Origin: Runella sp. SP2
GTDB lineage: Bacteria > Bacteroidota > Bacteroidia > Cytophagales > Spirosomataceae
NCBI RefSeq assembly: GCF_003711225.1
Contig: NZ_CP031030.1
Location: 992,001-1,056,000, forward strand
DNA: 64,000 bases
Reading direction: 5' to 3'
Positions 1 to 64,000 of the stretch are shown in pieces. The first letter of the stretch is position 1; the number at the start of each line of letters is the position of its first letter. Under the pieces are notes generated by a model that saw nothing but the letters and a program-made list of their open reading frames with translations, was not told the DNA's origin and did no database searches. The position numbers were made by a program, and so were the translations under genes.

Positions 1-72
1 AGCACTGCACGTGACCGTTTTGTGGAAGCCATTGTCAATTTTTATGAGCACGTCAAAGAGCCATTGGAATAA
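1..72 (+). CDS. C-terminal end of an unidentified protein (partial)
   Basis: An open frame runs from the first base to a TAA at 70-72 and encodes the last 23 residues, ending YEHVKEPLE. The start lies outside the window. The fragment is too short to assign to a family. By position it belongs to the left-hand integrated element, since it lies on the far side of that element's integrase from the attachment site. It could also be host DNA if that element is very short. Confidence 0.5.
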   Translation, partial: STARDRFVEAIVNFYEHVKEPLE

Positions 73-426
73 TTTTGCTATCGTTTTTCAAATAAAGTCT
101 ATCACTGGAAGCGCGGCTCTGGCGCTGATGGCGTAGTCATAAAGTTTTTTTGATAGCAAAAGTTGGCGCAGCGAGCTGCGGTACTGAAAGCCAGGAAACA
201 ACTTTTGCTATCAAAATACTTCTGATGTTTTTCTGAATAAATGTACAATTACACTTCTTTTTTTATAGTTCTATCGTGTGATTATCAGGTGTTTGGCTAG
301 ATAGATGTACAAAAAAATGTAGATTTACAAATCGTTTTTTTAGCCGATTCTGTGACTCAGCTTCCTGCTCAATTGCTAGGGCCGTCACAGGTAATTTTTC
401 AAAGTAAGGTAAAAAGGTATTAAAGT
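73..426. other. Gene-free stretch with a large hairpin
   Basis: No credible gene is seen here. The stretch holds a perfect 18-bp inverted repeat (148-165 with 199-216) and another TTTTGCTATC at about 75-84. The last bases before the integrase stop (tttttcaaagtaagg) resemble the same position beside the paralogous integrase (tttttcaaagtaggg near 48590), which shows that the homology of the two integrase loci extends past the coding region. Confidence 0.6.
148..216. repeat. 18-bp perfect inverted repeat (hairpin)
   Basis: TTTTGATAGCAAAAGTTG at 148-165 is matched exactly in reverse complement at 199-216, with a 33-nt spacer. It lies beyond the stop codons of both the upstream gene fragment and the converging integrase gene, so it may act as a bidirectional transcription barrier. 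A regulatory role is inferred from position only. Confidence 0.6.
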
Positions 427-1659
427 TTATGCTATTTTCTGTCGGCGAATCTCATGGATCACTCGACGCTCATCCTCTCTTACGTAAGAGTCTAAGCTCC
501 TATCACTTTTTAGACCTAACACAACTTTTACCGCTTCTCGGCTCCAGCTGAGTTCGTTTAGAAGCCAATCGGCCAAGGTCTTGCGTCCTGCTTTTACGCT
601 TAGTTCTGGATGAATGGGTCGCAGATTAAGGCGCTGACGTTCATCAATGGTCATTGCCTGAATCACTAGATTCAATTCAGTGGCCATCAACTTCAAGTAG
701 TCATTCATTTTCTGGTTAGAAATGATTGGCAGTTTATTCCAATCTCCATACTTGGCGATGATTTCTGCTACGTCGGGCCATGCACTGGAGGGAACTTTTG
801 CGAGTTCGTTGGTCTTAACTCGGTTCCAGTTGATAAAATCTACCCCAGCAACGGTACGAATTGTACTCTTGCCAACAGCAGCCATTTGCTTGAGGTCTTT
901 ATAGTGGAATCCTGTGCGACAATAAATACTGAACACGTCTGCCACTTTTTGAAGTTTTTCAGTCGAAAATTTGTGCCTGCGCAACAATTCAAACTGTTCA
1001 ACATCCAAGTAAATGTGTGGTTTGACCTTCTCATGCTTAATTTTATAGCCCTCAAGTGGGTTTTGGGTAATGTACTTTTCAACTTTTGCCCAGTTCAGCA
1101 TTTGCTTAACGACCGATTGGTGTTTTCGGATGGTAGCCTCGGCAAAATCCTCTCGTAGAAGGTACTTTTGGTATTGCTTGAGCATATCAACGTCAAAGCT
1201 TTCCGCATTTTCAGTTAGTTTTTTCTTGGCGATAAGAAATTTTACAACAGTATCGCCAATGTCCTCATATCGGTCCACTGTTTGCTTCTTTGGGCGGCCT
1301 TCGTCACGAAGCTCCTTTATCCACTTATTATACAGGTCAGGCAAAGTGTATTCCTGAATACCCACTTTATACATTTCTTTCAGATGGGCAGGGGTAAAAG
1401 GTTTCTTTCGGAGTACCAAAAGGGCATAAAGCTCCATGAGGTCGCTTTCGATTTGGCCAATTCGGGCATTTTTGCTCACGTAATCTTTGTCAGTTGATTT
1501 AAACCGTTGACGTTCTTTGTCAAAGTCATCCCAGCGGCCCGAGATTGAAGTACTATACAACTCAGCCCTAACGCCATTGATTGTAATACGGTGGTAGATG
1601 GTGCAGGTGTGCGTTTTTCGCTCCTTTTTAGATTGATGCCTGAAGAACAGGATTTCCAT
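427..1659 (-). CDS. Divergent tyrosine recombinase (integrase) of the left-hand element
   Basis: A 410-aa phage/ICE-type integrase. An N-terminal arm-binding region (about 1-100) is followed by a SAM-like core-binding domain (about 105-205) and a C-terminal catalytic domain. The product resembles Bacteroidota integrases and is a close paralogue of the gene at 48609-49841. The nucleophile Tyr in LDSYVRED and the second Arg (AGRKTLADW) are present. The usual TGLR arginine is His (RTGFHYKDL), the His of HxxR is Lys (VKAGRK), and the LGH histidine is Leu (LGLKS). Loss of the first Arg has a precedent in Bacteroides IntDOT. The other two changes are unusual. The gene points away from the tRNA-derived repeat at 1922-1943, as expected for an integrase sitting at the end of its element. 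Confidence 0.9.
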   Translation of the reverse strand: MEILFFRHQSKKERKTHTCTIYHRITINGVRAELYSTSISGRWDDFDKERQRFKSTDKDYVSKNARIGQIESDLMELYALLVLRKKPFTPAHLKEMYKVGIQEYTLPDLYNKWIKELRDEGRPKKQTVDRYEDIGDTVVKFLIAKKKLTENAESFDVDMLKQYQKYLLREDFAEATIRKHQSVVKQMLNWAKVEKYITQNPLEGYKIKHEKVKPHIYLDVEQFELLRRHKFSTEKLQKVADVFSIYCRTGFHYKDLKQMAAVGKSTIRTVAGVDFINWNRVKTNELAKVPSSAWPDVAEIIAKYGDWNKLPIISNQKMNDYLKLMATELNLVIQAMTIDERQRLNLRPIHPELSVKAGRKTLADWLLNELSWSREAVKVVLGLKSDRSLDSYVREDERRVIHEIRRQKIA

Positions 1660-1872
1660 TCTTTTTTTTCATAATTTATTAAGTAGTTTAAAATTGGGGG
1701 GGCAAACCAACGCCAAACGACTTAAACGACATAACTTTTAGGGATACAAATAATTGCCCATTTAGTAAACGGTAACGCCAACCGATAGCCCGTGAGGAAA
1801 AGGCGATAGCCCGCGCGATAACCCGCGAACGCAACTTTTGAAAAATGAGGGGCTAAACGTCTGAAAATGAAG

Positions 1873-1901
1873 CAAAAAAACCTGCCTTTTAGGGGCAGGT
1901 T
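1873..1901 (-). terminator. Terminator beside the truncated tRNA-Lys copy
   Basis: Read on the minus strand, AACCTGCC and GGCAGGTT form an 8-bp stem followed by a run of seven T. It lies 21 bp past the tRNA-derived repeat. An almost identical terminator lies at the same place beside the intact tRNA-Lys gene (51484-51511), so each copy of the attachment region carries its own. Confidence 0.75.
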
Positions 1902-1921
1902 GTCAAATAGAAGGTCTTCAA

Positions 1922-1943
1922 GTGATCCCGCTGGGACTCGAAC
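1922..1943. other. Left attachment site (truncated tRNA-Lys 3' end)
   Basis: 22 bp beginning GTGATCCCGC and ending GACTCGAAC are identical to 51532-51553. They correspond to the T-loop to 3'-end part of tRNA-Lys(UUU) on the minus strand. The rest of the tRNA is missing here. This is the classical signature of integration at a tRNA 3' end, and it marks the left border of the phage and the right border of the left-hand element. Confidence 0.88.
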
Positions 1944-2031
1944 AAAAACAGTTAATTTCCTCTTGTTGACTGTGTTAAGTACGTAACTTAACAAGTGTGC
2001 CACCGACTTTTCACCCTCGAACCCAAAAAAA

Positions 2032-2505
2032 TTAGGCACTCGTGCCTAATGCTTCAACGCGAAAGTACTTCCCTGTTGAAGGATGTTCGATAATTACTAA
2101 GCCAGTCTCTTCAGTAACACACTCAGGCTTTCCCAGTAGATCCATTAAACGATCTATCTGTTTGTCTTTTTGTGCTATTTGCTGATCTTTTACCTCAATT
2201 TGACGGTTTAGCCTCTCGAAATTGCTTTCGAGCTTTTGTAAATATTCTTGTAGGTACTCGCCAGAACGTACTACATTTTCAGACGACCTAAAAATTGTAC
2301 CTTCTCCCATAAGTAACCAGTCTCTACTTACCTGCGGGTAAACTTGAAAAATTGTTTCAAGTAGTTCGTATCCAGGCTTACTCTTTCCATCCACAATATT
2401 TGAAATTGTAGTAGAGTTTTTTGCGATTGAAAGCGCAAAAGAATGATTTGATTTGCCAAGTTCTTTAATTAAGACCTTGAAACGCTCTGCAATGTTATTC
2501 TCCAT
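2032..2505 (-). CDS. XRE-family phage repressor
   Basis: A helix-turn-helix DNA-binding protein, expected to be the lysogeny repressor. About residues 5-65 form an XRE/Cro-CI type domain with the pattern SIAKNSTTISNIVDGKSKPG and a downstream DWLLMGEG motif typical of Bacteroidota phage regulators. A coiled coil (about 85-120, KDQQIAQKDKQIDRL) could mediate multimerisation. No protease-type autocleavage domain is visible. The preferred start is the second ATG (2505, MENNIAERF), because the 24 upstream residues are not domain-like. It diverges from the early operon at 2794, with a nested palindrome between them. Confidence 0.85.
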   Translation of the reverse strand: MENNIAERFKVLIKELGKSNHSFALSIAKNSTTISNIVDGKSKPGYELLETIFQVYPQVSRDWLLMGEGTIFRSSENVVRSGEYLQEYLQKLESNFERLNRQIEVKDQQIAQKDKQIDRLMDLLGKPECVTEETGLVIIEHPSTGKYFRVEALGTSA

Positions 2506-2577
2506 TGTTTCTAGTTTTGCGTTACTGTTTATATGAAAAAGCTGGTGTGTAGTGGCAATTTTACTAATATAATGCAC

Positions 2578-2793
2578 TTGTTTTTGTTATAAAAATCTAA
2601 AAATTTACAATAGCTAATTGTTTGAATATCAAATAGTTAAAAAATTATTTCTATTTTAATAAAAATTAATTCTTATTAAAATATGAATTATTGCGATAAT
2701 AATATTAATATTGTATCGCAATACAACAGCAAATCAACAGCTTTTCAGCAATTTTTTATACTAATGGCTGAAAAAAATTATTAAGCGGTAAAA
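2578..2793. promoter_or_regulatory. Divergent early control region
   Basis: A very AT-rich 216-bp gap between the repressor and the first early gene. It must carry the two divergent promoters. I see the nested palindrome at 2691-2721 but cannot place promoter boxes with confidence. Confidence 0.6.
2691..2721. promoter_or_regulatory. Candidate repressor operator (nested palindrome)
   Basis: TTGCGATA (2691-2698) and TATCGCAA (2714-2721) form a perfect inverted repeat. Between them lies AATATTAATATT, itself a palindrome. It sits about 75 bp before the first early gene and opposite the XRE gene, the usual place for a CI/Cro-type operator. Binding by the neighbouring repressor is inferred. Confidence 0.6.
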
Positions 2794-3051
2794 ATGACTC
2801 TAGAAGAATTAAGGGCCAAGTACCACGAAAAGGTAATCCCTAGACAAGCTCGTAGTGAGATTAGAGGCGATTTTATGAAGGAGTTCGGTTATGTGCATAA
2901 CCAACAGTTTGCTATGAAACTTAAAGTCGGTTCGTTGTTGATACCTACGCCAAAAGAATTTGATTGGTTATGTAGCAAAATTGAAAAGTACTACAATTAC
3001 TATTTGCCTAATACTAAGCAACTTGAGCTACCACATGAAAAAGTGGCTTGA
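2794..3051 (+). CDS. Early phage protein, unknown
   Basis: 85 aa, the first gene of the early rightward operon and directly opposite the repressor. It is basic and charged, with MTLEELRAKYHEKV at the N-terminus and a mainly helical composition. In position it is equivalent to a Cro or anti-repressor gene, but no clear helix-turn-helix could be recognised. The 3' end overlaps a small membrane-protein ORF at 3035. Confidence 0.65.
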   Translation: MTLEELRAKYHEKVIPRQARSEIRGDFMKEFGYVHNQQFAMKLKVGSLLIPTPKEFDWLCSKIEKYYNYYLPNTKQLELPHEKVA

Positions 3052-3127
3052 GTTGGCAGAGTGCGGGCTAGTATTGCTCGAAATAATTTTGAGTTTTTGG
3101 ATCATTCTTAACATACGCAAAAAGTAA
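3035..3127 (+). CDS. Small predicted membrane protein
   Basis: A 30-aa frame, MKKWLELAEC then a hydrophobic run GLVLLEIILSFWIILNI, ending RKK. It starts inside the last codons of the preceding gene in another frame and stops 1 bp before the ATG at 3129, so it fills the gap exactly. The layout (KK, single transmembrane helix, RKK) fits a real single-span peptide. Expression has not been shown and chance is possible. Confidence 0.45.
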   Translation: MKKWLELAECGLVLLEIILSFWIILNIRKK

Positions 3128-3128
3128 T

Positions 3129-3473
3129 ATGGAAAATGTAAACAACATTCCTGATCAAAAGGAAGTACCATCAAACATCAAAAAATCAGAACAAGCTAAA
3201 CTTGTAGCTGTCAGCTATCTCCTGGAAGAGTTGAGACAGATGGCCCTAAAAAAAGCAGACATCGAAAAGTTTTATTTAACCCTTGGATATGCAGAAGGGA
3301 CAGTACAAAGAATGTTGCAATCATCTGAAGGGGATGAGTTTGATTGGCTAGGAAATGTGACCGAGCGCGTAGAAAAGTTTAAGAAAGTAGAAACGTCTGG
3401 AAGAATGCCTATGAGTGATTTGCTCGATTCATTGAGCACGAGTTCCATTAGCCCCCGAAAAGGATTTTTGTAA
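3129..3473 (+). CDS. Early phage protein, unknown
   Basis: 114 aa, mostly helical and charged. It contains SYLLEELRQMALKKADIEKF and a region resembling a DNA-binding helical pair (YAEGTVQRML), but no family was recognised. Its stop overlaps the next ATG (TAATGG at 3471-3476), so it is translationally coupled to the zinc-finger gene. Confidence 0.6.
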   Translation: MENVNNIPDQKEVPSNIKKSEQAKLVAVSYLLEELRQMALKKADIEKFYLTLGYAEGTVQRMLQSSEGDEFDWLGNVTERVEKFKKVETSGRMPMSDLLDSLSTSSISPRKGFL

Positions 3474-3793
3474 TGGCAAACGTATTGCTATCGAACGATA
3501 AGAGCCTACGCCTCAAAGAGGCAAACGAGGCAATGGCTCGGCTCATGTCAGATGAGAACATAGCTAATGGCTATGTTGGGCGTTGTTGCATGAATGACGT
3601 AGCTCGACACGTAGATGCTGCAGGTACAACGCTTGGCTATTTTTTGAAGTCTTACTTTGCGGCTTCCAGTGCTCCAGTGGCAGAAATTGAACTGGTGAAG
3701 AGTGAAAAAACAGGCGAGTTTCGATGTACGTGTAACCGAACCTTTCAGAGCTCACATGCTCTAAGAGGTCATAAAAGAACGTGTAAACTATGA
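3473..3793 (+). CDS. Early protein with a C-terminal C2HC zinc finger
   Basis: 106 aa. The N-terminal 65 residues are helical (NDVARHVDAAGTTLGYFLKS). The C-terminus carries Cys85-x-Cys87-x12-His100-x3-Cys104 with a SSHALRGHKRTC helix, which matches the layout of single C2H2/C2HC fingers, including the hydrophobic Phe91 and Leu97 positions. This suggests a nucleic-acid-binding regulator. The Cys-x-Cys spacing is tighter than the classical CxxC. The gene overlaps the next one by 4 bp (ATGA). Confidence 0.65.
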   Translation: MANVLLSNDKSLRLKEANEAMARLMSDENIANGYVGRCCMNDVARHVDAAGTTLGYFLKSYFAASSAPVAEIELVKSEKTGEFRCTCNRTFQSSHALRGHKRTCKL

Positions 3794-4047
3794 GACATTG
3801 GTTTAAGTCAGAGATTCACCCCAACTGCCAGGTGTATGTGGAGCTGGAGCAAAAGCTCCAAGCTGATGGGTTTCCAAAGTTAGAACCTAGACTGTTGGGT
3901 TTCGTTCAGGCTACTCGTTCGGTAGAGGCGGCTTATGTGTTTGAGCCTGAGCAAACACCCGTGTCGGTTAGCGAAAACTCTACAGTGTGGCAGGCTAAAA
4001 TGGCGATTCAATCAAAAATCAAATCGATAGAAGATGCAAAACACTAA
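3790..4047 (+). CDS. Early phage protein, unknown
   Basis: 85 aa, in an ATGA overlap with the zinc-finger gene and a 14-bp overlap with the next. No domain was recognised. The middle (EPRLLGFVQATRSVEAAYVF) could form a small alpha/beta fold. Confidence 0.55.
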   Translation: MRHWFKSEIHPNCQVYVELEQKLQADGFPKLEPRLLGFVQATRSVEAAYVFEPEQTPVSVSENSTVWQAKMAIQSKIKSIEDAKH

Positions 4048-4285
4048 CGCCTGGGCACAGTCCATAGTGGACAAACTAAGCCGATCGCTCCGTAAAATTC
4101 AGAAGCTGGAGGCAAAAATAACACGATACGACCGCGCCCCTGAGTGGCGACGTATATTGATGGGAGGTATGATTTTTCGCTCACTCCTCGAAGTGAGGCT
4201 GATGATTGCTGAAGATGCTTATTTTAACCTGACGCTATCGGTTAGGGAAGAACGTGACACCGTAAACACCAAGCAAAATGCCTAG
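4034..4285 (+). CDS. Early phage protein, unknown
   Basis: 83 aa, basic in its first half (LSRSLRKIQKLEAKITRYDR), probably helical or coiled-coil. It is embedded in the overlapping early operon and its end overlaps the DUF4494 gene by 8 bp. No family was recognised. Confidence 0.55.
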   Translation: MQNTNAWAQSIVDKLSRSLRKIQKLEAKITRYDRAPEWRRILMGGMIFRSLLEVRLMIAEDAYFNLTLSVREERDTVNTKQNA

Positions 4286-4730
4286 CTGGAGCCTAGTCAA
4301 AATCAAATATACCCAGGAACAAGAGAACGGTTCCTTGAAGACAATCAATGAAACTTGTCTTGTTGATTCTGTTAGCTTTACAGATGCCGAAGCTAGGGCA
4401 TTTAAGGTGCTAAGTGAAGTGTTGCAAGAATTTCAAGTTGTAAGCATCGCCAAAATGAAGCTCTCTGACGTGTTTCATTTTGAGGATGAAGCTGGAGAGA
4501 AGTGGTACAAAGTGAAGATGTTCTACGTGTCGATTGACGACAGCAGGGGAGCGCCGAAAGAAAAGAAAATTATCAGCTACATGCTTGTCAATGCCGACAG
4601 CGCCAAACAGGCCATTGAGCGCATTGAAAAAAGCCTAGCCACAATGCTGATTCCCTACGAAATTACAGATGTTATTCTCACTCCGATTTTAGAGGTGTAT
4701 CCCTACGTGAGTGAGGAACAAGAAGAATAG
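4278..4730 (+). CDS. DUF4494 family protein
   Basis: 150 aa. The pattern of W-x-L-V-K-I-K-Y near the start, LVDSVSFTDAEARAF, WYKVKMFYVSIDD and LVNADSAKQAIERIEKS agrees with DUF4494, a family of unknown function common in Bacteroidota phages and mobile elements. The length is typical. It closes the first early operon; a structured RNA stretch follows. The family call rests on recognition of the conserved pattern, and no function can be given. Confidence 0.7.
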   Translation: MPSWSLVKIKYTQEQENGSLKTINETCLVDSVSFTDAEARAFKVLSEVLQEFQVVSIAKMKLSDVFHFEDEAGEKWYKVKMFYVSIDDSRGAPKEKKIISYMLVNADSAKQAIERIEKSLATMLIPYEITDVILTPILEVYPYVSEEQEE

Positions 4731-4743
4731 AGTTTTTCATAAA

Positions 4744-4796
4744 GTTGAGTAAATCTGGATTGCCTGGGGGCGATGCCCCCGGGCCAATTTCTCAAC
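4744..4796 (+). other. Long imperfect hairpin (structured RNA candidate)
   Basis: GTTGAG (4744-4749) pairs with CTCAAC (4791-4796). The AAAT/ATTT arms extend this pairing, and inside it CCtGGGGGC-GAT-GCCCCCgGG forms a GC-rich stem. No T-run follows, so it is not a plain terminator. It is the first of four compact structures in 300 bp before the replication-type gene and could be a processing signal or small RNA of the tRNA cluster. Confidence 0.45.
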
Positions 4797-4834
4797 GAAC
4801 AAGACGCACAAAGCGAGAGTAGAGAGTAGCCCAA

Positions 4835-4906
4835 CGCGGGGTAGAGCAGTGGTAGCTCGCAGGGCTCATAACCCTGAGGTCGCTGGTTCGAGTCCAGCCC
4901 CCGCTA
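4835..4906 (+). tRNA. tRNA-Met(CAU), initiator type
   Basis: 72 nt with all four arms: acceptor CGCGGGG/CCCCGCT, D-stem GAGC/GCTC, anticodon stem CAGGG/CCCTG with loop CTCATAA (anticodon CAU), and T-arm GCTGG-TTCGAGT-CCAGC. Discriminator A; CCA is not encoded. Three initiator hallmarks are visible: an unpaired 1-72 position (C1 x U72), three consecutive G-C pairs in the anticodon stem, and an A11-U24 pair. It lies in the phage early region and is transcribed with it. A phage-borne initiator tRNA could support translation of phage messages or replace a cleaved host tRNA; both roles are inferred. Confidence 0.88.
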
Positions 4907-4915
4907 CAAACTAAA

Positions 4916-4982
4916 GTCGTGGTGTACAGGTATTGTATCAATCTCAGGAGATACAAGGGGTTCAATACCCCCACCATGACCA
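4916..4982 (+). other. Degenerate tRNA-like structure
   Basis: Starting 9 nt after the tRNA-Met, GTCGTGG can pair with CCATGAC. In an alternative register CGTGGTG pairs with CACCATG, followed by an encoded A-CCA at 4979-4982. A short D-arm (TAC-AGGTATT-GTA) and a T-arm (GGGG-TTCAATA-CCCC) are recognisable. The anticodon arm is abnormal: GTATC/GATAC closes a 10-nt loop, AATCTCAGGA, so no anticodon can be read safely. It could be a decayed tRNA or a tRNA mimic. Confidence 0.45.
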
Positions 4983-5005
4983 ACGAGGACGCCAGTCAAG
5001 TTCGT

Positions 5006-5038
5006 GGCCTCAGGGGGAGTAATGCCCCCCTGTAGGTC
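5006..5038 (+). promoter_or_regulatory. Leader hairpin before the replication-type gene
   Basis: CAGGGGG (5011-5017) pairs with CCCCCTG (5026-5032) around an AGTAATGC loop. GGCCT and AGGTC (5006-5010, 5034-5038) extend the stem past a one-base bulge. It ends 2 nt before an ATG at 5041 and 23 nt before the preferred start at 5062. It may modulate translation or mark an RNA processing point. Confidence 0.45.
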
Positions 5039-5061
5039 GCATGGATAAACTTTGTCTAAAA

Positions 5062-6462
5062 ATGAATCTAACGCAACAAATCAACTACGACCAGGCCATC
5101 AGACGATGGTGCGCGAGGGTTGAAGAGTACAACGAGAATTGTGAAACATTCGTCTCAAAGCGAACGTCTTTGACGGTTGATGGTGAGGTGGTTACGAAAG
5201 AATTCGTAATGAAAAAGGGCACTCTGAAAGGCTCTGTCAAGTCAACAGGAATGCACTTAATCGCACTCTATTCGCAAGCTTGGGCAAAAGCCAATGCCGC
5301 AGTGCATGGCATGGCTAGGCCCGTCGACGTGTACGTGGCGACCAATCGCGTGGAGTTAGGTGCGCGCTTGAGTCGATCGGGTAGAAGCTGCTATGACCAC
5401 ATCAGGAAGCTTATTTCGGTCGGATTAATTGAAAATTATTCGTTTTGTGGCCGCCAGCACAGTTTCAAAATATGGATTTCTCCAAAAATTCTGTTTGGCG
5501 AAGCGGAAACCACGCCTGCTGTAGCAGCCCAAAAAATGCCTTCTTTCGCGCCAGTACGGCAAAAAATGCCGCCTATTTATAACCCACTGAAACAATATAC
5601 AACTACAATAAGTGCGGACAAATGTGGACAAACACAGATACATGACCACGGAAACAACAAGGATCCGCACAGTCATGGGCAAAATGGCCAAGAAACCGCT
5701 TCTTATAAGCCTGTAGCCACGGAAACAAGACAGGGGGGGCGCGCGGCCGCCGAATACGCCGAGCTGGAAAAGATGTGGATAAGCTTGCCGAACTACCTCA
5801 GAAGCCTAACCACGGGCTTTTGGAAGGTAGCTAAAACGCAACTCTACCCACGATGCCAGTTTACGGAAGAAGACCAACGGCAGGCGATTTTGGAAATTTA
5901 CGAAGGTGTGTTTGGAAAGTTTGCGGTGGCACAGAGCGACGTAGCCTGGGCAGATTACTACAATGAGCTGATGGACAGAATGCAGCTTGCAAAACGGTGG
6001 TTTGATAAACACCCCGATCGATCGCCAGATATGCCCTACCGATGCAAGAAAAAGTTAGGCTATTTTGACCCGAAAAACAATTTTGGCTTTGCGCGAACAG
6101 CCGAATGGTTTGCCAAGGATTCGTTAAGAAAGCGTGAAAATAGGGTTGAATTTCTACTAAACAGCGCCCGAATTGATTTTGAACGATGGGCATCGGGTAA
6201 GCCCCGTGCCTCACACATTGGTAAGGACGAACTACAGCTTTTTGTCTATTACCAAAATTGGGCGAGAACCTACGGAAAAGAGGTTGAAGCGAAGTTTAGC
6301 GCTCAGTATTTAGAGCAAAAGGCACGCAATTTTGAGCCGAAAAAGATACACCGCCTCTCCATCAGAGCGCAGAAGAAGCAACAAAAAGACCAAAATCCGA
6401 CGCAAGTGGTCTATGTGGAATCATGGATGTCGGAATTTGGGGAAGGATTTTATTCATATTAA
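5062..6462 (+). CDS. Winged-helix phage protein, probable replication initiation/organiser
   Basis: About 466 aa from the ATG at 5062, preferred because it follows an A-rich leader (ctaaaaATG); an in-frame ATG at 5041 directly abuts a hairpin. Residues about 80-150 read as a winged helix (ELGARLSRSGRSCYDHIRKL, then a VGLIENYSF wing), similar to N-terminal domains of phage and plasmid replication proteins. A low-complexity His/Gln/Asn linker (about 170-235) leads to a helical C-terminal domain with a basic tail (RAQKKQQKDQ). No ATPase motif is present. Its place after the early genes supports a role in replication, but that role is inferred. Confidence 0.6.
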   Translation: MNLTQQINYDQAIRRWCARVEEYNENCETFVSKRTSLTVDGEVVTKEFVMKKGTLKGSVKSTGMHLIALYSQAWAKANAAVHGMARPVDVYVATNRVELGARLSRSGRSCYDHIRKLISVGLIENYSFCGRQHSFKIWISPKILFGEAETTPAVAAQKMPSFAPVRQKMPPIYNPLKQYTTTISADKCGQTQIHDHGNNKDPHSHGQNGQETASYKPVATETRQGGRAAAEYAELEKMWISLPNYLRSLTTGFWKVAKTQLYPRCQFTEEDQRQAILEIYEGVFGKFAVAQSDVAWADYYNELMDRMQLAKRWFDKHPDRSPDMPYRCKKKLGYFDPKNNFGFARTAEWFAKDSLRKRENRVEFLLNSARIDFERWASGKPRASHIGKDELQLFVYYQNWARTYGKEVEAKFSAQYLEQKARNFEPKKIHRLSIRAQKKQQKDQNPTQVVYVESWMSEFGEGFYSY

Positions 6463-6474
6463 CTACTCACAATT

Positions 6475-6783
6475 ATGGGACAATTATCAGAACAAAAACG
6501 TAGTGCGCAGCACTACCACGCTACCAGAGCTGTAGCCGTAAGATTCACCAACATGAAGCCATGGGAGGCAGCGAAAAAAATGTACGATAATCAATATCTG
6601 TACAAGCTTCGTGGAAAGAAAGGCTACCCGCCGAGCTACTGGGAGAGCCATTGGAAGCAACAAATTAAAGAATGGGGGCCGCTGGTGCTTGAAGCCTCTA
6701 TTCATGATGTAACCCATAATACCGATTTGACAAGCCAAAATCGGATAGCGCAATTGGTAACAAATGGCCACTTTTTATTTTAA
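6475..6783 (+). CDS. Phage protein, unknown
   Basis: 102 aa, basic and rich in aromatic residues (KKMYDNQYLYKLRGKKGYPPSY). It begins 12 bp after the replication-type gene. No domain was recognised. Its base composition still resembles the core phage, unlike the AT-rich genes that follow. Confidence 0.6.
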   Translation: MGQLSEQKRSAQHYHATRAVAVRFTNMKPWEAAKKMYDNQYLYKLRGKKGYPPSYWESHWKQQIKEWGPLVLEASIHDVTHNTDLTSQNRIAQLVTNGHFLF

Positions 6784-6794
6784 AAATTTGTGAA

Positions 6795-7001
6795 ATGAGT
6801 AAAAAATTTTGGAAAACAATGTCAGTTCATCATCGTATTTGGTACAAGGAAATTTTTAAAAACTTGTATGGTGATTCCTTTTATGGATACAGATTTTGGT
6901 TCTTTATTGCAAACACACATACATCAGTAAGAGATTGGTATTTTGAATTTGGCGAATCATTGCCTAAAAATTTACCAATAAAACTCCTTGTTTATGGTTA
7001 A
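6795..7001 (+). CDS. Small protein of the AT-rich block, unknown
   Basis: 68 aa with many aromatic residues (YGDSFYGYRFWFFIANTHTS). It is the first gene of a stretch (6795-9769) visibly richer in A+T than the flanking phage genes. No family was recognised. The central aromatic run is short for a membrane span, so membrane association is uncertain. Confidence 0.5.
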   Translation: MSKKFWKTMSVHHRIWYKEIFKNLYGDSFYGYRFWFFIANTHTSVRDWYFEFGESLPKNLPIKLLVYG

Positions 7002-7021
7002 ATAAATCTTTACAAGTCATT

Positions 7022-7114
7022 ATGAATAAAATTATTTTTCACGAAAACTGCCGTCAGCACGAAGCCGTTGCAAAGGCAAAACGAATGCTTAACAAAATTA
7101 AAAAGCAATATTAG
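7022..7114 (+). CDS. Short ORF ending at an amber codon, in frame with the next gene
   Basis: 30 aa (MNKIIFHENCRQHEAVAKAK..., stop TAG at 7112-7114). After the TAG the same frame stays open without an ATG through 7115-7228 and into the gene at 7229-7588, and the intervening translation (KLTGINDIDRGEVKL...) looks like protein. Either this is the 5' part of one gene cut by a nonsense mutation, or the amber codon is read through. As a stand-alone peptide it has no recognised function. Confidence 0.45.
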   Translation: MNKIIFHENCRQHEAVAKAKRMLNKIKKQY

Positions 7115-7228
7115 GAGTTTTATTGTAACATAAAACTTACTGGTATCAATGATATTGATAGGGGAGAAGTAAAACTTTGTTTTGAACTCTACTTAACAAA
7201 ACTGAAAGACCATATTGAAAAACAGCTT

Positions 7229-7588
7229 TTGAGAAATCAAAAACTTGTCAAGGGTGATTGGAATGCAGAATATGAAGAGGGTTATGATATACTGACTTTC
7301 CAAAATAAATCACAGTTGATTGAAGCTATTTATGAAGTGTATAGCTTCATTTGGGATAACTACCCTGATATTGAGTTTCAAAGATCCGATGTTTTTATTT
7401 TTAAGGAAACAACTTCAGAAGGAAAATATAAAGAAGCCAAGAATTACTTCCAATCTAACCCTGTGAATGGTTTTAACCAAGAACTTTTTGTCGTACTTAA
7501 CAATGGAGCCTCAAAAATGGTGCATGGAATTACGTTTTCGCACTATCATTTTTCTGATGCTACGGGTGTCTATGTGAAGTTCCAATAA
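7229..7588 (+). CDS. Unknown protein, 3' part of an amber-interrupted frame
   Basis: 119 aa counting from a TTG at 7229. The open frame really begins right after the TAG at 7112-7114 and has no ATG in the first 114 bases. The C-terminus (FVVLNNGASKMVHGITFSHYHFSDATGVYVKF) reads as a beta-rich small domain. No family was recognised. A complete product of about 188 aa would need the amber codon to be decoded. Otherwise it is a pseudogene or uses the non-ATG start. Confidence 0.5.
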   Translation: MRNQKLVKGDWNAEYEEGYDILTFQNKSQLIEAIYEVYSFIWDNYPDIEFQRSDVFIFKETTSEGKYKEAKNYFQSNPVNGFNQELFVVLNNGASKMVHGITFSHYHFSDATGVYVKFQ

Positions 7589-7623
7589 CCTGATTCCTAA
7601 TAAAAAATGATAGCAAACCTTCG

Positions 7624-7992
7624 ATGCAATTTATTAAAAACATGACACAACAAGAATTTGAAGAGCTCTTTGAGCTTGAGACCGTGATACGCCAGTACAA
7701 GCATGAAAGTGAGTTGCTTGACTATAAATTTCTCAATAAGAAACGAGAGATAATATTGGTAATTAATTTGGAGCTAAAAAGAAATCCACTGTTAGACCTT
7801 GATTCATCAGTTGAAGACCCACTTCCCGAGGAAAGCAAGTATGAAATTTGGGGAGCTGGCGACCATGAGGCTAGTGAAGAATACAGCACCAATGCCCGCA
7901 TTATGCGGGCAGGAGTTGAAGCAATGCTCAAAGAGATGAATGATGTTATTATCGAACTGGAAAGTGAAAGGAATAAAAAACTAAATAACTAA
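7624..7992 (+). CDS. Helical phage protein, unknown
   Basis: 122 aa, acidic, with two helical stretches: EEFEELFELETVIRQYKHE near the start and EAMLKEMNDVIIELESERNK at the end. Probably coiled-coil. The second in-frame Met (MTQQEF) is an alternative start. It shares an overlapping TAATG with the next gene. No family was recognised. Confidence 0.6.
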   Translation: MQFIKNMTQQEFEELFELETVIRQYKHESELLDYKFLNKKREIILVINLELKRNPLLDLDSSVEDPLPEESKYEIWGAGDHEASEEYSTNARIMRAGVEAMLKEMNDVIIELESERNKKLNN

Positions 7993-8273
7993 TGGTTAAA
8001 ACAATTTTTACAGGTCATACTTTAGACCTAAAAAGCATCTTGGCCATCGGGCCCGTGATGCAAAAAACAGACGCTTTACTTAAGACTTTGTATTTCGAAA
8101 TCACATTAAAAGGCGGATCAGTGATTTGGCATGGATTCTATTTTGCCGAAACTGGGTATGCTTTTAATGAAAAGCAGTGGAATGAAAATATTGATAGCTC
8201 AAAAGAGCAACGAAGAAAATTGGTGGAGGAGTGGATAGCAGCAAATAAAGGTTTCAGTTTTAAAATTATTTGA
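7992..8273 (+). CDS. Small AT-rich-block protein, unknown
   Basis: 93 aa, mixed alpha/beta by appearance (TLYFEITLKGGSVIWHGFYF, then a C-terminal helix). It is coupled to the upstream gene by TAATG. No family was recognised. Confidence 0.55.
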   Translation: MVKTIFTGHTLDLKSILAIGPVMQKTDALLKTLYFEITLKGGSVIWHGFYFAETGYAFNEKQWNENIDSSKEQRRKLVEEWIAANKGFSFKII

Positions 8274-8275
8274 TT

Positions 8276-8635
8276 ATGAGCAAGATAAGCGCGTTTGAAA
8301 TATTGAGCAAGATGTCTGACGCTAATATGGCCATAGCCCTGTCAGATACCTTGGTTGAAGGTCGTAAAGTAAAACAAGGGGCAGTTCTTGGAATAGGGGT
8401 TTCAGAGGAATGGTATGATAAGGTACTTGTCTTAGGTTATCCAACAAAACTATTAATATTTGATCCTGATCAATATAAACAGATGGAGGCAATGCAGAAT
8501 AGTTCAGAGGAAAGAGATTTTTTTGGCAGAACTGATATGATTGATTTTGCCCGCTGGTACAGTGAGAATAAAATCGATTCAATTTCGGATAACACATTAT
8601 TAGTGATGTATTTGGACTCACCAAAAGAATCTTAA
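8276..8635 (+). CDS. Small AT-rich-block protein, unknown
   Basis: 119 aa from the ATG at 8276 (MSKISAFEIL). It begins 2 bp after the preceding stop. No signal peptide or known motif is visible. Confidence 0.55.
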   Translation: MSKISAFEILSKMSDANMAIALSDTLVEGRKVKQGAVLGIGVSEEWYDKVLVLGYPTKLLIFDPDQYKQMEAMQNSSEERDFFGRTDMIDFARWYSENKIDSISDNTLLVMYLDSPKES

Positions 8636-8637
8636 CC

Positions 8638-9021
8638 ATGGCACATCCCTGTTTTTGTTGCAGTGGAGAATGCTACTGCAATGGTTCTATTGATGATGTA
8701 ATCGTTGATAAAACCCCAAAGAACTGTAATGGTTGCGACCATTGTCAGGAACAGGTTTTTGACCGTGAGAAATTATACGATGAAATCATAGAAGGTGTTT
8801 GTCACGAATGTAAAACACATGATTACTTAGTAGATGTATTGGATCCTGAAACTGGAGAACCGACAGGAAAGCTACTCTGCCATGATTGCTGTGGAAATGA
8901 AGGGCATTGTTTTGGTTGTGGTGTTTTAGCTAGTGATGATTTAGAGTATCATAATTCACGAATAGGTAATTACTGTGCTAATTGCCAAGAACAAATTTTG
9001 GATAACTATGAATATGATTAG
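8638..9021 (+). CDS. Cysteine-rich, zinc-ribbon-like protein
   Basis: 127 aa, acidic, with about 20 cysteines, many in CxxC pairs: CNGCDHC, CHECK, CHDCC, CFGC, CANC. The pairs are spaced as in several zinc ribbons or treble clefs, so several bound zinc ions are likely. There is no signal peptide, so it is expected in the cytoplasm. It starts 2 bp after the preceding gene and overlaps the next by 14 bp. A role in interfering with a host nucleic-acid enzyme is possible but only a guess. Confidence 0.6.
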   Translation: MAHPCFCCSGECYCNGSIDDVIVDKTPKNCNGCDHCQEQVFDREKLYDEIIEGVCHECKTHDYLVDVLDPETGEPTGKLLCHDCCGNEGHCFGCGVLASDDLEYHNSRIGNYCANCQEQILDNYEYD

Positions 9022-9379
9022 AGAAATTCCACTTCACATAGAGCTAAGGGTCTATTTTAGGGAGGCCGATTTTCTTGGTGCTTATTTTAAGCGTGTATGG
9101 TATGACCTTGACGCTCTGGGGAAATATGCCCCCGACCAACATTTTGTTTTGGTAGAGTATTATAAAAAGCAATTTGTAAAGGATCATCTGAGAATTTCTA
9201 GGCAATATAAACGAGTCAGTAAAAAAAAGAATTCGACTTATGGGTTAAATATGCCTGTAAGTATTGCTAGGATCTTATGGAAAAACTGGCAAAATGAGGT
9301 GATTTTTGATGAACTTAAAAACGTTCTTGGTGGGATTGATGGATGTCTTAAAAATCTGAACTTAGAACCACATGACTAA
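9008..9379 (+). CDS. Small basic protein, unknown
   Basis: 123 aa from the ATG at 9008, which overlaps the Cys-rich gene by 14 bp; an upstream non-ATG start at 8975 is less likely. Basic middle (RISRQYKRVSKKKN) and a helical end. No family was recognised. Confidence 0.55.
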   Translation: MNMIREIPLHIELRVYFREADFLGAYFKRVWYDLDALGKYAPDQHFVLVEYYKKQFVKDHLRISRQYKRVSKKKNSTYGLNMPVSIARILWKNWQNEVIFDELKNVLGGIDGCLKNLNLEPHD

Positions 9380-9542
9380 AAAGAAACAGAAATACAGCAA
9401 GAAAGCTGTGATTGAGTTTTATGCTAAAAAATACCGTTTTAGCATGAAGCATGTAAGAAAAGCATTTAAGCTTTTATCTTTTCATGCTTATAAGTATCCT
9501 GAACATAGGAGACTATTTTTGCAGCGTAATAATATTCGATGA
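9372..9542 (+). CDS. Small basic protein, unknown
   Basis: 56 aa (MTKKKQKYSKKAVIEFYAKK...), strongly basic and helical. It overlaps the gene before by 8 bp and the gene after by 4 bp (ATGA), which supports it as a real operon member. The length and charge suggest nucleic-acid binding, not otherwise supported. Confidence 0.5.
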   Translation: MTKKKQKYSKKAVIEFYAKKYRFSMKHVRKAFKLLSFHAYKYPEHRRLFLQRNNIR

Positions 9543-9769
9543 AAATTACCTGGACATACTTCCCAAAGCCTGAGTGCAAACCTGTGACGCTCACGGTCAT
9601 CTATTTGAACTCACTGGTGATGGATAATTACCTACACGTGGAGACCAACACGGCATTTGTCAATTGGGAACTGTTTCGGGTTTTTCGGGATGGAAATCTG
9701 AAACAAAGGCAGTTGGCGTATAAAAGCCTGACTAAAATAGACCAAATAGATAGTAAATGGTTGCAATAA
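9539..9769 (+). CDS. Small phage protein, unknown
   Basis: 76 aa, coupled to the previous gene by ATGA. It is the last gene before a 23-nt palindrome, so probably the end of the early transcription unit. No family was recognised. Confidence 0.55.
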   Translation: MKITWTYFPKPECKPVTLTVIYLNSLVMDNYLHVETNTAFVNWELFRVFRDGNLKQRQLAYKSLTKIDQIDSKWLQ

Positions 9770-9772
9770 TGT

Positions 9773-9795
9773 ACTTAAATTATCGTAATTTAAGT
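9773..9795. promoter_or_regulatory. Perfect 10-bp palindrome with 3-nt centre
   Basis: ACTTAAATTA-TCG-TAATTTAAGT lies in the 57-bp gap between two operons, 31 bp before the ATG at 9827. It is too AT-rich and lacks a T-run for a terminator, so an operator for a dimeric regulator is more likely. This is inferred from symmetry and position. Confidence 0.45.
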
Positions 9796-9826
9796 GCCTA
9801 AATCCACCTCTATCTTAACAGTCTAA

Positions 9827-10318
9827 ATGAAAAATCCTGGCATTGACATTGTCATCGAAGTGAGCGACTTAGCAGCTCCTTGGCTCATGGCAAGAATGAA
9901 AGATAAGCCGCTCCAGATCGATTGGAGCAACGTCCTAACGAACTATTTGTTCTGGACTGCGCAGTGCCCACGTGTGAAGGACACGAGTATTAACCCTAAG
10001 TGGAAAGAACTGCCCATCTCAATTTCACAGTTTCACCATCGACGTTTCAATTTTTTTACGCCAACCAAGCCCCAACCCATTTACTCGTTGCTCGAAACTC
10101 GCCCATGGGTGAAGTATGTGGAAACGCTCGTACGACAGGAGCTGTACCAATACATGCTTGAAGTAGGCCAAAACGATGGTTATGAGATGTTTCGACGAAA
10201 GTATAATTATAACACTGATTGCCTAGACATGGAACGCGAAATAAGAACGTTTCACAATCACCGTTCCCAAGGTACCGTACAGATGTTTAGTTCCTTCCCT
10301 TTTGAAATGGCCCTATAA
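9827..10318 (+). CDS. Phage protein, unknown
   Basis: 163 aa, mixed composition, with FHHRRFNFFTPTKPQP in the middle and a helical second half. Its stop overlaps the next ATG (TAATGA). Together with the following gene it forms a two-gene unit between the early region and the head genes. No family was recognised. Confidence 0.6.
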   Translation: MKNPGIDIVIEVSDLAAPWLMARMKDKPLQIDWSNVLTNYLFWTAQCPRVKDTSINPKWKELPISISQFHHRRFNFFTPTKPQPIYSLLETRPWVKYVETLVRQELYQYMLEVGQNDGYEMFRRKYNYNTDCLDMEREIRTFHNHRSQGTVQMFSSFPFEMAL

Positions 10319-10794
10319 TGAGAGACATCGTAAGAAAACTCCCCAATACCAACCCCGCAGGGGTGATGCTGATCCAATGGTCTCCCGTGGAAGCGGTGCG
10401 CCAATGGACGACCAAGAGCCGTGGCAAGTACACCTCAGAAATTCTTTTCTTTGAAGGGTGGCGTTGGTTTGATTTGTATGGTATTCCAGAAACTTTGTTC
10501 TTTAGAGAGCCTAAAAAACGGGCCGCTCCTGGTCCTTATTACGAAACATCAGCAGGGTGCGTTGTGCCGGGTGATGATGAAGAATTTCGCGACGTGTTCG
10601 AGTGGGCAGAAGATCGCCGATTTATTGTACGAACCAAAGACCACGTTGGCGACTGGAGGCTCGTGGCCACGCCCTGGCATGGCCTCAAAATGGAAACTGA
10701 TTTTGATACCGACCGCATCATGGCGGGTCAGCGTGGCTTTACAGTGAGCTTTGAAGGGCGTACACCGTCAGCAAGTGGGATATATGCGTTTTAG
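10318..10794 (+). CDS. Phage protein, unknown
   Basis: 158 aa, rich in Trp, Arg and Asp (FFEGWRWFDLYGIP, VFEWAEDRRFIVRTK). It may be a small folded beta-rich protein. It is coupled to the upstream gene by TAATGA. No family was recognised and there is no signal peptide. Confidence 0.6.
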   Translation: MRDIVRKLPNTNPAGVMLIQWSPVEAVRQWTTKSRGKYTSEILFFEGWRWFDLYGIPETLFFREPKKRAAPGPYYETSAGCVVPGDDEEFRDVFEWAEDRRFIVRTKDHVGDWRLVATPWHGLKMETDFDTDRIMAGQRGFTVSFEGRTPSASGIYAF

Positions 10795-10802
10795 GGCTTT
10801 GC

Positions 10803-10822
10803 CTTACTTTCATTTTTTTTGG
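10803..10822 (+). promoter_or_regulatory. Recurrent phage motif, copy 1
   Basis: CTTACTTTCATTTTTTTTGG lies 64 bp before the exported-protein gene at 10886. It is one of five copies of CTTAYTTTCMTT followed by T and GG (also at 11233, 21771, 25753, 39154). The others lie 27-35 bp before an ATG. Candidate phage late promoter element. Confidence 0.5.
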
Positions 10823-10885
10823 TGGCATGAAGTCCTATTCTTGTGCTCACAATTAGTTTACTGTTTATCACCAAAATTATTATTA

Positions 10886-11155
10886 ATGAAAGCATTCGCT
10901 GTGATTTTGCTGGTGTTGACACCTTTGGTGTTCACATTGGCAGCGGCACATACCTACGATGCTACAGTAGTCCAAGAAACCAAGTCCGATTGTGTGATTC
11001 CTACTTTCGAATTTGAGTACAAGGGCGTGACCTATTGCCCATTGGACGTTTGTCCTTTGGCCCCTGATACGGTCGGTACTTTAGCTACGCACGATGGGTT
11101 TGTGACGGTCGAAGAAAAACCGCCTATTTTGGGAGTAGGTAAGGAATTAGCATAA
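10886..11155 (+). CDS. Small exported protein, unknown
   Basis: 89 aa from the ATG at 10886. Earlier in-frame starts would place the signal peptide in the middle of the protein. MKAFAVILLVLTPLVFTLAAA is a typical signal peptide or N-terminal anchor, probably cut after AAA. The mature part contains three cysteines (DCVIP, CPLDVCPL) that could form a disulfide in the periplasm. It is a single-gene unit followed by a strong terminator. A role in superinfection exclusion is possible but not shown. Confidence 0.6.
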   Translation: MKAFAVILLVLTPLVFTLAAAHTYDATVVQETKSDCVIPTFEFEYKGVTYCPLDVCPLAPDTVGTLATHDGFVTVEEKPPILGVGKELA

Positions 11156-11185
11156 ACTTTTACGTTTCATGGGACGCATGAACAC

Positions 11186-11213
11186 AATAGGCAGGTCATT
11201 GACCTGCCTATTT
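11186..11213 (+). terminator. Strong hairpin terminator
   Basis: AATAGGCAGGTCA and TGACCTGCCTATT form a perfect 13-bp inverted repeat with almost no spacer, then TTGCGTTTA. It lies 30 bp after the exported-protein gene and before the head-gene promoter motif. Confidence 0.75.
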
Positions 11214-11232
11214 GCGTTTAGGGTGTGGCACA

Positions 11233-11251
11233 CTTATTTTCATTTTTTTGG
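11233..11251 (+). promoter_or_regulatory. Recurrent phage motif, copy 2 (head operon)
   Basis: CTTATTTTCATTTTTTTGG ends 26 bp before the S49 protease ATG and directly follows a terminator. That is the arrangement expected of a promoter for the head operon. Confidence 0.55.
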
Positions 11252-11256
11252 TGAGC

Positions 11257-11277
11257 GGTGCAATGTAATGTTGCACC
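11257..11277 (+). promoter_or_regulatory. Leader hairpin touching a start codon
   Basis: GGTGCAA and TTGCACC (7 bp) enclose the 7-nt loop TGTAATG, and the next base is the ATG of the protease gene (11278). It should affect ribosome access. The loop resembles that of the hairpin at 5011-5032 (AGTAATGC). Confidence 0.5.
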
Positions 11278-12558
11278 ATGCAAACCAGTAAAGCCTTTTC
11301 TAATATCATTCCTGAGCTGCTTGGCAGTGGTTGGTTGGTGCCTCAAACACTTGAAACCAACGTTGCTGAGTATATACAGCAGCTCAAAGAACCCGAACCC
11401 AAGACTTTCGAGAAAATCGAAAAGCTTTGGGCAGATTATGAGGATGATGATGAAACCGAAGAAGTAACCCAAACACTTCTCGAAGGTGAATCAATCTGGT
11501 TGATTGACCTAGATTCAGTCATGTGGCGTAGCGGTTATTCACGCGGATACGGAGCTGCTTACTACGCAGACACGCTCGACCAGGCGTATGCCGACCCAAC
11601 TTGCAAGGGGGTATTGATTCGTTGTGGGGCCTGCTACGGAGGCGAACGCCGAGCTTCCTACATGGTGGCTGATGCAATCAAACGCCGCAACAAACCCGTA
11701 GGCGCCTACCTTGATTATGGTACTGCATACAGTGGGCATTACCTGGCTATTTGTGAGACAGACTTTATTCTTTGTTCCAACGAAACCGACTCAGTGGGGG
11801 GCATTGGTGCCTATATCCGTTTTGAAAATTGGGACGGAGCATACAAGGCAATGGGTGCCACGGTTGAAGAAATCTACGCCGATGCCAGCCCCGACAAAAA
11901 CAAATCCACCAGAGAGGCCAAAAAAGGCAATTATAAACTTCTGAAGGAAGAAGCGCAGACCATCGCGCTTGAGTTTCGTCAACGCGTTATCGACGCACGT
12001 GGCGAGAAACTTACCAATGACATTGTGCTCCTTGGGGGCGCATTTGAAGCAAAACAGGCCCTTGAATATGGCCTAATCGACGGCATTGGCCGTTTGGATA
12101 CGGCTTTCAGCCGCGTTCTCAATCTTTCTGCCAATTATACCAAACCCCAAAATACTATGTTCGGATTTTTGAAACTGCCGAAGCTGCAAGCCTTGTGCAA
12201 CGTAGCGGCGGCTGATATTACTGAAGCTCAGCTCAATGAAGCAGTAAGCGAGCTGCAAGGAGCAAACTTGGGTGGCCTAGTTGATCTGCTCCAATCGTTT
12301 GGACAGCAACAAACTGCCACCACCAACGTAAAGGACAGCGCAGAATACAAAGCGTTGCAGTCACAGCTCACTGCAGAGCAGCTCAAAACTGGCCAGCTTC
12401 AGGAAAAATTGAGCGGCTACGAAAAGCCTGGTGATGAGCCAACCAAACCCTTCAAAAAAGAGGAAAAAATCGAAAACTCGGGGGGAGATCCTGAGGCTCA
12501 TTTGAGCGAAGCCGACATTGAAATGCGCAAAATCTGGGCTAGTCTTAAAGGCAAGTAA
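11278..12558 (+). CDS. S49/SppA-like prohead protease with scaffold-like tail
   Basis: 426 aa. Residues about 60-270 form a crotonase/ClpP-fold S49 peptidase domain: GVLIRCGACYGGERRASYM, then GTAYSGHYLAICETD with the nucleophile Ser expected in YSGHY, then SVGGIGAY and a lysine-rich helix (DKNKSTREAKKG) where the SppA base is expected. Residues about 300-426 are Ala/Gln/Glu-rich with a coiled coil (ALQSQLTAEQLKTGQLQEKL), typical of a scaffold fused to a capsid protease. It acts on the prohead and lies directly before the capsid gene. The start is the ATG following the hairpin. Confidence 0.85.
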   Translation: MQTSKAFSNIIPELLGSGWLVPQTLETNVAEYIQQLKEPEPKTFEKIEKLWADYEDDDETEEVTQTLLEGESIWLIDLDSVMWRSGYSRGYGAAYYADTLDQAYADPTCKGVLIRCGACYGGERRASYMVADAIKRRNKPVGAYLDYGTAYSGHYLAICETDFILCSNETDSVGGIGAYIRFENWDGAYKAMGATVEEIYADASPDKNKSTREAKKGNYKLLKEEAQTIALEFRQRVIDARGEKLTNDIVLLGGAFEAKQALEYGLIDGIGRLDTAFSRVLNLSANYTKPQNTMFGFLKLPKLQALCNVAAADITEAQLNEAVSELQGANLGGLVDLLQSFGQQQTATTNVKDSAEYKALQSQLTAEQLKTGQLQEKLSGYEKPGDEPTKPFKKEEKIENSGGDPEAHLSEADIEMRKIWASLKGK

Positions 12559-12604
12559 CAGATTGAAAATTAACAGCCAAAAAACTTAAACCCACCTTTT
12601 TAAA

Positions 12605-13684
12605 ATGTTAACTAACGTTCAGGCGATTCAGAATTATCAGGGGCAATATACCCCTAAAATCCTGAAGACGCTGTACAACTCAATTTCGATAACGAGTACA
12701 CCTGGTATTCGCACAGTATCGAACCTAACGGTCGATAAAATGCTGTGGGGCTATACCGCCCTCAATGGGTTGCAACCCAACAACCCCAACATCGAAGACA
12801 CTGACTTGAAAGATGGTAGCCTTATCTTACGTAGCATTTCGCCGCGTAAGGCAATGAAAATCTTGAAAGTCAACTCGGAAGAGTTTGCGGATACTTTTCT
12901 CTACGAAGGCCAAAAGGATTTGACGCGTGATCATCCGCCGTTGTTTGCGGAAGAATATTGGCGCAACCAAATGCAGAAAGTTGGCGAAGAAGTCGAAGTA
13001 AACGCCTTTTACATGAAGGACAAATCTGTGGCTACTACTTTCAACGCAGGTGCCAGCTATTCCGTTGGTGATGTAGTGGTATTTGGTCCTTTAGAACAGT
13101 ACTACAAGTGTACTGCTGCAACAACGGCGGCACAATCTCCCACCACGCACCCAGCCAAATGGCAATGGGCCTCTAACCAATACATCTGCGATGGATGGGG
13201 AACTGTGTTGAAGAAAGAAATTGGCCTAAGTACCATTACACCAGTGGTGACCGGTGCAATCACCAACGCCAACGCCCTGGATAAAATTGATGGCGTAATG
13301 TGGGCGGCAGTGCCTGAGTTATGGCGTCAAAAAGGTGTTAAATTCTACATGTCGAACGACGTGTACGAAAAACGCCAAAAGCACCTACGCGCTAAGAAAG
13401 ATGCAGGCGCCTTCTACACCGAGGGTGACTTAGCCACGTCGAAAGAATACATCATCGACTCTGGTCGCCGCGGTCAGATTGTACCTGTGAACTGGTTAGG
13501 AACGTCGCAACGCGTAATAGTTACTTTGGACAACAACATGGTGATGGGTACCAACTCATTAGACAGCATGGGCGTTTGGGGTAATCGTGTTGACACATTG
13601 CACGGATTCAAGACCATCATGAAGTTCACGTTGGCGTTTGAATTTGACGATTTGCGCTATTTGCTTGTAAACGATCAAGAATAA
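12605..13684 (+). CDS. Major capsid protein with an inserted carbohydrate-binding-like module
   Basis: 359 aa, directly after the protease/scaffold gene. The overall layout fits HK97-fold capsid proteins of Bacteroidota phages: an N-terminal arm, then an acidic/aromatic core, ending with a strand-rich segment (NRVDTLHGFKTIMKFTLAFE). Residues about 140-190 read like an inserted ChtBD3/CBM5-type module: YSVGDVVVFGPLEQYYKC, then SPTTHPAKWQWAS, with the GDxV, YYKC and terminal Trp pattern. Such a module could decorate the capsid surface. The capsid assignment comes from position, size and composition; the module is inferred from motif resemblance. Confidence 0.78.
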   Translation: MLTNVQAIQNYQGQYTPKILKTLYNSISITSTPGIRTVSNLTVDKMLWGYTALNGLQPNNPNIEDTDLKDGSLILRSISPRKAMKILKVNSEEFADTFLYEGQKDLTRDHPPLFAEEYWRNQMQKVGEEVEVNAFYMKDKSVATTFNAGASYSVGDVVVFGPLEQYYKCTAATTAAQSPTTHPAKWQWASNQYICDGWGTVLKKEIGLSTITPVVTGAITNANALDKIDGVMWAAVPELWRQKGVKFYMSNDVYEKRQKHLRAKKDAGAFYTEGDLATSKEYIIDSGRRGQIVPVNWLGTSQRVIVTLDNNMVMGTNSLDSMGVWGNRVDTLHGFKTIMKFTLAFEFDDLRYLLVNDQE

Positions 13685-13740
13685 GAAAACCCACCTAAAA
13701 GGGGTGGCGGCTACGTGCCAAAGCCCCTACTACTATACAC

Positions 13741-14055
13741 ATGGAAGGACAGAACACAGCGGCCACGGCAACTGACGAAAAAGACAAGAAGATTGTCGAA
13801 CTCTCTCAGGAGCTTGAAGCCAAAGACAAAATTATTGCCAGCTTAGAGGCTGAAATCACTCAATTGAAGAGTGAAAAAGGAGCTGCACCCAAAGCGCCAA
13901 CGGTGAAAGTAGCGAAAAAGACCTATATGGTGTCGATTCCTCGCTTCAACTTTAAAGGAAAAGTTTATACTTCAGCTGATGTCGTTAACGACCAAAAGTT
14001 GGCGGATGAACTTGTGAAAGAAGATTCGGGGGTGTTAGTCGAAGTAACGAATTAA
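13741..14055 (+). CDS. Coiled-coil head-associated protein, unknown
   Basis: 104 aa. Residues about 15-45 are a heptad coiled coil (IVELSQELEAKDKIIASLEA), and the C-terminal 50 residues form a small basic beta domain (KKTYMVSIPRFNFKGKVY). It lies between the capsid gene and a structural gene, so it is probably a head or connector accessory factor. No named family was recognised. Confidence 0.6.
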   Translation: MEGQNTAATATDEKDKKIVELSQELEAKDKIIASLEAEITQLKSEKGAAPKAPTVKVAKKTYMVSIPRFNFKGKVYTSADVVNDQKLADELVKEDSGVLVEVTN

Positions 14056-14058
14056 GCC

Positions 14059-14598
14059 ATGGCACAGTATAAAAACCTAATTCCAAATTGGGGTGATGAG
14101 AGCTCTAACATGGGTGGGATTGCCCAAATTGGCTATTTTATGCCAGTTGGTGAAATCCAAACTTGGTCGGCACCAGTAGCTAACGCCACTGGGGAGAACA
14201 AGTTTGTTCATAGTCAGGCTTTTGTTCCGAAAACGGGCGGCGGATTTTCGAAATTCTACACCACTCCAGAAGTGGGGGAACTCGATTTGGCCGCTTTGGG
14301 TGGCCGTGACGCGGGGGGATGGGATGGCTCAGTGAAAATCTTCGTGCCAGGCAACACGAAAGAGCTTAACTATTTGGCGAACGTGTGTCGCTCGGATGCG
14401 TTTGTGGCGCTGATTCCTGATAATGATGGAACTCTTAATCAGTTGGGCGATCCTGGTCATTACGTGGCCATCAAGCTCGACTACAAAACTGGCCCCATCA
14501 CGACGGAGCACGGGCGCGGGTACAATGGTGAGCTGATGGTGAAGCAGCCTTTTAAATTGTTGTACACTGGGGCAATCCCCCTAAAACCAGCTGAGTAA
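14059..14598 (+). CDS. Probable virion structural protein (head decoration or tail tube)
   Basis: 179 aa, Gly-, Asn- and aromatic-rich with little charge (MGGIAQIGYFMPVGEIQTWS, LAALGGRDAGGWDGSV), as in tail-tube or head-decoration proteins. It sits in the head operon, 3 bp after the coiled-coil gene. A tail-tube role is attractive because no other major tail protein was recognised, but the choice is open. Confidence 0.5.
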   Translation: MAQYKNLIPNWGDESSNMGGIAQIGYFMPVGEIQTWSAPVANATGENKFVHSQAFVPKTGGGFSKFYTTPEVGELDLAALGGRDAGGWDGSVKIFVPGNTKELNYLANVCRSDAFVALIPDNDGTLNQLGDPGHYVAIKLDYKTGPITTEHGRGYNGELMVKQPFKLLYTGAIPLKPAE

Positions 14599-14600
14599 TA

Positions 14601-14756
14601 ATGGCTACTGAACAAGAAAAGCTTAAAGAGGTAGAGAAAAAGGTACCTAAGCAGCTGTTTATTTTTCAAGGTGTTGAGTATGACCTTAGCAACCTGACCA
14701 AACAGCAAAAGGAGTATCTCGCAAAATTCCCTGACGAAGTGCCCTACATTAAGTAA
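14601..14756 (+). CDS. Small head-operon protein
   Basis: 51 aa (MATEQEKLKEVEKKVPKQLF...), helical and charged at the start, then YDLSNLTKQQKEYL. It starts 2 bp after the preceding stop and is the last gene before a terminator. No family was recognised. Confidence 0.6.
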   Translation: MATEQEKLKEVEKKVPKQLFIFQGVEYDLSNLTKQQKEYLAKFPDEVPYIK

Positions 14757-14773
14757 TCCTAACCCTACCTATC

Positions 14774-14808
14774 AAAAGCCGATTGTGTCTGACAGGTCGG
14801 CTTTTTTT
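14774..14808 (+). terminator. Rho-independent terminator of the head operon
   Basis: AAAGCCGA and TCGGCTTT form the stem and are followed by a T-run. It lies 18 bp after the last head-operon gene and just before the packaging block. Confidence 0.85.
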
Positions 14809-14816
14809 ACAACAGC

Positions 14817-15419
14817 ATGAAAGCAATCGAAGAAATCGAAAGATGGTTCGAGACTGAAATCTATTACGAAGGGGTGCAGCTCTACCAAAAGTATGGTACC
14901 AACGATTATCTGAAGAAGTTCTTCAACGACGGTACCGAGCGCCATCGGCGGGCATTGCTCAGTACTGAGCTAAAGGAGCTGCTTGAGCAGCTTCAGCTGG
15001 AAGCTCAGCAGAAGGCGGAAGCTCGACCCAGTGAGCTACAGCTGCTATTACGCGAAGCTGGTAGCTTGATGGATGAGCGCACCGCATTGAAGGAAAGAGC
15101 ACGTCAGCTGATTGAGCGAAAACTGGACACCCCTCAGGAGCTTGGAGAAATTGTACTGGAAATTATGCAGCGCATTACCCCACGCCTGGACGAAATATTT
15201 GGCCTTCGTGATTTCTACGAAGCCAACGGTTATTTGCCCGAGACAGCTGCCCTTGCCGTACAATCTATTAGCGACCTGTACACTCGACGCAATACGCTCC
15301 GAACCTACCTGAGTCGTACAGCGGTGAAAGGCAGCGCAAAGCGCCAATTGTGGCTCAATGAGTTGTTTGCCATCGAACAAAAACTGAAAGGACTGAAAGA
15401 TGCTATTTCGAACGAGTGA
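14817..15419 (+). CDS. Helical phage protein, unknown
   Basis: 200 aa, almost entirely helical, Glu/Leu/Arg-rich (LLSTELKELLEQLQLEAQQK, LKERARQLIERKLDTPQELG). It overlaps the following PLD-like gene by 20 bp, which places it in the packaging operon. No family was recognised; a terminase accessory role is a positional guess. Confidence 0.6.
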   Translation: MKAIEEIERWFETEIYYEGVQLYQKYGTNDYLKKFFNDGTERHRRALLSTELKELLEQLQLEAQQKAEARPSELQLLLREAGSLMDERTALKERARQLIERKLDTPQELGEIVLEIMQRITPRLDEIFGLRDFYEANGYLPETAALAVQSISDLYTRRNTLRTYLSRTAVKGSAKRQLWLNELFAIEQKLKGLKDAISNE

Positions 15420-15978
15420 TATTGCTGTCAATCTTACTGAGCGCTCATCGCCAGTCACTGCCGAAACGTTTGTGGAGAGCTTTGTCAAGTGCAAAGTGAA
15501 GGATGCACTTGCTGAGTGTTTCCCTTCGCTTGAGCAAGGCAAAAGCTACGATTTCGTGAGCTTGAGTGAGTGGAGCACCCATGAGCTGGTATTTCACCTA
15601 CTCAGTTTGATTGGCCCTGCAAGCTTGTACGTGGCGACGTGGAGCATGAGCGAAACGCCCGCGCGGATGTTGGTGGAAGCGTTGCAAGTAGGAGTTATAC
15701 GCGAGCTGCATTGCCTGTTTGATTATCGTATTAAGGTACGTTATCCGGGTGTGCACGATTACGTACAACAGCATTTTACGAGTGTGGGCATTGGCAACTC
15801 CCACGCAAAAGTAACTGTGCTTATTAACGACAGCTGGGCAATACATATCGTAGGATCCTCAAACTATACCAACAATCCACGCATCGAGGCGGGGGTATTG
15901 TCGGCAGGCAGGGCAGTCAGTGAGCTGCACCGTGAGTGGATTATGGCAGAGCTGAAGGGTGAGAAACCGTTTGAATAA
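15400..15978 (+). CDS. PLD-like protein with a single degenerate HKD motif
   Basis: 192 aa. The C-terminal half contains SHAKVTVLINDSWAIHIVGS followed by SNYTNNPRIEAGVL, which matches the phospholipase D/nuclease superfamily pattern (HxK, Asp, GSSN, Glu). The Asp is at +9 from the His rather than the usual +7, so activity is uncertain. The N-terminal half (FHLLSLIGPASLYVATWSMS) fits the parallel beta-alpha repeat before the motif. One HKD motif implies a dimeric enzyme, as in Nuc. The stop and next ATG overlap (TAATGA). Its place beside the terminase genes suggests DNA handling. Confidence 0.7.
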   Translation: MLFRTSDIAVNLTERSSPVTAETFVESFVKCKVKDALAECFPSLEQGKSYDFVSLSEWSTHELVFHLLSLIGPASLYVATWSMSETPARMLVEALQVGVIRELHCLFDYRIKVRYPGVHDYVQQHFTSVGIGNSHAKVTVLINDSWAIHIVGSSNYTNNPRIEAGVLSAGRAVSELHREWIMAELKGEKPFE

Positions 15979-16253
15979 TGAAACTATCACAAGAAATATT
16001 GGAGCAGGTACAAGACCTTGCAGGCAGATACATGACGCCCCGGGCCATTGCCATCATCATCGGCGTGGATGAAGACGATTTTCGGGATGAATTGGAGGAC
16101 GAAGATTCTCAGGTATATAAGCATTTCTACAGGGGCTTGTACATGACCGAAGCTGAGCTTCAGGGCGCAATCATCAGGCTTGCTAAGCAAGGGTCAAGCC
16201 CTGCACAGGCGCTCGCGCTCAAGCTACAGCAGGACGCCAAAACATCAATGTAA
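15978..16253 (+). CDS. Small phage protein with terminase-small-like helix-turn-helix
   Basis: 91 aa. LAGRYMTPRAIAIIIGVDED resembles the HTH of small terminase subunits and homeodomain-like phage proteins, followed by YRGLYMTEAELQGAIIRLAK and SPAQALALKLQQD, a pattern also seen in small terminases. It is coupled on both sides by TAATGA. It may be the DNA-recognition part of the terminase. Confidence 0.55.
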   Translation: MKLSQEILEQVQDLAGRYMTPRAIAIIIGVDEDDFRDELEDEDSQVYKHFYRGLYMTEAELQGAIIRLAKQGSSPAQALALKLQQDAKTSM

Positions 16254-16873
16254 TGAACTTATCGAAATTACAACAGTCTGAGGAGTTTCTTGCCCTGCGC
16301 AGAGCTGCGCAGGACGAGAACTATCCTATACCTTCTCACCTAGAATTAACTGCCTTGGTGGTGAGTGCAGCGCTTGAAATTTTGAGCGACCGTAAATGTC
16401 GCTATTGGGAAGACCATAAGATTATCAAGAGAATAGCTGATTCAAGCTATGGGGAACAAATGTCAACCACCAAAATTCGACATTGCGTTCAAATAGCGAA
16501 AATGCTTACTGTCTATCTCAATCCCCTTAATGTCGAGCTGGAGAAAATCAGGCTCATTCACAGCATTAAGGACAATGCTCAAAAGGCAGCCACCGCCAAC
16601 ACAGTAAAGGACAGGGACGTGATGGCGCGTGAACACAGCAATCTCATCAAGATTATTGGGGTGGATAAGCCAACCGATTCGGGTGGTGGTTCGACGCTTG
16701 TTATTAATATTTTCAACTTCGACCCAACGCTCATCGGCGCTCAAAAACGCCCTAACCTGTTGGCCGACATTGCCCTTGAGCTAAAGAAAATAGATGCTGA
16801 GCAACAAGAGCAAATTGAGGATTTCGAGGTATTGAAAAAAGAATTGGAGGACGATGAGTATGGTGTCGAATGA
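16253..16873 (+). CDS. Phage packaging-region protein, possible second small-terminase component
   Basis: 206 aa, helical N-terminus, a Gly-rich strand-forming segment (SGGGSTLVINIFNFDP), and an acidic C-terminal tail (EQIEDFEVLKKELEDDE). It overlaps the large terminase gene by 20 bp. Position and the acidic tail fit a terminase partner. No sequence family was recognised. Confidence 0.55.
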   Translation: MNLSKLQQSEEFLALRRAAQDENYPIPSHLELTALVVSAALEILSDRKCRYWEDHKIIKRIADSSYGEQMSTTKIRHCVQIAKMLTVYLNPLNVELEKIRLIHSIKDNAQKAATANTVKDRDVMAREHSNLIKIIGVDKPTDSGGGSTLVINIFNFDPTLIGAQKRPNLLADIALELKKIDAEQQEQIEDFEVLKKELEDDEYGVE

Positions 16874-18590
16874 TGATATAATAGAGCTTATTAAGTGGAA
16901 TCCCACGTCGGCCGCTGTACTTGGGCAGGTTGCCAATGAGGTGTTATTGCCAGAAGAACAGAAGTTTTTTGTAAAGCATAGGACGCTCTCACAGTTTAAA
17001 GCCATGCTTGTCGATGCCAACGAAATGACGCTCGTGATGCCACGAGGTACTGGGAAAACCGAGAAAATCCACGCGTATCGTTCGTATCGTTGCTGCACTC
17101 GAATGCCTGGCGCACGTGGCGGGTTTGTTGGGCAATCGTATTTGAAACTGTTTGAAAATATCATGCCTGGCTTAATTAAGGGCTGGAAAGATTTGGGATG
17201 GCAGCGTAATGTTGATTTTTGGGTCAAGGAGCGGCCACCGAAACACCTGGGCATTCCAGAGCCTTATGGTGAGACCCTCGATTACAGTCACGCCATCACC
17301 ACCCGCTCAGGCGCGGCCATGCAGCTCATTAGCCAAGACCGCAAGGGTTCGGCGAACTCAATGACGCTCCATTGGGTACAAGGTGATGAGAAAAAGCTAC
17401 TTGATAAGAATAGCATCGACACGGAGCTCCGACAGGCAAACCGTGGTGATACGCACTTATCCTATGCTCATTTGCCTGAATTTCACTCATGGCTCTGGAC
17501 AACTGACATGCCCACTGACCAAGATACCATGTGGGTACTGGAGGAAGAAAAGGCGGCTCACCCGGAGCGTGTACAGCTGCTTTTAGATATTCAGCTTGAT
17601 ATATACGAACTGTTTCAAAAACTGCTCATTGCCCACGAATCACGACGCAAGGGCATTTTAGAAAAAATAGGAAGATTGCAAACGTACTGGGACGCCATTC
17701 GCCGCAGTACGTTTTTCTACCATGAACCCAAAGGCCATGATAACATGGAAGGGTTTGGTATCAAGCAAATCCTTGACCTCAAGCGTACCTTACCGAGTTT
17801 CGTTTTCTTTACGTCGATTCTCAATAAGCGCCCATTCCTTACCGAACACTCGTTTTATCCTGATTTACGGGATAAGCTGCATTGTTATGATGCGACTGAT
17901 TACAAGTACGTCGATGACAATTTAGACAAGGTGCTCTCTGATGAAGGGTTTTTGTTCGACGATTGTAGGAAGGATGCTGACTATAACCCCCATGCTCCGC
18001 TTGCAATTGGCCTTGATTATGGGGCAGTAATCAACACCCTATCCATAGGGCAAACGTTGCATTTTGACCTCAAGGTGATTAACTCCATGTACGTCAAGCA
18101 CCCTGAGCGCCTCAAGAACCTTATATTCAAGTTCATCGACTACTATCGGTTCTCGAAGTGTAAGATTGTGTACTACTTCTATGACCATACCGCCATTGCT
18201 ACCAATGCAAGTAGTGATATATCTTATGCTGACGAAGTAACCGACATTTTCAAAACAAATGGTTGGAAAGTAGAACGTTGTTACATAGGGCATACACCAA
18301 GCCCTAAGAAGCGCTTTGAGGATTGGGGCGTGTCACTAAAGGGAGGCAACGACGAGATATTCAGAACCATATTTAACAGGGGCAACAATGAGTATCTATT
18401 AACTGCTATGCGTTTAGCCCAAATCAAGCAGGGGGCAAAAGGATTCGAGAAGGACAAAACAAAGGAACGTGATTTGAAGATTGACCAAAGAGAAACAACC
18501 CACTTCACTGACTCGGTAGATACACTGTTGGTAGGCTGCAATAAGTTCCTATTAAATAACAAGCGTATAGGCTTTGACGTTGCAACGTAG
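16854..18590 (+). CDS. Terminase large subunit
   Basis: 578 aa ATPase/nuclease that packages phage DNA into the prohead. The Walker A motif PRGTGKT is at residues 63-69 and a Walker B-like VQGDEKK at about 170. The C-terminal RNase H-like nuclease shows the three expected acidic sites: IGLDYGAVINTLSIG, YYFYDHTAI and HFTDSVDTLL. The length is normal for the family. It is the last gene of the packaging operon and is unusually separated from the portal gene (22085) by a cargo cassette. Confidence 0.92.
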   Translation: MSMVSNDDIIELIKWNPTSAAVLGQVANEVLLPEEQKFFVKHRTLSQFKAMLVDANEMTLVMPRGTGKTEKIHAYRSYRCCTRMPGARGGFVGQSYLKLFENIMPGLIKGWKDLGWQRNVDFWVKERPPKHLGIPEPYGETLDYSHAITTRSGAAMQLISQDRKGSANSMTLHWVQGDEKKLLDKNSIDTELRQANRGDTHLSYAHLPEFHSWLWTTDMPTDQDTMWVLEEEKAAHPERVQLLLDIQLDIYELFQKLLIAHESRRKGILEKIGRLQTYWDAIRRSTFFYHEPKGHDNMEGFGIKQILDLKRTLPSFVFFTSILNKRPFLTEHSFYPDLRDKLHCYDATDYKYVDDNLDKVLSDEGFLFDDCRKDADYNPHAPLAIGLDYGAVINTLSIGQTLHFDLKVINSMYVKHPERLKNLIFKFIDYYRFSKCKIVYYFYDHTAIATNASSDISYADEVTDIFKTNGWKVERCYIGHTPSPKKRFEDWGVSLKGGNDEIFRTIFNRGNNEYLLTAMRLAQIKQGAKGFEKDKTKERDLKIDQRETTHFTDSVDTLLVGCNKFLLNNKRIGFDVAT

Positions 18591-18698
18591 TAGGGGTACA
18601 TCAAACGTATCTATGCTCAAAGTTTATTGTTTTTATAAGGTCTTATGTAGTAAGGGAGTGCGGGTACAATGATTTGTTTGGTTGTGTGTGCTGATTTG

Positions 18699-18733
18699 AA
18701 GCCCACCTTCGCGGCTGCGGGGGTGGGCTTTTC
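18699..18733 (+). terminator. Terminator after the terminase gene
   Basis: AGCCCACC pairs with GGTGGGCT across a GC-rich loop and is followed by TTTT. It lies 109 bp after the terminase stop. Confidence 0.7.
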
Positions 18734-18809
18734 ACATATCGCGGTATTCCCTGCCTATGCAATTGCACTTTTTCTCAGTGCGTTGGCGGGGCTTCCGTCT
18801 CTGACGGGG

Positions 18810-18838
18810 TTTTGAAAAGTGGAAGGCACTTTTCAAAA
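18810..18838. repeat. 12-bp perfect inverted repeat
   Basis: TTTTGAAAAGTG and CACTTTTCAAAA with loop GAAGG. Second of three hairpins in the gap before the ArdC gene. Confidence 0.6.
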
Positions 18839-18853
18839 GGTTGATTTATAGGG

Positions 18854-18891
18854 TTTTAGCCTAAAAAAAAGTGTGTTTTTTTAGGCTAAAA
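18854..18891. repeat. 16-bp perfect inverted repeat, terminator-like in both directions
   Basis: TTTTAGCCTAAAAAAA and TTTTTTTAGGCTAAAA enclose AGTGTG. A-tracts and T-tracts in the arms make it able to terminate in either direction. It lies 66 bp before the ArdC start and insulates the cassette from upstream transcription. Confidence 0.65.
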
Positions 18892-18957
18892 ACTTGGTCA
18901 ATTCGCCAAAAATTCGTAATTTAATACCTGTAACATAAACACTTAGCAGTAAAATCA

Positions 18958-19863
18958 ATGAAAAATGAAGTTGTCTTTGAGGAGATAACCCGGACGGTTA
19001 TTGCCCAAATTGAACAAGGGGTTGCGCCTTGGCGCATGAACTGGGGGTTTGTTGAGCCACCCCAAAACTATTTTTCGGGTCACAAGTACCGAGGAATTAA
19101 TGCCTTTCTTATCTTCCTAAAACAGTACCCAACGCCTTTTTTTGCCACGTTCAACCAAATCACCAAAAACGGGGGGAAGGTGAAAAAGGGAAGTAAAGCC
19201 CACCGCCTGTATTTTTCCAAAAGCCTTTGGTACGACTCAAACGGGAACCAGTACGAGGAAACGGATTTAGAGTATTTACCCCCGCAAACACTTGCGAGCA
19301 TCCGCAGAGTGTACTACATAAAATACGACATGGTTTTTAATATGTCGGACGTGGAAGGGATAGAGTTAAAACCGTTTTCGCAGATATGGAACGAAAACGA
19401 CAGCTTTTTGGAAATTGACCACTTTGTAAACGCCCTGACTGATAAGCCAAAAATTCAGGTGAAACTATCGAATAACGCCTACTACGACAAGGTAAATGAC
19501 CTTGTAAATATGCCCCTCATTCAACAGTTTGACAGTTCGTCCAATTTCTACGCTACTGCTTTTCACGAATTGGTACATTCTTCGGGCCATGCAAAGAGAT
19601 TGAACCGCGCCACGCTTCGCGACTTTCAAGAATTTGGAGACCCTAATTACTCCAAAGAGGAATTAATTGCAGAACTAGGAGCGTGTTTTTTCTGCAATCA
19701 TTTTGGCATTGATAACGTGGACGTACAGCAAAACGCAGCAGCTTATTTACAGGGGTGGTTAAAGACCCTAAAAGCTGAGCCGCGTATGTTGTGGGAAGCC
19801 GCCGCCGATGCTCAACGCGCCTTTGATTTCTTCCTAAAACAAACAACCCCTAAGACTGCTTAA
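18958..19863 (+). CDS. ardC: ArdC-family antirestriction protein
   Basis: 301 aa. The N-terminal ssDNA-binding region (DUF1738/ArcC-like) shows QIEQGVAPWRMNW, then YRGINAFLI and a GGKVKKGSKAHRLYF segment. The C-terminal zincin-like domain carries HELVHSSGH with His203 and His207 as zinc ligands and Glu204 as the general base, then EELIAELGACFFCNHFG supplying a downstream Glu. ArdC proteins, known from plasmids and conjugative elements, protect incoming DNA from restriction. Here it is cargo between terminase and portal genes, 4 bp before the RadC-like gene. No signal peptide. Confidence 0.88.
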   Translation: MKNEVVFEEITRTVIAQIEQGVAPWRMNWGFVEPPQNYFSGHKYRGINAFLIFLKQYPTPFFATFNQITKNGGKVKKGSKAHRLYFSKSLWYDSNGNQYEETDLEYLPPQTLASIRRVYYIKYDMVFNMSDVEGIELKPFSQIWNENDSFLEIDHFVNALTDKPKIQVKLSNNAYYDKVNDLVNMPLIQQFDSSSNFYATAFHELVHSSGHAKRLNRATLRDFQEFGDPNYSKEELIAELGACFFCNHFGIDNVDVQQNAAAYLQGWLKTLKAEPRMLWEAAADAQRAFDFFLKQTTPKTA

Positions 19864-19867
19864 AGCC

Positions 19868-20317
19868 ATGATAACTAACCAAATACCAAACATAGTGCGT
19901 TATGAGCTTCGTAAAAATCAAACGGAGTTCCCACAGGTAAAAATTTCAACGCCCAAAGAGAGCGCGGATTTTATTAGACGGTTCTACGGGGATGATATGT
20001 GTATTTACGAATCGTTTTTTATCCTGCTTTTGAATCAATCAAATATGACGATTGGTTACGCGAAAATTTCCCAAGGTGGTATAAATCAAACGGTAGTGGA
20101 CATTCGCCTCATTGCCAAAATTGCGGTTGATTCTTTGGCGTGTTCGGTGATTTTCGCCCACAATCACCCCTCTGGAAATTTAAAACCAAGTACGCCAGAT
20201 AGGGAAATGACAAGCCGCGCAAAAAATGCCCTGAAACTGCTAGACATAGTCTTAGTTGACCATATCATTTTAACCGAAACGGGTTTTTGTTCCTTTGCCG
20301 ACGAAGGCATTTTATAA
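19868..20317 (+). CDS. radC: RadC-like JAB-domain protein
   Basis: 149 aa. It contains the MPN/JAB metalloprotease signature of RadC: VIFAHNHPSGNLKPSTPDRE with His98 and His100 as metal ligands, Ser, and a following Asp, then the VDHIILTETGFCSF end. It lacks the N-terminal helix-hairpin-helix of chromosomal RadC, as in short mobile-element forms. These short RadC genes commonly sit next to antirestriction genes such as ardC, as here (4-bp gap). The biochemical role is not established; a role in DNA protection or repair is inferred from context. Confidence 0.85.
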   Translation: MITNQIPNIVRYELRKNQTEFPQVKISTPKESADFIRRFYGDDMCIYESFFILLLNQSNMTIGYAKISQGGINQTVVDIRLIAKIAVDSLACSVIFAHNHPSGNLKPSTPDREMTSRAKNALKLLDIVLVDHIILTETGFCSFADEGIL

Positions 20318-20354
20318 GCTGCAAATCAATGTTTAACCAATAAATTTTTTCACA

Positions 20355-20816
20355 ATGTCAACACAACAGAACACCCCAAAGAAAGACGATTTGCCCAAGG
20401 GCAACACCCCCAGTACAGCGACGGCCACGCCTCCGAGCACCAAACCCGCGCCCCTTGGGAACTTGAAACCCACGCCACCCATTGAAATAACAGAGGCGGA
20501 AAAAGCCCGGCTCGAAGCCTTTAAAAAGGAGGCACAAGTTGAAGACACACTTAACGATATTGAAGAATTGACAAAGCTGTATAAGAGTTACACTAAAATA
20601 GATAACACCTTAGAACAAATTTCAGCTTTTTCGTTTGGAGCGGAAGAAGAAGAATATCACGGGGCGTCAATTGTGATTTATGATAGTAACCGTAAAAGTT
20701 TTGAAACCAAAAACCCGCGTTTGGTGCTTGCTCTCATAGAAGCCTTTAAGGTCATTTTAAAGACTCGTAAGGTTGAACTATCGGACGAGATACGTAAAGT
20801 AAGTATCTCTCGTTAG
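20355..20816 (+). CDS. Cargo-cassette protein with Pro/Thr-rich N-terminus
   Basis: 153 aa. The first 55 residues are disordered and rich in Pro, Thr and Lys; the rest is an alpha/beta domain (VEDTLNDIEELTKLYKSYTK, ASIVIYDSNRKSF). It follows the RadC-like gene by 37 bp on the same strand, so it is probably part of the same unit. No family was recognised; the context suggests a role beside the antirestriction proteins. Confidence 0.6.
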   Translation: MSTQQNTPKKDDLPKGNTPSTATATPPSTKPAPLGNLKPTPPIEITEAEKARLEAFKKEAQVEDTLNDIEELTKLYKSYTKIDNTLEQISAFSFGAEEEEYHGASIVIYDSNRKSFETKNPRLVLALIEAFKVILKTRKVELSDEIRKVSISR

Positions 20817-20836
20817 GGTCTATTTTTGATTTACTT

Positions 20837-20875
20837 AAAGCCCTGCTGATGCCCTCGCATTGGTGGGGCTTTTTT
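20837..20875 (+). terminator. Terminator of the ArdC cassette
   Basis: AAAGCCC pairs with GGGCTTT and runs into a T-tract, 20 bp after the last plus-strand cargo gene. Confidence 0.7.
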
Positions 20876-20883
20876 GGCGTGGC

Positions 20884-20913
20884 CTACTTTCTTTGGACGC
20901 CCAAAGAAAGTAG
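20884..20913. repeat. 13-bp perfect inverted repeat
   Basis: CTACTTTCTTTGG and CCAAAGAAAGTAG enclose ACGC. Hairpins of this CTTTCTTTGG type are familiar as dispersed repeats in Bacteroidota genomes (from memory). This one marks the switch from plus- to minus-strand cargo genes. Confidence 0.6.
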
Positions 20914-20977
20914 CAAAGAAAGGCGCAGCGCGCAAGGCAGCTCCTCTAAAAGGATTTTCTAAGACTTTTTTTATGCC

Positions 20978-21430
20978 CTATTCACTATGTCGGTAATCGT
21001 CCCTTTGCCTTTTATCTTCCAATCTTTGATACAATAGGTTATTTAATTTGTTAATAAGTTCTGGGAGCATTTGAAAATCAAAATTGTACTTATATCCGCT
21101 ACTGTCTTTCAAAACTTGTATCAAAAAATGAATTTCATTGCCACTTAATTCAGGATGTTTGTCTTTGAGGTTGTAGTTCTCTTGGGCAAGTTTTTCAGAA
21201 AGAAATTGAGGGGTGTAAGTGACTAACCATTTTTCTGCACGGAAATCAAACGAACCTGGTTTAAATACTAATGTCTTTGGTTGGGTATTTATGACCAATA
21301 TCAAATTAATATTACCATCGGCATCAAATAGCTTTTTCTCCTTTGCAAAAATGTAAAGGTCATAATAGGACTTTATGAAATGATTATTTGGGAATTCCTC
21401 AATTGGTAGGTTTGTTTTGTGAATTTGCAT
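20978..21430 (-). CDS. Minus-strand cargo protein, unknown
   Basis: 150 aa, AT-rich gene, transcribed against the structural operon. The product has an N-terminal alpha/beta part (FIKSYYDLYIFAKEKKLFDA, NINLILVINTQPKTL) and a helical C-terminus (FDFQMLPELINKLNNLLYQR). No family was recognised. A strand and composition opposite to its neighbours mark it as a likely lysogeny-expressed cargo gene. Confidence 0.6.
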   Translation of the reverse strand: MQIHKTNLPIEEFPNNHFIKSYYDLYIFAKEKKLFDADGNINLILVINTQPKTLVFKPGSFDFRAEKWLVTYTPQFLSEKLAQENYNLKDKHPELSGNEIHFLIQVLKDSSGYKYNFDFQMLPELINKLNNLLYQRLEDKRQRDDYRHSE

Positions 21431-21444
21431 ATTGATAAAATTAA

Positions 21445-21474
21445 AAAGCCTCTAAACAAATGTAAAGAGGCTTT
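21445..21474. terminator. Bidirectional terminator
   Basis: AAAGCCTCT and AGAGGCTTT flank a 12-nt loop, with A- and T-tracts outside. It separates two leftward cargo genes and should stop leftward transcripts from 21531-21746. Confidence 0.7.
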
Positions 21475-21530
21475 ATGATATTATGTAACATAATACACTT
21501 ATATGAGTAAAATAACTCAAAATAAAGTGG

Positions 21531-21746
21531 CTAAGTGAATTTTGGCGTTTGCCATCTTGGGTGCGACTTCAGACGAAATCCAGCCATTTTGAGGTACTTA
21601 AATTTCGTATCCAGTAAAATTTCTTTCCCCTCGCGCAACCGTTTCACGAAAGTAAGGCGGGTTGATTCGTTACCGCCCATCTTCTTCCAGCGATATTGAT
21701 TGTTGACTAACAAGTCAAACGCTTTGTCCGTGGATAGCTCTACCAT
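21531..21746 (-). CDS. Small minus-strand protein, unknown
   Basis: 71 aa, basic, with a helical first half (TDKAFDLLVNNQYRWKKMGG) and KYLKMAGFRLKSHPRW near the end. It may be a small DNA-binding regulator of the cargo region. No family was recognised. Confidence 0.5.
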   Translation of the reverse strand: MVELSTDKAFDLLVNNQYRWKKMGGNESTRLTFVKRLREGKEILLDTKFKYLKMAGFRLKSHPRWQTPKFT

Positions 21747-21770
21747 AGCTCAAATTTACGCTTTTCTCGC

Positions 21771-21790
21771 CTTACTTTCCTTTTTTAAGG
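21771..21790 (+). promoter_or_regulatory. Recurrent phage motif, copy 3 (portal operon)
   Basis: CTTACTTTCCTTTTTTAAGG ends 34 bp before the ATG at 21825, restarting rightward transcription after the minus-strand cargo genes. It matches the other copies over CTTAYTTTCMTTTTTT. Confidence 0.55.
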
Positions 21791-21824
21791 GCATTTTTTT
21801 CTGCCATTTTGCCCCCAAAAAAAG

Positions 21825-22085
21825 ATGGTTAAGTGGGCTGATGTATTAGCGATTATGGAACAAAAAATGGCTTCAGGGAAACCCAAGCCTTTTGACGTTT
21901 CGTGGCTGTCGTACGACAAAAACCGCAAAACGCAGGGCGAAAAAAAAGAGCTACGCAATGCTGTTTTGGTGGGCATACGGCAGAGACACCGAATTGTAAA
22001 TGTTTCCCCTTACGGACTTCCAAACCAAGTGATTCCTATCCACTGGGACTTAATCCTTTGGATCAACGATAAACCTGCTTCATAA
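21825..22085 (+). CDS. Small phage protein preceding the portal, unknown
   Basis: 86 aa (MVKWADVLAIMEQKMASGKP...), basic, with an alpha/beta look. Its stop overlaps the portal start (TAATGA). It may be a connector or head-completion factor; no family was recognised. Confidence 0.6.
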   Translation: MVKWADVLAIMEQKMASGKPKPFDVSWLSYDKNRKTQGEKKELRNAVLVGIRQRHRIVNVSPYGLPNQVIPIHWDLILWINDKPAS

Positions 22086-23452
22086 TGAGCAATCTGCACT
22101 ACGTTCCTGGAGCTGACTACGACATAGCTATTTTAGCCGAGTCGCAAAGTACAGTTTTCATGAAAAACTCGTCGGTCAGCACCCGCCCTGGGAGCTCGCC
22201 GACGATGCCTGTCATTGATCCATACAGCGGGTACCACACCGATGAAGTAGAGATGTGGGGAGTTGACAACAACTTCCCACAAATGGTAATCAATGATTAT
22301 TACAAAGACCCAGTTGTGCTCAGGGCCTTCAGCAAATTGTGTTCCAAAATCATCGGAAACGGAATCATGCCAGTAAACGTGACAGGCTATGATACCAATG
22401 GCGCAGAGCAATATACGCCCATCATGGACGATGATATTTGGGAGTTTTTCAACTCCGAATGGACGGAAAAATATACTAGGGAATTGGTCAATGATTTGGT
22501 GTGGTTTTTCAATGCTTTTTCCGAAGTGCATCTTTCCGAAAATCGTAGGCGTATCCTGTATTTTGTGCATCAGGAGGCGTCGTATTGTCGCTGGTCAAAG
22601 CAGGATAAGGAAACAGGACGGTGCGATTACGTGCACATCAATGCCAACTGGCCCAATGTGCAATCTAAGGATCCTTACAGCACCATTATCAAGGCGATTG
22701 ACCCTTACGATTTTCAGAAAATTGAGAAAATACAGAGTGAGACGGATTACAAGTATATCTATCCTGTATCGCACCCGACGCCTGGAAAAACCTTCTATCA
22801 GCTCGCTTATCATGACTCAATCCGCCAAAGCGGGTGGCTGGAAGTTCACTTAGCCATTCCACAGTTCAAAAAGTATCTGATGCAAAATCAGATGACAATC
22901 AAGTACCACTGGAAGATAGACGAGCGGTACTGGGCGGTACGATATGGCGATCGATGGGACAAAGCAACCACGGAGCAACGCCGTGACATTCGCAAAGAGT
23001 GGTTGACCGAAATGGATCGAAGCTTGGCCGAATCTGCGAAGACGGGAAAATCGATTTCGACGCCTAAGTTTTGGGATGAAGTCTCACAGAAGTACCAGGA
23101 ATACATAGAGCTGACAACCATTGATGATGCCAAGCTCGACAACAAGTACATTGAGGATAGTATCGAAGCAGCTTATAATATCTCATACGGTACTGGAATC
23201 GACGGTACCGAACTGGGGCTTTCTAACAAGACAGGTGGGAGCAGCCGTGGGAGCGGCTCTGATATGCGCGAAAGCTGGCTGATTGCGGCGGCTGAAATGA
23301 AACCTTATCGGGATGCTTTGAAAGAGCCATTTATGTTTGCGGCGCGATATAACGGTTGGACAAAACGCTACCCGAAATTCAAAATCCTTCACCGCGATAT
23401 TATTTTGACGACCTTAAACACGGGCGCTGGTACCGAAAAAAAAATAACATAA
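22085..23452 (+). CDS. Probable portal protein
   Basis: 455 aa. The segment VEMWGVDNNFPQMVINDYYK, followed by VLRAFSKLCSKIIGNGI, fits the N-terminal pattern of Bacteroidota phage portal proteins (W-G-x-D-N-x-F-P then helices leading to G-N-G). A long central helix region (YLMQNQMTIKYHWKIDERYW) and a Gly/Ser-rich loop (GLSNKTGGSSRGSGSDMRES), as in portal tunnel loops, follow. Portals form the dodecameric ring through which the terminase packages DNA. It is the first large gene after the cargo insert and is coupled by TAATG to the next gene. Confidence 0.72.
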   Translation: MSNLHYVPGADYDIAILAESQSTVFMKNSSVSTRPGSSPTMPVIDPYSGYHTDEVEMWGVDNNFPQMVINDYYKDPVVLRAFSKLCSKIIGNGIMPVNVTGYDTNGAEQYTPIMDDDIWEFFNSEWTEKYTRELVNDLVWFFNAFSEVHLSENRRRILYFVHQEASYCRWSKQDKETGRCDYVHINANWPNVQSKDPYSTIIKAIDPYDFQKIEKIQSETDYKYIYPVSHPTPGKTFYQLAYHDSIRQSGWLEVHLAIPQFKKYLMQNQMTIKYHWKIDERYWAVRYGDRWDKATTEQRRDIRKEWLTEMDRSLAESAKTGKSISTPKFWDEVSQKYQEYIELTTIDDAKLDNKYIEDSIEAAYNISYGTGIDGTELGLSNKTGGSSRGSGSDMRESWLIAAAEMKPYRDALKEPFMFAARYNGWTKRYPKFKILHRDIILTTLNTGAGTEKKIT

Positions 23453-24396
23453 TGCTACTGAAAAGCACAGAGGAAATCCGAGAGTACATTAAGTACAACC
23501 TTAACTTCGATTTCAACCAGATAGAACCCTATTTGGTGGATGTCGAGTATGAGCTTGGGCGCAAGTGGATTGGTGAAGAAATGCTTGAGCGTCTTAATGA
23601 GGTAGTCAATAATCCTAACGAAATACAGGCCCAAACGCTGGTATTTGCTCGGCGCTATGTAGCTCGTATGGCAGCGGTTGCTTGGCTTCCTTTTGGGGAA
23701 GTGCAGTTTGGCAACGATGGTATTACGACCGTTGGAAAAGGAGAGTACCGAACAGCGGCTTATGATGCCCAAATTGCTCGCCTTACTCAGTCGCTTGAGA
23801 GTAGTGCATACAAGGCCCTTGAGCAGCTATTATCTTGGCTCGAAAAGCCTGCCACCTTAATGGCATTTACGGAATACAGCAGCTCTGAGCAGCGTGTTGA
23901 AAACCGTCGATACCTAATCAAAAACGCGGTTGAGTTCTCGAAATACTACCAGATTTTTGGCGAAGAACTCACCTTTCAGGCATTGCGTCCAACCATGGCC
24001 GCCATTGAGACCCTCAAGATAGCTTCCATGCTGGGTGATGAGCTGTATCAGGAGCTCAAAATGGGAACTGAGCTCAGTGAGCTACAAAAAAAACTGCTAG
24101 AGGCTACTAAGTGGTTCTTGGCTTACAGCACCATTGCCTCAGTACTGGAGCTGGAAATGAACGTGGAGCTAAATGCAGGGGGATTGCGCGTGAATTTTAG
24201 TACGCAATTTCAAAACACGAAGTATTATACACCTCCTTCGGATGCTCAGCGTAGCTCAGCTCAGCAGGCAGCAACTCGCCGAGCTGAGTCAATGTTAGCT
24301 GAAATGAGCTCAATTTTGCAAGAAATGAACCCTACCACCGAAACGGTAGTAGTAGGTTCTCCTATCGTCGAAGGCAAATCAATTATCTCTCTATGA
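23452..24396 (+). CDS. Phage structural protein (DUF6712-like), probable head-tail connector
   Basis: 314 aa from the ATG at 23452, which overlaps the portal stop (TAATG); an earlier in-frame start at 23356 would overlap the portal gene by about 100 bp and is less likely. Mostly helical (ALEQLLSWLEKPATLMAFTE, ATKWFLAYSTIASVLELEMN), ending in a Gln/Ala-rich tail. The family name is a tentative recollection. Position after the portal suggests an adaptor or connector. Confidence 0.55.
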   Translation: MLLKSTEEIREYIKYNLNFDFNQIEPYLVDVEYELGRKWIGEEMLERLNEVVNNPNEIQAQTLVFARRYVARMAAVAWLPFGEVQFGNDGITTVGKGEYRTAAYDAQIARLTQSLESSAYKALEQLLSWLEKPATLMAFTEYSSSEQRVENRRYLIKNAVEFSKYYQIFGEELTFQALRPTMAAIETLKIASMLGDELYQELKMGTELSELQKKLLEATKWFLAYSTIASVLELEMNVELNAGGLRVNFSTQFQNTKYYTPPSDAQRSSAQQAATRRAESMLAEMSSILQEMNPTTETVVVGSPIVEGKSIISL

Positions 24397-25220
24397 ACAT
24401 CGAAATCATCATCGCCAAGAAAAATTTTAAGTATAAAGGCCCAAAGAGCTGGGAAGAAACCGAACCGTGGCTCTATGCCAAAATCTTTGAAGTGGGCAAG
24501 ATGCTGGCAGAAAAACCACATGCGTTGTTTGCTTTGCCTCAGGCCATTTTTCAAATTCCTACGAATGTGTTGCAGTTTTTGTTTGACAAAAATGCAATGC
24601 GAACAGTAGGGGTAAAGGACGAAGAAGAACAAGAAAAGGTGATGGGGCAGGGGTACGCCCTGCTGAAAATTGCCCAAAGCTTTACCAATTCGGAAGCGCC
24701 TCACAGCTGGAAAGTGCCAAAAATAAAAGCGGCGTTTCTCGGTCATAATTATTATGGCCCTGGTGATAGCTTGGGGATGCTGACCTTTGAGGAGTTTTGG
24801 TTTGCCGAAGCGGCATACGAGCGTAACGATATGGATGGCTTGATTGCTGTTTTGTATCGTCGTGATCCCTTCCGAAAGCAGGCGTATTCGGAAGAATTGA
24901 ATCAAAAAACATTGAACGATTTGAAGAGTTTGCCTGAGCTCACCAAGGAGATGATTGTTTTCAATTACCAAGGTTGCAGATTGGGCTTTTCTAAGAAGTT
25001 CAAGCACGTTTTCCCCACCAAAAAAATCGAACAAGAAAACGACGCAGCGCCAAAAAAAGCGCCCAAAAAAGGCGGTGGGTGGCTGCAAGTTGCCATCGGA
25101 ATGGCTGGGGATTCGTCGGTAGAATTTGATTCGCTTCGCAAGCTCAACGTAATTGTGGCCCTGCAAATGGTGGAAAATAAACTGGTCAAAGTGAAACAGC
25201 TAAAGCGAAAAACAAAATGA
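24393..25220 (+). CDS. Phage structural-region protein, unknown
   Basis: 275 aa. A helical N-terminal half (PNVLQFLFDKNAMR-like stretch near residue 65), an acidic middle, and a Lys/Pro linker (APKKAPKKGGGW) before a short helical end. It overlaps both neighbours by 4 bp (ATGA), so it is tightly coupled. No family was recognised. Confidence 0.6.
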   Translation: MNIEIIIAKKNFKYKGPKSWEETEPWLYAKIFEVGKMLAEKPHALFALPQAIFQIPTNVLQFLFDKNAMRTVGVKDEEEQEKVMGQGYALLKIAQSFTNSEAPHSWKVPKIKAAFLGHNYYGPGDSLGMLTFEEFWFAEAAYERNDMDGLIAVLYRRDPFRKQAYSEELNQKTLNDLKSLPELTKEMIVFNYQGCRLGFSKKFKHVFPTKKIEQENDAAPKKAPKKGGGWLQVAIGMAGDSSVEFDSLRKLNVIVALQMVENKLVKVKQLKRKTK

Positions 25221-25744
25221 TTGCTGATAGCATTATCGACTTCTACATCGATTACTTTACGAAGATTGCCGAAAAGCTGTATTGTCATTCGGACAGTACG
25301 CCACGGCTTTTTTTGGCATCGAAGGACATGCCCATCAACGATTTTGTCAATCACCTGAGCCGCGTCGTGAAGGGAAAACACATGATTGTGTTCTTCCCTG
25401 ACGATGAAACCGATTTTGGCCATGACAACCTGAAAGGAACGATTGAGTGCAGCGTGGCCATCGTCGATAATTTTGTGCAGGGCGATCCAAAAAGTCAACT
25501 TTTGAAGCAAAAAGAATGTCGGCAGTCGCTTCGAGCTATTCTTTCGCAAATGAAGCGAAGCAGCTCAGCCGCTTTTTCGGAAGCTCACGAGGATGGAAGC
25601 CTCTATAAGAATAAAATTTCCTTCATTTCGCGCGGAAAAGGTGCGGGTACGCCGCCCATCAGCGGGCAAGTGATAGGTTGGGAAGTAGATTTTCTGTGGG
25701 AATTTCCCGAAAATATCAACTTTGGGCGTGAGCTTTTTGTGTAG
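25217..25744 (+). CDS. Probable connector or tail-terminator protein
   Basis: 175 aa, alpha/beta: an N-terminal helix, MIVFFPDDETDFGHDN, CSVAIVDNFVQGDPKSQLLK, a long helix and a C-terminal strand (GQVIGWEVDFLW). The size and layout resemble tail-terminator or head-tail joining proteins, and it is the last gene of the portal operon. The role is inferred from position. Confidence 0.5.
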   Translation: MIADSIIDFYIDYFTKIAEKLYCHSDSTPRLFLASKDMPINDFVNHLSRVVKGKHMIVFFPDDETDFGHDNLKGTIECSVAIVDNFVQGDPKSQLLKQKECRQSLRAILSQMKRSSSAAFSEAHEDGSLYKNKISFISRGKGAGTPPISGQVIGWEVDFLWEFPENINFGRELFV

Positions 25745-25752
25745 CCTAGTGC

Positions 25753-25771
25753 CTTATTTTCCTTTTTTGGG
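25753..25771 (+). promoter_or_regulatory. Recurrent phage motif, copy 4 (tail operon)
   Basis: CTTATTTTCCTTTTTTGGG ends 26 bp before the ATG at 25798. The leader after it shares TAAGCCT with the leader after copy 5 (39154). Candidate promoter of the tail/fibre operon. Confidence 0.55.
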
Positions 25772-25797
25772 CGGCGAGTAAGCCTCAATTTCGGGGC

Positions 25798-27318
25798 ATG
25801 ATTACAGTAGCGGTATCCCCTCCCACACTTGGGCTTACAAAAGACCCCTTGGTCTATGCCTTCCAGTCTGACGACTACAAGGGAGCAGTGGGCGCTATTG
25901 CAATTAATAGATTATACTTCTCTGGCCCGATAGTCTCGGGCACAGTTGTACAGCTCCTTTGGAATGGGGTAGTTACTACTCTAACAGCCGCTTTGCTACC
26001 CCTTCCAAACGGTACACAATTTAAGTCGGGAGCTGGGGGCAGCAATGCCTATGCCAACCTGGTACTTCCTTATTTTCAGGGCAACGCCACTATCTCAAAA
26101 GACTTCAATGTGACAGTAGAAAATGGAGCCCTGATTTTCACAGCTAAGACCAAAGGAAAGGCGTATAACATCACTCCATTAGCTGTGCCTGGCGTGTGGG
26201 GCGTGCAGAATACCACCCAAGGTGCCGACGAAATCAACAGAGAGAATCACTGCATCAATTTGCAGTTGTTTTTAGAGCGCGTTTCTGGAATTGGCCAGGA
26301 TAAGATCTACGAGGTATATCTGCCTACCGACGAAAATGGTAAGGCGGAAATCGACCTCGCGGATGTGCTTAATTCTAAGTTGCAACCACTGATTGAGCAA
26401 CCCTTTTGGACGGGCTCGACGCACAAAATTTCGAGAGCGACCAGCCGAAAATACCAAGTTACGGTATCGGAAGCCTATGGGCGCCCGCTCAAAAACGGCC
26501 TTATATCAGTACTGGCAGAGCAACGCGCCATGTGGGGCGGCTCTGGGTATAATCAGCAGGATAGCGTAGGGGGAAGAATGTGGGCATCTGGTAAAATGAA
26601 AGCCTTGCGAAATGGGCCTGCCTTACGCTACATCATGAAAGATGAACCTCAGTGGCTCACCTTCGTATGCCTAGATGCGTACATTATGGACGTGCTGTAT
26701 AAGATGGATGTTTTGTGGGATGACAACAGCACTGGTACCTACACGATAGCCCCACTAAATCAGGTCAATAATGGTGAGAAAATCATCTTGCCTGCGGGCT
26801 TTACGCAGCTGAACGTAAATAGCTACAGTACTGGCAAAAAGGCGAAGCAATACACGCTGTATCTCAAAGCTGGCGCAACGGAAAAGAGCTTGCGGTACAC
26901 CTACGTAATTGACACTAACCTACGCGATAAGCGCAAATATTTTGCGTATATCAACTCGCTTGGCGCATGGGATACCTTGAAAGTCAACGGTATTGAGGAA
27001 CGAACGGTCGAGATTAAAACTCGCAGCGCCTCGAAGCGATTGGCATACCCTCAGGTACAGGGGGATAGCGAACAATCGGACTACTATGTAAGCTATGATC
27101 AGCTGTTTTCGTGTACGACTTCGTGGTTGTCGAGAGATGAGCAAAAGAACATTAGGGATTTTTTTGTAAGCCCACTCAAATACAGATACTTCAATGGGAG
27201 CATATTCCCTGTGTCCGTTACCAGTACGAAACTCTCTGAACAAGACGACGACGAAACCATGCTCTTCTACCAGTTTGAGTACAAATTTTCATTCACCAAC
27301 GACGCCTTTGTACAATGA
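25798..27318 (+). CDS. Large tail-region structural protein, unknown
   Basis: 506 aa, beta-rich with few charges (PIVSGTVVQLLWNGVVTTLT, KSGAGGSNAYANLVLPYFQG). The C-terminal part (DEQKNIRDFFVSPLKYRYF, EYKFSFTNDAF) reads like the end of baseplate or distal-tail proteins. It opens the tail operon. It is not a tail sheath by any motif I can see. No named family is assigned. Confidence 0.55.
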   Translation: MITVAVSPPTLGLTKDPLVYAFQSDDYKGAVGAIAINRLYFSGPIVSGTVVQLLWNGVVTTLTAALLPLPNGTQFKSGAGGSNAYANLVLPYFQGNATISKDFNVTVENGALIFTAKTKGKAYNITPLAVPGVWGVQNTTQGADEINRENHCINLQLFLERVSGIGQDKIYEVYLPTDENGKAEIDLADVLNSKLQPLIEQPFWTGSTHKISRATSRKYQVTVSEAYGRPLKNGLISVLAEQRAMWGGSGYNQQDSVGGRMWASGKMKALRNGPALRYIMKDEPQWLTFVCLDAYIMDVLYKMDVLWDDNSTGTYTIAPLNQVNNGEKIILPAGFTQLNVNSYSTGKKAKQYTLYLKAGATEKSLRYTYVIDTNLRDKRKYFAYINSLGAWDTLKVNGIEERTVEIKTRSASKRLAYPQVQGDSEQSDYYVSYDQLFSCTTSWLSRDEQKNIRDFFVSPLKYRYFNGSIFPVSVTSTKLSEQDDDETMLFYQFEYKFSFTNDAFVQ

Positions 27319-28334
27319 ATCAGGACTTATTAGGCATACGGTACCCACCACCTGGGTTTCAAGCTGAAGGCCCTGTTACGATTGGGTCGGAGGGTGAAAA
27401 TACGAACCCTAGCGGCAATGTAACAGTAGATGCGTACCCAACCCAAGGTAGTGGTAATGCCGTAAGCTCAGGAGGGGTATTTGAGCGGCTTGCGCAAAAA
27501 GAGGATGCAATTGCTCCTGTCCAGGATAATCCTACATCCTACGTATGGGTTGGGAATAAAACGTGGCGATTGCTCGACACGATCGTTGAGCAAATTGTCA
27601 ACAACCTTATAGGCTCAGGCGGGGAAACGGGTGGAGAGAATCCGCCCGAATACCTAACAGAATTAGGGTTGGAGGGGATTATTGGGCAGGGAATAACTGC
27701 TCCAATCAATCTCACACCCGCAACGGCCACGGTATATGAGGCATTCACATATACTATTAATAAGAATGTTTTTCAGGGTGGTGATGTGACCCTCGTAAGT
27801 GCTCCCGCTGGAGCTGAAGTAAGCATAGGTGCTAGTGACATAACCGTAATTTGGTCACCTACCCACAAGGGCGATCACTACATTATTTTTTGGGTTGGAA
27901 ATGGAAAGTTGCTCGGAAGAGTGGCTTCGATGAAAATAACTGTATTGCCTGCCGAAACGGTGGTACCAGTCGGTGACACAGTTCTGGTTGCATCATCAAT
28001 TGCGGCGGGGATGCTCGTCAATATTTATAATGATGGCGGTGTTCCGAAAATTCGGCCTGCGATTGCCACGGAAGTAGGGCGTAGAGCCATGGCCTTCGTG
28101 ACCCAAAACGGAGCTGGAGGGCAAACGATTGTACCCAAGTTCATGGGCACTAATCCATATTTCACGGGCTTGGTACCAGGCACGATGTATTTCCTGTCGT
28201 GGACAACGCCTGGGCAAATTTCACCAGTTGGGCCCAACTCGGGCTCTGGATACTTGTGGCAACCTGTTGGCGTGGCCATCAGTCCCACTGAATTAGAGCT
28301 TGACATCAAAAATCACATCGTGCGTAGTGCCTAA
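27315..28334 (+). CDS. Tail-fibre-associated protein
   Basis: 339 aa, coupled to the previous gene by ATGA. The N-terminus has a phage-fibre-like segment (NVTVDAYPTQGSGNAVSSGG). Residues about 125-215 form an Ig/cadherin-like beta domain (VTLVSAPAGAEVSIGASDI, HKGDHYIIFWVGNGK). The C-terminus resembles capsid-cement or fibre-tip repeats (NIYNDGGVPKIRPAIATEVG). It is probably exposed on the virion and may bind the host surface. Confidence 0.55.
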   Translation: MNQDLLGIRYPPPGFQAEGPVTIGSEGENTNPSGNVTVDAYPTQGSGNAVSSGGVFERLAQKEDAIAPVQDNPTSYVWVGNKTWRLLDTIVEQIVNNLIGSGGETGGENPPEYLTELGLEGIIGQGITAPINLTPATATVYEAFTYTINKNVFQGGDVTLVSAPAGAEVSIGASDITVIWSPTHKGDHYIIFWVGNGKLLGRVASMKITVLPAETVVPVGDTVLVASSIAAGMLVNIYNDGGVPKIRPAIATEVGRRAMAFVTQNGAGGQTIVPKFMGTNPYFTGLVPGTMYFLSWTTPGQISPVGPNSGSGYLWQPVGVAISPTELELDIKNHIVRSA

Positions 28335-31300
28335 TAAGAAATACATATCAATCAACGGTGACGCTGACGGTCTGCAAGAACGTTCGCTCAAGGCCGATGT
28401 AGGCGAATTTGCCTATGTCGATCGGGGGAAAATTGCTGATACGTACGATGTTGATATACTTGTTGCGCCTTTTGACACGGCTGCGTTGAAAATTGGGTCA
28501 CACCGATTCAAGGCGGCCTCGTGGGCGGGGGTAACAAATCCCCCCGCAAAATTGTCTCCGAATGGGCATTTCGCGGTACTAGTTGCAGATGGCATTACAA
28601 AGACAATTACCTATATCGCCGACACGACAGAGACAGACGGCTGCCTAGTAACCCGTGCCGCTGAACTCGTTGTAATAGATGCGGTCGTCGAAACTTGGAA
28701 TTATTTTGTTTCTGTAACGGAAACAGAGAATAACGGTGCGATAGCGGTACCAAGCGGCTACGACAAAGGGCGGGCGCTAGATACAAGCCGCAAAGCAGCA
28801 CCTGCGGCATACGTACAGCAGTACGCGAGTCTAAACCGAGGAACAAGGAGCGGACAGATTAACTTTAATTCGAGCCTTTCACCTGGTAATACACACGTCA
28901 CTTTCGATACTACTTCGATAGCCGCGCCCCCAACAAATCAAAATACGGGAACGCTTCGTAACGACGTGGCGGGCTGTGTTGTATTTCAGTACTGGTACCC
29001 TGACAATAGCCCTTCTTTGTATTTTCGGGAGCGATCAGCTGCAAAAATATGGAGCAGCTGGGAGCAAGCAACAGAAGGCAACTTGGTTGCGGATGGTAAG
29101 GTGTATGTTGCATCTTACGCGAAGCGAGGGATTGGAATAGGGCGTCAGCTTGTGCCTGTATATTCGGCGGCGCAAGCCGATCAAAGGTTTCGTGTTATTG
29201 GTGGCTACGGGATTAACGTTGTTGATACCCCAAGCGGCGCAATCGTGTCGTGGTCGGGTAGTAGTAGTGCCATTGGTGCAGATGCGCCCCTAAATTACAA
29301 CCCTAGCACAAACAGAATTTCGCTTGACAGCGCGAAAATTTCGCAGTGGGATACTGCCTATAATTATGGGCCTCACGTGGGTTTGTATGCCCCCCTTGAA
29401 CGCGCTTTAACCGTTTCTGGCACAACTGGCCGCGTAACGGTGGCAGGCGGAACACAGTCGCTTGCGGCTAATCGCTCTTGGTCGGTCGATCTTTCGGCAA
29501 TACATGCGGGCTTGTCGGCAGGGTCGAGTACCCAAGTGGCCGCGCCTGTGGTGGATGCTTACGGGCGGGTAACTTCGATGTCTTCGGTAGCTATTGCCTT
29601 TCCTGTAACGTCGGTGAACGGGAAGACGGGAGCTGTTGCCCTAAGCACGACGGATGTTCCTGAAGGGACAAACTTGTATTGGACTACATCTCGTGGAGAC
29701 GCGCTGTATGTGCGTCTTTCTGGGGCTTATGCCAACCCAACTTTTATTACCAGCCTTGACTATAGCAAGATTACCAACGTGCCAGATTACGGCGGCATGT
29801 ACGTGCCTATCGTGCGAACGTTGTCGTTTCTTGGTGCAGCGGGCCAAATAGCAATTACTGGAGGTAGCCAATCGCTCGTATCTAACAGAACGTGGACGGT
29901 TGGGCTTGAAACAGTACATACGGGATTGTCGGCGGGGTCGAGTACCCAAGTGGCCGCGCCTGTGGTGGATGCTTACGGGCGGGTAACTTCGATGTCTTCG
30001 GTAGCTATTGCCTTTCCTGTAACGTCGGTGAACGGGAAGACGGGAGCTGTTGCCCTAAGCACGACGGATGTTCCTGAAGGGACAAACTTGTATTGGACTC
30101 CATCTCGTGGAGACGCGCGGTATGTGCAGCTTTCTGGGGCTTATGCCAACCCCACTTTTATCACGAGTCTCGACTATAGCAAGATTACCAATACGCCCGA
30201 TTTTGCGGGATTATATGTTCCTATTGTAAGGAATCTTACGGTAAGTGGCACAGCTGGACGCGTCGCGGTAGCGGGTGGTACGCAATCGCTTGCATCTAGC
30301 CGAACGTGGACGGTTGACCTTGCTACAGTACACACAGGGCTATCGGGCGGCTCGACTATTACCACGCCCGCCCTTACGGTGGATGCCTACGGACGGGTAA
30401 CCGCGATGACGTATTCGACGATTCTTTTTCCTGTAACCTCGGTGAACGGACAGACGGGAGCTGTGGCGCTTAATACAGATAATATAGCCGAAGGCGTTAC
30501 AAATCTGTACTGGACTACAGCGCGCGGGGATGCGCGGTATTCTCAGCTAGGGCATACACATACCTGGGCGCAGATAAGCGGTGTACCTGCGTTCTTGCTG
30601 CAAGCCTACACCACGATACAGGCGGATACATTACCCGTTTCTCAGCGTAGCAACCTTAATTTTTCGCCCGAATTCTCTATCTCGGACAGCTCTGCGAATA
30701 ACCGCACGACGGTCGGAATTGCAGCTGTACCCTACGCAAAAGTGACGGGGGTGCCTGCCTTTCTGCTTACAGAAACAGACCCCACAGTACCTAGTTACGT
30801 GAAGGCAATTACAGAAAGCAATATTGCGGACTGGAGCAGTAAGGTTGGGGGAAGTGGTACGGTGAATTATGTTGCGAAATTCACAAGCGGGGGTGTCGTA
30901 GGTAATTCGAGTATCTACGACAATGGCAATGTTGGCATAGGCACGAATGACCCTGGAAGTTACAAGCTACGAGTGAACGGCGCTATATATGCGGACGGTG
31001 ATGCGGCGGGTGTAGCTCTCTGGATGGTGTCGGGTCGTGCTATCCGCGCGACGGGCACGCTTAACATAGATGCAGGCGCCAGCTCTCCTATATACTTCAG
31101 GAGCGGCGGCGGAGCAAGCTACCTGATGGAGCTGAACGCAAATGGCAAACTGCGCTTCAACACGTATTATTCGGCGACAGCATGGACGGGTACGCCCGTG
31201 GCATTGCTCGCGACTGACAACGGCGGTAATGTACTAACACTAAGTACATTATTATACGCAGACCGAATTCACGGGCATGTGATTGGCGATACTACTGGTT

Positions 31301-32082
31301 TGCAAGCTGCCTTAGATGCAAAAGCTACCATCGGTCACGGGCACACTATACCAGACGTTTCGGGATTGCAAGCGGCCTTGGACGGAAAAACTCCATGGGG
31401 GCACGGGCATATAATTGGCGACGTAAGCGGCCTACAACCTGCCCTAGATAATCGTCCAACTTGGGATGCAATCTACACACGTACACAGCTGAATACCAGC
31501 GGTGGCGGCGGGCAAGTGCATTGGAATAATTTGATTGGAGTGCCAGGGCTTGCGTATGCGGGTCACGGGCACACTATACCAGACGTTTCGGGATTGCAAG
31601 CGGCCTTGGACGGAAAAACTCCATGGGGGCACGGGCATATAATTGGCGACGTAAGCGGCCTACAACCTGCCCTAGATAATCGTCCAACTTGGGGAGATAT
31701 ATACACTCGAAGCCAAAGCGACAGCCGATACCTGCAAAGCGAAAGCGACCCTTTTGGCTACAGCGCCCATTGGTTTTCGATAGCGGGTAGAAACCTCACT
31801 CTTGGATTACAAACTCGCAATTTGGGTCAAGGTTACGCGTCAGTAACGTTGCCAGTGTCTTATCAGTACGATATTGCAACGCAACAGCTCCTAAATGGTA
31901 GCCACCTTGTTCGCCTTAATCGTGATGATGGGTTTTATGTTGACCGAACTATAACCGAGACAGATCCCAAGGGCGTTTCTAGCACATTTGGAAGTTACGG
32001 ATCTGGTAATCTTAGCATTACAATTGTGCTTAGAGACGGCACACAAATTACCTGCAATATTCCTTTTTCTGGAGGCAGTTAA
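28327..32082 (+). CDS. Large repetitive tail-fibre protein
   Basis: About 1251 aa. The likely start is the GTG at 28327, which overlaps the previous stop. Features in order: a unique N-terminal anchor (about 1-310); three 138-aa beta repeats each with VNGKTGAVAL or VNGQTGAVAL, LYWT, RGDA and a HTGLSxG-like motif (about 355-770); a GNVGIGTNDPGSYKLRVNG segment as in S74-type fibres; then two units with HTIPDVSGLQAALDGKTPWG, LQPALDNRPTW (about 1000-1125). The repeats form trimeric shafts in fibres of this type. No C-terminal chaperone domain is visible, so folding must differ from the host S74 protein. Confidence 0.82.
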   Translation: MPNKKYISINGDADGLQERSLKADVGEFAYVDRGKIADTYDVDILVAPFDTAALKIGSHRFKAASWAGVTNPPAKLSPNGHFAVLVADGITKTITYIADTTETDGCLVTRAAELVVIDAVVETWNYFVSVTETENNGAIAVPSGYDKGRALDTSRKAAPAAYVQQYASLNRGTRSGQINFNSSLSPGNTHVTFDTTSIAAPPTNQNTGTLRNDVAGCVVFQYWYPDNSPSLYFRERSAAKIWSSWEQATEGNLVADGKVYVASYAKRGIGIGRQLVPVYSAAQADQRFRVIGGYGINVVDTPSGAIVSWSGSSSAIGADAPLNYNPSTNRISLDSAKISQWDTAYNYGPHVGLYAPLERALTVSGTTGRVTVAGGTQSLAANRSWSVDLSAIHAGLSAGSSTQVAAPVVDAYGRVTSMSSVAIAFPVTSVNGKTGAVALSTTDVPEGTNLYWTTSRGDALYVRLSGAYANPTFITSLDYSKITNVPDYGGMYVPIVRTLSFLGAAGQIAITGGSQSLVSNRTWTVGLETVHTGLSAGSSTQVAAPVVDAYGRVTSMSSVAIAFPVTSVNGKTGAVALSTTDVPEGTNLYWTPSRGDARYVQLSGAYANPTFITSLDYSKITNTPDFAGLYVPIVRNLTVSGTAGRVAVAGGTQSLASSRTWTVDLATVHTGLSGGSTITTPALTVDAYGRVTAMTYSTILFPVTSVNGQTGAVALNTDNIAEGVTNLYWTTARGDARYSQLGHTHTWAQISGVPAFLLQAYTTIQADTLPVSQRSNLNFSPEFSISDSSANNRTTVGIAAVPYAKVTGVPAFLLTETDPTVPSYVKAITESNIADWSSKVGGSGTVNYVAKFTSGGVVGNSSIYDNGNVGIGTNDPGSYKLRVNGAIYADGDAAGVALWMVSGRAIRATGTLNIDAGASSPIYFRSGGGASYLMELNANGKLRFNTYYSATAWTGTPVALLATDNGGNVLTLSTLLYADRIHGHVIGDTTGLQAALDAKATIGHGHTIPDVSGLQAALDGKTPWGHGHIIGDVSGLQPALDNRPTWDAIYTRTQLNTSGGGGQVHWNNLIGVPGLAYAGHGHTIPDVSGLQAALDGKTPWGHGHIIGDVSGLQPALDNRPTWGDIYTRSQSDSRYLQSESDPFGYSAHWFSIAGRNLTLGLQTRNLGQGYASVTLPVSYQYDIATQQLLNGSHLVRLNRDDGFYVDRTITETDPKGVSSTFGSYGSGNLSITIVLRDGTQITCNIPFSGGS
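29521..30109 (+). repeat. Exact 175-bp repeats within the fibre gene (414-bp period)
   Basis: 29521-29695 and 29935-30109 are identical base for base by eye, including synonymous positions. A third, diverged unit follows (about 30340-30530). Exact identity beside diverged flanks suggests recent duplication or gene conversion, so copy number may vary between isolates. Confidence 0.8.
31333..31693 (+). repeat. Exact 133-bp repeats within the fibre gene (228-bp period)
   Basis: 31333-31465 and 31561-31693 appear identical and encode the HTIPDVSGLQAALDGKTPWG module. The sequence between the copies is unrelated. Confidence 0.78.
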
Positions 32083-32110
32083 AAGACAAATATTTTTCAA
32101 TAATAACAAA

Positions 32111-32641
32111 ATGGCTAAAAAAATGAAGACCGAAACCGCTGAAAACCAAATCAGTAAAAAGGCAAATCTTGTAAGAGACGAGTATCTGCCATCACTCAGA
32201 AATCTGTTCAATATGCCTGGCGCGAGCTGGGCCTTCAAGTCGAAAATAAAGGAGCTTAGAGATAAGTTCAGTTTGTCTTTAAGCGCTGAAACAAAGACAA
32301 TTCTCGGGCTTGAGAAAGACATAGCAGGATTGCGAAATGATATACAAAAGCTTCAAAGAAAAGAGCAAACGGAGCAGAACCTTGCAGACCTTGCAAACAG
32401 AGAGGACGAACTTGAGACGAAGATGTCGGAGTATCAGACGGCGGATGAAGAGCTTAAACAAAAGGATATTGTTATCGAGGCGACCTTAATTGCGGCTAAA
32501 ATCATCCCTTCTGACAAGGTTTTGGCTGGATTATTTTCTGAAACGTACATTGACGAGTACGGCCGCCCCAACTCTCGTCAGAGCGATTACGTGACGCAAA
32601 TTGTGAGAATTGAGGACTTGATAGAGCAGCCAGAAGCCTAA
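32111..32641 (+). CDS. Coiled-coil tail protein
   Basis: 176 aa from the ATG at 32111 (MAKKMKTETAENQ), preceded by an A-rich leader. Residues about 60-115 are a clear coiled coil (IAGLRNDIQKLQRKEQTEQN, REDELETKMSEYQTADEELK). It could be a fibre chaperone or shaft connector. It shares a TAATG overlap with the next gene. Confidence 0.6.
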   Translation: MAKKMKTETAENQISKKANLVRDEYLPSLRNLFNMPGASWAFKSKIKELRDKFSLSLSAETKTILGLEKDIAGLRNDIQKLQRKEQTEQNLADLANREDELETKMSEYQTADEELKQKDIVIEATLIAAKIIPSDKVLAGLFSETYIDEYGRPNSRQSDYVTQIVRIEDLIEQPEA

Positions 32642-33672
32642 TGCCAACCACTGTAAAACCACCCTGCGGGCCTTGTGGTCCGCAGTGGTACATTCACAAA
32701 ATTGAGCACCAAACGGGTAGTACTTATACTGTTACGTTTGACGCGCTTAATGTTACGCGAATAGTCTATGACGTTGTTCGAGATTGTGACACGCTATCTA
32801 GCGGGCAACATGACCCTTCAAGCTCAACTTTTGATATTGATTTAATCGGAGTTTCTGACGGGAAAGCCTTCTTTATCGCCAGTTGCCCAAATTGCACAGG
32901 CTTCTGTCAGCCTTTTGAGTTTGAGATTAGTCATAACGGCACACTTACACCCGCCGTTCCAGTTTTACGCGCTGTGATTTCGGGCAACAACGTGCTAGTA
33001 TTTTGGGATTTTGAGGGCGGCGTGGACGCGTTTGAGTTACAGACAAGCCGAGACGGGGAAACTTGGACGGACGTAACAGTAGGCATGTCGGCGAATATTC
33101 GACAGCTTAAAACAGGCCCGTGGCTAGACGTAGGAGAACTAACGTTTCGTATGCGAGCACGCAAAGGTGCTACGTATTCTGAATGGAGCGAGATTATTAC
33201 GCCTTTCGTGGGTGCTACCCAGCCCGATGTTGTTACGCCAAGCCCTGGTAATGTGCCGTTCAGTACAGTGCGAACCGACATGATTAATATCGTGCAAGAC
33301 TCTGGTACAGGGTTGTGGTATGATACTGTATCGCCCACCAGCGGCGACTATAATGCTTTCTACTACATCAATGGGCGCCCGCTCAAGTCGCCCACTGGTG
33401 ACAGACTGCCGTTTCAGGGAATGGCCTTTGAAAGTGGATTTGTTTCGGTGGAAAAAATCTACTTGCATAAAGACCACTATTCAAACTGGCAACAGTGGGA
33501 AAATTATTTTTGGAGGACAAAAGAAGCTAAGGAGCAAATCTTAATAAACGGAAATTGGGTAGATAGTACTCCGCAGCTAAAAGAACAGAACCCACAAAAT
33601 AATACTAGAATAATATACCCAAACGATTGGTGGGTATTGGCTTCTAGCCAACAGCGTCTTGTAATTCCTTAA
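32641..33672 (+). CDS. Tail protein with fibronectin type III-like domain
   Basis: 343 aa. The N-terminus has a Cys-rich loop (PPCGPCGPQW). Residues about 100-190 form a fibronectin-III/Ig-like domain (NNVLVFWDFEGGVDAFELQT, TFRMRARKGATYSEWSE). The C-terminal part is aromatic and polar, as in receptor-binding tips. It is probably part of the tail tip or fibre. Confidence 0.6.
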   Translation: MPTTVKPPCGPCGPQWYIHKIEHQTGSTYTVTFDALNVTRIVYDVVRDCDTLSSGQHDPSSSTFDIDLIGVSDGKAFFIASCPNCTGFCQPFEFEISHNGTLTPAVPVLRAVISGNNVLVFWDFEGGVDAFELQTSRDGETWTDVTVGMSANIRQLKTGPWLDVGELTFRMRARKGATYSEWSEIITPFVGATQPDVVTPSPGNVPFSTVRTDMINIVQDSGTGLWYDTVSPTSGDYNAFYYINGRPLKSPTGDRLPFQGMAFESGFVSVEKIYLHKDHYSNWQQWENYFWRTKEAKEQILINGNWVDSTPQLKEQNPQNNTRIIYPNDWWVLASSQQRLVIP

Positions 33673-33683
33673 CTATTAGAAAG

Positions 33684-35132
33684 ATGATTGTAGAAAAATT
33701 AAACCTACCGAGCTGGTTTCGTGCAGATTACATCTCGCACATAGACGAAGCTCCGATCGTGGGAAATGTGGGGAAAATTGCCGCCCTTCATTCGGTTGAT
33801 GCCGATATTTTGGATGCGCAAAAATTTGAGCGCGGTTTCTCCCATGTGCCCAAAATATGGGATAGTGGGACAAACGATGATAAAAAGTGCTTTGTATTAT
33901 TATCTGACGTTTTCCCTGGAACTGGACACAGCGACGCACAGATTAATGCCGCCGCCGCAAACGTGGCCGCGAACATTTCCAAATACGCCTGTATTGGTGA
34001 TCAATTCACCGAGGCGGGTTCAAATCCAGTACCTTGGTACGATGGAAGTTACTGGACGGTAGGAAAAAAATTCTACCAAAAATTGTGCGAAGAAGTGGGC
34101 GCTAGTGGGGCTGCCGACACAAATTTCTTTTGCAATTACGACACCAAGCTGGCCAATTTTTGTGAGTTTTTTCGCATAAATGGTGCGCGTAACCCCTTGC
34201 ACCCCTACATAGTTAATGCACTCGCAAGCGAAGCGGGCGCACGCAAAAAAGGGGATAACGATAACTCAAACGACCCTTATTACACCTCTGGAATGTCGGA
34301 CTGGACGAACATGTTCACCATGATGTTGTGGGCGAATGATGGTGAAACAAAAGACTGGCTATTCAACGCCATCTTTGAGACTCAGCGGAAATATGCCGCA
34401 AAGGCTGACGCAAAAACGGTAATGTACACGTCGCCGTGGGCGCAAAGCCTAAGCAACCCCGTAAACGAGCATCATAAAAATCCTGGGCACATTCACCCCC
34501 GCGAAGGCGGATATTGGAAAGTGCCAGACTGGCATACTCCTCCCTTTGAATTTCAGCTTTGGGTGGGATTTTTTGGTTGCCTTCTGACAGAAGGATGCTA
34601 CAACTGGGACTCTACCGTAAACTTCTCGAAATCGGTAGCAAACGACCGAGAAAACGAATGGACGCCCCCGCGCACGTGGGTAAGCGAAGGAGGTGCGGCG
34701 CCGACGCTGCTTCCAGATGGCGAGCCGCGCTACCCACAATTTCCGCGCGCAGGTATGGACGCCATGATGGTGGGGGTACATTGGTACAACAGCATTAAGC
34801 ACATCGTTAATGCCAGTACTGGCGTAGCGTATGCTACCTACATCGCAGATGGGCAAACGATAGCGCCGCAGGCTGGCGACCCCCGACTTTTTCGGCGTGG
34901 CTTTCGGAATTATGGACAAGACACTATCCTGCACCTAGCAGCTGCATCGCAAGGGGTAGCGCTAGAGGCCATCGGCGCAGGTGAAACATTACTGGTCTAT
35001 GTGAACCCTTACCGGTTGTTGACAGAAAAGGAGAATGTGTCGATAGTAACTAATGGAAAGACTATCGACCTTGGTCAACTAGCAGGATCAAAGCTTTATG
35101 TTTTTAGAGTTAAAAACGGAATCATACAATAA
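33684..35132 (+). CDS. Virion-associated protein, glycosidase-like in appearance
   Basis: 482 aa, rich in Trp, Asn, Asp and His. Segments such as SKYACIGDQFTEAG, CEFFRINGARNPLHPYIVNA, WTNMFTMMLWANDGETKDWL, and PHIHP-like HIHPREGGYW recall TIM-barrel glycoside hydrolases or esterase-like host-surface enzymes. The C-terminal 80 residues look like a beta-sandwich (GETLLVYVNPYRLL). No catalytic pair can be named with confidence. Placed among fibre genes, it may act as a depolymerase, which is an inference. Confidence 0.45.
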   Translation: MIVEKLNLPSWFRADYISHIDEAPIVGNVGKIAALHSVDADILDAQKFERGFSHVPKIWDSGTNDDKKCFVLLSDVFPGTGHSDAQINAAAANVAANISKYACIGDQFTEAGSNPVPWYDGSYWTVGKKFYQKLCEEVGASGAADTNFFCNYDTKLANFCEFFRINGARNPLHPYIVNALASEAGARKKGDNDNSNDPYYTSGMSDWTNMFTMMLWANDGETKDWLFNAIFETQRKYAAKADAKTVMYTSPWAQSLSNPVNEHHKNPGHIHPREGGYWKVPDWHTPPFEFQLWVGFFGCLLTEGCYNWDSTVNFSKSVANDRENEWTPPRTWVSEGGAAPTLLPDGEPRYPQFPRAGMDAMMVGVHWYNSIKHIVNASTGVAYATYIADGQTIAPQAGDPRLFRRGFRNYGQDTILHLAAASQGVALEAIGAGETLLVYVNPYRLLTEKENVSIVTNGKTIDLGQLAGSKLYVFRVKNGIIQ

Positions 35133-35134
35133 CC

Positions 35135-35413
35135 ATGGAAGCACTGGAAACATTTGTCGAAGGTGCATACGTGCGGCTATCATTTGATGTTGCGGGGCTT
35201 ACGGTAGGTACATCTTTGCAAGGGAAATTGCTCTTTAAAGGGCAAACTTATCAGCTTTTTAACGAGCTCAATGGCACTATTCTAAGCATGAGTAGTGCCA
35301 CCAATACCCTAGTATCAGGTACGTATAAGTTTGTGCTACTTTGGTACAACCAAGATACGAATGAACCCTTTGAAGAAGAAGAGTACGAGATCATTATAAA
35401 GCCTCGAAAATGA
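35135..35413 (+). CDS. Small beta-sandwich tail protein
   Basis: 92 aa, beta-rich (YVRLSFDVAGLTVGTSLQGK, YKFVLLWYNQDTNEPFEEEE), consistent with an Ig-like accessory domain of the fibre complex. It starts 2 bp after the previous gene and overlaps the next by 4 bp. Confidence 0.55.
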   Translation: MEALETFVEGAYVRLSFDVAGLTVGTSLQGKLLFKGQTYQLFNELNGTILSMSSATNTLVSGTYKFVLLWYNQDTNEPFEEEEYEIIIKPRK

Positions 35414-35619
35414 TTCCAGCAACGTATTTGCCTAGACCAAAATTTAAGCTCAAACGCTCGACCGGTAACCTAATTTCCTGCGAGCTGGAGCAAAGGCCCT
35501 CAATCCATTTGAGCGCCTCGAAAACTATTGTAGTTATCAATAATAACGGAGATACAAATGCCGATGATGACACTCTTAGTTTGAATTTGCTCCTCTTATA
35601 TGAGGTTTCAAAAATCTGA
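35410..35619 (+). CDS. Small tail-region protein, unknown
   Basis: 69 aa, coupled by ATGA. Strand-rich (KTIVVINNNGDTNADDDTLS). No family was recognised. Confidence 0.5.
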   Translation: MIPATYLPRPKFKLKRSTGNLISCELEQRPSIHLSASKTIVVINNNGDTNADDDTLSLNLLLLYEVSKI

Positions 35620-35644
35620 TTTTTCAATTCAATAACTTACAGAC

Positions 35645-36133
35645 ATGACATTACAAGAAAGATTATCGGCGCTAATCACTGCAATTGGAACAGACATAAA
35701 AGCTTTGTTTACTCGTGCACTGCCTACTGGTGGAACTACTGGGCAAGCACTACGAAAAAGCTCAAACAGTGATTTTGCGGTAGAATGGTACACCCCAAGT
35801 GTGGGAGTACAAATTGACGATGCTACTGCTAGTGGGACAAAAACGTATTCATCGACCAAAATTGAATCAGTCGCAACGGCTGCAGCTAATGCCGCAAAAA
35901 ATGAAATTCTAAACGGTGCGGGAGCAGCTTACGATACATTGTCAGAACTACAAGCATTACTTGAAGGCCAAGGTAGTTCGGTAACGGCATTGACAACAGC
36001 AATCAATAATCGTGTGCGATTTGATGCCGCACAAACTCTTACGACTCAACAAATTACTCAGGCTTGTTCCAACTTGGGGCTTGGGGAGCCCGATACAAAC
36101 TTAGTTTCATTATATACAACTGCTAAGGCATAA
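35645..36133 (+). CDS. Fibre-attachment protein with conserved N-terminal anchor, long form
   Basis: 162 aa. Residues 1-50 (MTLQERLSALITAIGTDIKA, GGTTGQALRKSSNSDF) are closely similar to the start of the next gene, so this is a shared virion-attachment module. The rest is helical/coiled (IESVATAAANAAKNEILNG, ATNLVS-like end), as in phage neck or fibre connectors. It ends at a TAATG overlap with its paralogue. Confidence 0.65.
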   Translation: MTLQERLSALITAIGTDIKALFTRALPTGGTTGQALRKSSNSDFAVEWYTPSVGVQIDDATASGTKTYSSTKIESVATAAANAAKNEILNGAGAAYDTLSELQALLEGQGSSVTALTTAINNRVRFDAAQTLTTQQITQACSNLGLGEPDTNLVSLYTTAKA

Positions 36134-36342
36134 TGACACTTCAAGAACGTATATCTGCCCTTATAACTGCCATCGGCACGGACGTGAAAGCACTTTTTAT
36201 GCGCTCAATGCCTGCGGGTGGAAGTACAGGGCAGGTACTTACAAAAACATCGAATAGCGATTATTCAACCAGTTGGCAAACACCAACTGGAGCAAGTCAA
36301 TCAGATATACAGCGTATCGAAGCACAAAACTGGTTCCTATAA
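36133..36342 (+). CDS. Fibre-attachment protein, short paralogue
   Basis: 69 aa consisting almost only of the anchor module (MTLQERISALITAIGTDVKA, GGSTGQVLTKTSNSDYSTSW), followed by a short tail. It overlaps the next gene by TAATG. It may be a truncated copy of the upstream gene or the adaptor for the lectin-like protein that follows. Confidence 0.6.
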   Translation: MTLQERISALITAIGTDVKALFMRSMPAGGSTGQVLTKTSNSDYSTSWQTPTGASQSDIQRIEAQNWFL

Positions 36343-37304
36343 TGAAACGTGGTAGTAATTATAATAATGGGTTTTTGGGCGGAAAGGGAAGCAATTACCT
36401 TACAGTAGATAGCCCTGGTATTCTTTCTGTAGAGAAGCATTATTACGCAGGCGCAAAATACCTGCTTGATAATATCTCTAATACAAGCCTTGTTAATGCT
36501 GCGTCTTATCGTCGATTACGCGGTGCTTACACGGGAAATATCGCACAAATGAGAAGGAGTACCGACAGTTCGGTACTCGACATTGGAAGCAATGGCGAAC
36601 ACTTCGATGTGTCAACCATGAACACTTTCATCGGTTCGGTAACAGGATATACGCGTATTCTATACTCTCAAGCGGGATTAGGATCTTCGTACGATTTTGT
36701 GCAAGGCACCAACACAAAGCAGCCTATTGTGAGGCTCTCTGGTACTAATTATACGATGGGGGGGCGAGTCTGCATGATGGGTGTTCCTGGTAACGACACT
36801 GGACTAGCAACAAGCAATATAGCCAACCTAATAACTGGTACTGATTTCACTTGCATTATGGTCGCGAGTGTTGGAGCGCATAATAATTATGCCCGTTTTT
36901 TTTCTAGTCAAAGCGCAGGGGGAAGTAACGACTACGGTACTGGCGGGTGCTCTATTACGCAGGCAGCAACTAACAATACTATTGCATTTACGGGAGGGAC
37001 AAACAACTATTGTTATCCGAATGGAGTAAGTGGTGGAGTGTCTGGAAATGTGGTATTTACCGTTTTTACTGACTCTGCGGGTGCTACTGTACGCGTTAAC
37101 GGGGCAATGCAACGAACGGATGCCTTCGTCACCAATCATAACTCGTATGCGCTCGGAATTATGAATCAAGTCGCGTCGGGTGGGGGTGCAGCGCTCAACC
37201 AGCTTGTAGCGGAAGTGATTGTTTATAAGCGAAAATTAACACTCGCAGAAGTGCAATATGTAGAGAGAAATATGGGTGCGTATTGGGGAATCGCAGTCGC
37301 CTAA
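36342..37304 (+). CDS. Lectin-like (LamG/concanavalin-fold) receptor-binding protein
   Basis: 320 aa from the ATG at 36342, which overlaps the previous stop. A long Gly/Asn/Ser-rich beta domain ends in AEVIVYKRKLTLAEVQYVER followed by AYWG, a common C-terminal signature of LamG/concanavalin-type jelly rolls in Bacteroidota. Such domains bind surface glycans. With the anchor gene just upstream it is a good candidate for the phage receptor-binding protein. Confidence 0.6.
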   Translation: MKRGSNYNNGFLGGKGSNYLTVDSPGILSVEKHYYAGAKYLLDNISNTSLVNAASYRRLRGAYTGNIAQMRRSTDSSVLDIGSNGEHFDVSTMNTFIGSVTGYTRILYSQAGLGSSYDFVQGTNTKQPIVRLSGTNYTMGGRVCMMGVPGNDTGLATSNIANLITGTDFTCIMVASVGAHNNYARFFSSQSAGGSNDYGTGGCSITQAATNNTIAFTGGTNNYCYPNGVSGGVSGNVVFTVFTDSAGATVRVNGAMQRTDAFVTNHNSYALGIMNQVASGGGAALNQLVAEVIVYKRKLTLAEVQYVERNMGAYWGIAVA

Positions 37305-37317
37305 AACAAGAAAAAAA

Positions 37318-37644
37318 ATGCCAAATAGCTATAAATCTATTGCAAAAAAACTGGATGTTAATACAACAGTATCTGCCTATACGGTACCTAGTGCTACCAC
37401 GGCAATCCTTAATCTTGTGACGTTTGCCAACATAGACGCATCGAATAGCGATTCGATAGAACTATCTTATCGAAAGTCAGGCGACGCCAGCGATACCTTT
37501 TTAAACAAAGGTGCCACTGTTCCAAGCGCTACGACTTTTCGTTTCGACGGCCCAATAGTTTTAAACGTGGGGGATATTCTAAAAGTCAAAGCTGCTACTG
37601 CCAACAGAATAGATGTAACTATTCACCTAATGGAAATTACCTAA
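37318..37644 (+). CDS. Small beta-rich tail protein
   Basis: 108 aa from the ATG at 37318, after an A8 leader; an earlier in-frame start overlaps the previous gene. Strand-rich (STVSAYTVPS-like start, ILNLVTFANIDASNSDSIEL, GDILKVKAATANRIDVTIHL). It resembles small phage proteins that complete a fibre or virion surface. No named family. Confidence 0.55.
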   Translation: MPNSYKSIAKKLDVNTTVSAYTVPSATTAILNLVTFANIDASNSDSIELSYRKSGDASDTFLNKGATVPSATTFRFDGPIVLNVGDILKVKAATANRIDVTIHLMEIT

Positions 37645-37645
37645 C

Positions 37646-38104
37646 ATGAATACAGCCGTGAACAAACCCTTAGAACACACCTTTGAATTTGGCCTGGCAT
37701 TGACAGCCACGCTACTCCAAATTAACATGCAACAGTTGTTTGACTGGCATGCAGTTCCCCTTAAACTAGCCATTCTATCTGGCTCCATTACCTACGTTAT
37801 GAAAGCTAAGAAGGATGAAAAAATGTCCTTCAAAGAGGCGTGTTTTACAGCGCTAAGTGGGTTTACGTTCGGGATTTATATTGCGCCTTTTGTGGTTGAT
37901 TTATATGCAATTACCAAGCCCGCTTCGAGCATGGGAGTACACTACCTTACTGGAGCATTTGGCCAGTGGATCCTAAACGTAGGTTGGGCCATTCTGAAAG
38001 GGGCGCACAAAGAAGGATGGTCTGCCATTCGCGACCGATTCTTTCCATCGAGAAAAAAACGCAACAACAACAGCTACGACGAAAACGAATATCCTAACCA
38101 ATGA
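37646..38104 (+). CDS. Putative holin (multi-span membrane protein)
   Basis: 152 aa with several hydrophobic stretches: FGLALTATLLQINM, VPLKLAILSGSITYV, ALSGFTFGIYIAPFVVDLYA, GAFGQWILNVGWAIL. A highly charged, hydrophilic C-terminal tail follows (FFPSRKKRNNNSYDENEYPN). This topology and its position directly before the amidase (ATGA overlap) fit a holin that opens the inner membrane for the endolysin. Confidence 0.65.
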   Translation: MNTAVNKPLEHTFEFGLALTATLLQINMQQLFDWHAVPLKLAILSGSITYVMKAKKDEKMSFKEACFTALSGFTFGIYIAPFVVDLYAITKPASSMGVHYLTGAFGQWILNVGWAILKGAHKEGWSAIRDRFFPSRKKRNNNSYDENEYPNQ

Positions 38105-38649
38105 TTTATCTTTTAGCAGGCCATACCGTCATTGCGGGACGCGGGACGGGGGCATTTGGCATCGATGGCTTCGATGAAGCCGTGGAAGCTGTGCGTCTTA
38201 GAGACGACGTAACAGCAGCTTTGCGCGCACGTGGCGTGAAGGTCGTAAACGAGGTCAACACATCGCCACTGGCTCAGGTAGTGGCCTGGTTGAAATCGAT
38301 CGTGAAAAAGGAAGACAAGGTGATTGAAATCCACTTTAACATGGGGCCGCCGACCGCCACTGGTACTGAAGTGTATATCGACGATACGCCTACTCAGGAA
38401 GAACGCTTCTTTGCCCAGGCTGTGGCTCGAACCATCGCCAACACTTTGGGGATTCGGCTCAGAGGGGTCCAAGGCGTAAAACGTGAATCTGAAAGCCAGC
38501 ATAAAAGCCTGGCCATCATTTCGGTGCCATCGTCGGCCATCAACATCTTGATTGAAGTGATGTTTGGTAGCAATCAAAACGACGTGGAACTGTACCGACG
38601 CAATTATCCACGCCTTGTTCAAGCTTTAGCCGACACTATTGCGCCATGA
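38101..38649 (+). CDS. N-acetylmuramoyl-L-alanine amidase (Amidase_3), endolysin
   Basis: 182 aa. Zinc-amidase signatures in order: LLAGHTVIAGRGTGAFG (first His), DEAVEAVRLRDDV (Glu), KVIEIHFNMG (second His), TGTEVYIDD, then SQHKSLAIIS and INILIEVMFGSNQND with the catalytic Glu. It cleaves the bond between muramic acid and L-alanine in peptidoglycan. It has no signal peptide, so release through the holin is expected. It is coupled to both neighbours by 4-bp overlaps. Confidence 0.88.
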   Translation: MIYLLAGHTVIAGRGTGAFGIDGFDEAVEAVRLRDDVTAALRARGVKVVNEVNTSPLAQVVAWLKSIVKKEDKVIEIHFNMGPPTATGTEVYIDDTPTQEERFFAQAVARTIANTLGIRLRGVQGVKRESESQHKSLAIISVPSSAINILIEVMFGSNQNDVELYRRNYPRLVQALADTIAP

Positions 38650-38921
38650 GACCAATCCACAAAATCGTCCTTGGCGTGGCCTTGGTTGTGCTCTCCATCA
38701 GCATGGTTATGCTCGCCTATAATACCTACGAACCGAAACCCGAACCCGTAAACCTGCAGAAAATCAATGAAACGATTAAAAAACAAAGTGACAGTGTGGC
38801 TGTGGCTTCTCGTAGCTATAGCGATACTACAAAACTGCGTAAGCTTGAAGCCCTCAAACGCCGAATTGCAGAAGCGCAGTACAACGATAGCGTCGCGCGC
38901 GTCTCAGATCAGCGACGCTGA
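38646..38921 (+). CDS. Probable inner-membrane spanin (Rz-like)
   Basis: 91 aa. An N-terminal membrane helix (IVLGVALVVLSISMVMLAYN) is followed by a charged, coiled-coil periplasmic domain (LRKLEALKRRIAEAQYND). This topology, the position right after the endolysin, and a second membrane protein encoded out of frame inside its 3' end match the Rz/Rz1 layout. Spanins fuse the inner and outer membranes at the end of lysis. Confidence 0.65.
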   Translation: MRPIHKIVLGVALVVLSISMVMLAYNTYEPKPEPVNLQKINETIKKQSDSVAVASRSYSDTTKLRKLEALKRRIAEAQYNDSVARVSDQRR

Positions 38922-39108
38922 TGCTGCCGTAATCTGTTACGATATGCTCACCAACTGCGAGAAAAGCCTAGCCGATACCACCGCCAAGCTGCACCAAGTA
39001 CAGGCAGGAATACCCGACGTGAAAAAAAATGCCCGTAACAAGGGTATTTACCTGGGCGCTGGTGGCATGAGCCTACTAACGATGTTACTACTACTTTTTG
39101 CGAACTGA
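38767..39108 (+). CDS. Overlapping membrane/lipoprotein-like partner (Rz1-like candidate)
   Basis: 113 aa, overlapping the previous gene by 155 bp in another frame. The N-terminus (VWLWLLVAIAILQNC) resembles a lipoprotein signal, with Cys24 as the possible lipidation site, although LQNC is a poor lipobox. A helical middle (CEKSLADTTAKLHQVQAG) is followed by a C-terminal hydrophobic segment (GAGGMSLLTMLLLLFA). The second hydrophobic end is not typical of Rz1. It could also be a second holin or anti-holin. The gene ends at a terminator. Confidence 0.55.
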   Translation: MKRLKNKVTVWLWLLVAIAILQNCVSLKPSNAELQKRSTTIASRASQISDADAAVICYDMLTNCEKSLADTTAKLHQVQAGIPDVKKNARNKGIYLGAGGMSLLTMLLLLFAN

Positions 39109-39124
39109 GAGATAACAATGCAGC

Positions 39125-39153
39125 AAACCCACCTTTAGCTTAGAGGTGGGTTT
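39125..39153 (+). terminator. Terminator of the fibre/lysis operon
   Basis: AAACCCACCT and AGGTGGGTTT form a perfect 10-bp stem, 16 bp after the last lysis gene. The next recurrent motif begins directly after it. Confidence 0.85.
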
Positions 39154-39170
39154 CTTATTTTCATTGCAGG
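39154..39170 (+). promoter_or_regulatory. Recurrent phage motif, copy 5 (tape-measure operon)
   Basis: CTTATTTTCATTGCAGG ends 28 bp before the ATG at 39199 and directly follows a terminator. The T-tract is interrupted by GCA compared with the other copies. The leader shares TAAGCCT with copy 4. Confidence 0.5.
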
Positions 39171-39198
39171 CCCGAAAATAAGCCTGAAAATTGCGTAC

Positions 39199-41241
39199 AT
39201 GATACGCATAACCCGAAACGGCTCACAGCTAGAACTATACCCTGATACTCGTTTTGATTACGAAATGAACAGCTGGCTATTTAGCGATGACGATAGCCTG
39301 TTGGGGTCGTTTACGTACGATTTTCGCTTTCCACTTTCCCCCAAAAACATTGATTTCTTAGAATATCGCCACCTGCCTGAGCAGCCTTATCGTGAGATTG
39401 AGGTCTATGTGGAGCTGAGCAATGCCCTGGTAATGAAATGCAACTTGGCCTACGAGATTGAAGGCGAAAGCGGGATTGGTTTTATCAAGTTCGAGTCCGC
39501 CACTGTGAACTCCAAAATCAAGAACGTGAAACTCGCTGAAGTAATCAACGAGGTCGTTTACCTGGGCAAAACACCCGCGCAGGCTGCCGAAATTATGGAG
39601 GAAATAGCCAGGGCTGCCGTGGGGCATTATCCGATTGTTTTTGCACCGATCTATAACCCTGAGTTTGTAGAAACGGATTATACCCTAACCCATGAGGATA
39701 TAGAAGGCATCGCCCCCATGACGTTTATTAATTACGTTAGGAACGATACCATCAACCCTTGGGGTAAGCGTAAGGACGGTACTAGGGGATTTTTGTTTAA
39801 TACCTACGAACCACTTTTACGTAACCTTGGAAGTGTGTTTGTGAACGTAAGCGCAATTCATGCAGGCATACTTAATGTGCCCTATGTGTATATGTGCTAC
39901 GTAGTTGCCAAGGTCATGGATTACCTTGGGTTCGGGATAGAAAGTAGCTGGTTTTACGAGGCCGAAACGCAATGTCGGGTTATCTACAATACGCAAGCCC
40001 TCACGAGTTTTAGCGAGATTACCCAGTCACTGCCAGTCATTACAGTGAAAGTATCTGAGCACGTGCCTGATATGACGATTGCGGAGTTTTTGAAGGCAGT
40101 CCGAAAAAACTACTCGCTTTCGATTGATTTTGACGCGGTTCGGGGAGCGGTCAGTATTAAGACCTTCGCTGAAATAGAGCGCAGCCGCGACTACAACGAC
40201 TGGAGGACCTACCAAACCCAGGATCCTGTGAAGATTTCGAGGCCGAACGGAAAGGGCTGGAAAGTGAAATTCGAGGAAGATGGGGGAGACGTACTGTATA
40301 AGGAGCTTTCCATTACCACCGAGTTTCAGGTGGGAGACGGCGACCAGACTTACAGCATCGGAGTGGGTACCCTGCCCATGCTCCGACAAAAAAATGAAAT
40401 GACGGGAGCCATTTGGGTATTGCCACAAGCCAAACAGCCAGGGAATTTGCGCGGGAAGTTTTTTCAGAAAAGCGACCGATATTCTGACAGCAAACCCAAA
40501 AATGAATTCAAACTCCGAATCCTGGCATACCGTGGAATGCAGCCTGACCTTGAGGGAAACTTATACCCCATGCTCACTTCAGAGCTGTACAATGCGAAGG
40601 GTGAGAAAATAGGAACTGTAGGGGACAATCCGACGCTTACTAACAGCTGCTATGCCGTGTATGTGCGGCCGTATTTGTATTTCCGAGATCAGGCCCGCGA
40701 GGTAGAAACCAATCTGCTCCTTCCCATTACTGCGTTGCAGGAACAGAAAATGTATAAAAAAGTCGGCTTCGCGGGGGATAACCGCGTAATGATGCGCCAC
40801 ATCCTGAAAAAACTCGTGGTGGAGCTGCCGAGCGACGGCGGGTTTGTAAAGGCCAAAGCCTACAGCTACGGTATTCTTCCAATAGAAATTGGGGTGGTGA
40901 GCAACGGGGCGGTTTGGCTGTCGATCGAGTTTGTGAATCATCGTGACCTAAGCGAGAATGCCGTGTATCAGGCCATCGCCGACGTGGTGGTGAAAGCTTG
41001 GTCGGATGAGACCAAACAAAGAGCCATAACGGTAGCAAACTTAATGGTTTTGTTTGCATTGCAAAATGTGCTTACGAAAGAACAAATCCCGTATTCGGCA
41101 AGCATAACTGGAAGTGAGCAAATCGTAATGACTGACGCAATCGTCATTTTAACACCTCTCTACGCCTACCAGCAAAATGTAACAATAGCTTACACTCCAG
41201 TACTGATTCCAAGTTCCACCTATTCAATCGTACCATCCTAA
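39199..41241 (+). CDS. Large tail protein, probable distal-tail/baseplate hub
   Basis: 680 aa. The N-terminus (YEMNSWLFSDDDSLLGSFTY, then DFRFPLSPKNIDFL) resembles distal-tail/hub proteins of Bacteroidota siphoviruses. A long mixed beta region follows. No peptidase or lysozyme motif is seen. It is the first gene of the last rightward operon and is coupled by TAATG to the tail-completion gene. Function is inferred from size and position. Confidence 0.55.
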   Translation: MIRITRNGSQLELYPDTRFDYEMNSWLFSDDDSLLGSFTYDFRFPLSPKNIDFLEYRHLPEQPYREIEVYVELSNALVMKCNLAYEIEGESGIGFIKFESATVNSKIKNVKLAEVINEVVYLGKTPAQAAEIMEEIARAAVGHYPIVFAPIYNPEFVETDYTLTHEDIEGIAPMTFINYVRNDTINPWGKRKDGTRGFLFNTYEPLLRNLGSVFVNVSAIHAGILNVPYVYMCYVVAKVMDYLGFGIESSWFYEAETQCRVIYNTQALTSFSEITQSLPVITVKVSEHVPDMTIAEFLKAVRKNYSLSIDFDAVRGAVSIKTFAEIERSRDYNDWRTYQTQDPVKISRPNGKGWKVKFEEDGGDVLYKELSITTEFQVGDGDQTYSIGVGTLPMLRQKNEMTGAIWVLPQAKQPGNLRGKFFQKSDRYSDSKPKNEFKLRILAYRGMQPDLEGNLYPMLTSELYNAKGEKIGTVGDNPTLTNSCYAVYVRPYLYFRDQAREVETNLLLPITALQEQKMYKKVGFAGDNRVMMRHILKKLVVELPSDGGFVKAKAYSYGILPIEIGVVSNGAVWLSIEFVNHRDLSENAVYQAIADVVVKAWSDETKQRAITVANLMVLFALQNVLTKEQIPYSASITGSEQIVMTDAIVILTPLYAYQQNVTIAYTPVLIPSSTYSIVPS

Positions 41242-41783
41242 TGGGAGTAATGAAACGAATCATCGGCGATGGGCGATCGGTGCGAGCCGTGTGGCGAAAG
41301 TCTTCAGTCGAACGCAAAATGGTAGGGATGCAAACCATTCCAGGACTCGCCAACAACGAGCTTCCAGAAATCCGACTAAGGGCTTTGAATGCTGAAACGA
41401 TGCGGTTGTTCATGCCCATCTTCAAGGAACGCCTCAAGCGTAACTTGGTAGAACACAATATTGGCTACGAAGGCGATTTGGACGATAGCCTTAGAGAAAG
41501 CGTGAAGAAAAGCGGGGATGGGGTGATGGGAACGCTCTCGTTCAATTTTTATGGTCGGTTTGTGGATTGGGGAGTGGGGAAAGGCACAAGCCTGATGGAA
41601 GCGCAGTCGGGTATTCCGCTCGCAGCGGGACGGCTTACCGCCCGACGTAGAGCCAAGCCGTGGTTTGGGCCTCAGTATGCCCACGAGCTCAAGCGAATTA
41701 CTGAATTGTCGGCCGCCAATACCCAACAGGTTTTAAAAGAAATGGCGGCACAAATGAATGTGGAAGTAGAAATTAAGATATAG
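41241..41783 (+). CDS. Tail-completion/neck protein (HK97 gp10-like appearance)
   Basis: 180 aa; MKRIIGDG (41250) is an alternative start. NFYGRFVDWGVGKG followed by RRRAKPWFGPQYAHELKRI matches the GxFxxxGTG...(R/A)KPWF pattern of gp10-like and virion-morphogenesis proteins. They sit at the head-tail interface. It is located just before the tape measure gene, which is unusual because such genes normally precede the major tail protein. Confidence 0.6.
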   Translation: MGVMKRIIGDGRSVRAVWRKSSVERKMVGMQTIPGLANNELPEIRLRALNAETMRLFMPIFKERLKRNLVEHNIGYEGDLDDSLRESVKKSGDGVMGTLSFNFYGRFVDWGVGKGTSLMEAQSGIPLAAGRLTARRRAKPWFGPQYAHELKRITELSAANTQQVLKEMAAQMNVEVEIKI

Positions 41784-41795
41784 CCAATAACAGCC

Positions 41796-44700
41796 ATGGC
41801 AAAGAAAAGTACAGAAACCACAAAGTCGATTATCCAACTGGTAGTCGATGGAAAAGGTGCGGAAACCAGTGTAAAGGAATTAGGGGGAGCGCTAAGTTAC
41901 GTGAATACGGAGCTTAGAAAAATGAAGGCCAACGACCCCAAACGTGATGACCTCATAAAGCAGAAACAGCAAATTACCGCTGAATATCAGAAGCAGAAAA
42001 AGGAGATTGGGGACATTAGAACTGCCTGGCAAAAGTTTAAGCAGGAATTTGCGACCGTGGCCACTGGGGTGGTAGGTGGCAATGCCATGACCTTTGTTTT
42101 CCAACAAATGCTCAGCTACTTGCCACAAGTCACCGCTCATAGCTTAAAGCTGAAAGATGAGCTGGCAGACGTGGCCAAGAAAACCGACATGACCGACCGC
42201 GAGGTAAACAAGCTAAACGGGTCACTCAAAAAAATGGATACTCGAACCCCAACAAAAGAGCTTCGAGAAATGGCGGGTGTAGGCGGGCAATTTGGCGTAG
42301 CGAAAACGCAAATCGAGGGTTTTGTGGATGGAGCCGACAAGGTGAACGTTGCCTTGGGCGATCAGTTTGGAAGTGCGGAAGCCACTGCGGGCGCAGTACT
42401 GAAGCTGCGTAATATCTTTCAGAATATAAAGAGCGACAACATTAAGGAAGATATGCTGCACATTGGCAACGCGCTCAACGTGTTGGAAGCTGATGGCGCG
42501 GCTACGGGCGCGGGTATGGCCGATTTTGCGAGCCGAATGGGTGGGGTGCTTATCCCGCTCAAGGTAACAGAAGCGCAGGTGTTAGGACTATCGGCGACCT
42601 TGGAAGAACTGAACGTAACTGCAGAGCGTGGATCGACCGCTACAGTGGATATTTTCCAACGAATGTTGACCGAAACTGAAACCTTTGCGAAGGTGGCAGG
42701 AATACCACTAAACGATTATAAGAATCTTATCCAAAAGGATATTTTCGGTGCCTTCATGAAATACCTGGAAGGCTTGCAAAAGGTAGTGCCAAATCAGATC
42801 GAGTTTGCGCGCGTGCTCGAAGCCAGCAAGCTCACGGGCAGTGGTGCCAGTGAGGTACTTTCTAAGCTCGCTACCAATTCGGATATGCTTACCGAAAAAA
42901 TCGGGAAGGCGGGTACGGCTCTCCAAAATACCGATAGTATTATGGCAGAGTTTCAGAAGCGTAACCACTCATTAGCGCTTGGACTCAAGCAACTTTCAGA
43001 GTGGTGGAACTCGCTCTTGTATAGCGATGCAGCTCAGAGTTTTGTCGAGAACAGCGTTAAAATGCTTACATCGATGTTGGGCCTTCGCGATATTGCCAAG
43101 GAGACTACTGCTAAGTTTGAAGCGCAGAAATCGACCGTCGGAAGTTTGGAAAAAGAACTGGTACCACTGCTAAACCGACAAGAGCAGTTAAAGAACATGG
43201 CCAAGCAGCTTGGGGGAGAAACCAAGCTGACTGATGAAATGCAGATTGAGCTACGAGAAAACATTAAAAAAATTGCTGAGATCGTGCCTGAAGCAGCCAC
43301 GGAGTTTGACAAGTACGGAAACGTGCTCGACGTAAATACAGAGAAGGCGCGTAAGGCGATTGTAGTCCAAAAAGAGCTATTGAAATTCTACAATAAGGAA
43401 GCTATTAAGTCGAGCGAAAAAGAGCTTGACCAAGTCAGGGTAGAGCGACAAAACCTGATTGCCAAACGAAAAGCGGGCAAAATTACGAGTGTGAATTTTA
43501 TGCCAGGAGCTGGGATAGGATCTACAACAACGACGGAAATCAATTCGGAAGATGCCAGGAAGATTGACGATCAAATTGCAGACGCGAACAAGCGTGAAAT
43601 TGAGCTTAGAAATCGACTGTATGGCCTATCCCAAGAGAATAAGTACATGACAGCTGAAGAGAAACGAGCCATGCGAAACGGGCCAACTCCTACGAAAAAA
43701 AGTGGTGGGGGTAGCAGCTCCGCAGGCTCTGTGGTATCACCCTTGGGCGCTGATGAAAGTGGAAGCTCGAAAAGCAAGAAGTCCAAAAAACCTGTTGAAA
43801 AAGGAATAAGTTTTGGTGATTGGTACGAAACAGTACAGGGGGAGATTGATGCCTACGCCGATTTGGACGAAAAGGTGGCCGAAGAGCGGAAGAAGAACCT
43901 AGCCAATCTCCTAAAAGATGTTGGGGTAGAGTACGACACCTTCTATTTAAGCCTGGAACAAAAAGCAGCAAAAGGGCTAATTACCGATGAAGAGTTTCTG
44001 AAACAGAAGCGTGAAAAGGAGATTGAGGAGCTCACCACAATTAAAATGTTTACGGAGCTGTACGGTGAAGAAACAATAGAGCTTGATCGACAGATTGCAC
44101 AAAAGCAAATTGAAATAACAAAGGATGCTGCCGACAAAAAAGTTGAAATCCTAAAGGAGCAAAAGAAAGCTGAAGAGCAAGTACGGAAGGATATAGCTGA
44201 GCTCGCCAAGGAGCAACACAAAGCCGAGTTTGATTTGAATCAGGCCAAAAGCCAGATGATGCAGGAAGGTATAGCCGCGCTGATGGGCATGGCCAAACAG
44301 CAATCGGGTATCTGGAAGGCATTATTTCTCGTGCAAAAAGGGATGGCCATTGCCGAAATTATCACCAAAGCACAGCTAGAATTGGCCAGTTATAAGTTGG
44401 CAATCGCAAGTTATTCGGCCCAAATCGCCGCCACTGGAGGTGTGAGCCCCGTGGGTTGGGCGGGAATAGCCACCACTACCGCCCAAATCGCCGCTACAAA
44501 AATGACGGCAGCGGCGGGCATCGCTACGATTGCAGCTCAGACCGTGCCCGTTTTTGCAGGACGCGAGGCAGGAGGAGCGGCCCCGCTCACCGTGAATAAC
44601 GGTGCAGCTCAGGGCTACGTGGATAGACCTACGCTGTTTACCCAAAGCGCATTTGTGGCAGGGGAAGGCAACCGCCGTGAGTATATCGTCCCTTGGAAAA

Positions 44701-44972
44701 TGCTGCAGGATCCTGTCGTTGCCGACATGGTAGGGATGATAGAGAGTGTTCGGCCACGTTACTACTCATCGGCAGGCGATGCCGCCGCCGCTCCCAGGGG
44801 AATAGCTACTGGAAGCGGCGGGCAAATGCTCAGCGATGGCCTTCTATTGCAAGTGATAGAGCTCCTGTCGAGAATTGACAGCAAAAGCGATAAGAAAATT
44901 GATTTCAACTTTTCGACTTTTGAAAAGACGCAAGAACGGCTTAACTTTATCCGAAAAGATACCAGTGCATAA
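41796..44972 (+). CDS. Tail tape measure protein
   Basis: 1058 aa, the longest frame of the last tail operon. The N-terminal region (SVKELGGALSYVNTELRKMK, then a coiled coil with QKQKKEIGDIRTAWQKF) and the segment LKDELADVAKKTDMTDREVN to ADFASRMGGVLIPLKVTEAQ match TP901-type tape measures. Long alpha-helical stretches, an Ala-rich hydrophobic segment (IATTTAQIAATKMTAAAGIA) and a C-terminal tip complete the layout. It sets tail length; by the usual 1.5 A per residue rule the tail would be of medium length (inference). Its stop overlaps the next ATG (TAATGG). Confidence 0.88.
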   Translation: MAKKSTETTKSIIQLVVDGKGAETSVKELGGALSYVNTELRKMKANDPKRDDLIKQKQQITAEYQKQKKEIGDIRTAWQKFKQEFATVATGVVGGNAMTFVFQQMLSYLPQVTAHSLKLKDELADVAKKTDMTDREVNKLNGSLKKMDTRTPTKELREMAGVGGQFGVAKTQIEGFVDGADKVNVALGDQFGSAEATAGAVLKLRNIFQNIKSDNIKEDMLHIGNALNVLEADGAATGAGMADFASRMGGVLIPLKVTEAQVLGLSATLEELNVTAERGSTATVDIFQRMLTETETFAKVAGIPLNDYKNLIQKDIFGAFMKYLEGLQKVVPNQIEFARVLEASKLTGSGASEVLSKLATNSDMLTEKIGKAGTALQNTDSIMAEFQKRNHSLALGLKQLSEWWNSLLYSDAAQSFVENSVKMLTSMLGLRDIAKETTAKFEAQKSTVGSLEKELVPLLNRQEQLKNMAKQLGGETKLTDEMQIELRENIKKIAEIVPEAATEFDKYGNVLDVNTEKARKAIVVQKELLKFYNKEAIKSSEKELDQVRVERQNLIAKRKAGKITSVNFMPGAGIGSTTTTEINSEDARKIDDQIADANKREIELRNRLYGLSQENKYMTAEEKRAMRNGPTPTKKSGGGSSSAGSVVSPLGADESGSSKSKKSKKPVEKGISFGDWYETVQGEIDAYADLDEKVAEERKKNLANLLKDVGVEYDTFYLSLEQKAAKGLITDEEFLKQKREKEIEELTTIKMFTELYGEETIELDRQIAQKQIEITKDAADKKVEILKEQKKAEEQVRKDIAELAKEQHKAEFDLNQAKSQMMQEGIAALMGMAKQQSGIWKALFLVQKGMAIAEIITKAQLELASYKLAIASYSAQIAATGGVSPVGWAGIATTTAQIAATKMTAAAGIATIAAQTVPVFAGREAGGAAPLTVNNGAAQGYVDRPTLFTQSAFVAGEGNRREYIVPWKMLQDPVVADMVGMIESVRPRYYSSAGDAAAAPRGIATGSGGQMLSDGLLLQVIELLSRIDSKSDKKIDFNFSTFEKTQERLNFIRKDTSA

Positions 44973-45235
44973 TGGAGGAAAAGCGGTGTAATACTTGTAG
45001 GTTTTGGGAAAGAATACAAGATAGTAACTACCAAAAAGATATGGGTAACTGCCATTTTTTAAGTGGCAAAAGGAGTCTCGACACAACTGAAGAAGATACT
45101 TATCCTTCTGTTGAAATAACTGGAATTGAGAGCAGTCCTATTTGTTATCATGATGGAATAGGGTTTGAGTATGAGACCAAAAGCTGGTTTGGGTGTATTC
45201 ATCATAAATTAGCTTTTGGTCTCACGCAAAATTAA
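44972..45235 (+). CDS. Small cysteine-containing protein, unknown
   Basis: 87 aa. The N-terminus EEKRCNTCRFWER and the later NCHFLSG, PICYHDG and WFGCIHHK resemble the small CxxCxFW proteins seen in many bacteria and phages, possible metal or Fe-S binders. It overlaps the tape-measure stop by TAATGG and converges on the next minus-strand gene; their stop codons overlap. Confidence 0.6.
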   Translation: MEEKRCNTCRFWERIQDSNYQKDMGNCHFLSGKRSLDTTEEDTYPSVEITGIESSPICYHDGIGFEYETKSWFGCIHHKLAFGLTQN

Positions 45236-45879
45236 TCAAGTTTACATGAGTTTAGGACTCGTAATCGGTCATACATCTTTTTAAGGTGTTCAAGTTCTCT
45301 TGATTGTTCACTTCCAAGGATGCTTATATTTTTGAGGCGTACGGCAGTACCAGCCATACAAACCATAAGCATTCCTTTTTCTCCACCAACTTCTGAGTAA
45401 TCAATGTCAGTACCAATTACGGCATCCGCTCCTAAACTTAAGGCTTGTTTGCGAAGTTGAGCTTTACACAAATTTTCCCCAAAACGAAGCTTTCGGTTGT
45501 AACTTCCTGACTGCGTTCCAAGCAAATCATTAAAAGAAGATGAAAACTCAGAAAATACCCCTGTACCAGTGGTTGATTGGCCAGTAACCATATCAACTAC
45601 TTCGTATTCCCAATTACTGGGTGACTGTAATGTGATTACAGGAATACAGCCGAATAATTCTTCAATTGACTTTTGGAGTTTAATTTTTTCATCCTTGTAT
45701 TCATACAGGACTTTTTCGTATAAGTCTTTGCCGCATTTGCTACAATAAGCACTGGCATTAGCTTGACGAAATAAATTTATTAAGCGAGTTTGGTTTTCCC
45801 CTAGAATATAGATTGGGTTAAAAAGTGCTGAGTTGAGCTTTGTGTTACAGTTGGGGCAATGGGTGAGATTTTGTTCCAT
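45232..45879 (-). CDS. YbjQ-like (UPF0145/DUF74) protein with N-terminal zinc ribbon
   Basis: 215 aa. CPNCNTKL and AYCSKCGK form a zinc-ribbon pair (about 8-50). Residues about 85-185 match the YbjQ/heavy-metal-binding fold: EVVDMVTGQSTTGTGVFSEF, KLRFGENLCKAQLRKQALSL, then GADAVIGTDIDYSEVGG. This family forms pentamers; its function is not established. In this prophage the gene is leftward while the neighbouring tail genes are rightward, so it is a likely cargo gene expressed in the lysogen. Confidence 0.72.
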   Translation of the reverse strand: MEQNLTHCPNCNTKLNSALFNPIYILGENQTRLINLFRQANASAYCSKCGKDLYEKVLYEYKDEKIKLQKSIEELFGCIPVITLQSPSNWEYEVVDMVTGQSTTGTGVFSEFSSSFNDLLGTQSGSYNRKLRFGENLCKAQLRKQALSLGADAVIGTDIDYSEVGGEKGMLMVCMAGTAVRLKNISILGSEQSRELEHLKKMYDRLRVLNSCKLD

Positions 45880-45933
45880 AAAGTTCCTACGTTGAATTTT
45901 GACTCAATATAGGAAATAAAAGAGACTAAGGAA

Positions 45934-46116
45934 TTATAGTTCTTCCTTAGTCACTTTTTCATAGAAGGCAACAAGCCCCTTTGTAATCCTTTTTTTTGCG
46001 CTTGAAGTAGTGAATGCAACGGGCGAAGTATAACCGAACCACGATGCAATGTCTGCATCAGTAAGTTCGTGTTTGGCTTTTAGAGTTTTGTACTTTCTTT
46101 GAATGTCTTTTTCCAT
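45934..46116 (-). CDS. Small helix-turn-helix-like protein
   Basis: 60 aa, basic. TDADIASWFGYTSPVAFTTS then AKKRITKGLVAFYEKV reads as a single HTH with a basic flank. It sits between the integrase and the YbjQ-like gene on the same strand, so it may regulate excision or act as a recombination directionality factor; this is inferred from size and position. Confidence 0.5.
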   Translation of the reverse strand: MEKDIQRKYKTLKAKHELTDADIASWFGYTSPVAFTTSSAKKRITKGLVAFYEKVTKEEL

Positions 46117-46153
46117 ACATGTAGGTATTTGTAGCTACAAACTTAGTATATAC

Positions 46154-47146
46154 CTACGTAAGAAAAAATGGGTCGTTGACAATTGTTGATGCTGAGTCCA
46201 TCCCATCAGCCCTAATATAGACTAAGAAAATAGCCTCTGTAGAATGCCCTGTGATCTGTCTTATTTTTAACGTAGGTATTCCTGCTAAAAAAGCATTTGT
46301 GGCAAATGAACGACGAGCAGTGTGACTGCTCATGAGTGCATATTTAGGGTGTATTTCTCTAATCTTCTTTGCATTTCTTGTAAAGAACACCTCGATGTTT
46401 TGGGCTAACCCCGCTTTTTTGGCGATTTTTTTAATGTTCTTATTGTAGCTTTGAATGCTGTAAGTTTTAATTTTCCAATCTCTTGATTCTAAAATTTCCA
46501 TAACTGTATTGGCAATTGGAATTACGACTACCTTGTCCGTCTTCTGGGTTCTAATCCTAAAGTACTTTTTCCCATCTTGCTCAACTGTGTACTGATTAAT
46601 GTCTTGTAATAGCATGACTAAATCGCTCCTTCTTAGACCCGTAAAGGACTGTATTACATAAGCATCGCGAGTATCTCTTTGTACGCCCTTTAGTTTTAAC
46701 GCTGCCAAAGCTTTTAATTCAGCAATGGTATTGTAAACTTGGGTTGTTACCTCTGGACTATAGGTGAATTCTTCCACCATGTAGGGTATTTTGTAGGTTC
46801 TGCAAGCTCTGCGAAGGTTAGTCTTAATCTGATTAATGGTACCGTGGACGGTATTTCTCTTAATGTTTCGTTGGGATAGGAAAGATAAAAAGTTTTGAAA
46901 CCATGCATCGTTCATTTCGTGAACGTAGATTTTTTTGGAGGCTTTTTCAAAAGCCTCCAAGTGAAACAAAGCATCTTTAAGTCGGTGAATACCAGAGTAT
47001 GTAAATCTGCTTCCTTGTTTAGTAAGAATTTGACCGGTCTCAATAAGTGGTATTCTTTCACGAATGAAAGTAGAGAGCCGATGACGATTAAAAAACCATT
47101 TGATCATAATACGATAGCGGCTCCAGTACTTTCTAAATAATTCCAC
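46154..47146 (-). CDS. Canonical tyrosine recombinase/integrase
   Basis: 330 aa. The N-terminal core-binding domain is about 50-145. The catalytic domain carries FTGLRRSDL (first Arg), RIRTQKTDKVVVIP (beta-hairpin Lys), SSHTARRSFATNAFL (HxxR), QITGHSTEAI (GH) and a following FLVYIR with the nucleophile Tyr. All expected active-site residues are present, unlike the two 410-aa paralogues. The 5' end overlaps the exonuclease gene by 43 bp. It is not adjacent to an attachment site, so it may serve inversion or dimer resolution rather than integration. Confidence 0.88.
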   Translation of the reverse strand: MELFRKYWSRYRIMIKWFFNRHRLSTFIRERIPLIETGQILTKQGSRFTYSGIHRLKDALFHLEAFEKASKKIYVHEMNDAWFQNFLSFLSQRNIKRNTVHGTINQIKTNLRRACRTYKIPYMVEEFTYSPEVTTQVYNTIAELKALAALKLKGVQRDTRDAYVIQSFTGLRRSDLVMLLQDINQYTVEQDGKKYFRIRTQKTDKVVVIPIANTVMEILESRDWKIKTYSIQSYNKNIKKIAKKAGLAQNIEVFFTRNAKKIREIHPKYALMSSHTARRSFATNAFLAGIPTLKIRQITGHSTEAIFLVYIRADGMDSASTIVNDPFFLT

Positions 47147-47631
47147 ACACTTAAAGTAGCCTGGGCGTCTGATAGTGCCCCATGTGGGCTTCCTGTCCAG
47201 TCGTGCCCCACCAACTCAGCAGCATAAGTTAATTTGTGACGTTTCCAAATTCCCCTTGTTTCATCCCAAATACCCATGTATTGAGAAAAACGAGCCATAC
47301 AACAATGCACTTTTGGCTTAGCGATTGACAGGGCTGATTCAATAAACCGAGAGTCATAATCTGCACCATACATAACAACATTTTTGTATTGTTTCAGTAC
47401 TGTGACAATGCTTGGATTTAGAGTTTCTAGGGTGGGGAAATTACCTTCGAAAATGAACTTAGGTGTTATTCCATTGATTTTAGTAGCATTAGGCCATTCC
47501 TTTTCCTTCGTAGGGGTTACGTAGGTATCAAGAAGCGTTTTGCCATTTTGATTAATAATAGCAATCGACAATAGCTCTGATGATTCGGAAGTGCCAGTTG
47601 TTTCTGTGTCGAGAATACAATACTTTTGCAT
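47104..47631 (-). CDS. DEDDh 3'-5' exonuclease (DnaQ-like)
   Basis: 175 aa. The motifs are CILDTETTG (Asp8, Glu10), MYGADYDSRFI (Asp93 region) and HGALSDAQAT (catalytic His and Asp), with spacing typical of DnaQ/RNase T-type exonucleases. There is no polymerase or other fused domain. The product may trim DNA ends or RNA in phage replication or recombination. The overlap with the integrase gene suggests coordinated expression. Confidence 0.85.
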   Translation of the reverse strand: MQKYCILDTETTGTSESSELLSIAIINQNGKTLLDTYVTPTKEKEWPNATKINGITPKFIFEGNFPTLETLNPSIVTVLKQYKNVVMYGADYDSRFIESALSIAKPKVHCCMARFSQYMGIWDETRGIWKRHKLTYAAELVGHDWTGSPHGALSDAQATLSVWNYLESTGAAIVL

Positions 47632-47665
47632 GTTAGTTGTGAATTAAGGTTTACACTAATTTTTT

Positions 47666-47693
47666 GTCCCGTTCGCCTGCCAGTGAACGGGAC
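47666..47693. repeat. 9-bp perfect inverted repeat between two leftward genes
   Basis: GTCCCGTTC and GAACGGGAC enclose a 10-nt loop. On the minus strand no T-run follows, so it is not a standard terminator for the upstream gene. It may be a processing site or stabilise the message end. Confidence 0.55.
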
Positions 47694-47700
47694 GCTTCTT

Positions 47701-48444
47701 TTAATATTTAACTTCGACCCACCCTTCTTGAATAGCTTCAAGAACGTCAGCTCGTTCTAAACCAGCAACTGGGTAATTATGAATCTCAAACGTTGCATTT
47801 TTTACACAAGTCCGCCAGTTTTTAACTGAGCCACCGCTGGTAAAGCGGCCATCAAGAAGAAAGATATCGTCTTGGGCCTTGGCGCCAGAGTCTCTTCCCC
47901 ATGCTTTTGCGATAGGACGACCAAATAATTCAACTCCTGAATGCCAAACTTCTTCGTTGTACTCTTTTACAGTAAGAGTACATACTTCGTATGGATGAAG
48001 TCCTGAAACGCTGTAACATGCTATCATCGCTTTTATTACATGGTCTTCGACAGATAAATCAAAAACCCATTCCCCATTGATAAAAGTCCCACGTAGCCCA
48101 CGTGCTTTCTTTACAAATTCCTCATTGTAAGGTGAGATTGTTTTAATGCTGTTGCTTGTTTTGATAGTCTGAATTTTGTGTGCGTATTTTTTTTCTGGAC
48201 TGTTGTCGGATTCTTTAATTGAAATGGTAGCTTCAACAGCAGCTTGAATTTCTTTAAGCTCAGTTACAGTTAGCTCGCCAAGCTTTGATAAGTCTATTGA
48301 GAGTTTTTTTACAGCAGCTTTAGCGTCATCCCAAGCGCTTTTTAAAGCATCAGCAAATTTTTTTCCTTGTTCTTTTACAAGTTCCCACGCATTTGTGAAA
48401 ATTTTAGATAAGTCATAAGCGGGAGTAGTGATAATAGCTTGCAT
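47701..48444 (-). CDS. Phage protein, unknown
   Basis: 247 aa from the ATG at 48444 (MQAIITTPAYDL). The N-terminal amphipathic helix region (FTNAWELVKEQGKKFADALK, SAWDDAKAAVKKLSIDL) is followed by a segment EEFVKKARGLRGTFINGEWV that resembles the short KxLGG-WN-x-W-x-F module found in some DNA-binding and plasmid proteins. A C-terminal alpha/beta part ends EAIQEGWVEVKY. It is first in the leftward operon with the exonuclease and integrase. Confidence 0.55.
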   Translation of the reverse strand: MQAIITTPAYDLSKIFTNAWELVKEQGKKFADALKSAWDDAKAAVKKLSIDLSKLGELTVTELKEIQAAVEATISIKESDNSPEKKYAHKIQTIKTSNSIKTISPYNEEFVKKARGLRGTFINGEWVFDLSVEDHVIKAMIACYSVSGLHPYEVCTLTVKEYNEEVWHSGVELFGRPIAKAWGRDSGAKAQDDIFLLDGRFTSGGSVKNWRTCVKNATFEIHNYPVAGLERADVLEAIQEGWVEVKY

Positions 48445-48506
48445 TGTTTTGTTATGTTTTAGGTTTACAAACCGCTCTGCCAAGCGGGTCAATCATCTAA
48501 TTGACA

Positions 48507-48551
48507 ATGCAAATATATAGGCATATACATATATGATACAAGTATTTGCAT
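48507..48551. promoter_or_regulatory. Inverted repeat upstream of the leftward operon
   Basis: ATGCAAATA (48507-48515) and TATTTGCAT (48543-48551) are perfect inverted repeats, 27 bp apart, in an AT-rich gap before the leftward operon. They may be operator half-sites or integrase arm-type sites next to the divergent integrase gene. Confidence 0.4.
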
Positions 48552-48608
48552 ATAAATATTTATAATTTAGAATAAGTTTAAATAATTTTTCAAAGTAGGG
48601 TATGAATA

Positions 48609-49841
48609 TTAAGCTTGTTGCAGCTTGCGCAATTCGTGGGCGACACGTCGCTCATCTTCTCGTACATAGGAATCTAAGCTACGATCACTCTTGAGGCCCA
48701 GTACTACCTTTACCGCTGAGCGGCTCCAGTTTAACTCGTTGAGTAACCAATCAGCCAGGGTTTTTCTGCCTGCTTTCACTGAAAGCTTGAGACTGACTGG
48801 CTCAAGGTTGATTTGTTGTCGATAGCTTAGGGGCATTTTACTTATTTCGACGTTTAGCTCCATGGCCATCAACTTCAAGTAATCGTTCATCTTTTGGCCT
48901 GATATGAAGGGTAGCTTGTGCCAACCTCCGTACTTAGCAATAATTTGGTTAATCTCAGGCCAGGCCGATGCGGGTACCTTGGCCATTTCCTCAGTTTTAA
49001 TCCTAGACCATTTTATGAAGTCGTATCCTGCTACCTTATATATGACTGTTTCACCCTGGGCAGCCATATTTTTGAGGTCTTGATCATGAAACCCCGTGCG
49101 GCAATACAAAATAAAAATGTCGGCAGTTTGTTGGAGCTTATCGTTTGAAAAGTGATGGGAGCGTAGTAGCTCAAATTGAGCCACACTAAGAAAAACGTGG
49201 GGCTTCGTTTTCTCGTGTTTGATACGATGCCCGTCCAGCGGGTTTGACGTAAGCAACTTCTCAGATTTTGCCCAGGTAAGCATATCCTTTATGACTGACT
49301 GACTTTTTCTGATAGTGGCATCGGCGTAGTGCTGCTTTATTAGGTAACTTTTGAACTGCTTGAGCAAGTCAACGTCGAAGTTTTCTAATAGCTCATTTTG
49401 CTTCTTACGAGTAATTAGAAATTTGAGCACGTTGTCGCCCACGTCTTCATAACGATCAATGGTTTGTTTTTTAGGAGCTCCAGCATCGCGCATCGTTTTT
49501 ATCCATTTCCTGAAGGTGTCCATGAACGTGAGCTCACTTGTATTAGACATATAGAGCTCCTTGATTTGGTGCGCTGTAAAGGGATTTCGACGCAAAGTGA
49601 GCATTGTGTACAACTCTACAAGCCTGGTTTCTATCTCTGATAGCTTCGCATTTTTATACATCGAATGATCGTCGCTCGACATGACGCGTTGCCTACCTGT
49701 ATCCCAATCGGGATAATTACAGTCGATATGGGTAGAATAAAGGTCTGCTCGTTCACCATTTATGGTAATACGATGGTAGATGGTGCAGGTTTGCTTTTTT
49801 TTCTGCCCCTTCGTTTGGTGCCTGTAGAACAGGATTTCCAT
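48609..49841 (-). CDS. Divergent tyrosine recombinase (integrase) of the phage
   Basis: 410 aa, the paralogue of 427-1659 with the same domain order and the same altered active site: RTGFHDQDL instead of TGLR, SVKAGRKTL instead of HxxRH, LGLKS instead of LGH, with the nucleophile Tyr kept in LDSYVRED. The KAGRKTLADWLLNELNWSR core is nearly identical between the two. The gene lies directly inside the right attachment site in the uninterrupted phage (about 1.7 kb now, of which 1.4 kb is an IS). It is the best candidate for integration at tRNA-Lys, which implies a non-standard catalytic pocket. Confidence 0.9.
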   Translation of the reverse strand: MEILFYRHQTKGQKKKQTCTIYHRITINGERADLYSTHIDCNYPDWDTGRQRVMSSDDHSMYKNAKLSEIETRLVELYTMLTLRRNPFTAHQIKELYMSNTSELTFMDTFRKWIKTMRDAGAPKKQTIDRYEDVGDNVLKFLITRKKQNELLENFDVDLLKQFKSYLIKQHYADATIRKSQSVIKDMLTWAKSEKLLTSNPLDGHRIKHEKTKPHVFLSVAQFELLRSHHFSNDKLQQTADIFILYCRTGFHDQDLKNMAAQGETVIYKVAGYDFIKWSRIKTEEMAKVPASAWPEINQIIAKYGGWHKLPFISGQKMNDYLKLMAMELNVEISKMPLSYRQQINLEPVSLKLSVKAGRKTLADWLLNELNWSRSAVKVVLGLKSDRSLDSYVREDERRVAHELRKLQQA

Positions 49842-50040
49842 TCTTTTTTTTCATTATTGGATTAAAATTTAAGTTTGGGGCGGCAAACCAACCTAAAAAA
49901 GAATTATGGGACATATTTTTTATCCCAAAACTTATTAAACGGTTTGGAGGAGGGTGTGCGCCCGCGGGCTGGAGGTGTGCCACCAGGTGTGCGCCCGAGA
50001 AACTAATGGCTCAATTTCAAAATTTGTGGAGCAACTTGGA

Positions 50041-50961
50041 TTAAGCATATAACTGAGTTAGCCGATACAGGAAGAATTCTATGTTTCTTACCCCTCTGAA
50101 TTGACTTCTGAACGCTTTGATTTTAGCGTTGAAGGATTCGGCAGAAGCATTAGTACTTCTATTATCAAAGTAATTAAGAATCGTCTCATAGTGGTTTTGG
50201 ATGGAGCGCGCCACCGTATTAAAGGCTTTAAATCCAGACTGACGTACTTTCTCGTGCCATTTGGCGAGTCGTGCCAATCCATACAGTTTATCATTGGTAT
50301 GCTCAAAAATATGACTCAAAGACATGGTTAATTCATAAGCTTTTTTCAAGTCAGCATAGCGCTCAAAGAGTAATATTGCCCTTTGTTTTTGATTCTCTGT
50401 CCAATCTTTCTGCTTTTTGTAGAGCACATACCGGCTGCGAGCTAATAGCTGTTTAATTGTGTCACCATTGGATAATAGTTCCGGTTGATAGTCAGTCGAA
50501 GTTGATTTAGCGTGCTCTATAGCTTCATTTTCGGCATCCAATGCATCCCACCTGTGTTTGACCCGCATTTCCTGAAGAGCCTCTGCGGCCAGTTTTTGAA
50601 CATGAAAGCGGTCAGTGACTCTGGTCGCTTTAGGAAAGCACCGTTTGGCAATCAGTTCCATATTACCCGCCATATCCAACGTTATCTCTTTTACTTTTTT
50701 GCGCTGACTTTCAGGGATTTTACGAAGAACTTCAATGACTTTTTCAGCTTTTGTTCCTGCCACAACAGCTACAATACTGCCTTTTCCTCCCTTGGCGGCC
50801 TTATTGGTCAAAATCGTATAAAGCTCTCCATGCGATAGGCTTGTCTCATCAATTGATAAGTGGCTACCCAAATTTTGAGGGTATAAAAGCCAGTTCTTGG
50901 CATGACTTCTTTGGTTCCAATTTTTAAAACCACTCTGATAATCATGGTAATGGCGTAGCAA
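50041..50961 (-). CDS. ISL3/ISAon1-type transposase, catalytic part
   Basis: DDE transposase. The frame stays open upstream to the U8 tract near 51037; no good ATG precedes LLRHYHDYQSG. DDE acidic sites: LSIDETSLSHGELYTIL (Asp), ITLDMAGNM then RVTDRFHVQKLAAEAL (second Asp with the DRFH box), and STNASAESFNAKIKAFRSQF (Glu). The second Asp and Glu are separated by the long insertion usual in ISL3. The lack of an own start suggests that it is made as a fusion with the upstream ORF (51017-51367) by slippage. Confidence 0.9.
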   Translation of the reverse strand: MLRHYHDYQSGFKNWNQRSHAKNWLLYPQNLGSHLSIDETSLSHGELYTILTNKAAKGGKGSIVAVVAGTKAEKVIEVLRKIPESQRKKVKEITLDMAGNMELIAKRCFPKATRVTDRFHVQKLAAEALQEMRVKHRWDALDAENEAIEHAKSTSTDYQPELLSNGDTIKQLLARSRYVLYKKQKDWTENQKQRAILLFERYADLKKAYELTMSLSHIFEHTNDKLYGLARLAKWHEKVRQSGFKAFNTVARSIQNHYETILNYFDNRSTNASAESFNAKIKAFRSQFRGVRNIEFFLYRLTQLYA

Positions 50962-51016
50962 ACCTTTGCCCTTAACACCATAAAATTTCCCAATTGAATA
51001 GACGCTATTGGGGTTA

Positions 51017-51367
51017 TTATTGAGTGATTCCCTTTAAAAAAAACGCGAACTCACTCGTCATCCGCGTTCCTTTTTCTACTTCTGTCCAATCTCTGTAGAC
51101 AACCTTTTGGGTCTTGGTGTTTAGCCACCTGCGACGCTTAATGTGTAGAAATACCTTATGGCCGCGAATGGGAAAATCCTGAACTGTAATCGAGGGAAAG
51201 AAACCTTTGGATAACAGATTCGCCCGATCAGGGTGAGCAGTAGAAGCGTTCTTTTCTTCCAGATGCACCTGAAAGCAATCTTCTTGCTTGTCAACGGAAA
51301 GCAAAATAAAGTTTTCAAGAAGGAACTCAGGTAACAGAAACTGAACGATAGGTAGGAAACTCTCCAA
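51017..51367 (-). CDS. ISAon1-type transposase N-terminal region protein
   Basis: 116 aa (MESFLPIVQFLLPEFLLENF..., ending FFLKGITQ). It corresponds to the separate N-terminal ORF of the ISAon1-type elements of Bacteroidota, with a DNA-binding role at the IS ends. Its end contains eight consecutive U residues in the message. The downstream catalytic ORF needs a +1 shift, which loss of one U during transcription would give. Expression of the fused transposase is thus probably controlled by slippage. Confidence 0.82.
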   Translation of the reverse strand: MESFLPIVQFLLPEFLLENFILLSVDKQEDCFQVHLEEKNASTAHPDRANLLSKGFFPSITVQDFPIRGHKVFLHIKRRRWLNTKTQKVVYRDWTEVEKGTRMTSEFAFFLKGITQ

Positions 51368-51483
51368 AGCAAGTACGATTGATTAAAAGCACAAACTTAA
51401 AAAAATCCAACGCACTCCACAAATTTTGAACTTGATCCAAACTAATCCTTGAAGAGTGAGAGGGGAAGAAGCTGATATACAAG

Positions 51484-51511
51484 CAAAAAACCCGCCCTTT
51501 TGAGGCAGGTT
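51484..51511 (-). terminator. Terminator of tRNA-Lys
   Basis: Minus-strand stem AACCTGCC/GGGCGGGTT with a T6 tail, 21 bp after the tRNA. It is near-identical in layout to the copy at 1873-1901, so the phage supplied a replacement terminator for the tRNA. Confidence 0.75.
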
Positions 51512-51531
51512 GTCAACAAGATTTTGCTTTT

Positions 51532-51553
51532 GTGATCCCGCTGGGACTCGAAC
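51532..51553. other. Right attachment site (within intact tRNA-Lys)
   Basis: 22 bp identical to 1922-1943. It is the 3' portion of tRNA-Lys from T-loop to end. The phage copy restores the intact tRNA on this side, so chromosomal DNA lies to the right. Confidence 0.88.
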
Positions 51554-51605
51554 CCAGGACCCATACATTAAAAGTGTATTGCTCTACCAACTGAGCTACG
51601 GAATC
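51533..51605 (-). tRNA. tRNA-Lys(UUU)
   Basis: 73 nt on the minus strand. Acceptor GATTCCG/CGGGATC, D-stem GCTC/GAGC, anticodon stem ATACA/TGTAT with loop CTTTTAA (anticodon UUU), T-arm CTGGG-TTCGAGT-CCCAG, discriminator A. CCA is not encoded. It is the insertion target of the phage and has its 3' half duplicated at 1922-1943. Confidence 0.93.
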
Positions 51606-51886
51606 CTACTTTTTCATTACTGCTTTCAACTTTTTTTGTTTCGTTGTCTGCGTTGTTCTGAAATCGTGGTGCAAAAGTACGTGGTTTGACAATACGACGC
51701 AAGTGCTGATGTGAAAATATTTTTAAAATATTTTTTAAATGACAGACAGTGAGTGAGTTAAAGTTGAAAATATTTTTAACTTTTTTTTGCGACTCTGATT
51801 TCTGGTTAGATTCTTGGTACGAAATGCTTATAAATTCGTAGTATTGAAAGTTAATCAATCATCACTCATTTATTTCCACTTCCATA

Positions 51887-52741
51887 ATGAAACTATTTCG
51901 TTTTGGCGCATTTGAACAAGAGCAACCGGGAGTTATTTTGTCGGATGGCCGTAAAGTAAACGTAGCAGCGTTTGGCGAAGATTTTAACGAGGCATTTTTT
52001 GCCACCGATGGCCTTTCTCGCTTGGCTGATTGGCTCACCATTCACGCAGATACTTGCCCTGAGGTTTCGGAGGATGTTCGCCTCGGTTCGGCCATCGCGC
52101 GCCCTTCAAAAATTGTTTGCATCGGCTTGAACTATGCCAAACACGCAGCAGAGTCGGGGATGGATGTGCCAAAAGAACCCGTTATTTTCTTTAAATCCAC
52201 TTCCGCTTTGTGCGGACCAAACGATAACGTAATCATTCCCCGTAATTCTGTCAAAACAGACTGGGAAGTAGAGTTGGCTTTCGTGATTGGTAAAAAAGCT
52301 AGCTACGTGGATGAAGCCAATGCGATGGATTATGTAGCGGGTTATATCTTACACAACGATTACTCAGAGCGTGAGTTTCAGTTGGAACGCAGCGGTCAAT
52401 GGGTAAAAGGGAAAAGTAATGATACTTTTGCCCCGCTTGGGCCTTTCATGGCAACCAAAGATGAAATCGCTGATCCTCATACTCTTCGCCTTTGGTTGAA
52501 AGTGAATGATGAGATGCTGCAAGATTCAAATACCGATGACATGGTGTTTAAGATCCCAACGTTGGTAAGTTACCTAAGTCAATTTATGACTTTGCTTCCT
52601 GGCGATGTTATCTCAACAGGAACGCCGTTTGGGGTAGGGCTGGGCTTTAAGCCGCCAAGATACCTCAAAGCGGGCGATGTAGTCGAATTAGGCATCGAGG
52701 GACTTGGAACGCAACGCCAAGTGGCAGAAGCGTATCAATAA
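51887..52741 (+). CDS. Fumarylacetoacetate hydrolase (FAH) family protein
   Basis: 284 aa. The motifs IVCIGLNYAKHAAESG, FFKSTSALCGPNDNVIIP, TDWEVELAFVIGK and VISTGTPFGVGLG are typical of the FAH fold, with the divalent metal bound by acidic residues of the EVELAFVIG region and neighbours. Members hydrolyse or decarboxylate acylpyruvates and related keto acids, for example 2,4-diketo-3-deoxy-fuconate or ureidoglycolate; the substrate here is unknown. It is the first chromosomal gene right of the phage and ends at a strong terminator. Confidence 0.88.
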   Translation: MKLFRFGAFEQEQPGVILSDGRKVNVAAFGEDFNEAFFATDGLSRLADWLTIHADTCPEVSEDVRLGSAIARPSKIVCIGLNYAKHAAESGMDVPKEPVIFFKSTSALCGPNDNVIIPRNSVKTDWEVELAFVIGKKASYVDEANAMDYVAGYILHNDYSEREFQLERSGQWVKGKSNDTFAPLGPFMATKDEIADPHTLRLWLKVNDEMLQDSNTDDMVFKIPTLVSYLSQFMTLLPGDVISTGTPFGVGLGFKPPRYLKAGDVVELGIEGLGTQRQVAEAYQ

Positions 52742-52778
52742 GACGAGTAAAAAAACTCGGCATTTTAGTTTATTATTT

Positions 52779-52815
52779 GTGCGGCTTGATGGTCTCCATT
52801 GAGCCGCACGCTTTT
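52779..52815 (+). terminator. Terminator of the FAH gene
   Basis: GTGCGGCT and AGCCGCAC form the outer stem, extended inward by ATGG/CCAT, followed by GCTTTTTC. It lies inside an earlier in-frame start of the next gene, which argues for that gene starting at 52852. Confidence 0.8.
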
Positions 52816-52851
52816 TCATTGATTTCAACCTATCTATCCAAACTTCAGACC

Positions 52852-55017
52852 ATGTATCGGTTTTTGTGCTTACTGCTTTGTTGCACTTCTCTTCTTACGT
52901 TTGCTCAAAAGAAAAACGAAAAATTTCAATACCACATTTTTGAAGCCAATGGAGCTATTAAAATTGACGGCTTAGAAAATGACGCCGCTTGGCAACAGAC
53001 TGAACTGGCGAAAGATTTTCACATGGTGACCCCCATGGACACAAGCCTGGCGCGCAACAAAACTGAAATGCGCCTCTGCTACGACCAACATAATTTATAC
53101 ATCATTGCGGTTTGTTACAAGGCGATAAAAGGCTCTTTTGTGGTTGAATCGTTAAAACGGGACTTTAATTTTGGCCTCAACGATAACTTTTTTGTGGTGC
53201 TAGATACATTTGAAGACCTCACGAATGGCTATTCGTTTGGGGCAAGTGCCGCAGGGGCGATTTGGGACGGGCAAGAGGCTGATGGAACGATGATAAACCT
53301 TAACTGGGACAATAAATGGCATTGTGTAACGCGCAATTATGAAGATCGCTACGTCTGGGAAGCGGCTATTCCGTTTAAAACTATTCGCTACCGCCCCGAT
53401 AATTTACGTTGGGGTATTAATGGCAGCCGTTTGGACTTGGCGACCAACGAAAAATCGGCGTGGGCGCCCGTTCCGCGTCAGTTTCAATCGGCCAATTTAG
53501 GATATGCTGGGGTATTGGTGTGGGATAAGCCTTTGCCACCTGCTGGAAAAAATATCTCATTGATTCCTTACGCCTTGACGAGTATTTCTAAAAATCAATT
53601 AGCAAAAACACCAGCTGACTTTAAGCCAAACATCGGTGGTGATGCTAAAATTGCCCTCAATTCATCGCTCAACTTAGACTTAACTGTGAATCCTGATTTC
53701 TCTCAAGTGGAAGTGGACGTGCAGCAAACCAACCTCGATCGTTTTGAGTTATTTTTCCCCGAACGTCGTCAGTTTTTCCTTGAAAATGCGGATTTGTTCG
53801 CCAACTTCGGTTTTGCTACGTTACGGCCTTTCTTTTCCCGTCGGATTGGACTTGGTGTGCCGTTGTTGTTTGGAGCACGTTTGAGCGGAAAATTGGATAA
53901 AAATTGGCGAATTGGCGTATTAGACACGCAAACCAAAGAGGATGGTGCAACGCCCGCCCAAAACTTCGCGGTGGTGGCCTTGCAACGAAAGGTGTTTGCT
54001 CGCTCGAACGTAGGCTTGCTGATGGTGAATAAACAGTCGCTAAATCTTGATGAAAGTGTTCACAAAGGCGCATCGGCGTTTAATCGAAACGTAGGAGCCG
54101 AGTTTAACTTAGCCTCGGCCAATAACATCTGGACGGGGAAAGCCACCGTTTTGAAATCATTCAGTCCAAACGTTTCGGGTAATGACGTTGCTATTGCGAG
54201 TATTTTGAACTATAACAAAGCCAATTTTTTTTGGCAATGGCGTTATGAATTTGTGGGCGAAAATTACAACGCGGAAGTAGGTTACGTCCCTAATGCTGCC
54301 CGCCGTGGGTACCAAATGATGGCTCCTAACGTGGGGTATTTATTTTTTGTAAACTCCCCTTTATTGATTAGTCATGGCCCCTTGGTTCAGTCCACTTTAT
54401 TTTGGAATAAATCAGGCAATCTGACGGATAATGAAACCTACATGGCTTACAATTTTAATTTTAGAAGCCGTGCCATTGGAACAGCTTGGGTAGCAACAAA
54501 TTACGTTCAACTTCTGGCCCCTTTTGACCCAACTAATACTGGCCGTGAAAGATTGGCCACAGGGACTAAGCATTATTGGAATTCTTTTGGAACAGAGTTT
54601 ACGTCAAGCCCTCGAAACCGATTTACGTATTCGTTTGCCACGCGCTATGGTGGCTTTTATGCCGACGGAACGCGCCTCAATTTAAGAACCACGCTGGGCT
54701 ATCGTTTTCAGCCCTACGTAGCGACCAAGTTTTCGGTGGATTACAACATTATCAAAGTACCCTATTTGCAAAAGCCTGTTGAACTGTTGCTGGTAGGGCC
54801 ACGGGTGGATGTGACATTCCGCAACAATCTTTTTTGGACGACTTTTGTGCAATACAACAATCAAGCAGATAATGTCAACCTAAACACGCGTTTGCAATGG
54901 CGCTACCAACCTGCGTCCGACTTGTTTATCGTCTATACCGACAATTATTTGCCCGAAAATTTGATGATTAAAAACCGAGCGTTGGTGCTCAAACTGACGT
55001 ATTGGTGGAATATCTAA
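52852..55017 (+). CDS. DUF5916-type outer-membrane protein with CBM9-like domain
   Basis: 721 aa from the ATG at 52852, after the terminator. Signal peptide MYRFLCLLLCCTSLLTFAQ. Residues about 30-210 form a CBM9-like carbohydrate-binding domain (IKIDGLENDAAWQQTELAKD, YEDRYVWEAAIPFKTIRY). The remaining part is a beta-barrel-like region with alternating aromatic strands, starting around GNLDLTVNPDFSQVE-like NLDLTVNPDFSQVEVDVQQT and RRQFFLENADLF, which are hallmark segments of DUF5916 proteins. It is expected in the outer membrane; its transport or binding substrate is unknown. Confidence 0.82.
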   Translation: MYRFLCLLLCCTSLLTFAQKKNEKFQYHIFEANGAIKIDGLENDAAWQQTELAKDFHMVTPMDTSLARNKTEMRLCYDQHNLYIIAVCYKAIKGSFVVESLKRDFNFGLNDNFFVVLDTFEDLTNGYSFGASAAGAIWDGQEADGTMINLNWDNKWHCVTRNYEDRYVWEAAIPFKTIRYRPDNLRWGINGSRLDLATNEKSAWAPVPRQFQSANLGYAGVLVWDKPLPPAGKNISLIPYALTSISKNQLAKTPADFKPNIGGDAKIALNSSLNLDLTVNPDFSQVEVDVQQTNLDRFELFFPERRQFFLENADLFANFGFATLRPFFSRRIGLGVPLLFGARLSGKLDKNWRIGVLDTQTKEDGATPAQNFAVVALQRKVFARSNVGLLMVNKQSLNLDESVHKGASAFNRNVGAEFNLASANNIWTGKATVLKSFSPNVSGNDVAIASILNYNKANFFWQWRYEFVGENYNAEVGYVPNAARRGYQMMAPNVGYLFFVNSPLLISHGPLVQSTLFWNKSGNLTDNETYMAYNFNFRSRAIGTAWVATNYVQLLAPFDPTNTGRERLATGTKHYWNSFGTEFTSSPRNRFTYSFATRYGGFYADGTRLNLRTTLGYRFQPYVATKFSVDYNIIKVPYLQKPVELLLVGPRVDVTFRNNLFWTTFVQYNNQADNVNLNTRLQWRYQPASDLFIVYTDNYLPENLMIKNRALVLKLTYWWNI

Positions 55018-55045
55018 GTTGTGTATTTTTGCAAAAAATACGTAA

Positions 55046-55729
55046 ATGAACATAAAAGTTGTTGCGTTCGACGCGGATGATACATTGTGGGTAAATGAGC
55101 CTTTTTTTTATGAAACAGAAAGGAAACTCTGTGCCTTATTGGAGGATTATTTACCCCACCACACGATTTCTCAAGAGTTGTATCGAATGCAAATTCATAA
55201 CCTGCCGTTGTACGGGTATGGAGTTAAGAGCTTTATCTTGAGCATGATAGAGATGGCGTTGTCGGTGTCGGAGAAAACCATCAGTTTGGATGTCATTGAG
55301 AGAATCATTGCACTTGGTAAAGAAATGCTCGAAAAACCGATTGAACTTCTGGACGACGTCGAACATGTTTTACATTCGCTTTCGGGGCGGTATCGGTTGG
55401 TGGTGGCCACCAAAGGGGACTTGTTAGACCAAGAACGAAAATTGAAAAAATCGGGCTTGGAGCATTATTTCCACCATATCGAAATCATGAGTGAAAAGCG
55501 CGAAGTCGATTACCGTAAACTTATCAAACACCTTGATATTGCTCCCGAAGAATTTGTCATGATTGGTAATTCGCTCAAATCCGATGTGTTGCCAGTATTG
55601 ACCATGGGTGGGCACGGATTTCACGTGCCGTTTCATACGACTTGGGCTTTTGAACAAATCGATCATCGCGTCGAACATGCTAATTTCAAGGAGTTTACTT
55701 CATTGAAAGAAGTGCTGGCGCATTTGTAA
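55046..55729 (+). CDS. HAD-superfamily hydrolase
   Basis: 227 aa. The nucleophile motif is VVAFDADDTLW (Asp9, Asp11), followed by a helical cap domain, motif II VVATKG, the conserved Lys at DYRKLI, and motif III EFVMIGNSLKSDVLPV with the metal-binding acidic residues. It is probably a small-molecule phosphatase of the phosphoglycolate-phosphatase type. It lies 28 bp after the barrel-protein gene on the same strand. Confidence 0.88.
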   Translation: MNIKVVAFDADDTLWVNEPFFYETERKLCALLEDYLPHHTISQELYRMQIHNLPLYGYGVKSFILSMIEMALSVSEKTISLDVIERIIALGKEMLEKPIELLDDVEHVLHSLSGRYRLVVATKGDLLDQERKLKKSGLEHYFHHIEIMSEKREVDYRKLIKHLDIAPEEFVMIGNSLKSDVLPVLTMGGHGFHVPFHTTWAFEQIDHRVEHANFKEFTSLKEVLAHL

Positions 55730-55825
55730 TGTTAAAAGCAATGTTGAAAAGGGATTGGTGGGCTTAGTACCAATTCTAAACTGGCGAATTGAATTTTAGG
55801 GAAACCTTTGGCATGTGAAAGGCGT

Positions 55826-55910
55826 GTTGTGAGCAACCCTTGACACTGGGAGGTCGGGTTATGAGCAACCCTCTGCACGAGAAAGCAGGTTGTGAGCAAC
55901 CTGCTGCACG
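55826..55910. repeat. Short tandem intergenic repeats (GTGAGCAACC type)
   Basis: Three spaced copies of TT(G/A)TGAGCAACC occur between the HAD and TetR genes, together with GTCGGGTT and TGCACG fragments. The same elements in reverse (GGTTGCTCACA, GTCGGG) recur at 63605-63670. This is a dispersed intergenic repeat of the host. Confidence 0.6.
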
Positions 55911-55957
55911 GAGTGAAAAAATATTTTTTGGAAAAAAAATTGGAAGTAAATATTTTT

Positions 55958-55974
55958 ATAAACAATTTTGTCGA
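55958..55974 (+). promoter_or_regulatory. Shared promoter/operator motif before tetR
   Basis: ATAAACAATTTTGTCGA ends 19 bp before the TetR ATG. Sixteen of 17 bases recur before the hydrolase gene (56674-56690). It contains ACAA-TT-TTGT, a near-palindrome suited to a TetR dimer. CAATTTTG also resembles the -7 box of Bacteroidota promoters (TAnnTTTG), so the two roles cannot be separated here. Confidence 0.5.
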
Positions 55975-55993
55975 GAAAAAAAAGAAAAGGTAA

Positions 55994-56614
55994 ATGCCAA
56001 AAATCGACCACGATACCAAAGAGCGTATTTTAGCTGCCGCCGAGAAAGTGTTTCACGCCAACGGATTCAAAGGGGCGCGAACCTCGCTCATTGCGGAAGA
56101 AGCGGGTATCAGTCGGACGATGATGCACTACTATTTCAATTCCAAAGAAGAACTGTTTCAGGAAGTGCTCAAGCGGTCAGTAGGGGTTGTCCTCGCACAC
56201 GCCCAAGGGGTTTTGACCCAGCCTCGCGACCTGAAAGAAATGGTCAACGGTTTGATTGATTTGTTGTGCGATGTTTGTGCGTTAAAACCTGGTTTGCCGA
56301 CTTTTGTGGTTAATATTTTTAATGAATCGCCCGAAATTGCGTATTTCATGGCGATGGGACAATCAGATGAACTTCCCAAGGTGCTGGATCGGTTGCTGGA
56401 GGAGGCAAAACAGCAAGGAACGGTACAGTCGGATATAACGGGCGAACACCTAATGCTCCATATATATGGCTTATGTTCAATGGCTTACTTGGCGCATAAT
56501 TACATCAAAGCCAAAGAAAAACGGAGTGACGAAGCCATGGCTGCTTTTTTGGAGGAGCGTAGGGTACAAATCAAAAGCTTTGTGTGGCATGCCCTTGGTA
56601 ATCAGGGTATTTAA
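55994..56614 (+). CDS. TetR-family transcriptional regulator
   Basis: 206 aa. N-terminal TetR helix-turn-helix (about 8-55): ERILAAAEKVFHANGFKGAR, TSLIAEEAGISRTMMHYYF, then NSKEELF. A helical ligand-binding domain follows. It lies directly before a hydrolase and a flavoprotein oxidase on the same strand, and both transcription starts share a motif, so it probably represses itself and these two genes until an aromatic ligand binds (inference). Confidence 0.9.
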   Translation: MPKIDHDTKERILAAAEKVFHANGFKGARTSLIAEEAGISRTMMHYYFNSKEELFQEVLKRSVGVVLAHAQGVLTQPRDLKEMVNGLIDLLCDVCALKPGLPTFVVNIFNESPEIAYFMAMGQSDELPKVLDRLLEEAKQQGTVQSDITGEHLMLHIYGLCSMAYLAHNYIKAKEKRSDEAMAAFLEERRVQIKSFVWHALGNQGI

Positions 56615-56640
56615 GTGCGTTTTGAAGGATTTTAAATTGA

Positions 56641-56664
56641 AAAAGGCGTCTCGCCTTATTTTTT
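56641..56664 (+). terminator. Terminator after tetR
   Basis: AAGGCG-TCT-CGCCTT followed by ATTTTTT. It separates tetR from the hydrolase gene, which then has its own promoter region. Confidence 0.75.
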
Positions 56665-56673
56665 GCGATTTAT

Positions 56674-56690
56674 ATAAACAATTTTGTTGA
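56674..56690 (+). promoter_or_regulatory. Shared promoter/operator motif before the hydrolase gene
   Basis: ATAAACAATTTTGTTGA, second copy of the motif at 55958-55974, with AACAA-TT-TTGTT fully palindromic, 25 bp before the ATG at 56716. Candidate TetR binding site, overlapping a possible -7 box. Confidence 0.55.
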
Positions 56691-56715
56691 ACTAAAATGT
56701 ATAAAACAATTTGAT

Positions 56716-57537
56716 ATGACAACCCACGCCACCTACATGGGGTACCGAACGGACGATTTCGAGCACCCCTTTGCTAAGTTTTTTAACGATGTGATTGCCT
56801 CAATTCCTGCCAATGTAGCTGCGGCATTGGAACATGCCTTGCCGTCGTCGGAGGCGTTGGCTTTTGAGGAGGTGACCAAATTGGCAAACAAAGGCTACGA
56901 TTCGGTTGAAAATGGGTACTTTATGCTGCCTGATGGGGGACTACACGTAGCCGTGCTGACTCCCATGCTGCACGTAACGCCCCCCATGTGGGACTGGTGG
57001 TTTGGTTGGCACGGTTGCCAAGATAATCGCTATAAATTATGGCACCCTGCTGCCCACAAATCTGCTCGCTGGGAAGATGGTCGGGACGATGAAGCGTACA
57101 TTGGCCGCACGTCCATCATTGAAGAGTACATCGGAACTTCTCTCGAAAAAGCGGCTATTCAGTTTGTAGAACCTACGTCGTTGGGGTTTTCGGAAGAACA
57201 GATTGCCAACAAAGATGAAGTAGTCTATATCTGCGCCCGTTTAGGGTATCCTCATTTGCCCGTTGATTTTGGGTGGTTGGTACATCAAGTCCGTAAAACT
57301 GCCGTTGGTGCCGAAATGCGCTCACGGTTCTGGATGGGCGGAAAACACATTCAGTTGAGGGGCGACAATAAGCTGGTTCAGCTTGTATCATCAGTTTTGC
57401 CAAAAATTGCTCATCTGCCTGAGCGTCAGGCGAAAGACTTGTTGCAGCATTGCTCCGAAGAAATGAATCATTTGGCCAAAATCTTACCCGATTTATACCA
57501 CGAATTTCACGAATCCAACCCTTTAAAACCATTTTAA
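56716..57537 (+). CDS. PhlG/phloretin-hydrolase-like C-C hydrolase
   Basis: 273 aa. WDWWFGWHGCQDNRYKLWHP and the following AH match the DAPG/phloretin hydrolase family, where the His is a zinc ligand; a Glu-rich segment (SIIEEYIG) and HCSEEMNHL (His245, Glu249) supply the remaining ligands. The family cleaves a C-C bond between an acyl group and a phenolic ring, as in 2,4-diacetylphloroglucinol or phloretin. The natural substrate here is unknown. It stops 1 bp before the flavoprotein gene, so the two are co-transcribed. Confidence 0.82.
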   Translation: MTTHATYMGYRTDDFEHPFAKFFNDVIASIPANVAAALEHALPSSEALAFEEVTKLANKGYDSVENGYFMLPDGGLHVAVLTPMLHVTPPMWDWWFGWHGCQDNRYKLWHPAAHKSARWEDGRDDEAYIGRTSIIEEYIGTSLEKAAIQFVEPTSLGFSEEQIANKDEVVYICARLGYPHLPVDFGWLVHQVRKTAVGAEMRSRFWMGGKHIQLRGDNKLVQLVSSVLPKIAHLPERQAKDLLQHCSEEMNHLAKILPDLYHEFHESNPLKPF

Positions 57538-57538
57538 C

Positions 57539-58888
57539 ATGAAACCAATTGCTATTTCAGGAGATATTATCCAACAAGGAGACAGAGGCTTTGATAGGGC
57601 TATTATGGATACTCTCTTTAATCAATGGGAGCCAGGCCGCCGTCCCGATATGATGGTAACCCCTAAAACCATCGACGACATTATTGACACCATTCATTAT
57701 GCTCGGAAAGAAGGAAAACACATCAGTATTTGTTCGGGAGGACACAGCTGGTCGGCCAACCACGTTCGGAACAACAGCGTGTTGATTAACATGCGAAAAT
57801 TTGATACGTATGAGGTAAACCGTGAGGCGATGACGGCCAAAGTTGGGCCAGGGGTAGGAGGAAGTACGTTGCTTACTGCCTTGTTTGACCAAGACTTGTT
57901 TTTTCCTGCGGGGCACTGCAAAGGCGTATGCGTAGGCGGTTATCTGCTTCAAGGAGGCTTTGGATGGAACGGTCGAAAATTGGGTATGGCCTGTGAAAAT
58001 GTCATTGGAATTGATGTGGTGACGGCCAATGGCGATTACATTCATGCCAACGAACACCACAATTCGGATATTTATTGGGCGGCGCGGGGCTCGGGCGGTG
58101 GATTTTTTGGCGTGGTGGTGGCGTTTCATTTACGGCTTTTTAAGAAGCCTGCTTATTGTGGTTCTATAACCCACGTTTTTGATATTCAGCACCTTGAAGA
58201 GGTATTTCGATGGGCGCACGAAGTAGGGCCAAGCGTGCCTGATGCCGTCGAATTTCAGTTACTCACGAGCCGCAAAGTCTTGAAATTTTTGGGGCCAGGC
58301 ATTGAAGCCGTTGCGCCCATTTTTGCGGATACCAAAGACGAACTCGAAGAGGCCAAGGCATTTATGTTAAATAGTCCCATTAAGCAAAAAGCATTTTTCA
58401 AAACGCCTTATTTGAAAGCGAATATGTCGTCGATGTATCGTTTTGTGATGACACATTACCCCGACGACCACCACTGGGGAGTGGACAATATGTGGACCAA
58501 AGCCTCCATCAATGAGCTTATGCCTTATTTGAAAGGTATGGTTGAAACCTTGCCACCTGCACCTTCGCACATGCTTTGGCTTAACTGGTACCCGCCAAAG
58601 CGCCTCCAAGACATGGCGTATTCGTTGGAAGATAACATTTATATTGCCTTGTACGGTACTTGGAAAGACGCAAAAGACATCCCGAACTACGGCAGTTGGG
58701 CCAAAGGATGGATGGAGAAAGCCAATCACTTGTCAACGGGGATTCAGTTGGCCGATGAAGGGCTTCACCAGCGTATGGCTCCTTTTGTGGCGTCGGATAA
58801 TCTAAAACGCCTCGACGAAGTACGCGCCCAACGCGACCCGAATGGATTATTTAACCCTTGGCATAGTCGCCCTACGCTTACTTTATAA
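57539..58888 (+). CDS. BBE-type FAD-linked oxidoreductase
   Basis: 449 aa. FAD-binding type 4 domain with ICSGGHSWSANHV (His69) and FFPAGHCKGVCVGGYLLQGG (Cys127). These are placed like the two residues that bind FAD covalently in berberine-bridge-type oxidases, so bicovalent FAD is likely. The C-terminal BBE segment is DPNGLFNPWHSRPT. There is no signal peptide, unlike many secreted BBE enzymes. It oxidises an alcohol, sugar or phenolic ring; together with the PhlG-like enzyme a phenolic or polyketide substrate is likely. Confidence 0.87.
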   Translation: MKPIAISGDIIQQGDRGFDRAIMDTLFNQWEPGRRPDMMVTPKTIDDIIDTIHYARKEGKHISICSGGHSWSANHVRNNSVLINMRKFDTYEVNREAMTAKVGPGVGGSTLLTALFDQDLFFPAGHCKGVCVGGYLLQGGFGWNGRKLGMACENVIGIDVVTANGDYIHANEHHNSDIYWAARGSGGGFFGVVVAFHLRLFKKPAYCGSITHVFDIQHLEEVFRWAHEVGPSVPDAVEFQLLTSRKVLKFLGPGIEAVAPIFADTKDELEEAKAFMLNSPIKQKAFFKTPYLKANMSSMYRFVMTHYPDDHHWGVDNMWTKASINELMPYLKGMVETLPPAPSHMLWLNWYPPKRLQDMAYSLEDNIYIALYGTWKDAKDIPNYGSWAKGWMEKANHLSTGIQLADEGLHQRMAPFVASDNLKRLDEVRAQRDPNGLFNPWHSRPTLTL

Positions 58889-58939
58889 CAAATTCCACGC
58901 CTTTATTTTTGTTCCACCACCTCTTTACTACACATTGTT

Positions 58940-61900
58940 ATGAACTCACAGGTTATTTTACGCCGTGTTTATGCGCTGGCGATTGCATTGGTTTTGTCTT
59001 TACTTATTGGAAGTAAAACTGTTTATAGTCAGTCGGTTACTTTTACGCCTAATGGGGTGTGGTTGCCAAGCATGACCTCCAACGAACGTATCACAATGCC
59101 CGTTACGATGGGGCAATTGGTTTTCGATACCAATACGAAGTCGATTTGGTACCACACAGGCGTGGGAGGAGATTGGAAAGAATTGATAACGGTCAAACCG
59201 TCGGCGGATAATTTGGGTAACCATACTGCTACCCAAAATATCAATGTGGGCGATTACTTTTTGTCGCCCGATGGCCTCGATCGAGGGTTGAAAGTAGGTC
59301 GCGAACAGCTGTTGTTGCAATTGTCCAAACCACGTTTTCAATTGGGAACAAACTTGGCGACAAATTCACAAATCAATTTTGCCAACTACAGCCGAAATTG
59401 GGCCATAAGCACCTCCCAAGACCGATTTGAAATCGTGGACTCTACTTTTCAAACGCGCCCGTTTATCATTGAAAAAAATGCGTTTCATAACATGTTGTAC
59501 ATTCAGGAGGATAAAGTTGGAATCGGAACCAGTTCGCCTCGTGAAAAGTTAGAAGTGGCTGGAAAAATAAAAATGAATGGTTTTCAGTTGCACAATGGCA
59601 CCAATACATCAGGGTTTATTCTGCAATCGGATGCGGGAGGGAACGGAACCTGGGTAAACCCAGCGGCGGCAGGTTTTAACTATTGGACGGTTGCCAACGG
59701 GGCCATGTTTCCGAATCAAAATGTGAACGTGGGGATTGGAACGGAAGCGCCTAGCTCGAAGCTAGAGGTGAATGGAAAATTGAAAGCGACAGAAGTAGAA
59801 ATTGCTTCAACGTTGAAAACGGCTTCCATAGAAACATCAGGTACGACGAAAACGACGAACTTCCAATTGACCAATGGTGCGATTAACGGATATATTTTGC
59901 AGTCGGATGCCAACGGAAATGCAAGCTGGAAAAGCCCTGCTAGTTTGCCAATTAGCTTTTCTGAGAGCGACCCCAAGGTAGGGTCATTAAGCAGGAATAC
60001 TTTGCCAAAATGGAACGGTAATAAGCTCACCGACGGAACGATGGTGGACAATGGCAATATTGGAATTGGGGTAACGTCGCCGACGAATAAGTTGGAAGTA
60101 GCTGGTACAACGAAAACGACGAATTTACAGTTGACCAACGGCGCGACCAACGGTTACATTTTGCAATCAGATGCTAGCGGAAATGCACTTTGGAAAGACC
60201 CATCGAGTCTGCCAATTAGTTTTAACGAAACCGACCCAAAAGTGGGAACGTTGACCAACAATGTGTTACCCAAATGGAACGGCACGAAGTTGACCGACGG
60301 CACGATGGTTGACAATGGCAATATTGGAATTGGAGTAGCATCACCGACGAATAAATTGGAAGTAGCAGGCACGACCAAAACGACGAATTTACAATTGACC
60401 AACGGAGCGACGAACGGTTACATTTTGCAATCGGACGCCAACGGAAATGCACTTTGGAAAGACCCTTCGAGCTTACCAATTAGTTTTAACGAAACCGACC
60501 CCAAAGTAGGGGCTTTAAGTACGAATGCTTTACCCAAATGGAACGGTACGAAGTTGACCGACGGAACGATGGTTGACAATGGCAATATTGGAATTGGGGT
60601 AACGTCGCCGACGAATAAATTGGAAGTAGCAGGTACGACCAAAACGACGAACTTCCAATTGACTAACGGCGCGACGAACGGTTACATTTTGCAGTCGGAC
60701 GCCAACGGAAATGCACTTTGGAAAGACCCTTCGAGCCTGCCGATTACTTTTTCCGAAACTGACCCAAAAGTAGGGGCGTTGACTGCCAATGCTTTACCCA
60801 AATGGAACGGCACGAAGTTGACCGACGGCACGATGGTTGACAATGGCAATATTGGAATTGGAGTAGCATCACCGACGAATAAATTGGAAGTCGCAGGTAC
60901 GACCAAAACGACAAACTTCCAACTCACCAATGGCGCGACGAACGGTTACATTTTGCAGTCGGACGCCAACGGAAATGCGGTTTGGAAAAACCCAACGTCG
61001 TTAGGAATAACTTTTACGGAAACTGACCCGAAAGTAGGAAGCCAATCAATGGATTATGTGCCAACTTGGGATGGAACAAAATTGGTAAAAGGGGGGATTT
61101 TTGATAATCGTCAAGGAAAAATAGGAATTTTAAACGATGATCCTAGAGCACCCTTGTCGGTGGGAAAAAGCTACATCACCAACTTAGACGCTATCACTTA
61201 TTTTAACACTTCCGAGAACAAACCAGTAGTCATTGCCAGTGTTGATAACGCAACTCCTGACAATAATAAAGGTATAATGATAGGAGAGCAGGGAAACGAA
61301 ATTCAAGGCCGTTCAGGTAATAGTTTGGCCACAAATGGCGATTTGATTTTGAATGCATACGATGGAAATGTCGGTATTGGAACAACTACTCCCAACAGTA
61401 AATTGGACGTAGAGGGCAAAATAAAATCAACGGATTTTCAGTTGACCAACGGCGCGACGGATGGTTACATTTTGCAGTCGGACGCGAGCGGAAATGCGGT
61501 TTGGATAGACCCATCGAGTTTGCCGATTAGCTTCAACGAAGCCGACCCGAAAGTGGGAAATCAGTTGACTTATTTTGTTCCTACTTGGAATGGAACCCAA
61601 TTGGTCAAAGGAGGAATTTATAGCGACGTTTACGGAAATGTAGGTATTTTAAATTCAGACCCTAAAGCTCCTTTTTCGGTTGGCGAGAGCTATACAACCA
61701 ATTTAAATGCAATAACTTACATCAATACCGCAGGAAATAAGCCCGTGGTGATTGCCAACATTGACAAAGCCATTCCCGCAAATAACAAAGGGTTGTTGCT
61801 TGGAGAGCGTGGAAACGAAATTCAGGGGCGTGCTGGAAATTCTTTGATTACAAATAGCGATTTGATTTTAAACCCGTATTCAGGGAATGTTGGGGTTGGT

Positions 61901-63601
61901 ACATCTTCACCTACTGCAAAGTTGGATGTGAATGGAAACGCAAAAGCAAAAAGTATTCAATTGAGTGATGGTGCTCAAAACGGCTACATTCTCCAATCGG
62001 ATGCGAGCGGAAATGCAAGTTGGGTGTCGCCAAATTTTACAGAATCCGACCCTAAAATTGGAAGTTTGACTAGCAATTTCTTGCCCAAATGGAACGGTTC
62101 TACCTTAGCCAATACCCAAATTTTTGATAATGGTACCAATGTGGGCATCGGAACAAATACCCCTTCGACAAAATTGGATATAAACGGGAAAGCGAAAGCT
62201 AGCCAGTTGCAACTGACTACGGGAGCAACCAACAATTATGTCCTAAAATCGGACGCCAGCGGAAATGCGTCGTGGGCAGATCCTAGCCATTTGACCACCA
62301 TCTTGCAAGATGCTGACGGCAATACCAAAATTGAAGTTGAAAAAGCTGCCAATGAAGATGTTATCCACTTTTCAACGAACGGTAAAGAACGTTTTGCAAT
62401 AAAAGGAGCTCAAATGGCGGTTTATAGCACGGGAGGTTCTACATTTTTGGGTTACGCTGCGGGCGAAAATGATGATTTGACCAATAACCTCAATACCTAT
62501 GTGGGCTATTTTTCGGGGAATAAAACCACTACTGGCATCGGAAATGTAGCACTAGGTAGTCTTGCGCTAGAAAATAATGTGTCAGGAATTTACAATATAG
62601 CCATTGGTTCTCAATCGTTAAACCAAACAACAACAAGCTCGAACAATACTGCTGTGGGGGTCTTTGCAGGACAAAATGCGACGGGGTCGGGTAATATTTT
62701 TATCGGTTACGGAGCGGGAAAGAACGAAACGGGTAATAACAAGCTTTACATTGATAATTCGAATACATCTACTCCTTTGGTTTACGGTGATTTTTCTTCT
62801 AATGAACTATCAGTCAATGGTAAATTGGGAATAGGAACAACCACTCCAACCCAGGCCAAATTGGTTGTGAATGGAAATGCCAGCAATACACTGTCGTACG
62901 CTTATCTCAACGGAAGTAATCAGACAGGAACAGTTACCAATTACACTGCCAATTACTCCATCTATGCCTCTGACCGTGTGGCTGCTGTTGAATTTAATGC
63001 CTTTTCCGACGCGCGTATCAAAGACATCAAAGGCAAGTCAAACAATGTTCAGGACCTTGAAACCCTTTCAAAAATCGAAATTACGGATTACCAGTTCAAA
63101 GACAAAATCGAAAAAGGGAACGGCCATCACAAAAAAGTGATTGCTCAACAGGTAGAAACAGTTTACCCACAGGCGGTTAGTAAAACTACCGATGTCATTC
63201 CTGACATTTATCGGTTAGCCAACATCCAAAACAACTTTGTCGAATTGTCTAATCATCAGCTTACGGTTGGAGAAAAAGTAAAACTCATTTTTGGAGAAAA
63301 GCAGGAGGTCTTCGAGGTGGAGGCAGTGAATGAAAAAGGGTTTAAAATAAAAAATAACGGTACATCGCTCTTGGCCGTAACTTCGGTGTTTGTGTATGGC
63401 CGAGAGGTATCGGATTTTCGTTCGGTGGACTACGAAGCGCTGAGTACGCTAAACATTTCGGCAACGCAGGCATTGCTGAAACGTATTGAACAACTCGAAT
63501 CCGAAAACACAATTTATAAGAATGAATTTAAGTCGTTTCGAGCGGAATTGGAGCAATTAAAAGCGGCCGTGACGGGAGTGAACGAGACAAAAGGAAAATA
63601 G
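58940..63601 (+). CDS. Repeat surface protein with C-terminal S74 chaperone domain
   Basis: 1553 aa. Signal peptide about 1-31 (VYALAIALVLSLLIGSK). The middle holds 88-aa repeats, each with KLEVAGTTKTTN, GYILQSD, NGNALWKDPSSLPI, ETDPKVG, LPKWNGTKLTDGTM and NGNIGIG (about 290-700), then diverged units with VGIGTTTPNSKLDVEGKIKS. The C-terminus has FSDARIKDIKGKSNNVQDLE and VIAQQVETVYPQAV, the S74 (chaperone of endosialidase) signature with the Ser/Asp cleavage site region, and ends in a coiled coil. It is expected to form a trimeric, self-cleaving surface fibre. The motif style resembles phage tail fibres, including the one at 28327-32082. Confidence 0.85.
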   Translation: MNSQVILRRVYALAIALVLSLLIGSKTVYSQSVTFTPNGVWLPSMTSNERITMPVTMGQLVFDTNTKSIWYHTGVGGDWKELITVKPSADNLGNHTATQNINVGDYFLSPDGLDRGLKVGREQLLLQLSKPRFQLGTNLATNSQINFANYSRNWAISTSQDRFEIVDSTFQTRPFIIEKNAFHNMLYIQEDKVGIGTSSPREKLEVAGKIKMNGFQLHNGTNTSGFILQSDAGGNGTWVNPAAAGFNYWTVANGAMFPNQNVNVGIGTEAPSSKLEVNGKLKATEVEIASTLKTASIETSGTTKTTNFQLTNGAINGYILQSDANGNASWKSPASLPISFSESDPKVGSLSRNTLPKWNGNKLTDGTMVDNGNIGIGVTSPTNKLEVAGTTKTTNLQLTNGATNGYILQSDASGNALWKDPSSLPISFNETDPKVGTLTNNVLPKWNGTKLTDGTMVDNGNIGIGVASPTNKLEVAGTTKTTNLQLTNGATNGYILQSDANGNALWKDPSSLPISFNETDPKVGALSTNALPKWNGTKLTDGTMVDNGNIGIGVTSPTNKLEVAGTTKTTNFQLTNGATNGYILQSDANGNALWKDPSSLPITFSETDPKVGALTANALPKWNGTKLTDGTMVDNGNIGIGVASPTNKLEVAGTTKTTNFQLTNGATNGYILQSDANGNAVWKNPTSLGITFTETDPKVGSQSMDYVPTWDGTKLVKGGIFDNRQGKIGILNDDPRAPLSVGKSYITNLDAITYFNTSENKPVVIASVDNATPDNNKGIMIGEQGNEIQGRSGNSLATNGDLILNAYDGNVGIGTTTPNSKLDVEGKIKSTDFQLTNGATDGYILQSDASGNAVWIDPSSLPISFNEADPKVGNQLTYFVPTWNGTQLVKGGIYSDVYGNVGILNSDPKAPFSVGESYTTNLNAITYINTAGNKPVVIANIDKAIPANNKGLLLGERGNEIQGRAGNSLITNSDLILNPYSGNVGVGTSSPTAKLDVNGNAKAKSIQLSDGAQNGYILQSDASGNASWVSPNFTESDPKIGSLTSNFLPKWNGSTLANTQIFDNGTNVGIGTNTPSTKLDINGKAKASQLQLTTGATNNYVLKSDASGNASWADPSHLTTILQDADGNTKIEVEKAANEDVIHFSTNGKERFAIKGAQMAVYSTGGSTFLGYAAGENDDLTNNLNTYVGYFSGNKTTTGIGNVALGSLALENNVSGIYNIAIGSQSLNQTTTSSNNTAVGVFAGQNATGSGNIFIGYGAGKNETGNNKLYIDNSNTSTPLVYGDFSSNELSVNGKLGIGTTTPTQAKLVVNGNASNTLSYAYLNGSNQTGTVTNYTANYSIYASDRVAAVEFNAFSDARIKDIKGKSNNVQDLETLSKIEITDYQFKDKIEKGNGHHKKVIAQQVETVYPQAVSKTTDVIPDIYRLANIQNNFVELSNHQLTVGEKVKLIFGEKQEVFEVEAVNEKGFKIKNNGTSLLAVTSVFVYGREVSDFRSVDYEALSTLNISATQALLKRIEQLESENTIYKNEFKSFRAELEQLKAAVTGVNETKGK
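60091..61140 (+). repeat. 264-bp tandem repeats in the S74 surface protein gene
   Basis: Four units begin at 60091, 60355, 60619 and 60883 with a constant 264-bp period (88 aa). They are highly similar in DNA, so copy number can change by slippage or recombination. Diverged copies flank them on both sides. Confidence 0.8.
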
Positions 63602-63675
63602 TGCGTCGGGTTGCTCACACATGTACGTCGGGTACTCACAGATGTGCGTCGGGGTGCTCACACCCCGACGTCCCC
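63602..63675. repeat. Tandem intergenic repeat with hairpin
   Basis: Three copies of a unit like GTGCGTCGGGTTGCTCACA, the last joined to an inverted CCCCGACG that closes a hairpin (GTCGGGGTG...CACCCCGAC). The related motif at 55826-55910 is in the other orientation. It separates two converging genes and can serve as a terminator for both. Confidence 0.6.
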
Positions 63676-63683
63676 AGCGGCAC

Positions 63684-64000
63684 TCAGGGAATTTCAATCC
63701 CAATTTGTCGCATCAATGCCGTCGCGTTAAATTCACGGCAAACCCCTTCTTTCAACTGATAGTCGAAGTGTAGTTTACCTTCGGTGAAGGTAGAATAAAA
63801 ACTGTAATTATGGGCAAACTGACCCTCGTTGGCCATGTCGCCCAGCTCAATGTCGTGGGTGGAAATAAACCCAGAAGCTTTTTGTAAATGAAGCTGGCGA
63901 ATGAGCGCCTCAGCACCTTTGTGACGGTCAACGGAGTTGGTACCTTTTAATATTTCGTCCAAAAAGTAAAAAACAGGAATGGAGGAGCTTTCCGAAAGTT
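63684..64000 (-). CDS. MutS-family ATPase, C-terminal part (runs off the window)
   Basis: About 105 residues at the C-terminus. The frame continues to the window edge with VFYFLDEILKGTNS (Walker B with DE and the following GTNS) then VDRHKGAEALIRQL and SGFISTHDIELGDM, with the STHD switch of the MutS ABC ATPase. The end (ALMRQIGIEIP) lacks the long C-terminal tail of E. coli MutS. In Bacteroidota several shorter MutS-like proteins exist, so the exact subfamily cannot be fixed from this end. Confidence 0.85.
   Translation of the reverse strand, partial: LSESSSIPVFYFLDEILKGTNSVDRHKGAEALIRQLHLQKASGFISTHDIELGDMANEGQFAHNYSFYSTFTEGKLHFDYQLKEGVCREFNATALMRQIGIEIP

Follow-up and report, generated by a model that had tools for sequence, protein, structure and literature searches.

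Four exact copies of a short motif precede transcription units of a prophage, presumably late ones, each at the same distance from a degenerate −7 box of the host type, and counterparts lie before homologous genes in related phages. The prophage, from a Bacteroidota host, is carried by the 64,000-nucleotide stretch of the Runella sp. SP2 genome analysed here (the window). We consider it likely that the motif is a promoter element. The explanation that we favour as a whole, with a probability of about 0.72, is that it forms the upstream box of late promoters used by the product of gene 9827..10318 together with the host RNA polymerase, with leaderless starts.

In this model, the early genes would be transcribed and the product of gene 9827 would build up. 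This product, most likely, would bind the upstream box, at about −45 to −27 of the predicted start, and the bound box would take the place of the host −33 element. Binding would aid the host RNA polymerase at the degenerate −7 box, presumed weak alone, and transcription would begin about 5 nt past that box. The start would then be the A of the ATG at 11278, 25798, and 39199, giving leaderless late mRNAs.

One promoter pattern of fixed geometry would make late operons and their start codons predictable across these phages, with gene 9827 as a candidate master late gene, and would offer an inducible promoter system for bacteria other than Proteobacteria. Late mRNAs without leaders, if true, would be unusual in a phylum with rare short leaders.

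Motif copies in the prophage

The head protease and tape measure protein of the prophage are recognised by PHROG, and the portal through the annotated portal of phage Leef_1. The names capsid and terminase are our reading from position and sequence, without a family match. An Rfam search yielded two tRNAs and nothing else. An early proposal, a non-coding RNA driven from copy 1, was abandoned because a small ORF begins at 10886.

The window search located the motif CTTAYTTTCMTTTTTT in exact form at 10803, 11233, 21771, and 25753, all on the + strand. The 7.6-Mb host genome contains 16 matches with at most one mismatch, and the exact ones are the four prophage copies only; a genome-wide search of this kind had been proposed in the initial annotation. 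With up to three mismatches the window has 14 matches, compared with a mean of 6.8 in shuffled sequence, so only the exact copies stand out. The initial annotation had counted a fifth conserved site at 39154. This site, CTTATTTTCATTGCAGG, has only the first 12 bases in common with the motif, lacks the T-run, and falls outside the three-mismatch matches.

Two of the sites had also been described as directly following terminators. This is the case at 39154, where a terminator-like hairpin ends at 39153 and the site overlaps the terminator tail. At 11233 a hairpin, GGCAGGTCATTGACCTGCC, is visible on the 5′ side but was not listed by the terminator scan of that region. The scan reported a weak 6-pair hairpin at 10792–10806, overlapping the first bases of copy 1. 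Inverted repeats are found around copy 2 and the 39154 site, and the other copies are without them.

The first C of the motif is separated from the ATG by 45 nt for the sites at 11233, 25753, and 39154; the distance is 54 nt for 21771 and 83 nt for 10803. Counted from the base before the "TC" of the motif, the distances are 39 nt (genes 11278, 25798, and 39199), 48 nt (21825), and 77 nt (10886).

Table 1 Upstream boxes, −7-like boxes, and genes of the five units (positions in the window)
Feature	Position	Strand	Remark
Candidate late regulator, 163 aa	9827..10318	+	Residue 144 is Asn, in a predicted helix (135–147)
Upstream box copy 1, CTTACTTTCATTTTTTTTGG	10803..10822	+	Exact match; kept in IMG/VR V3770
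−7-like box, TATTCTTG	10836..10843	+	5 of 6; predicted start near 10848, ~38 nt leader
Small ORF, unit 1	10886..11155	+	ATG at 10886
Upstream box copy 2, CTTATTTTCATTTTTTTGG	11233..11251	+	Exact match; kept in V3770
−7-like box, TAATGTTG	11266..11273	+	5 of 6; predicted start is the A of ATG 11278
S49-type head maturation protease, first in unit 2	11278..12558	+	PHROG 53, E 3.5e-23; Pfam Peptidase_S49
Upstream box copy 3, CTTACTTTCCTTTTTT	21771..21786	+	Exact match; kept in V3770
−7-like box, CCATTTTG	21804..21811	+	4 of 6; predicted start near 21816, ~9 nt leader
86-aa gene, opens the portal unit	21825..22085	+	Homologs 5′ of the portal gene in relatives
Upstream box copy 4, CTTATTTTCCTTTTTTGG	25753..25770	+	Exact match; kept in V3770
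−7-like box, CAATTTCG	25786..25793	+	4 of 6; predicted start is the A of ATG 25798
First gene, unit 4	25798..27318	+	No database match; tail region by position
Partial upstream box, CTTATTTTCATT	39154..39165	+	Abuts terminator-like hairpin; 45 nt to ATG
Weak −7-like box, AAAATTGC	39187..39194	+	3 of 6 compared with TAnnTTTG
First gene, unit 5	39199..41241	+	Homologs present in relatives

A −7-like box at a fixed offset

Bases 34–41 of the exact copies form −7-like boxes, which agree with TAnnTTTG at 5, 5, 4, and 4 of 6 bases. All four exact copies thus reach 4 of 6 or better at the same offset, a level attained by 4.8% of prophage positions. The box of the 39154 site is the weakest of the five. 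The initial annotation held that the motif does not resemble the TAnnTTTG/TTTG promoter; this is true of the motif itself, but the degenerate −7 box downstream of each exact copy had been missed. Complete promoters of the form TTTG-N17–23-TAnnTTTG number 0 on the + strand and 1 on the − strand of the prophage, with 2 in the backward control. Because the degenerate −7 box recurs at the same offset in the exact copies, a host sigma factor probably still takes part at these promoters.

In the available text on Flavobacterium psychrophilum sigma-A, the −7 box spans −12 to −5 (PMC9723704). Setting the phage box at this position puts the predicted start on the A of the ATG in units 2 and 4; the same applies with less certainty to ATG 39199 of unit 5. 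With the ATG at the expected transcription start in these three units, leaderless mRNAs are predicted. The 48-nt and 77-nt spacings before 21825 and 10886 would leave a leader in each of the two remaining units (Table 1).

Counterparts in related phages

The initial annotation had also suggested looking in related phages before the same operons, and counterparts do occur there before homologous genes. Phage V3770 of IMG/VR, 93–96% identical to the window phage in capsid and terminase, has the exact motif at 4/4 equivalent places, and its fetched piece stops 5′ of the fifth site. Two same-genus relatives are G009 and G004. In more distant prophages, other repeated boxes are often located at the same place before the same genes, and the consensus of the related phages is TGTCCTTT-N21-AnTTTTG-N4-ATG. 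A box equivalent to 25786..25793 is present 5′ of homologs of gene 25798.

The two-box pattern was counted in a non-redundant set of 94 loci (terminase DNA <90% identical), giving 120 late-strand matches, 27 matches on the opposite strand, and 44 in the reversed control on both strands; it was composed after the boxes had been seen, and they were first noticed in loci later counted. Removal of the five window-like phages leaves 89 loci, in which GTCCTTT lies 38–40 nt before an ATG-ORF in 93/222 cases on the late strand and 0/118 on the other. In the same loci a TTTG-type box stands at +31 of GTCCTTT in 98/222 late-strand cases and 2/118 on the other strand; the +30 and +31 counts overlap, TTTTG being read twice, and the +31 count alone is used.

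Within 50 phages, 99 GTCC sites have TTT(T/C)G at +30/31, 85 of them at the main spacing (+30) and 14 at +31. The 85 sites conform to TGTCCTTT-N21-A-N-TTT(T/C)G, with T at +4 to +6 in 92, 78, and 87% and A at +28 in 92%, all at unselected bases. The 14 sites at +31 are much weaker and have little beyond the demanded bases. The first ATG-ORF begins 8–9 nt past the start of the TTT box at 58/99 GTCC sites. In the cultured Polaribacter phage Leef_1, GTCCTTTT precedes six genes (511, 1878, 2515, 10572, 30708, and 34630); the word "promoter" is absent from the main text of the Leef_1 paper (PMC8776804).

The distance of ~39 nt from box to ATG in GTCCTTT-N21-AnTTTTG-N4-ATG is found in the window at 11278, 25798, and 39199. 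The first base of the box is T in the window and in the Asn144 relatives, instead of the G of the family-wide promoter, which makes the window TTTC(C/A)TTT a G-to-T variant of the family element. The element is not private to the window phage: it is a variant of one in related phages of several Bacteroidota groups. A bolder reading, to which we give somewhat less than even odds, is that a large group of temperate Bacteroidota phages has one late switch, comprising a new family of small transcription activators (the gene 9827 family), a GTCCTTT-type box replacing the −33 contact, leaderless mRNAs, and a helix residue, Arg or Asn at 144, that helps to determine box specificity.

Other searches were less clear. 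A per-phage box finder gave nothing in 36/94 loci, and some groups, the window's own included, were at chance. When the ATGs of the four unit-first genes were placed by homology, information content was weak; [AT]TT[TC]G at −16 to −3 was found at 29/120 unit-first starts and 19/254 inner genes. By gene, the counts were 18/30 (25798), 6/19 (21825), 4/51 (11278), and 1/20 (39199). In the distant phages, many of the starts so placed are probably wrong or do not open a unit. In the homology-based comparison of box bases given below, the −7 box was absent in 62/122 printed rows.

Host genomes and the neighbouring prophage

The host genomes have no excess of the element. GTCCTTT-N23/24-TTTTG has 6 matches in the window's own host genome and 13 for the backward pattern, and the longer pattern has 25 matches (24 genomes) in 395 genomes of the phylum, compared with ~62 backward matches, a tally made by eye.

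A second prophage of the same genome adjoins the window on the opposite strand. The boxes 5′ of its homologs of genes 11278 and 25798 read GTCCTAT and GTCCGAT, respectively, and a scan demanding GTCC located GTCCGAA at a third start. The two prophages of Runella zeae also differ in their box. With different boxes in two prophages of the same host, the choice of box goes with the phage and seems to be set by it rather than by the host.

The candidate reader

Gene 9827–10318 is located immediately 5′ of the window's late region. Its family was found with an iterated profile in 78/121 loci, and in 54/71 non-redundant loci with at least 9.5 kb of upstream sequence. Eight of the 17 misses were extended upstream and 8/8 were positive (weakest E 4e-6), bringing the total to 62/71 phages with 9 loci left unextended. 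The gene is usually upstream of the late genes, 6–10 kb before the terminase gene in most loci. In G004, G143, G128, and G354 its distance upstream of terminase is larger, ~15–16 kb, and in G011 it lies 27 kb downstream of terminase. A common iterated search of 33 relatives, many of whose pieces are too short for the early region, found gene 9827 in 13 and earlier early genes in at most 4. In five IMG/VR loci (L165, L169, L170, L174, and L177) the gene family is present and the box absent there.

The family has no significant match in Pfam, PHROG, or PDB, by sequence or by PDB fold, and no DNA-binding fold was detected in the product of gene 9827. AlphaFold2 models of two family members have a mean pLDDT of 84. 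They matched no solved structure, and among viral models the Leef_1 protein was the only match. The Pfam scan of early proteins gave no sigma-factor domain. We put the identification of the gene 9827 product as the box reader at even odds.

Alternative readings of the box

Another phage product, such as a sigma factor, an RNA polymerase-binding protein, or an activator, could read the late-promoter box while gene 9827 does something else. We consider this a possibility of some weight, though doubtful. The lack of significant Pfam, PHROGs, and PDB matches for gene 9827 is in line with it, as is the distance of the gene from the late operons in five relatives; moreover, association with late operons is no proof of function. 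On the other hand, gene 9827 is the only widely kept early gene among those tested before the first late genes, and the scanned early proteins lack a sigma-factor domain. A reader supplied by the host, either an alternative sigma factor or some other factor, would agree with the host-like −7 box and with the recurrence of GTCCTTT in phages whose hosts belong to several classes. This is improbable, given the differing boxes of two prophages in one host, here and in Runella zeae, and the absence of enrichment in the host's own genome and in the 395 phylum genomes.

The initial annotation had left two readings side by side, a late promoter specific to the phage that depends on a phage activator or sigma factor, and a transcript-borne antitermination signal. 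The promoter reading, with a phage activator, fits best. A role in antitermination, or in translation, would suit a motif close to start codons, with two of its sites directly 3′ of hairpins. It is nevertheless very improbable and not favoured: transcription is predicted to start downstream of the motif, the distances from the motif to the −7 box and to the ATG are rigid in relatives, and the inverted repeats at copy 2 and the 39154 site are absent at the other copies. Chance, or T-rich composition around terminators, might account for the near-chance window count at three mismatches and for the 39154 site overlapping a terminator tail. It is hardly credible for exact copies found nowhere else in 7.6 Mb, or for an element kept at homologous starts in relatives.

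Comparison with known systems

At the middle promoters of phage T4, an activator box (MotA, with AsiA) replaces the −35 element and the host −10 element is kept. The arrangement in the window phage is similar, in that a phage box stands in place of the upstream host element and the downstream host element is kept. It differs in phylum, in the box, in the predicted leaderless late mRNAs, and in a candidate reader for which neither fold nor sequence searches gave a solved structure. In phage P2, the small protein Ogr (or delta) activates several late operons at conserved upstream sites, as proposed here for the product of gene 9827. The zinc-finger protein Ogr uses a dyad site near −55, whereas the window site is near −39 and a dyad is not evident. 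Several late promoters of phage Mu have non-consensus host elements and a common site for activator C at or upstream of −35, according to the available text (PMC4461284). The promoters described here likewise share an upstream site next to non-consensus host elements, but box and geometry differ from those of C and gene 9827 is without a solved-structure match. No relation of gene 9827 to known activator families was found, with MotA, C, and Ogr judged by library searches only.

Bacteroidota sigma-A promoters are given as TAnnTTTG/TTTG in the available texts (PMC7366714, PMC9723704). The phage promoters appear to resemble them in the type of −7 box and its position at −12 to −5. They differ in the degeneracy of that box and in having GTCCTTT, or a variant of it, where the hosts have the −33 TTTG. 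The phage ATG is often at the predicted start, whereas short leaders are rare in the hosts. In the same texts, 3.7% of 5′ UTRs are <10 nt in Bacteroides thetaiotaomicron, and a value of 5.5% is given for F. psychrophilum, which we read as leaderless, the subject of that figure not being visible (PMC7366714, PMC9723704). No earlier description of the late-promoter element, GTCCTTT itself included, was found in the open literature among the matches listed, nor did those matches include work on how temperate Bacteroidota phages transcribe their late genes.

Residue 144 and gene 10318

Among 78 aligned proteins, a set that includes near-copies, the column of residue 144 contains Arg in 67, Asn in 10, and Glu in 1. 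Where a homologous start has a −7 box, the base preceding TC in the Asn phages is T in 9 cases and G in none (no TC in 3); in the Arg phages it is G in 33 and T in 1 (no TC in 14). The count drops 62 printed rows without a −7 box, and it covers phages assigned to a class and genes with an ATG close to the expected position. Across all starts the numbers are too noisy (Asn phages T 11, G 5; Arg phages G 88, T 31), and on the other strand the base is about even. The Asn phages require a single change on the regulator tree and two changes on the terminase tree; the portal tree needs one, with weak support. The tree tool flags long branches for the Asn phages G004 and G036. The match of Arg/Asn with G/T thus amounts to about one evolutionary event, and it is a hint that Arg or Asn at residue 144 is tied to G or T at the start of the box.

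Gene 10318 was found in 33/33 relatives and its family is common to gene 14059. A late-type promoter lies 5′ of this gene in several relatives.

Clade-specific boxes in related phages

Several clades of related prophages carry boxes of their own (GGGTGTCGCGG, GTTTGTCAG and TGTCGTTT) at the same place as the box that forms the upstream half of the proposed late promoter. These clades comprise the Spirosoma-type prophages G050, G030 and G348, the Arsenicibacter locus G041a, and the Pedobacter loci L126 and L127. The family of gene 9827, the candidate reader of the box, is present in the IMG/VR phages L165, L169, L170, L174 and L177, in which a simple search yielded no common box; the late promoters of these five phages may be different.

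Other features of the prophage and its neighbor

The window genes 10318-10794 and 14059-14598 appear to belong to one family, since the profile of the former also matches homologs of the latter in relatives. Residues 146-187 of the probable major capsid protein show a sub-threshold Pfam similarity (E 5e-4) to CBM_5_12, a carbohydrate-binding module.

Additional features of the window prophage
Feature	Window position	Location
tRNA-Met gene	4835-4907	Within early region of prophage
Probable major capsid protein gene	12605-13684	

A related second prophage (loci L092 and L093) adjoins the window directly upstream on host contig C1, at approximately 952905-992904, in the opposite orientation to the window prophage. 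Several of its tail-region genes have counterparts in the window prophage, where the homologous genes fall between 27315 and 39108.
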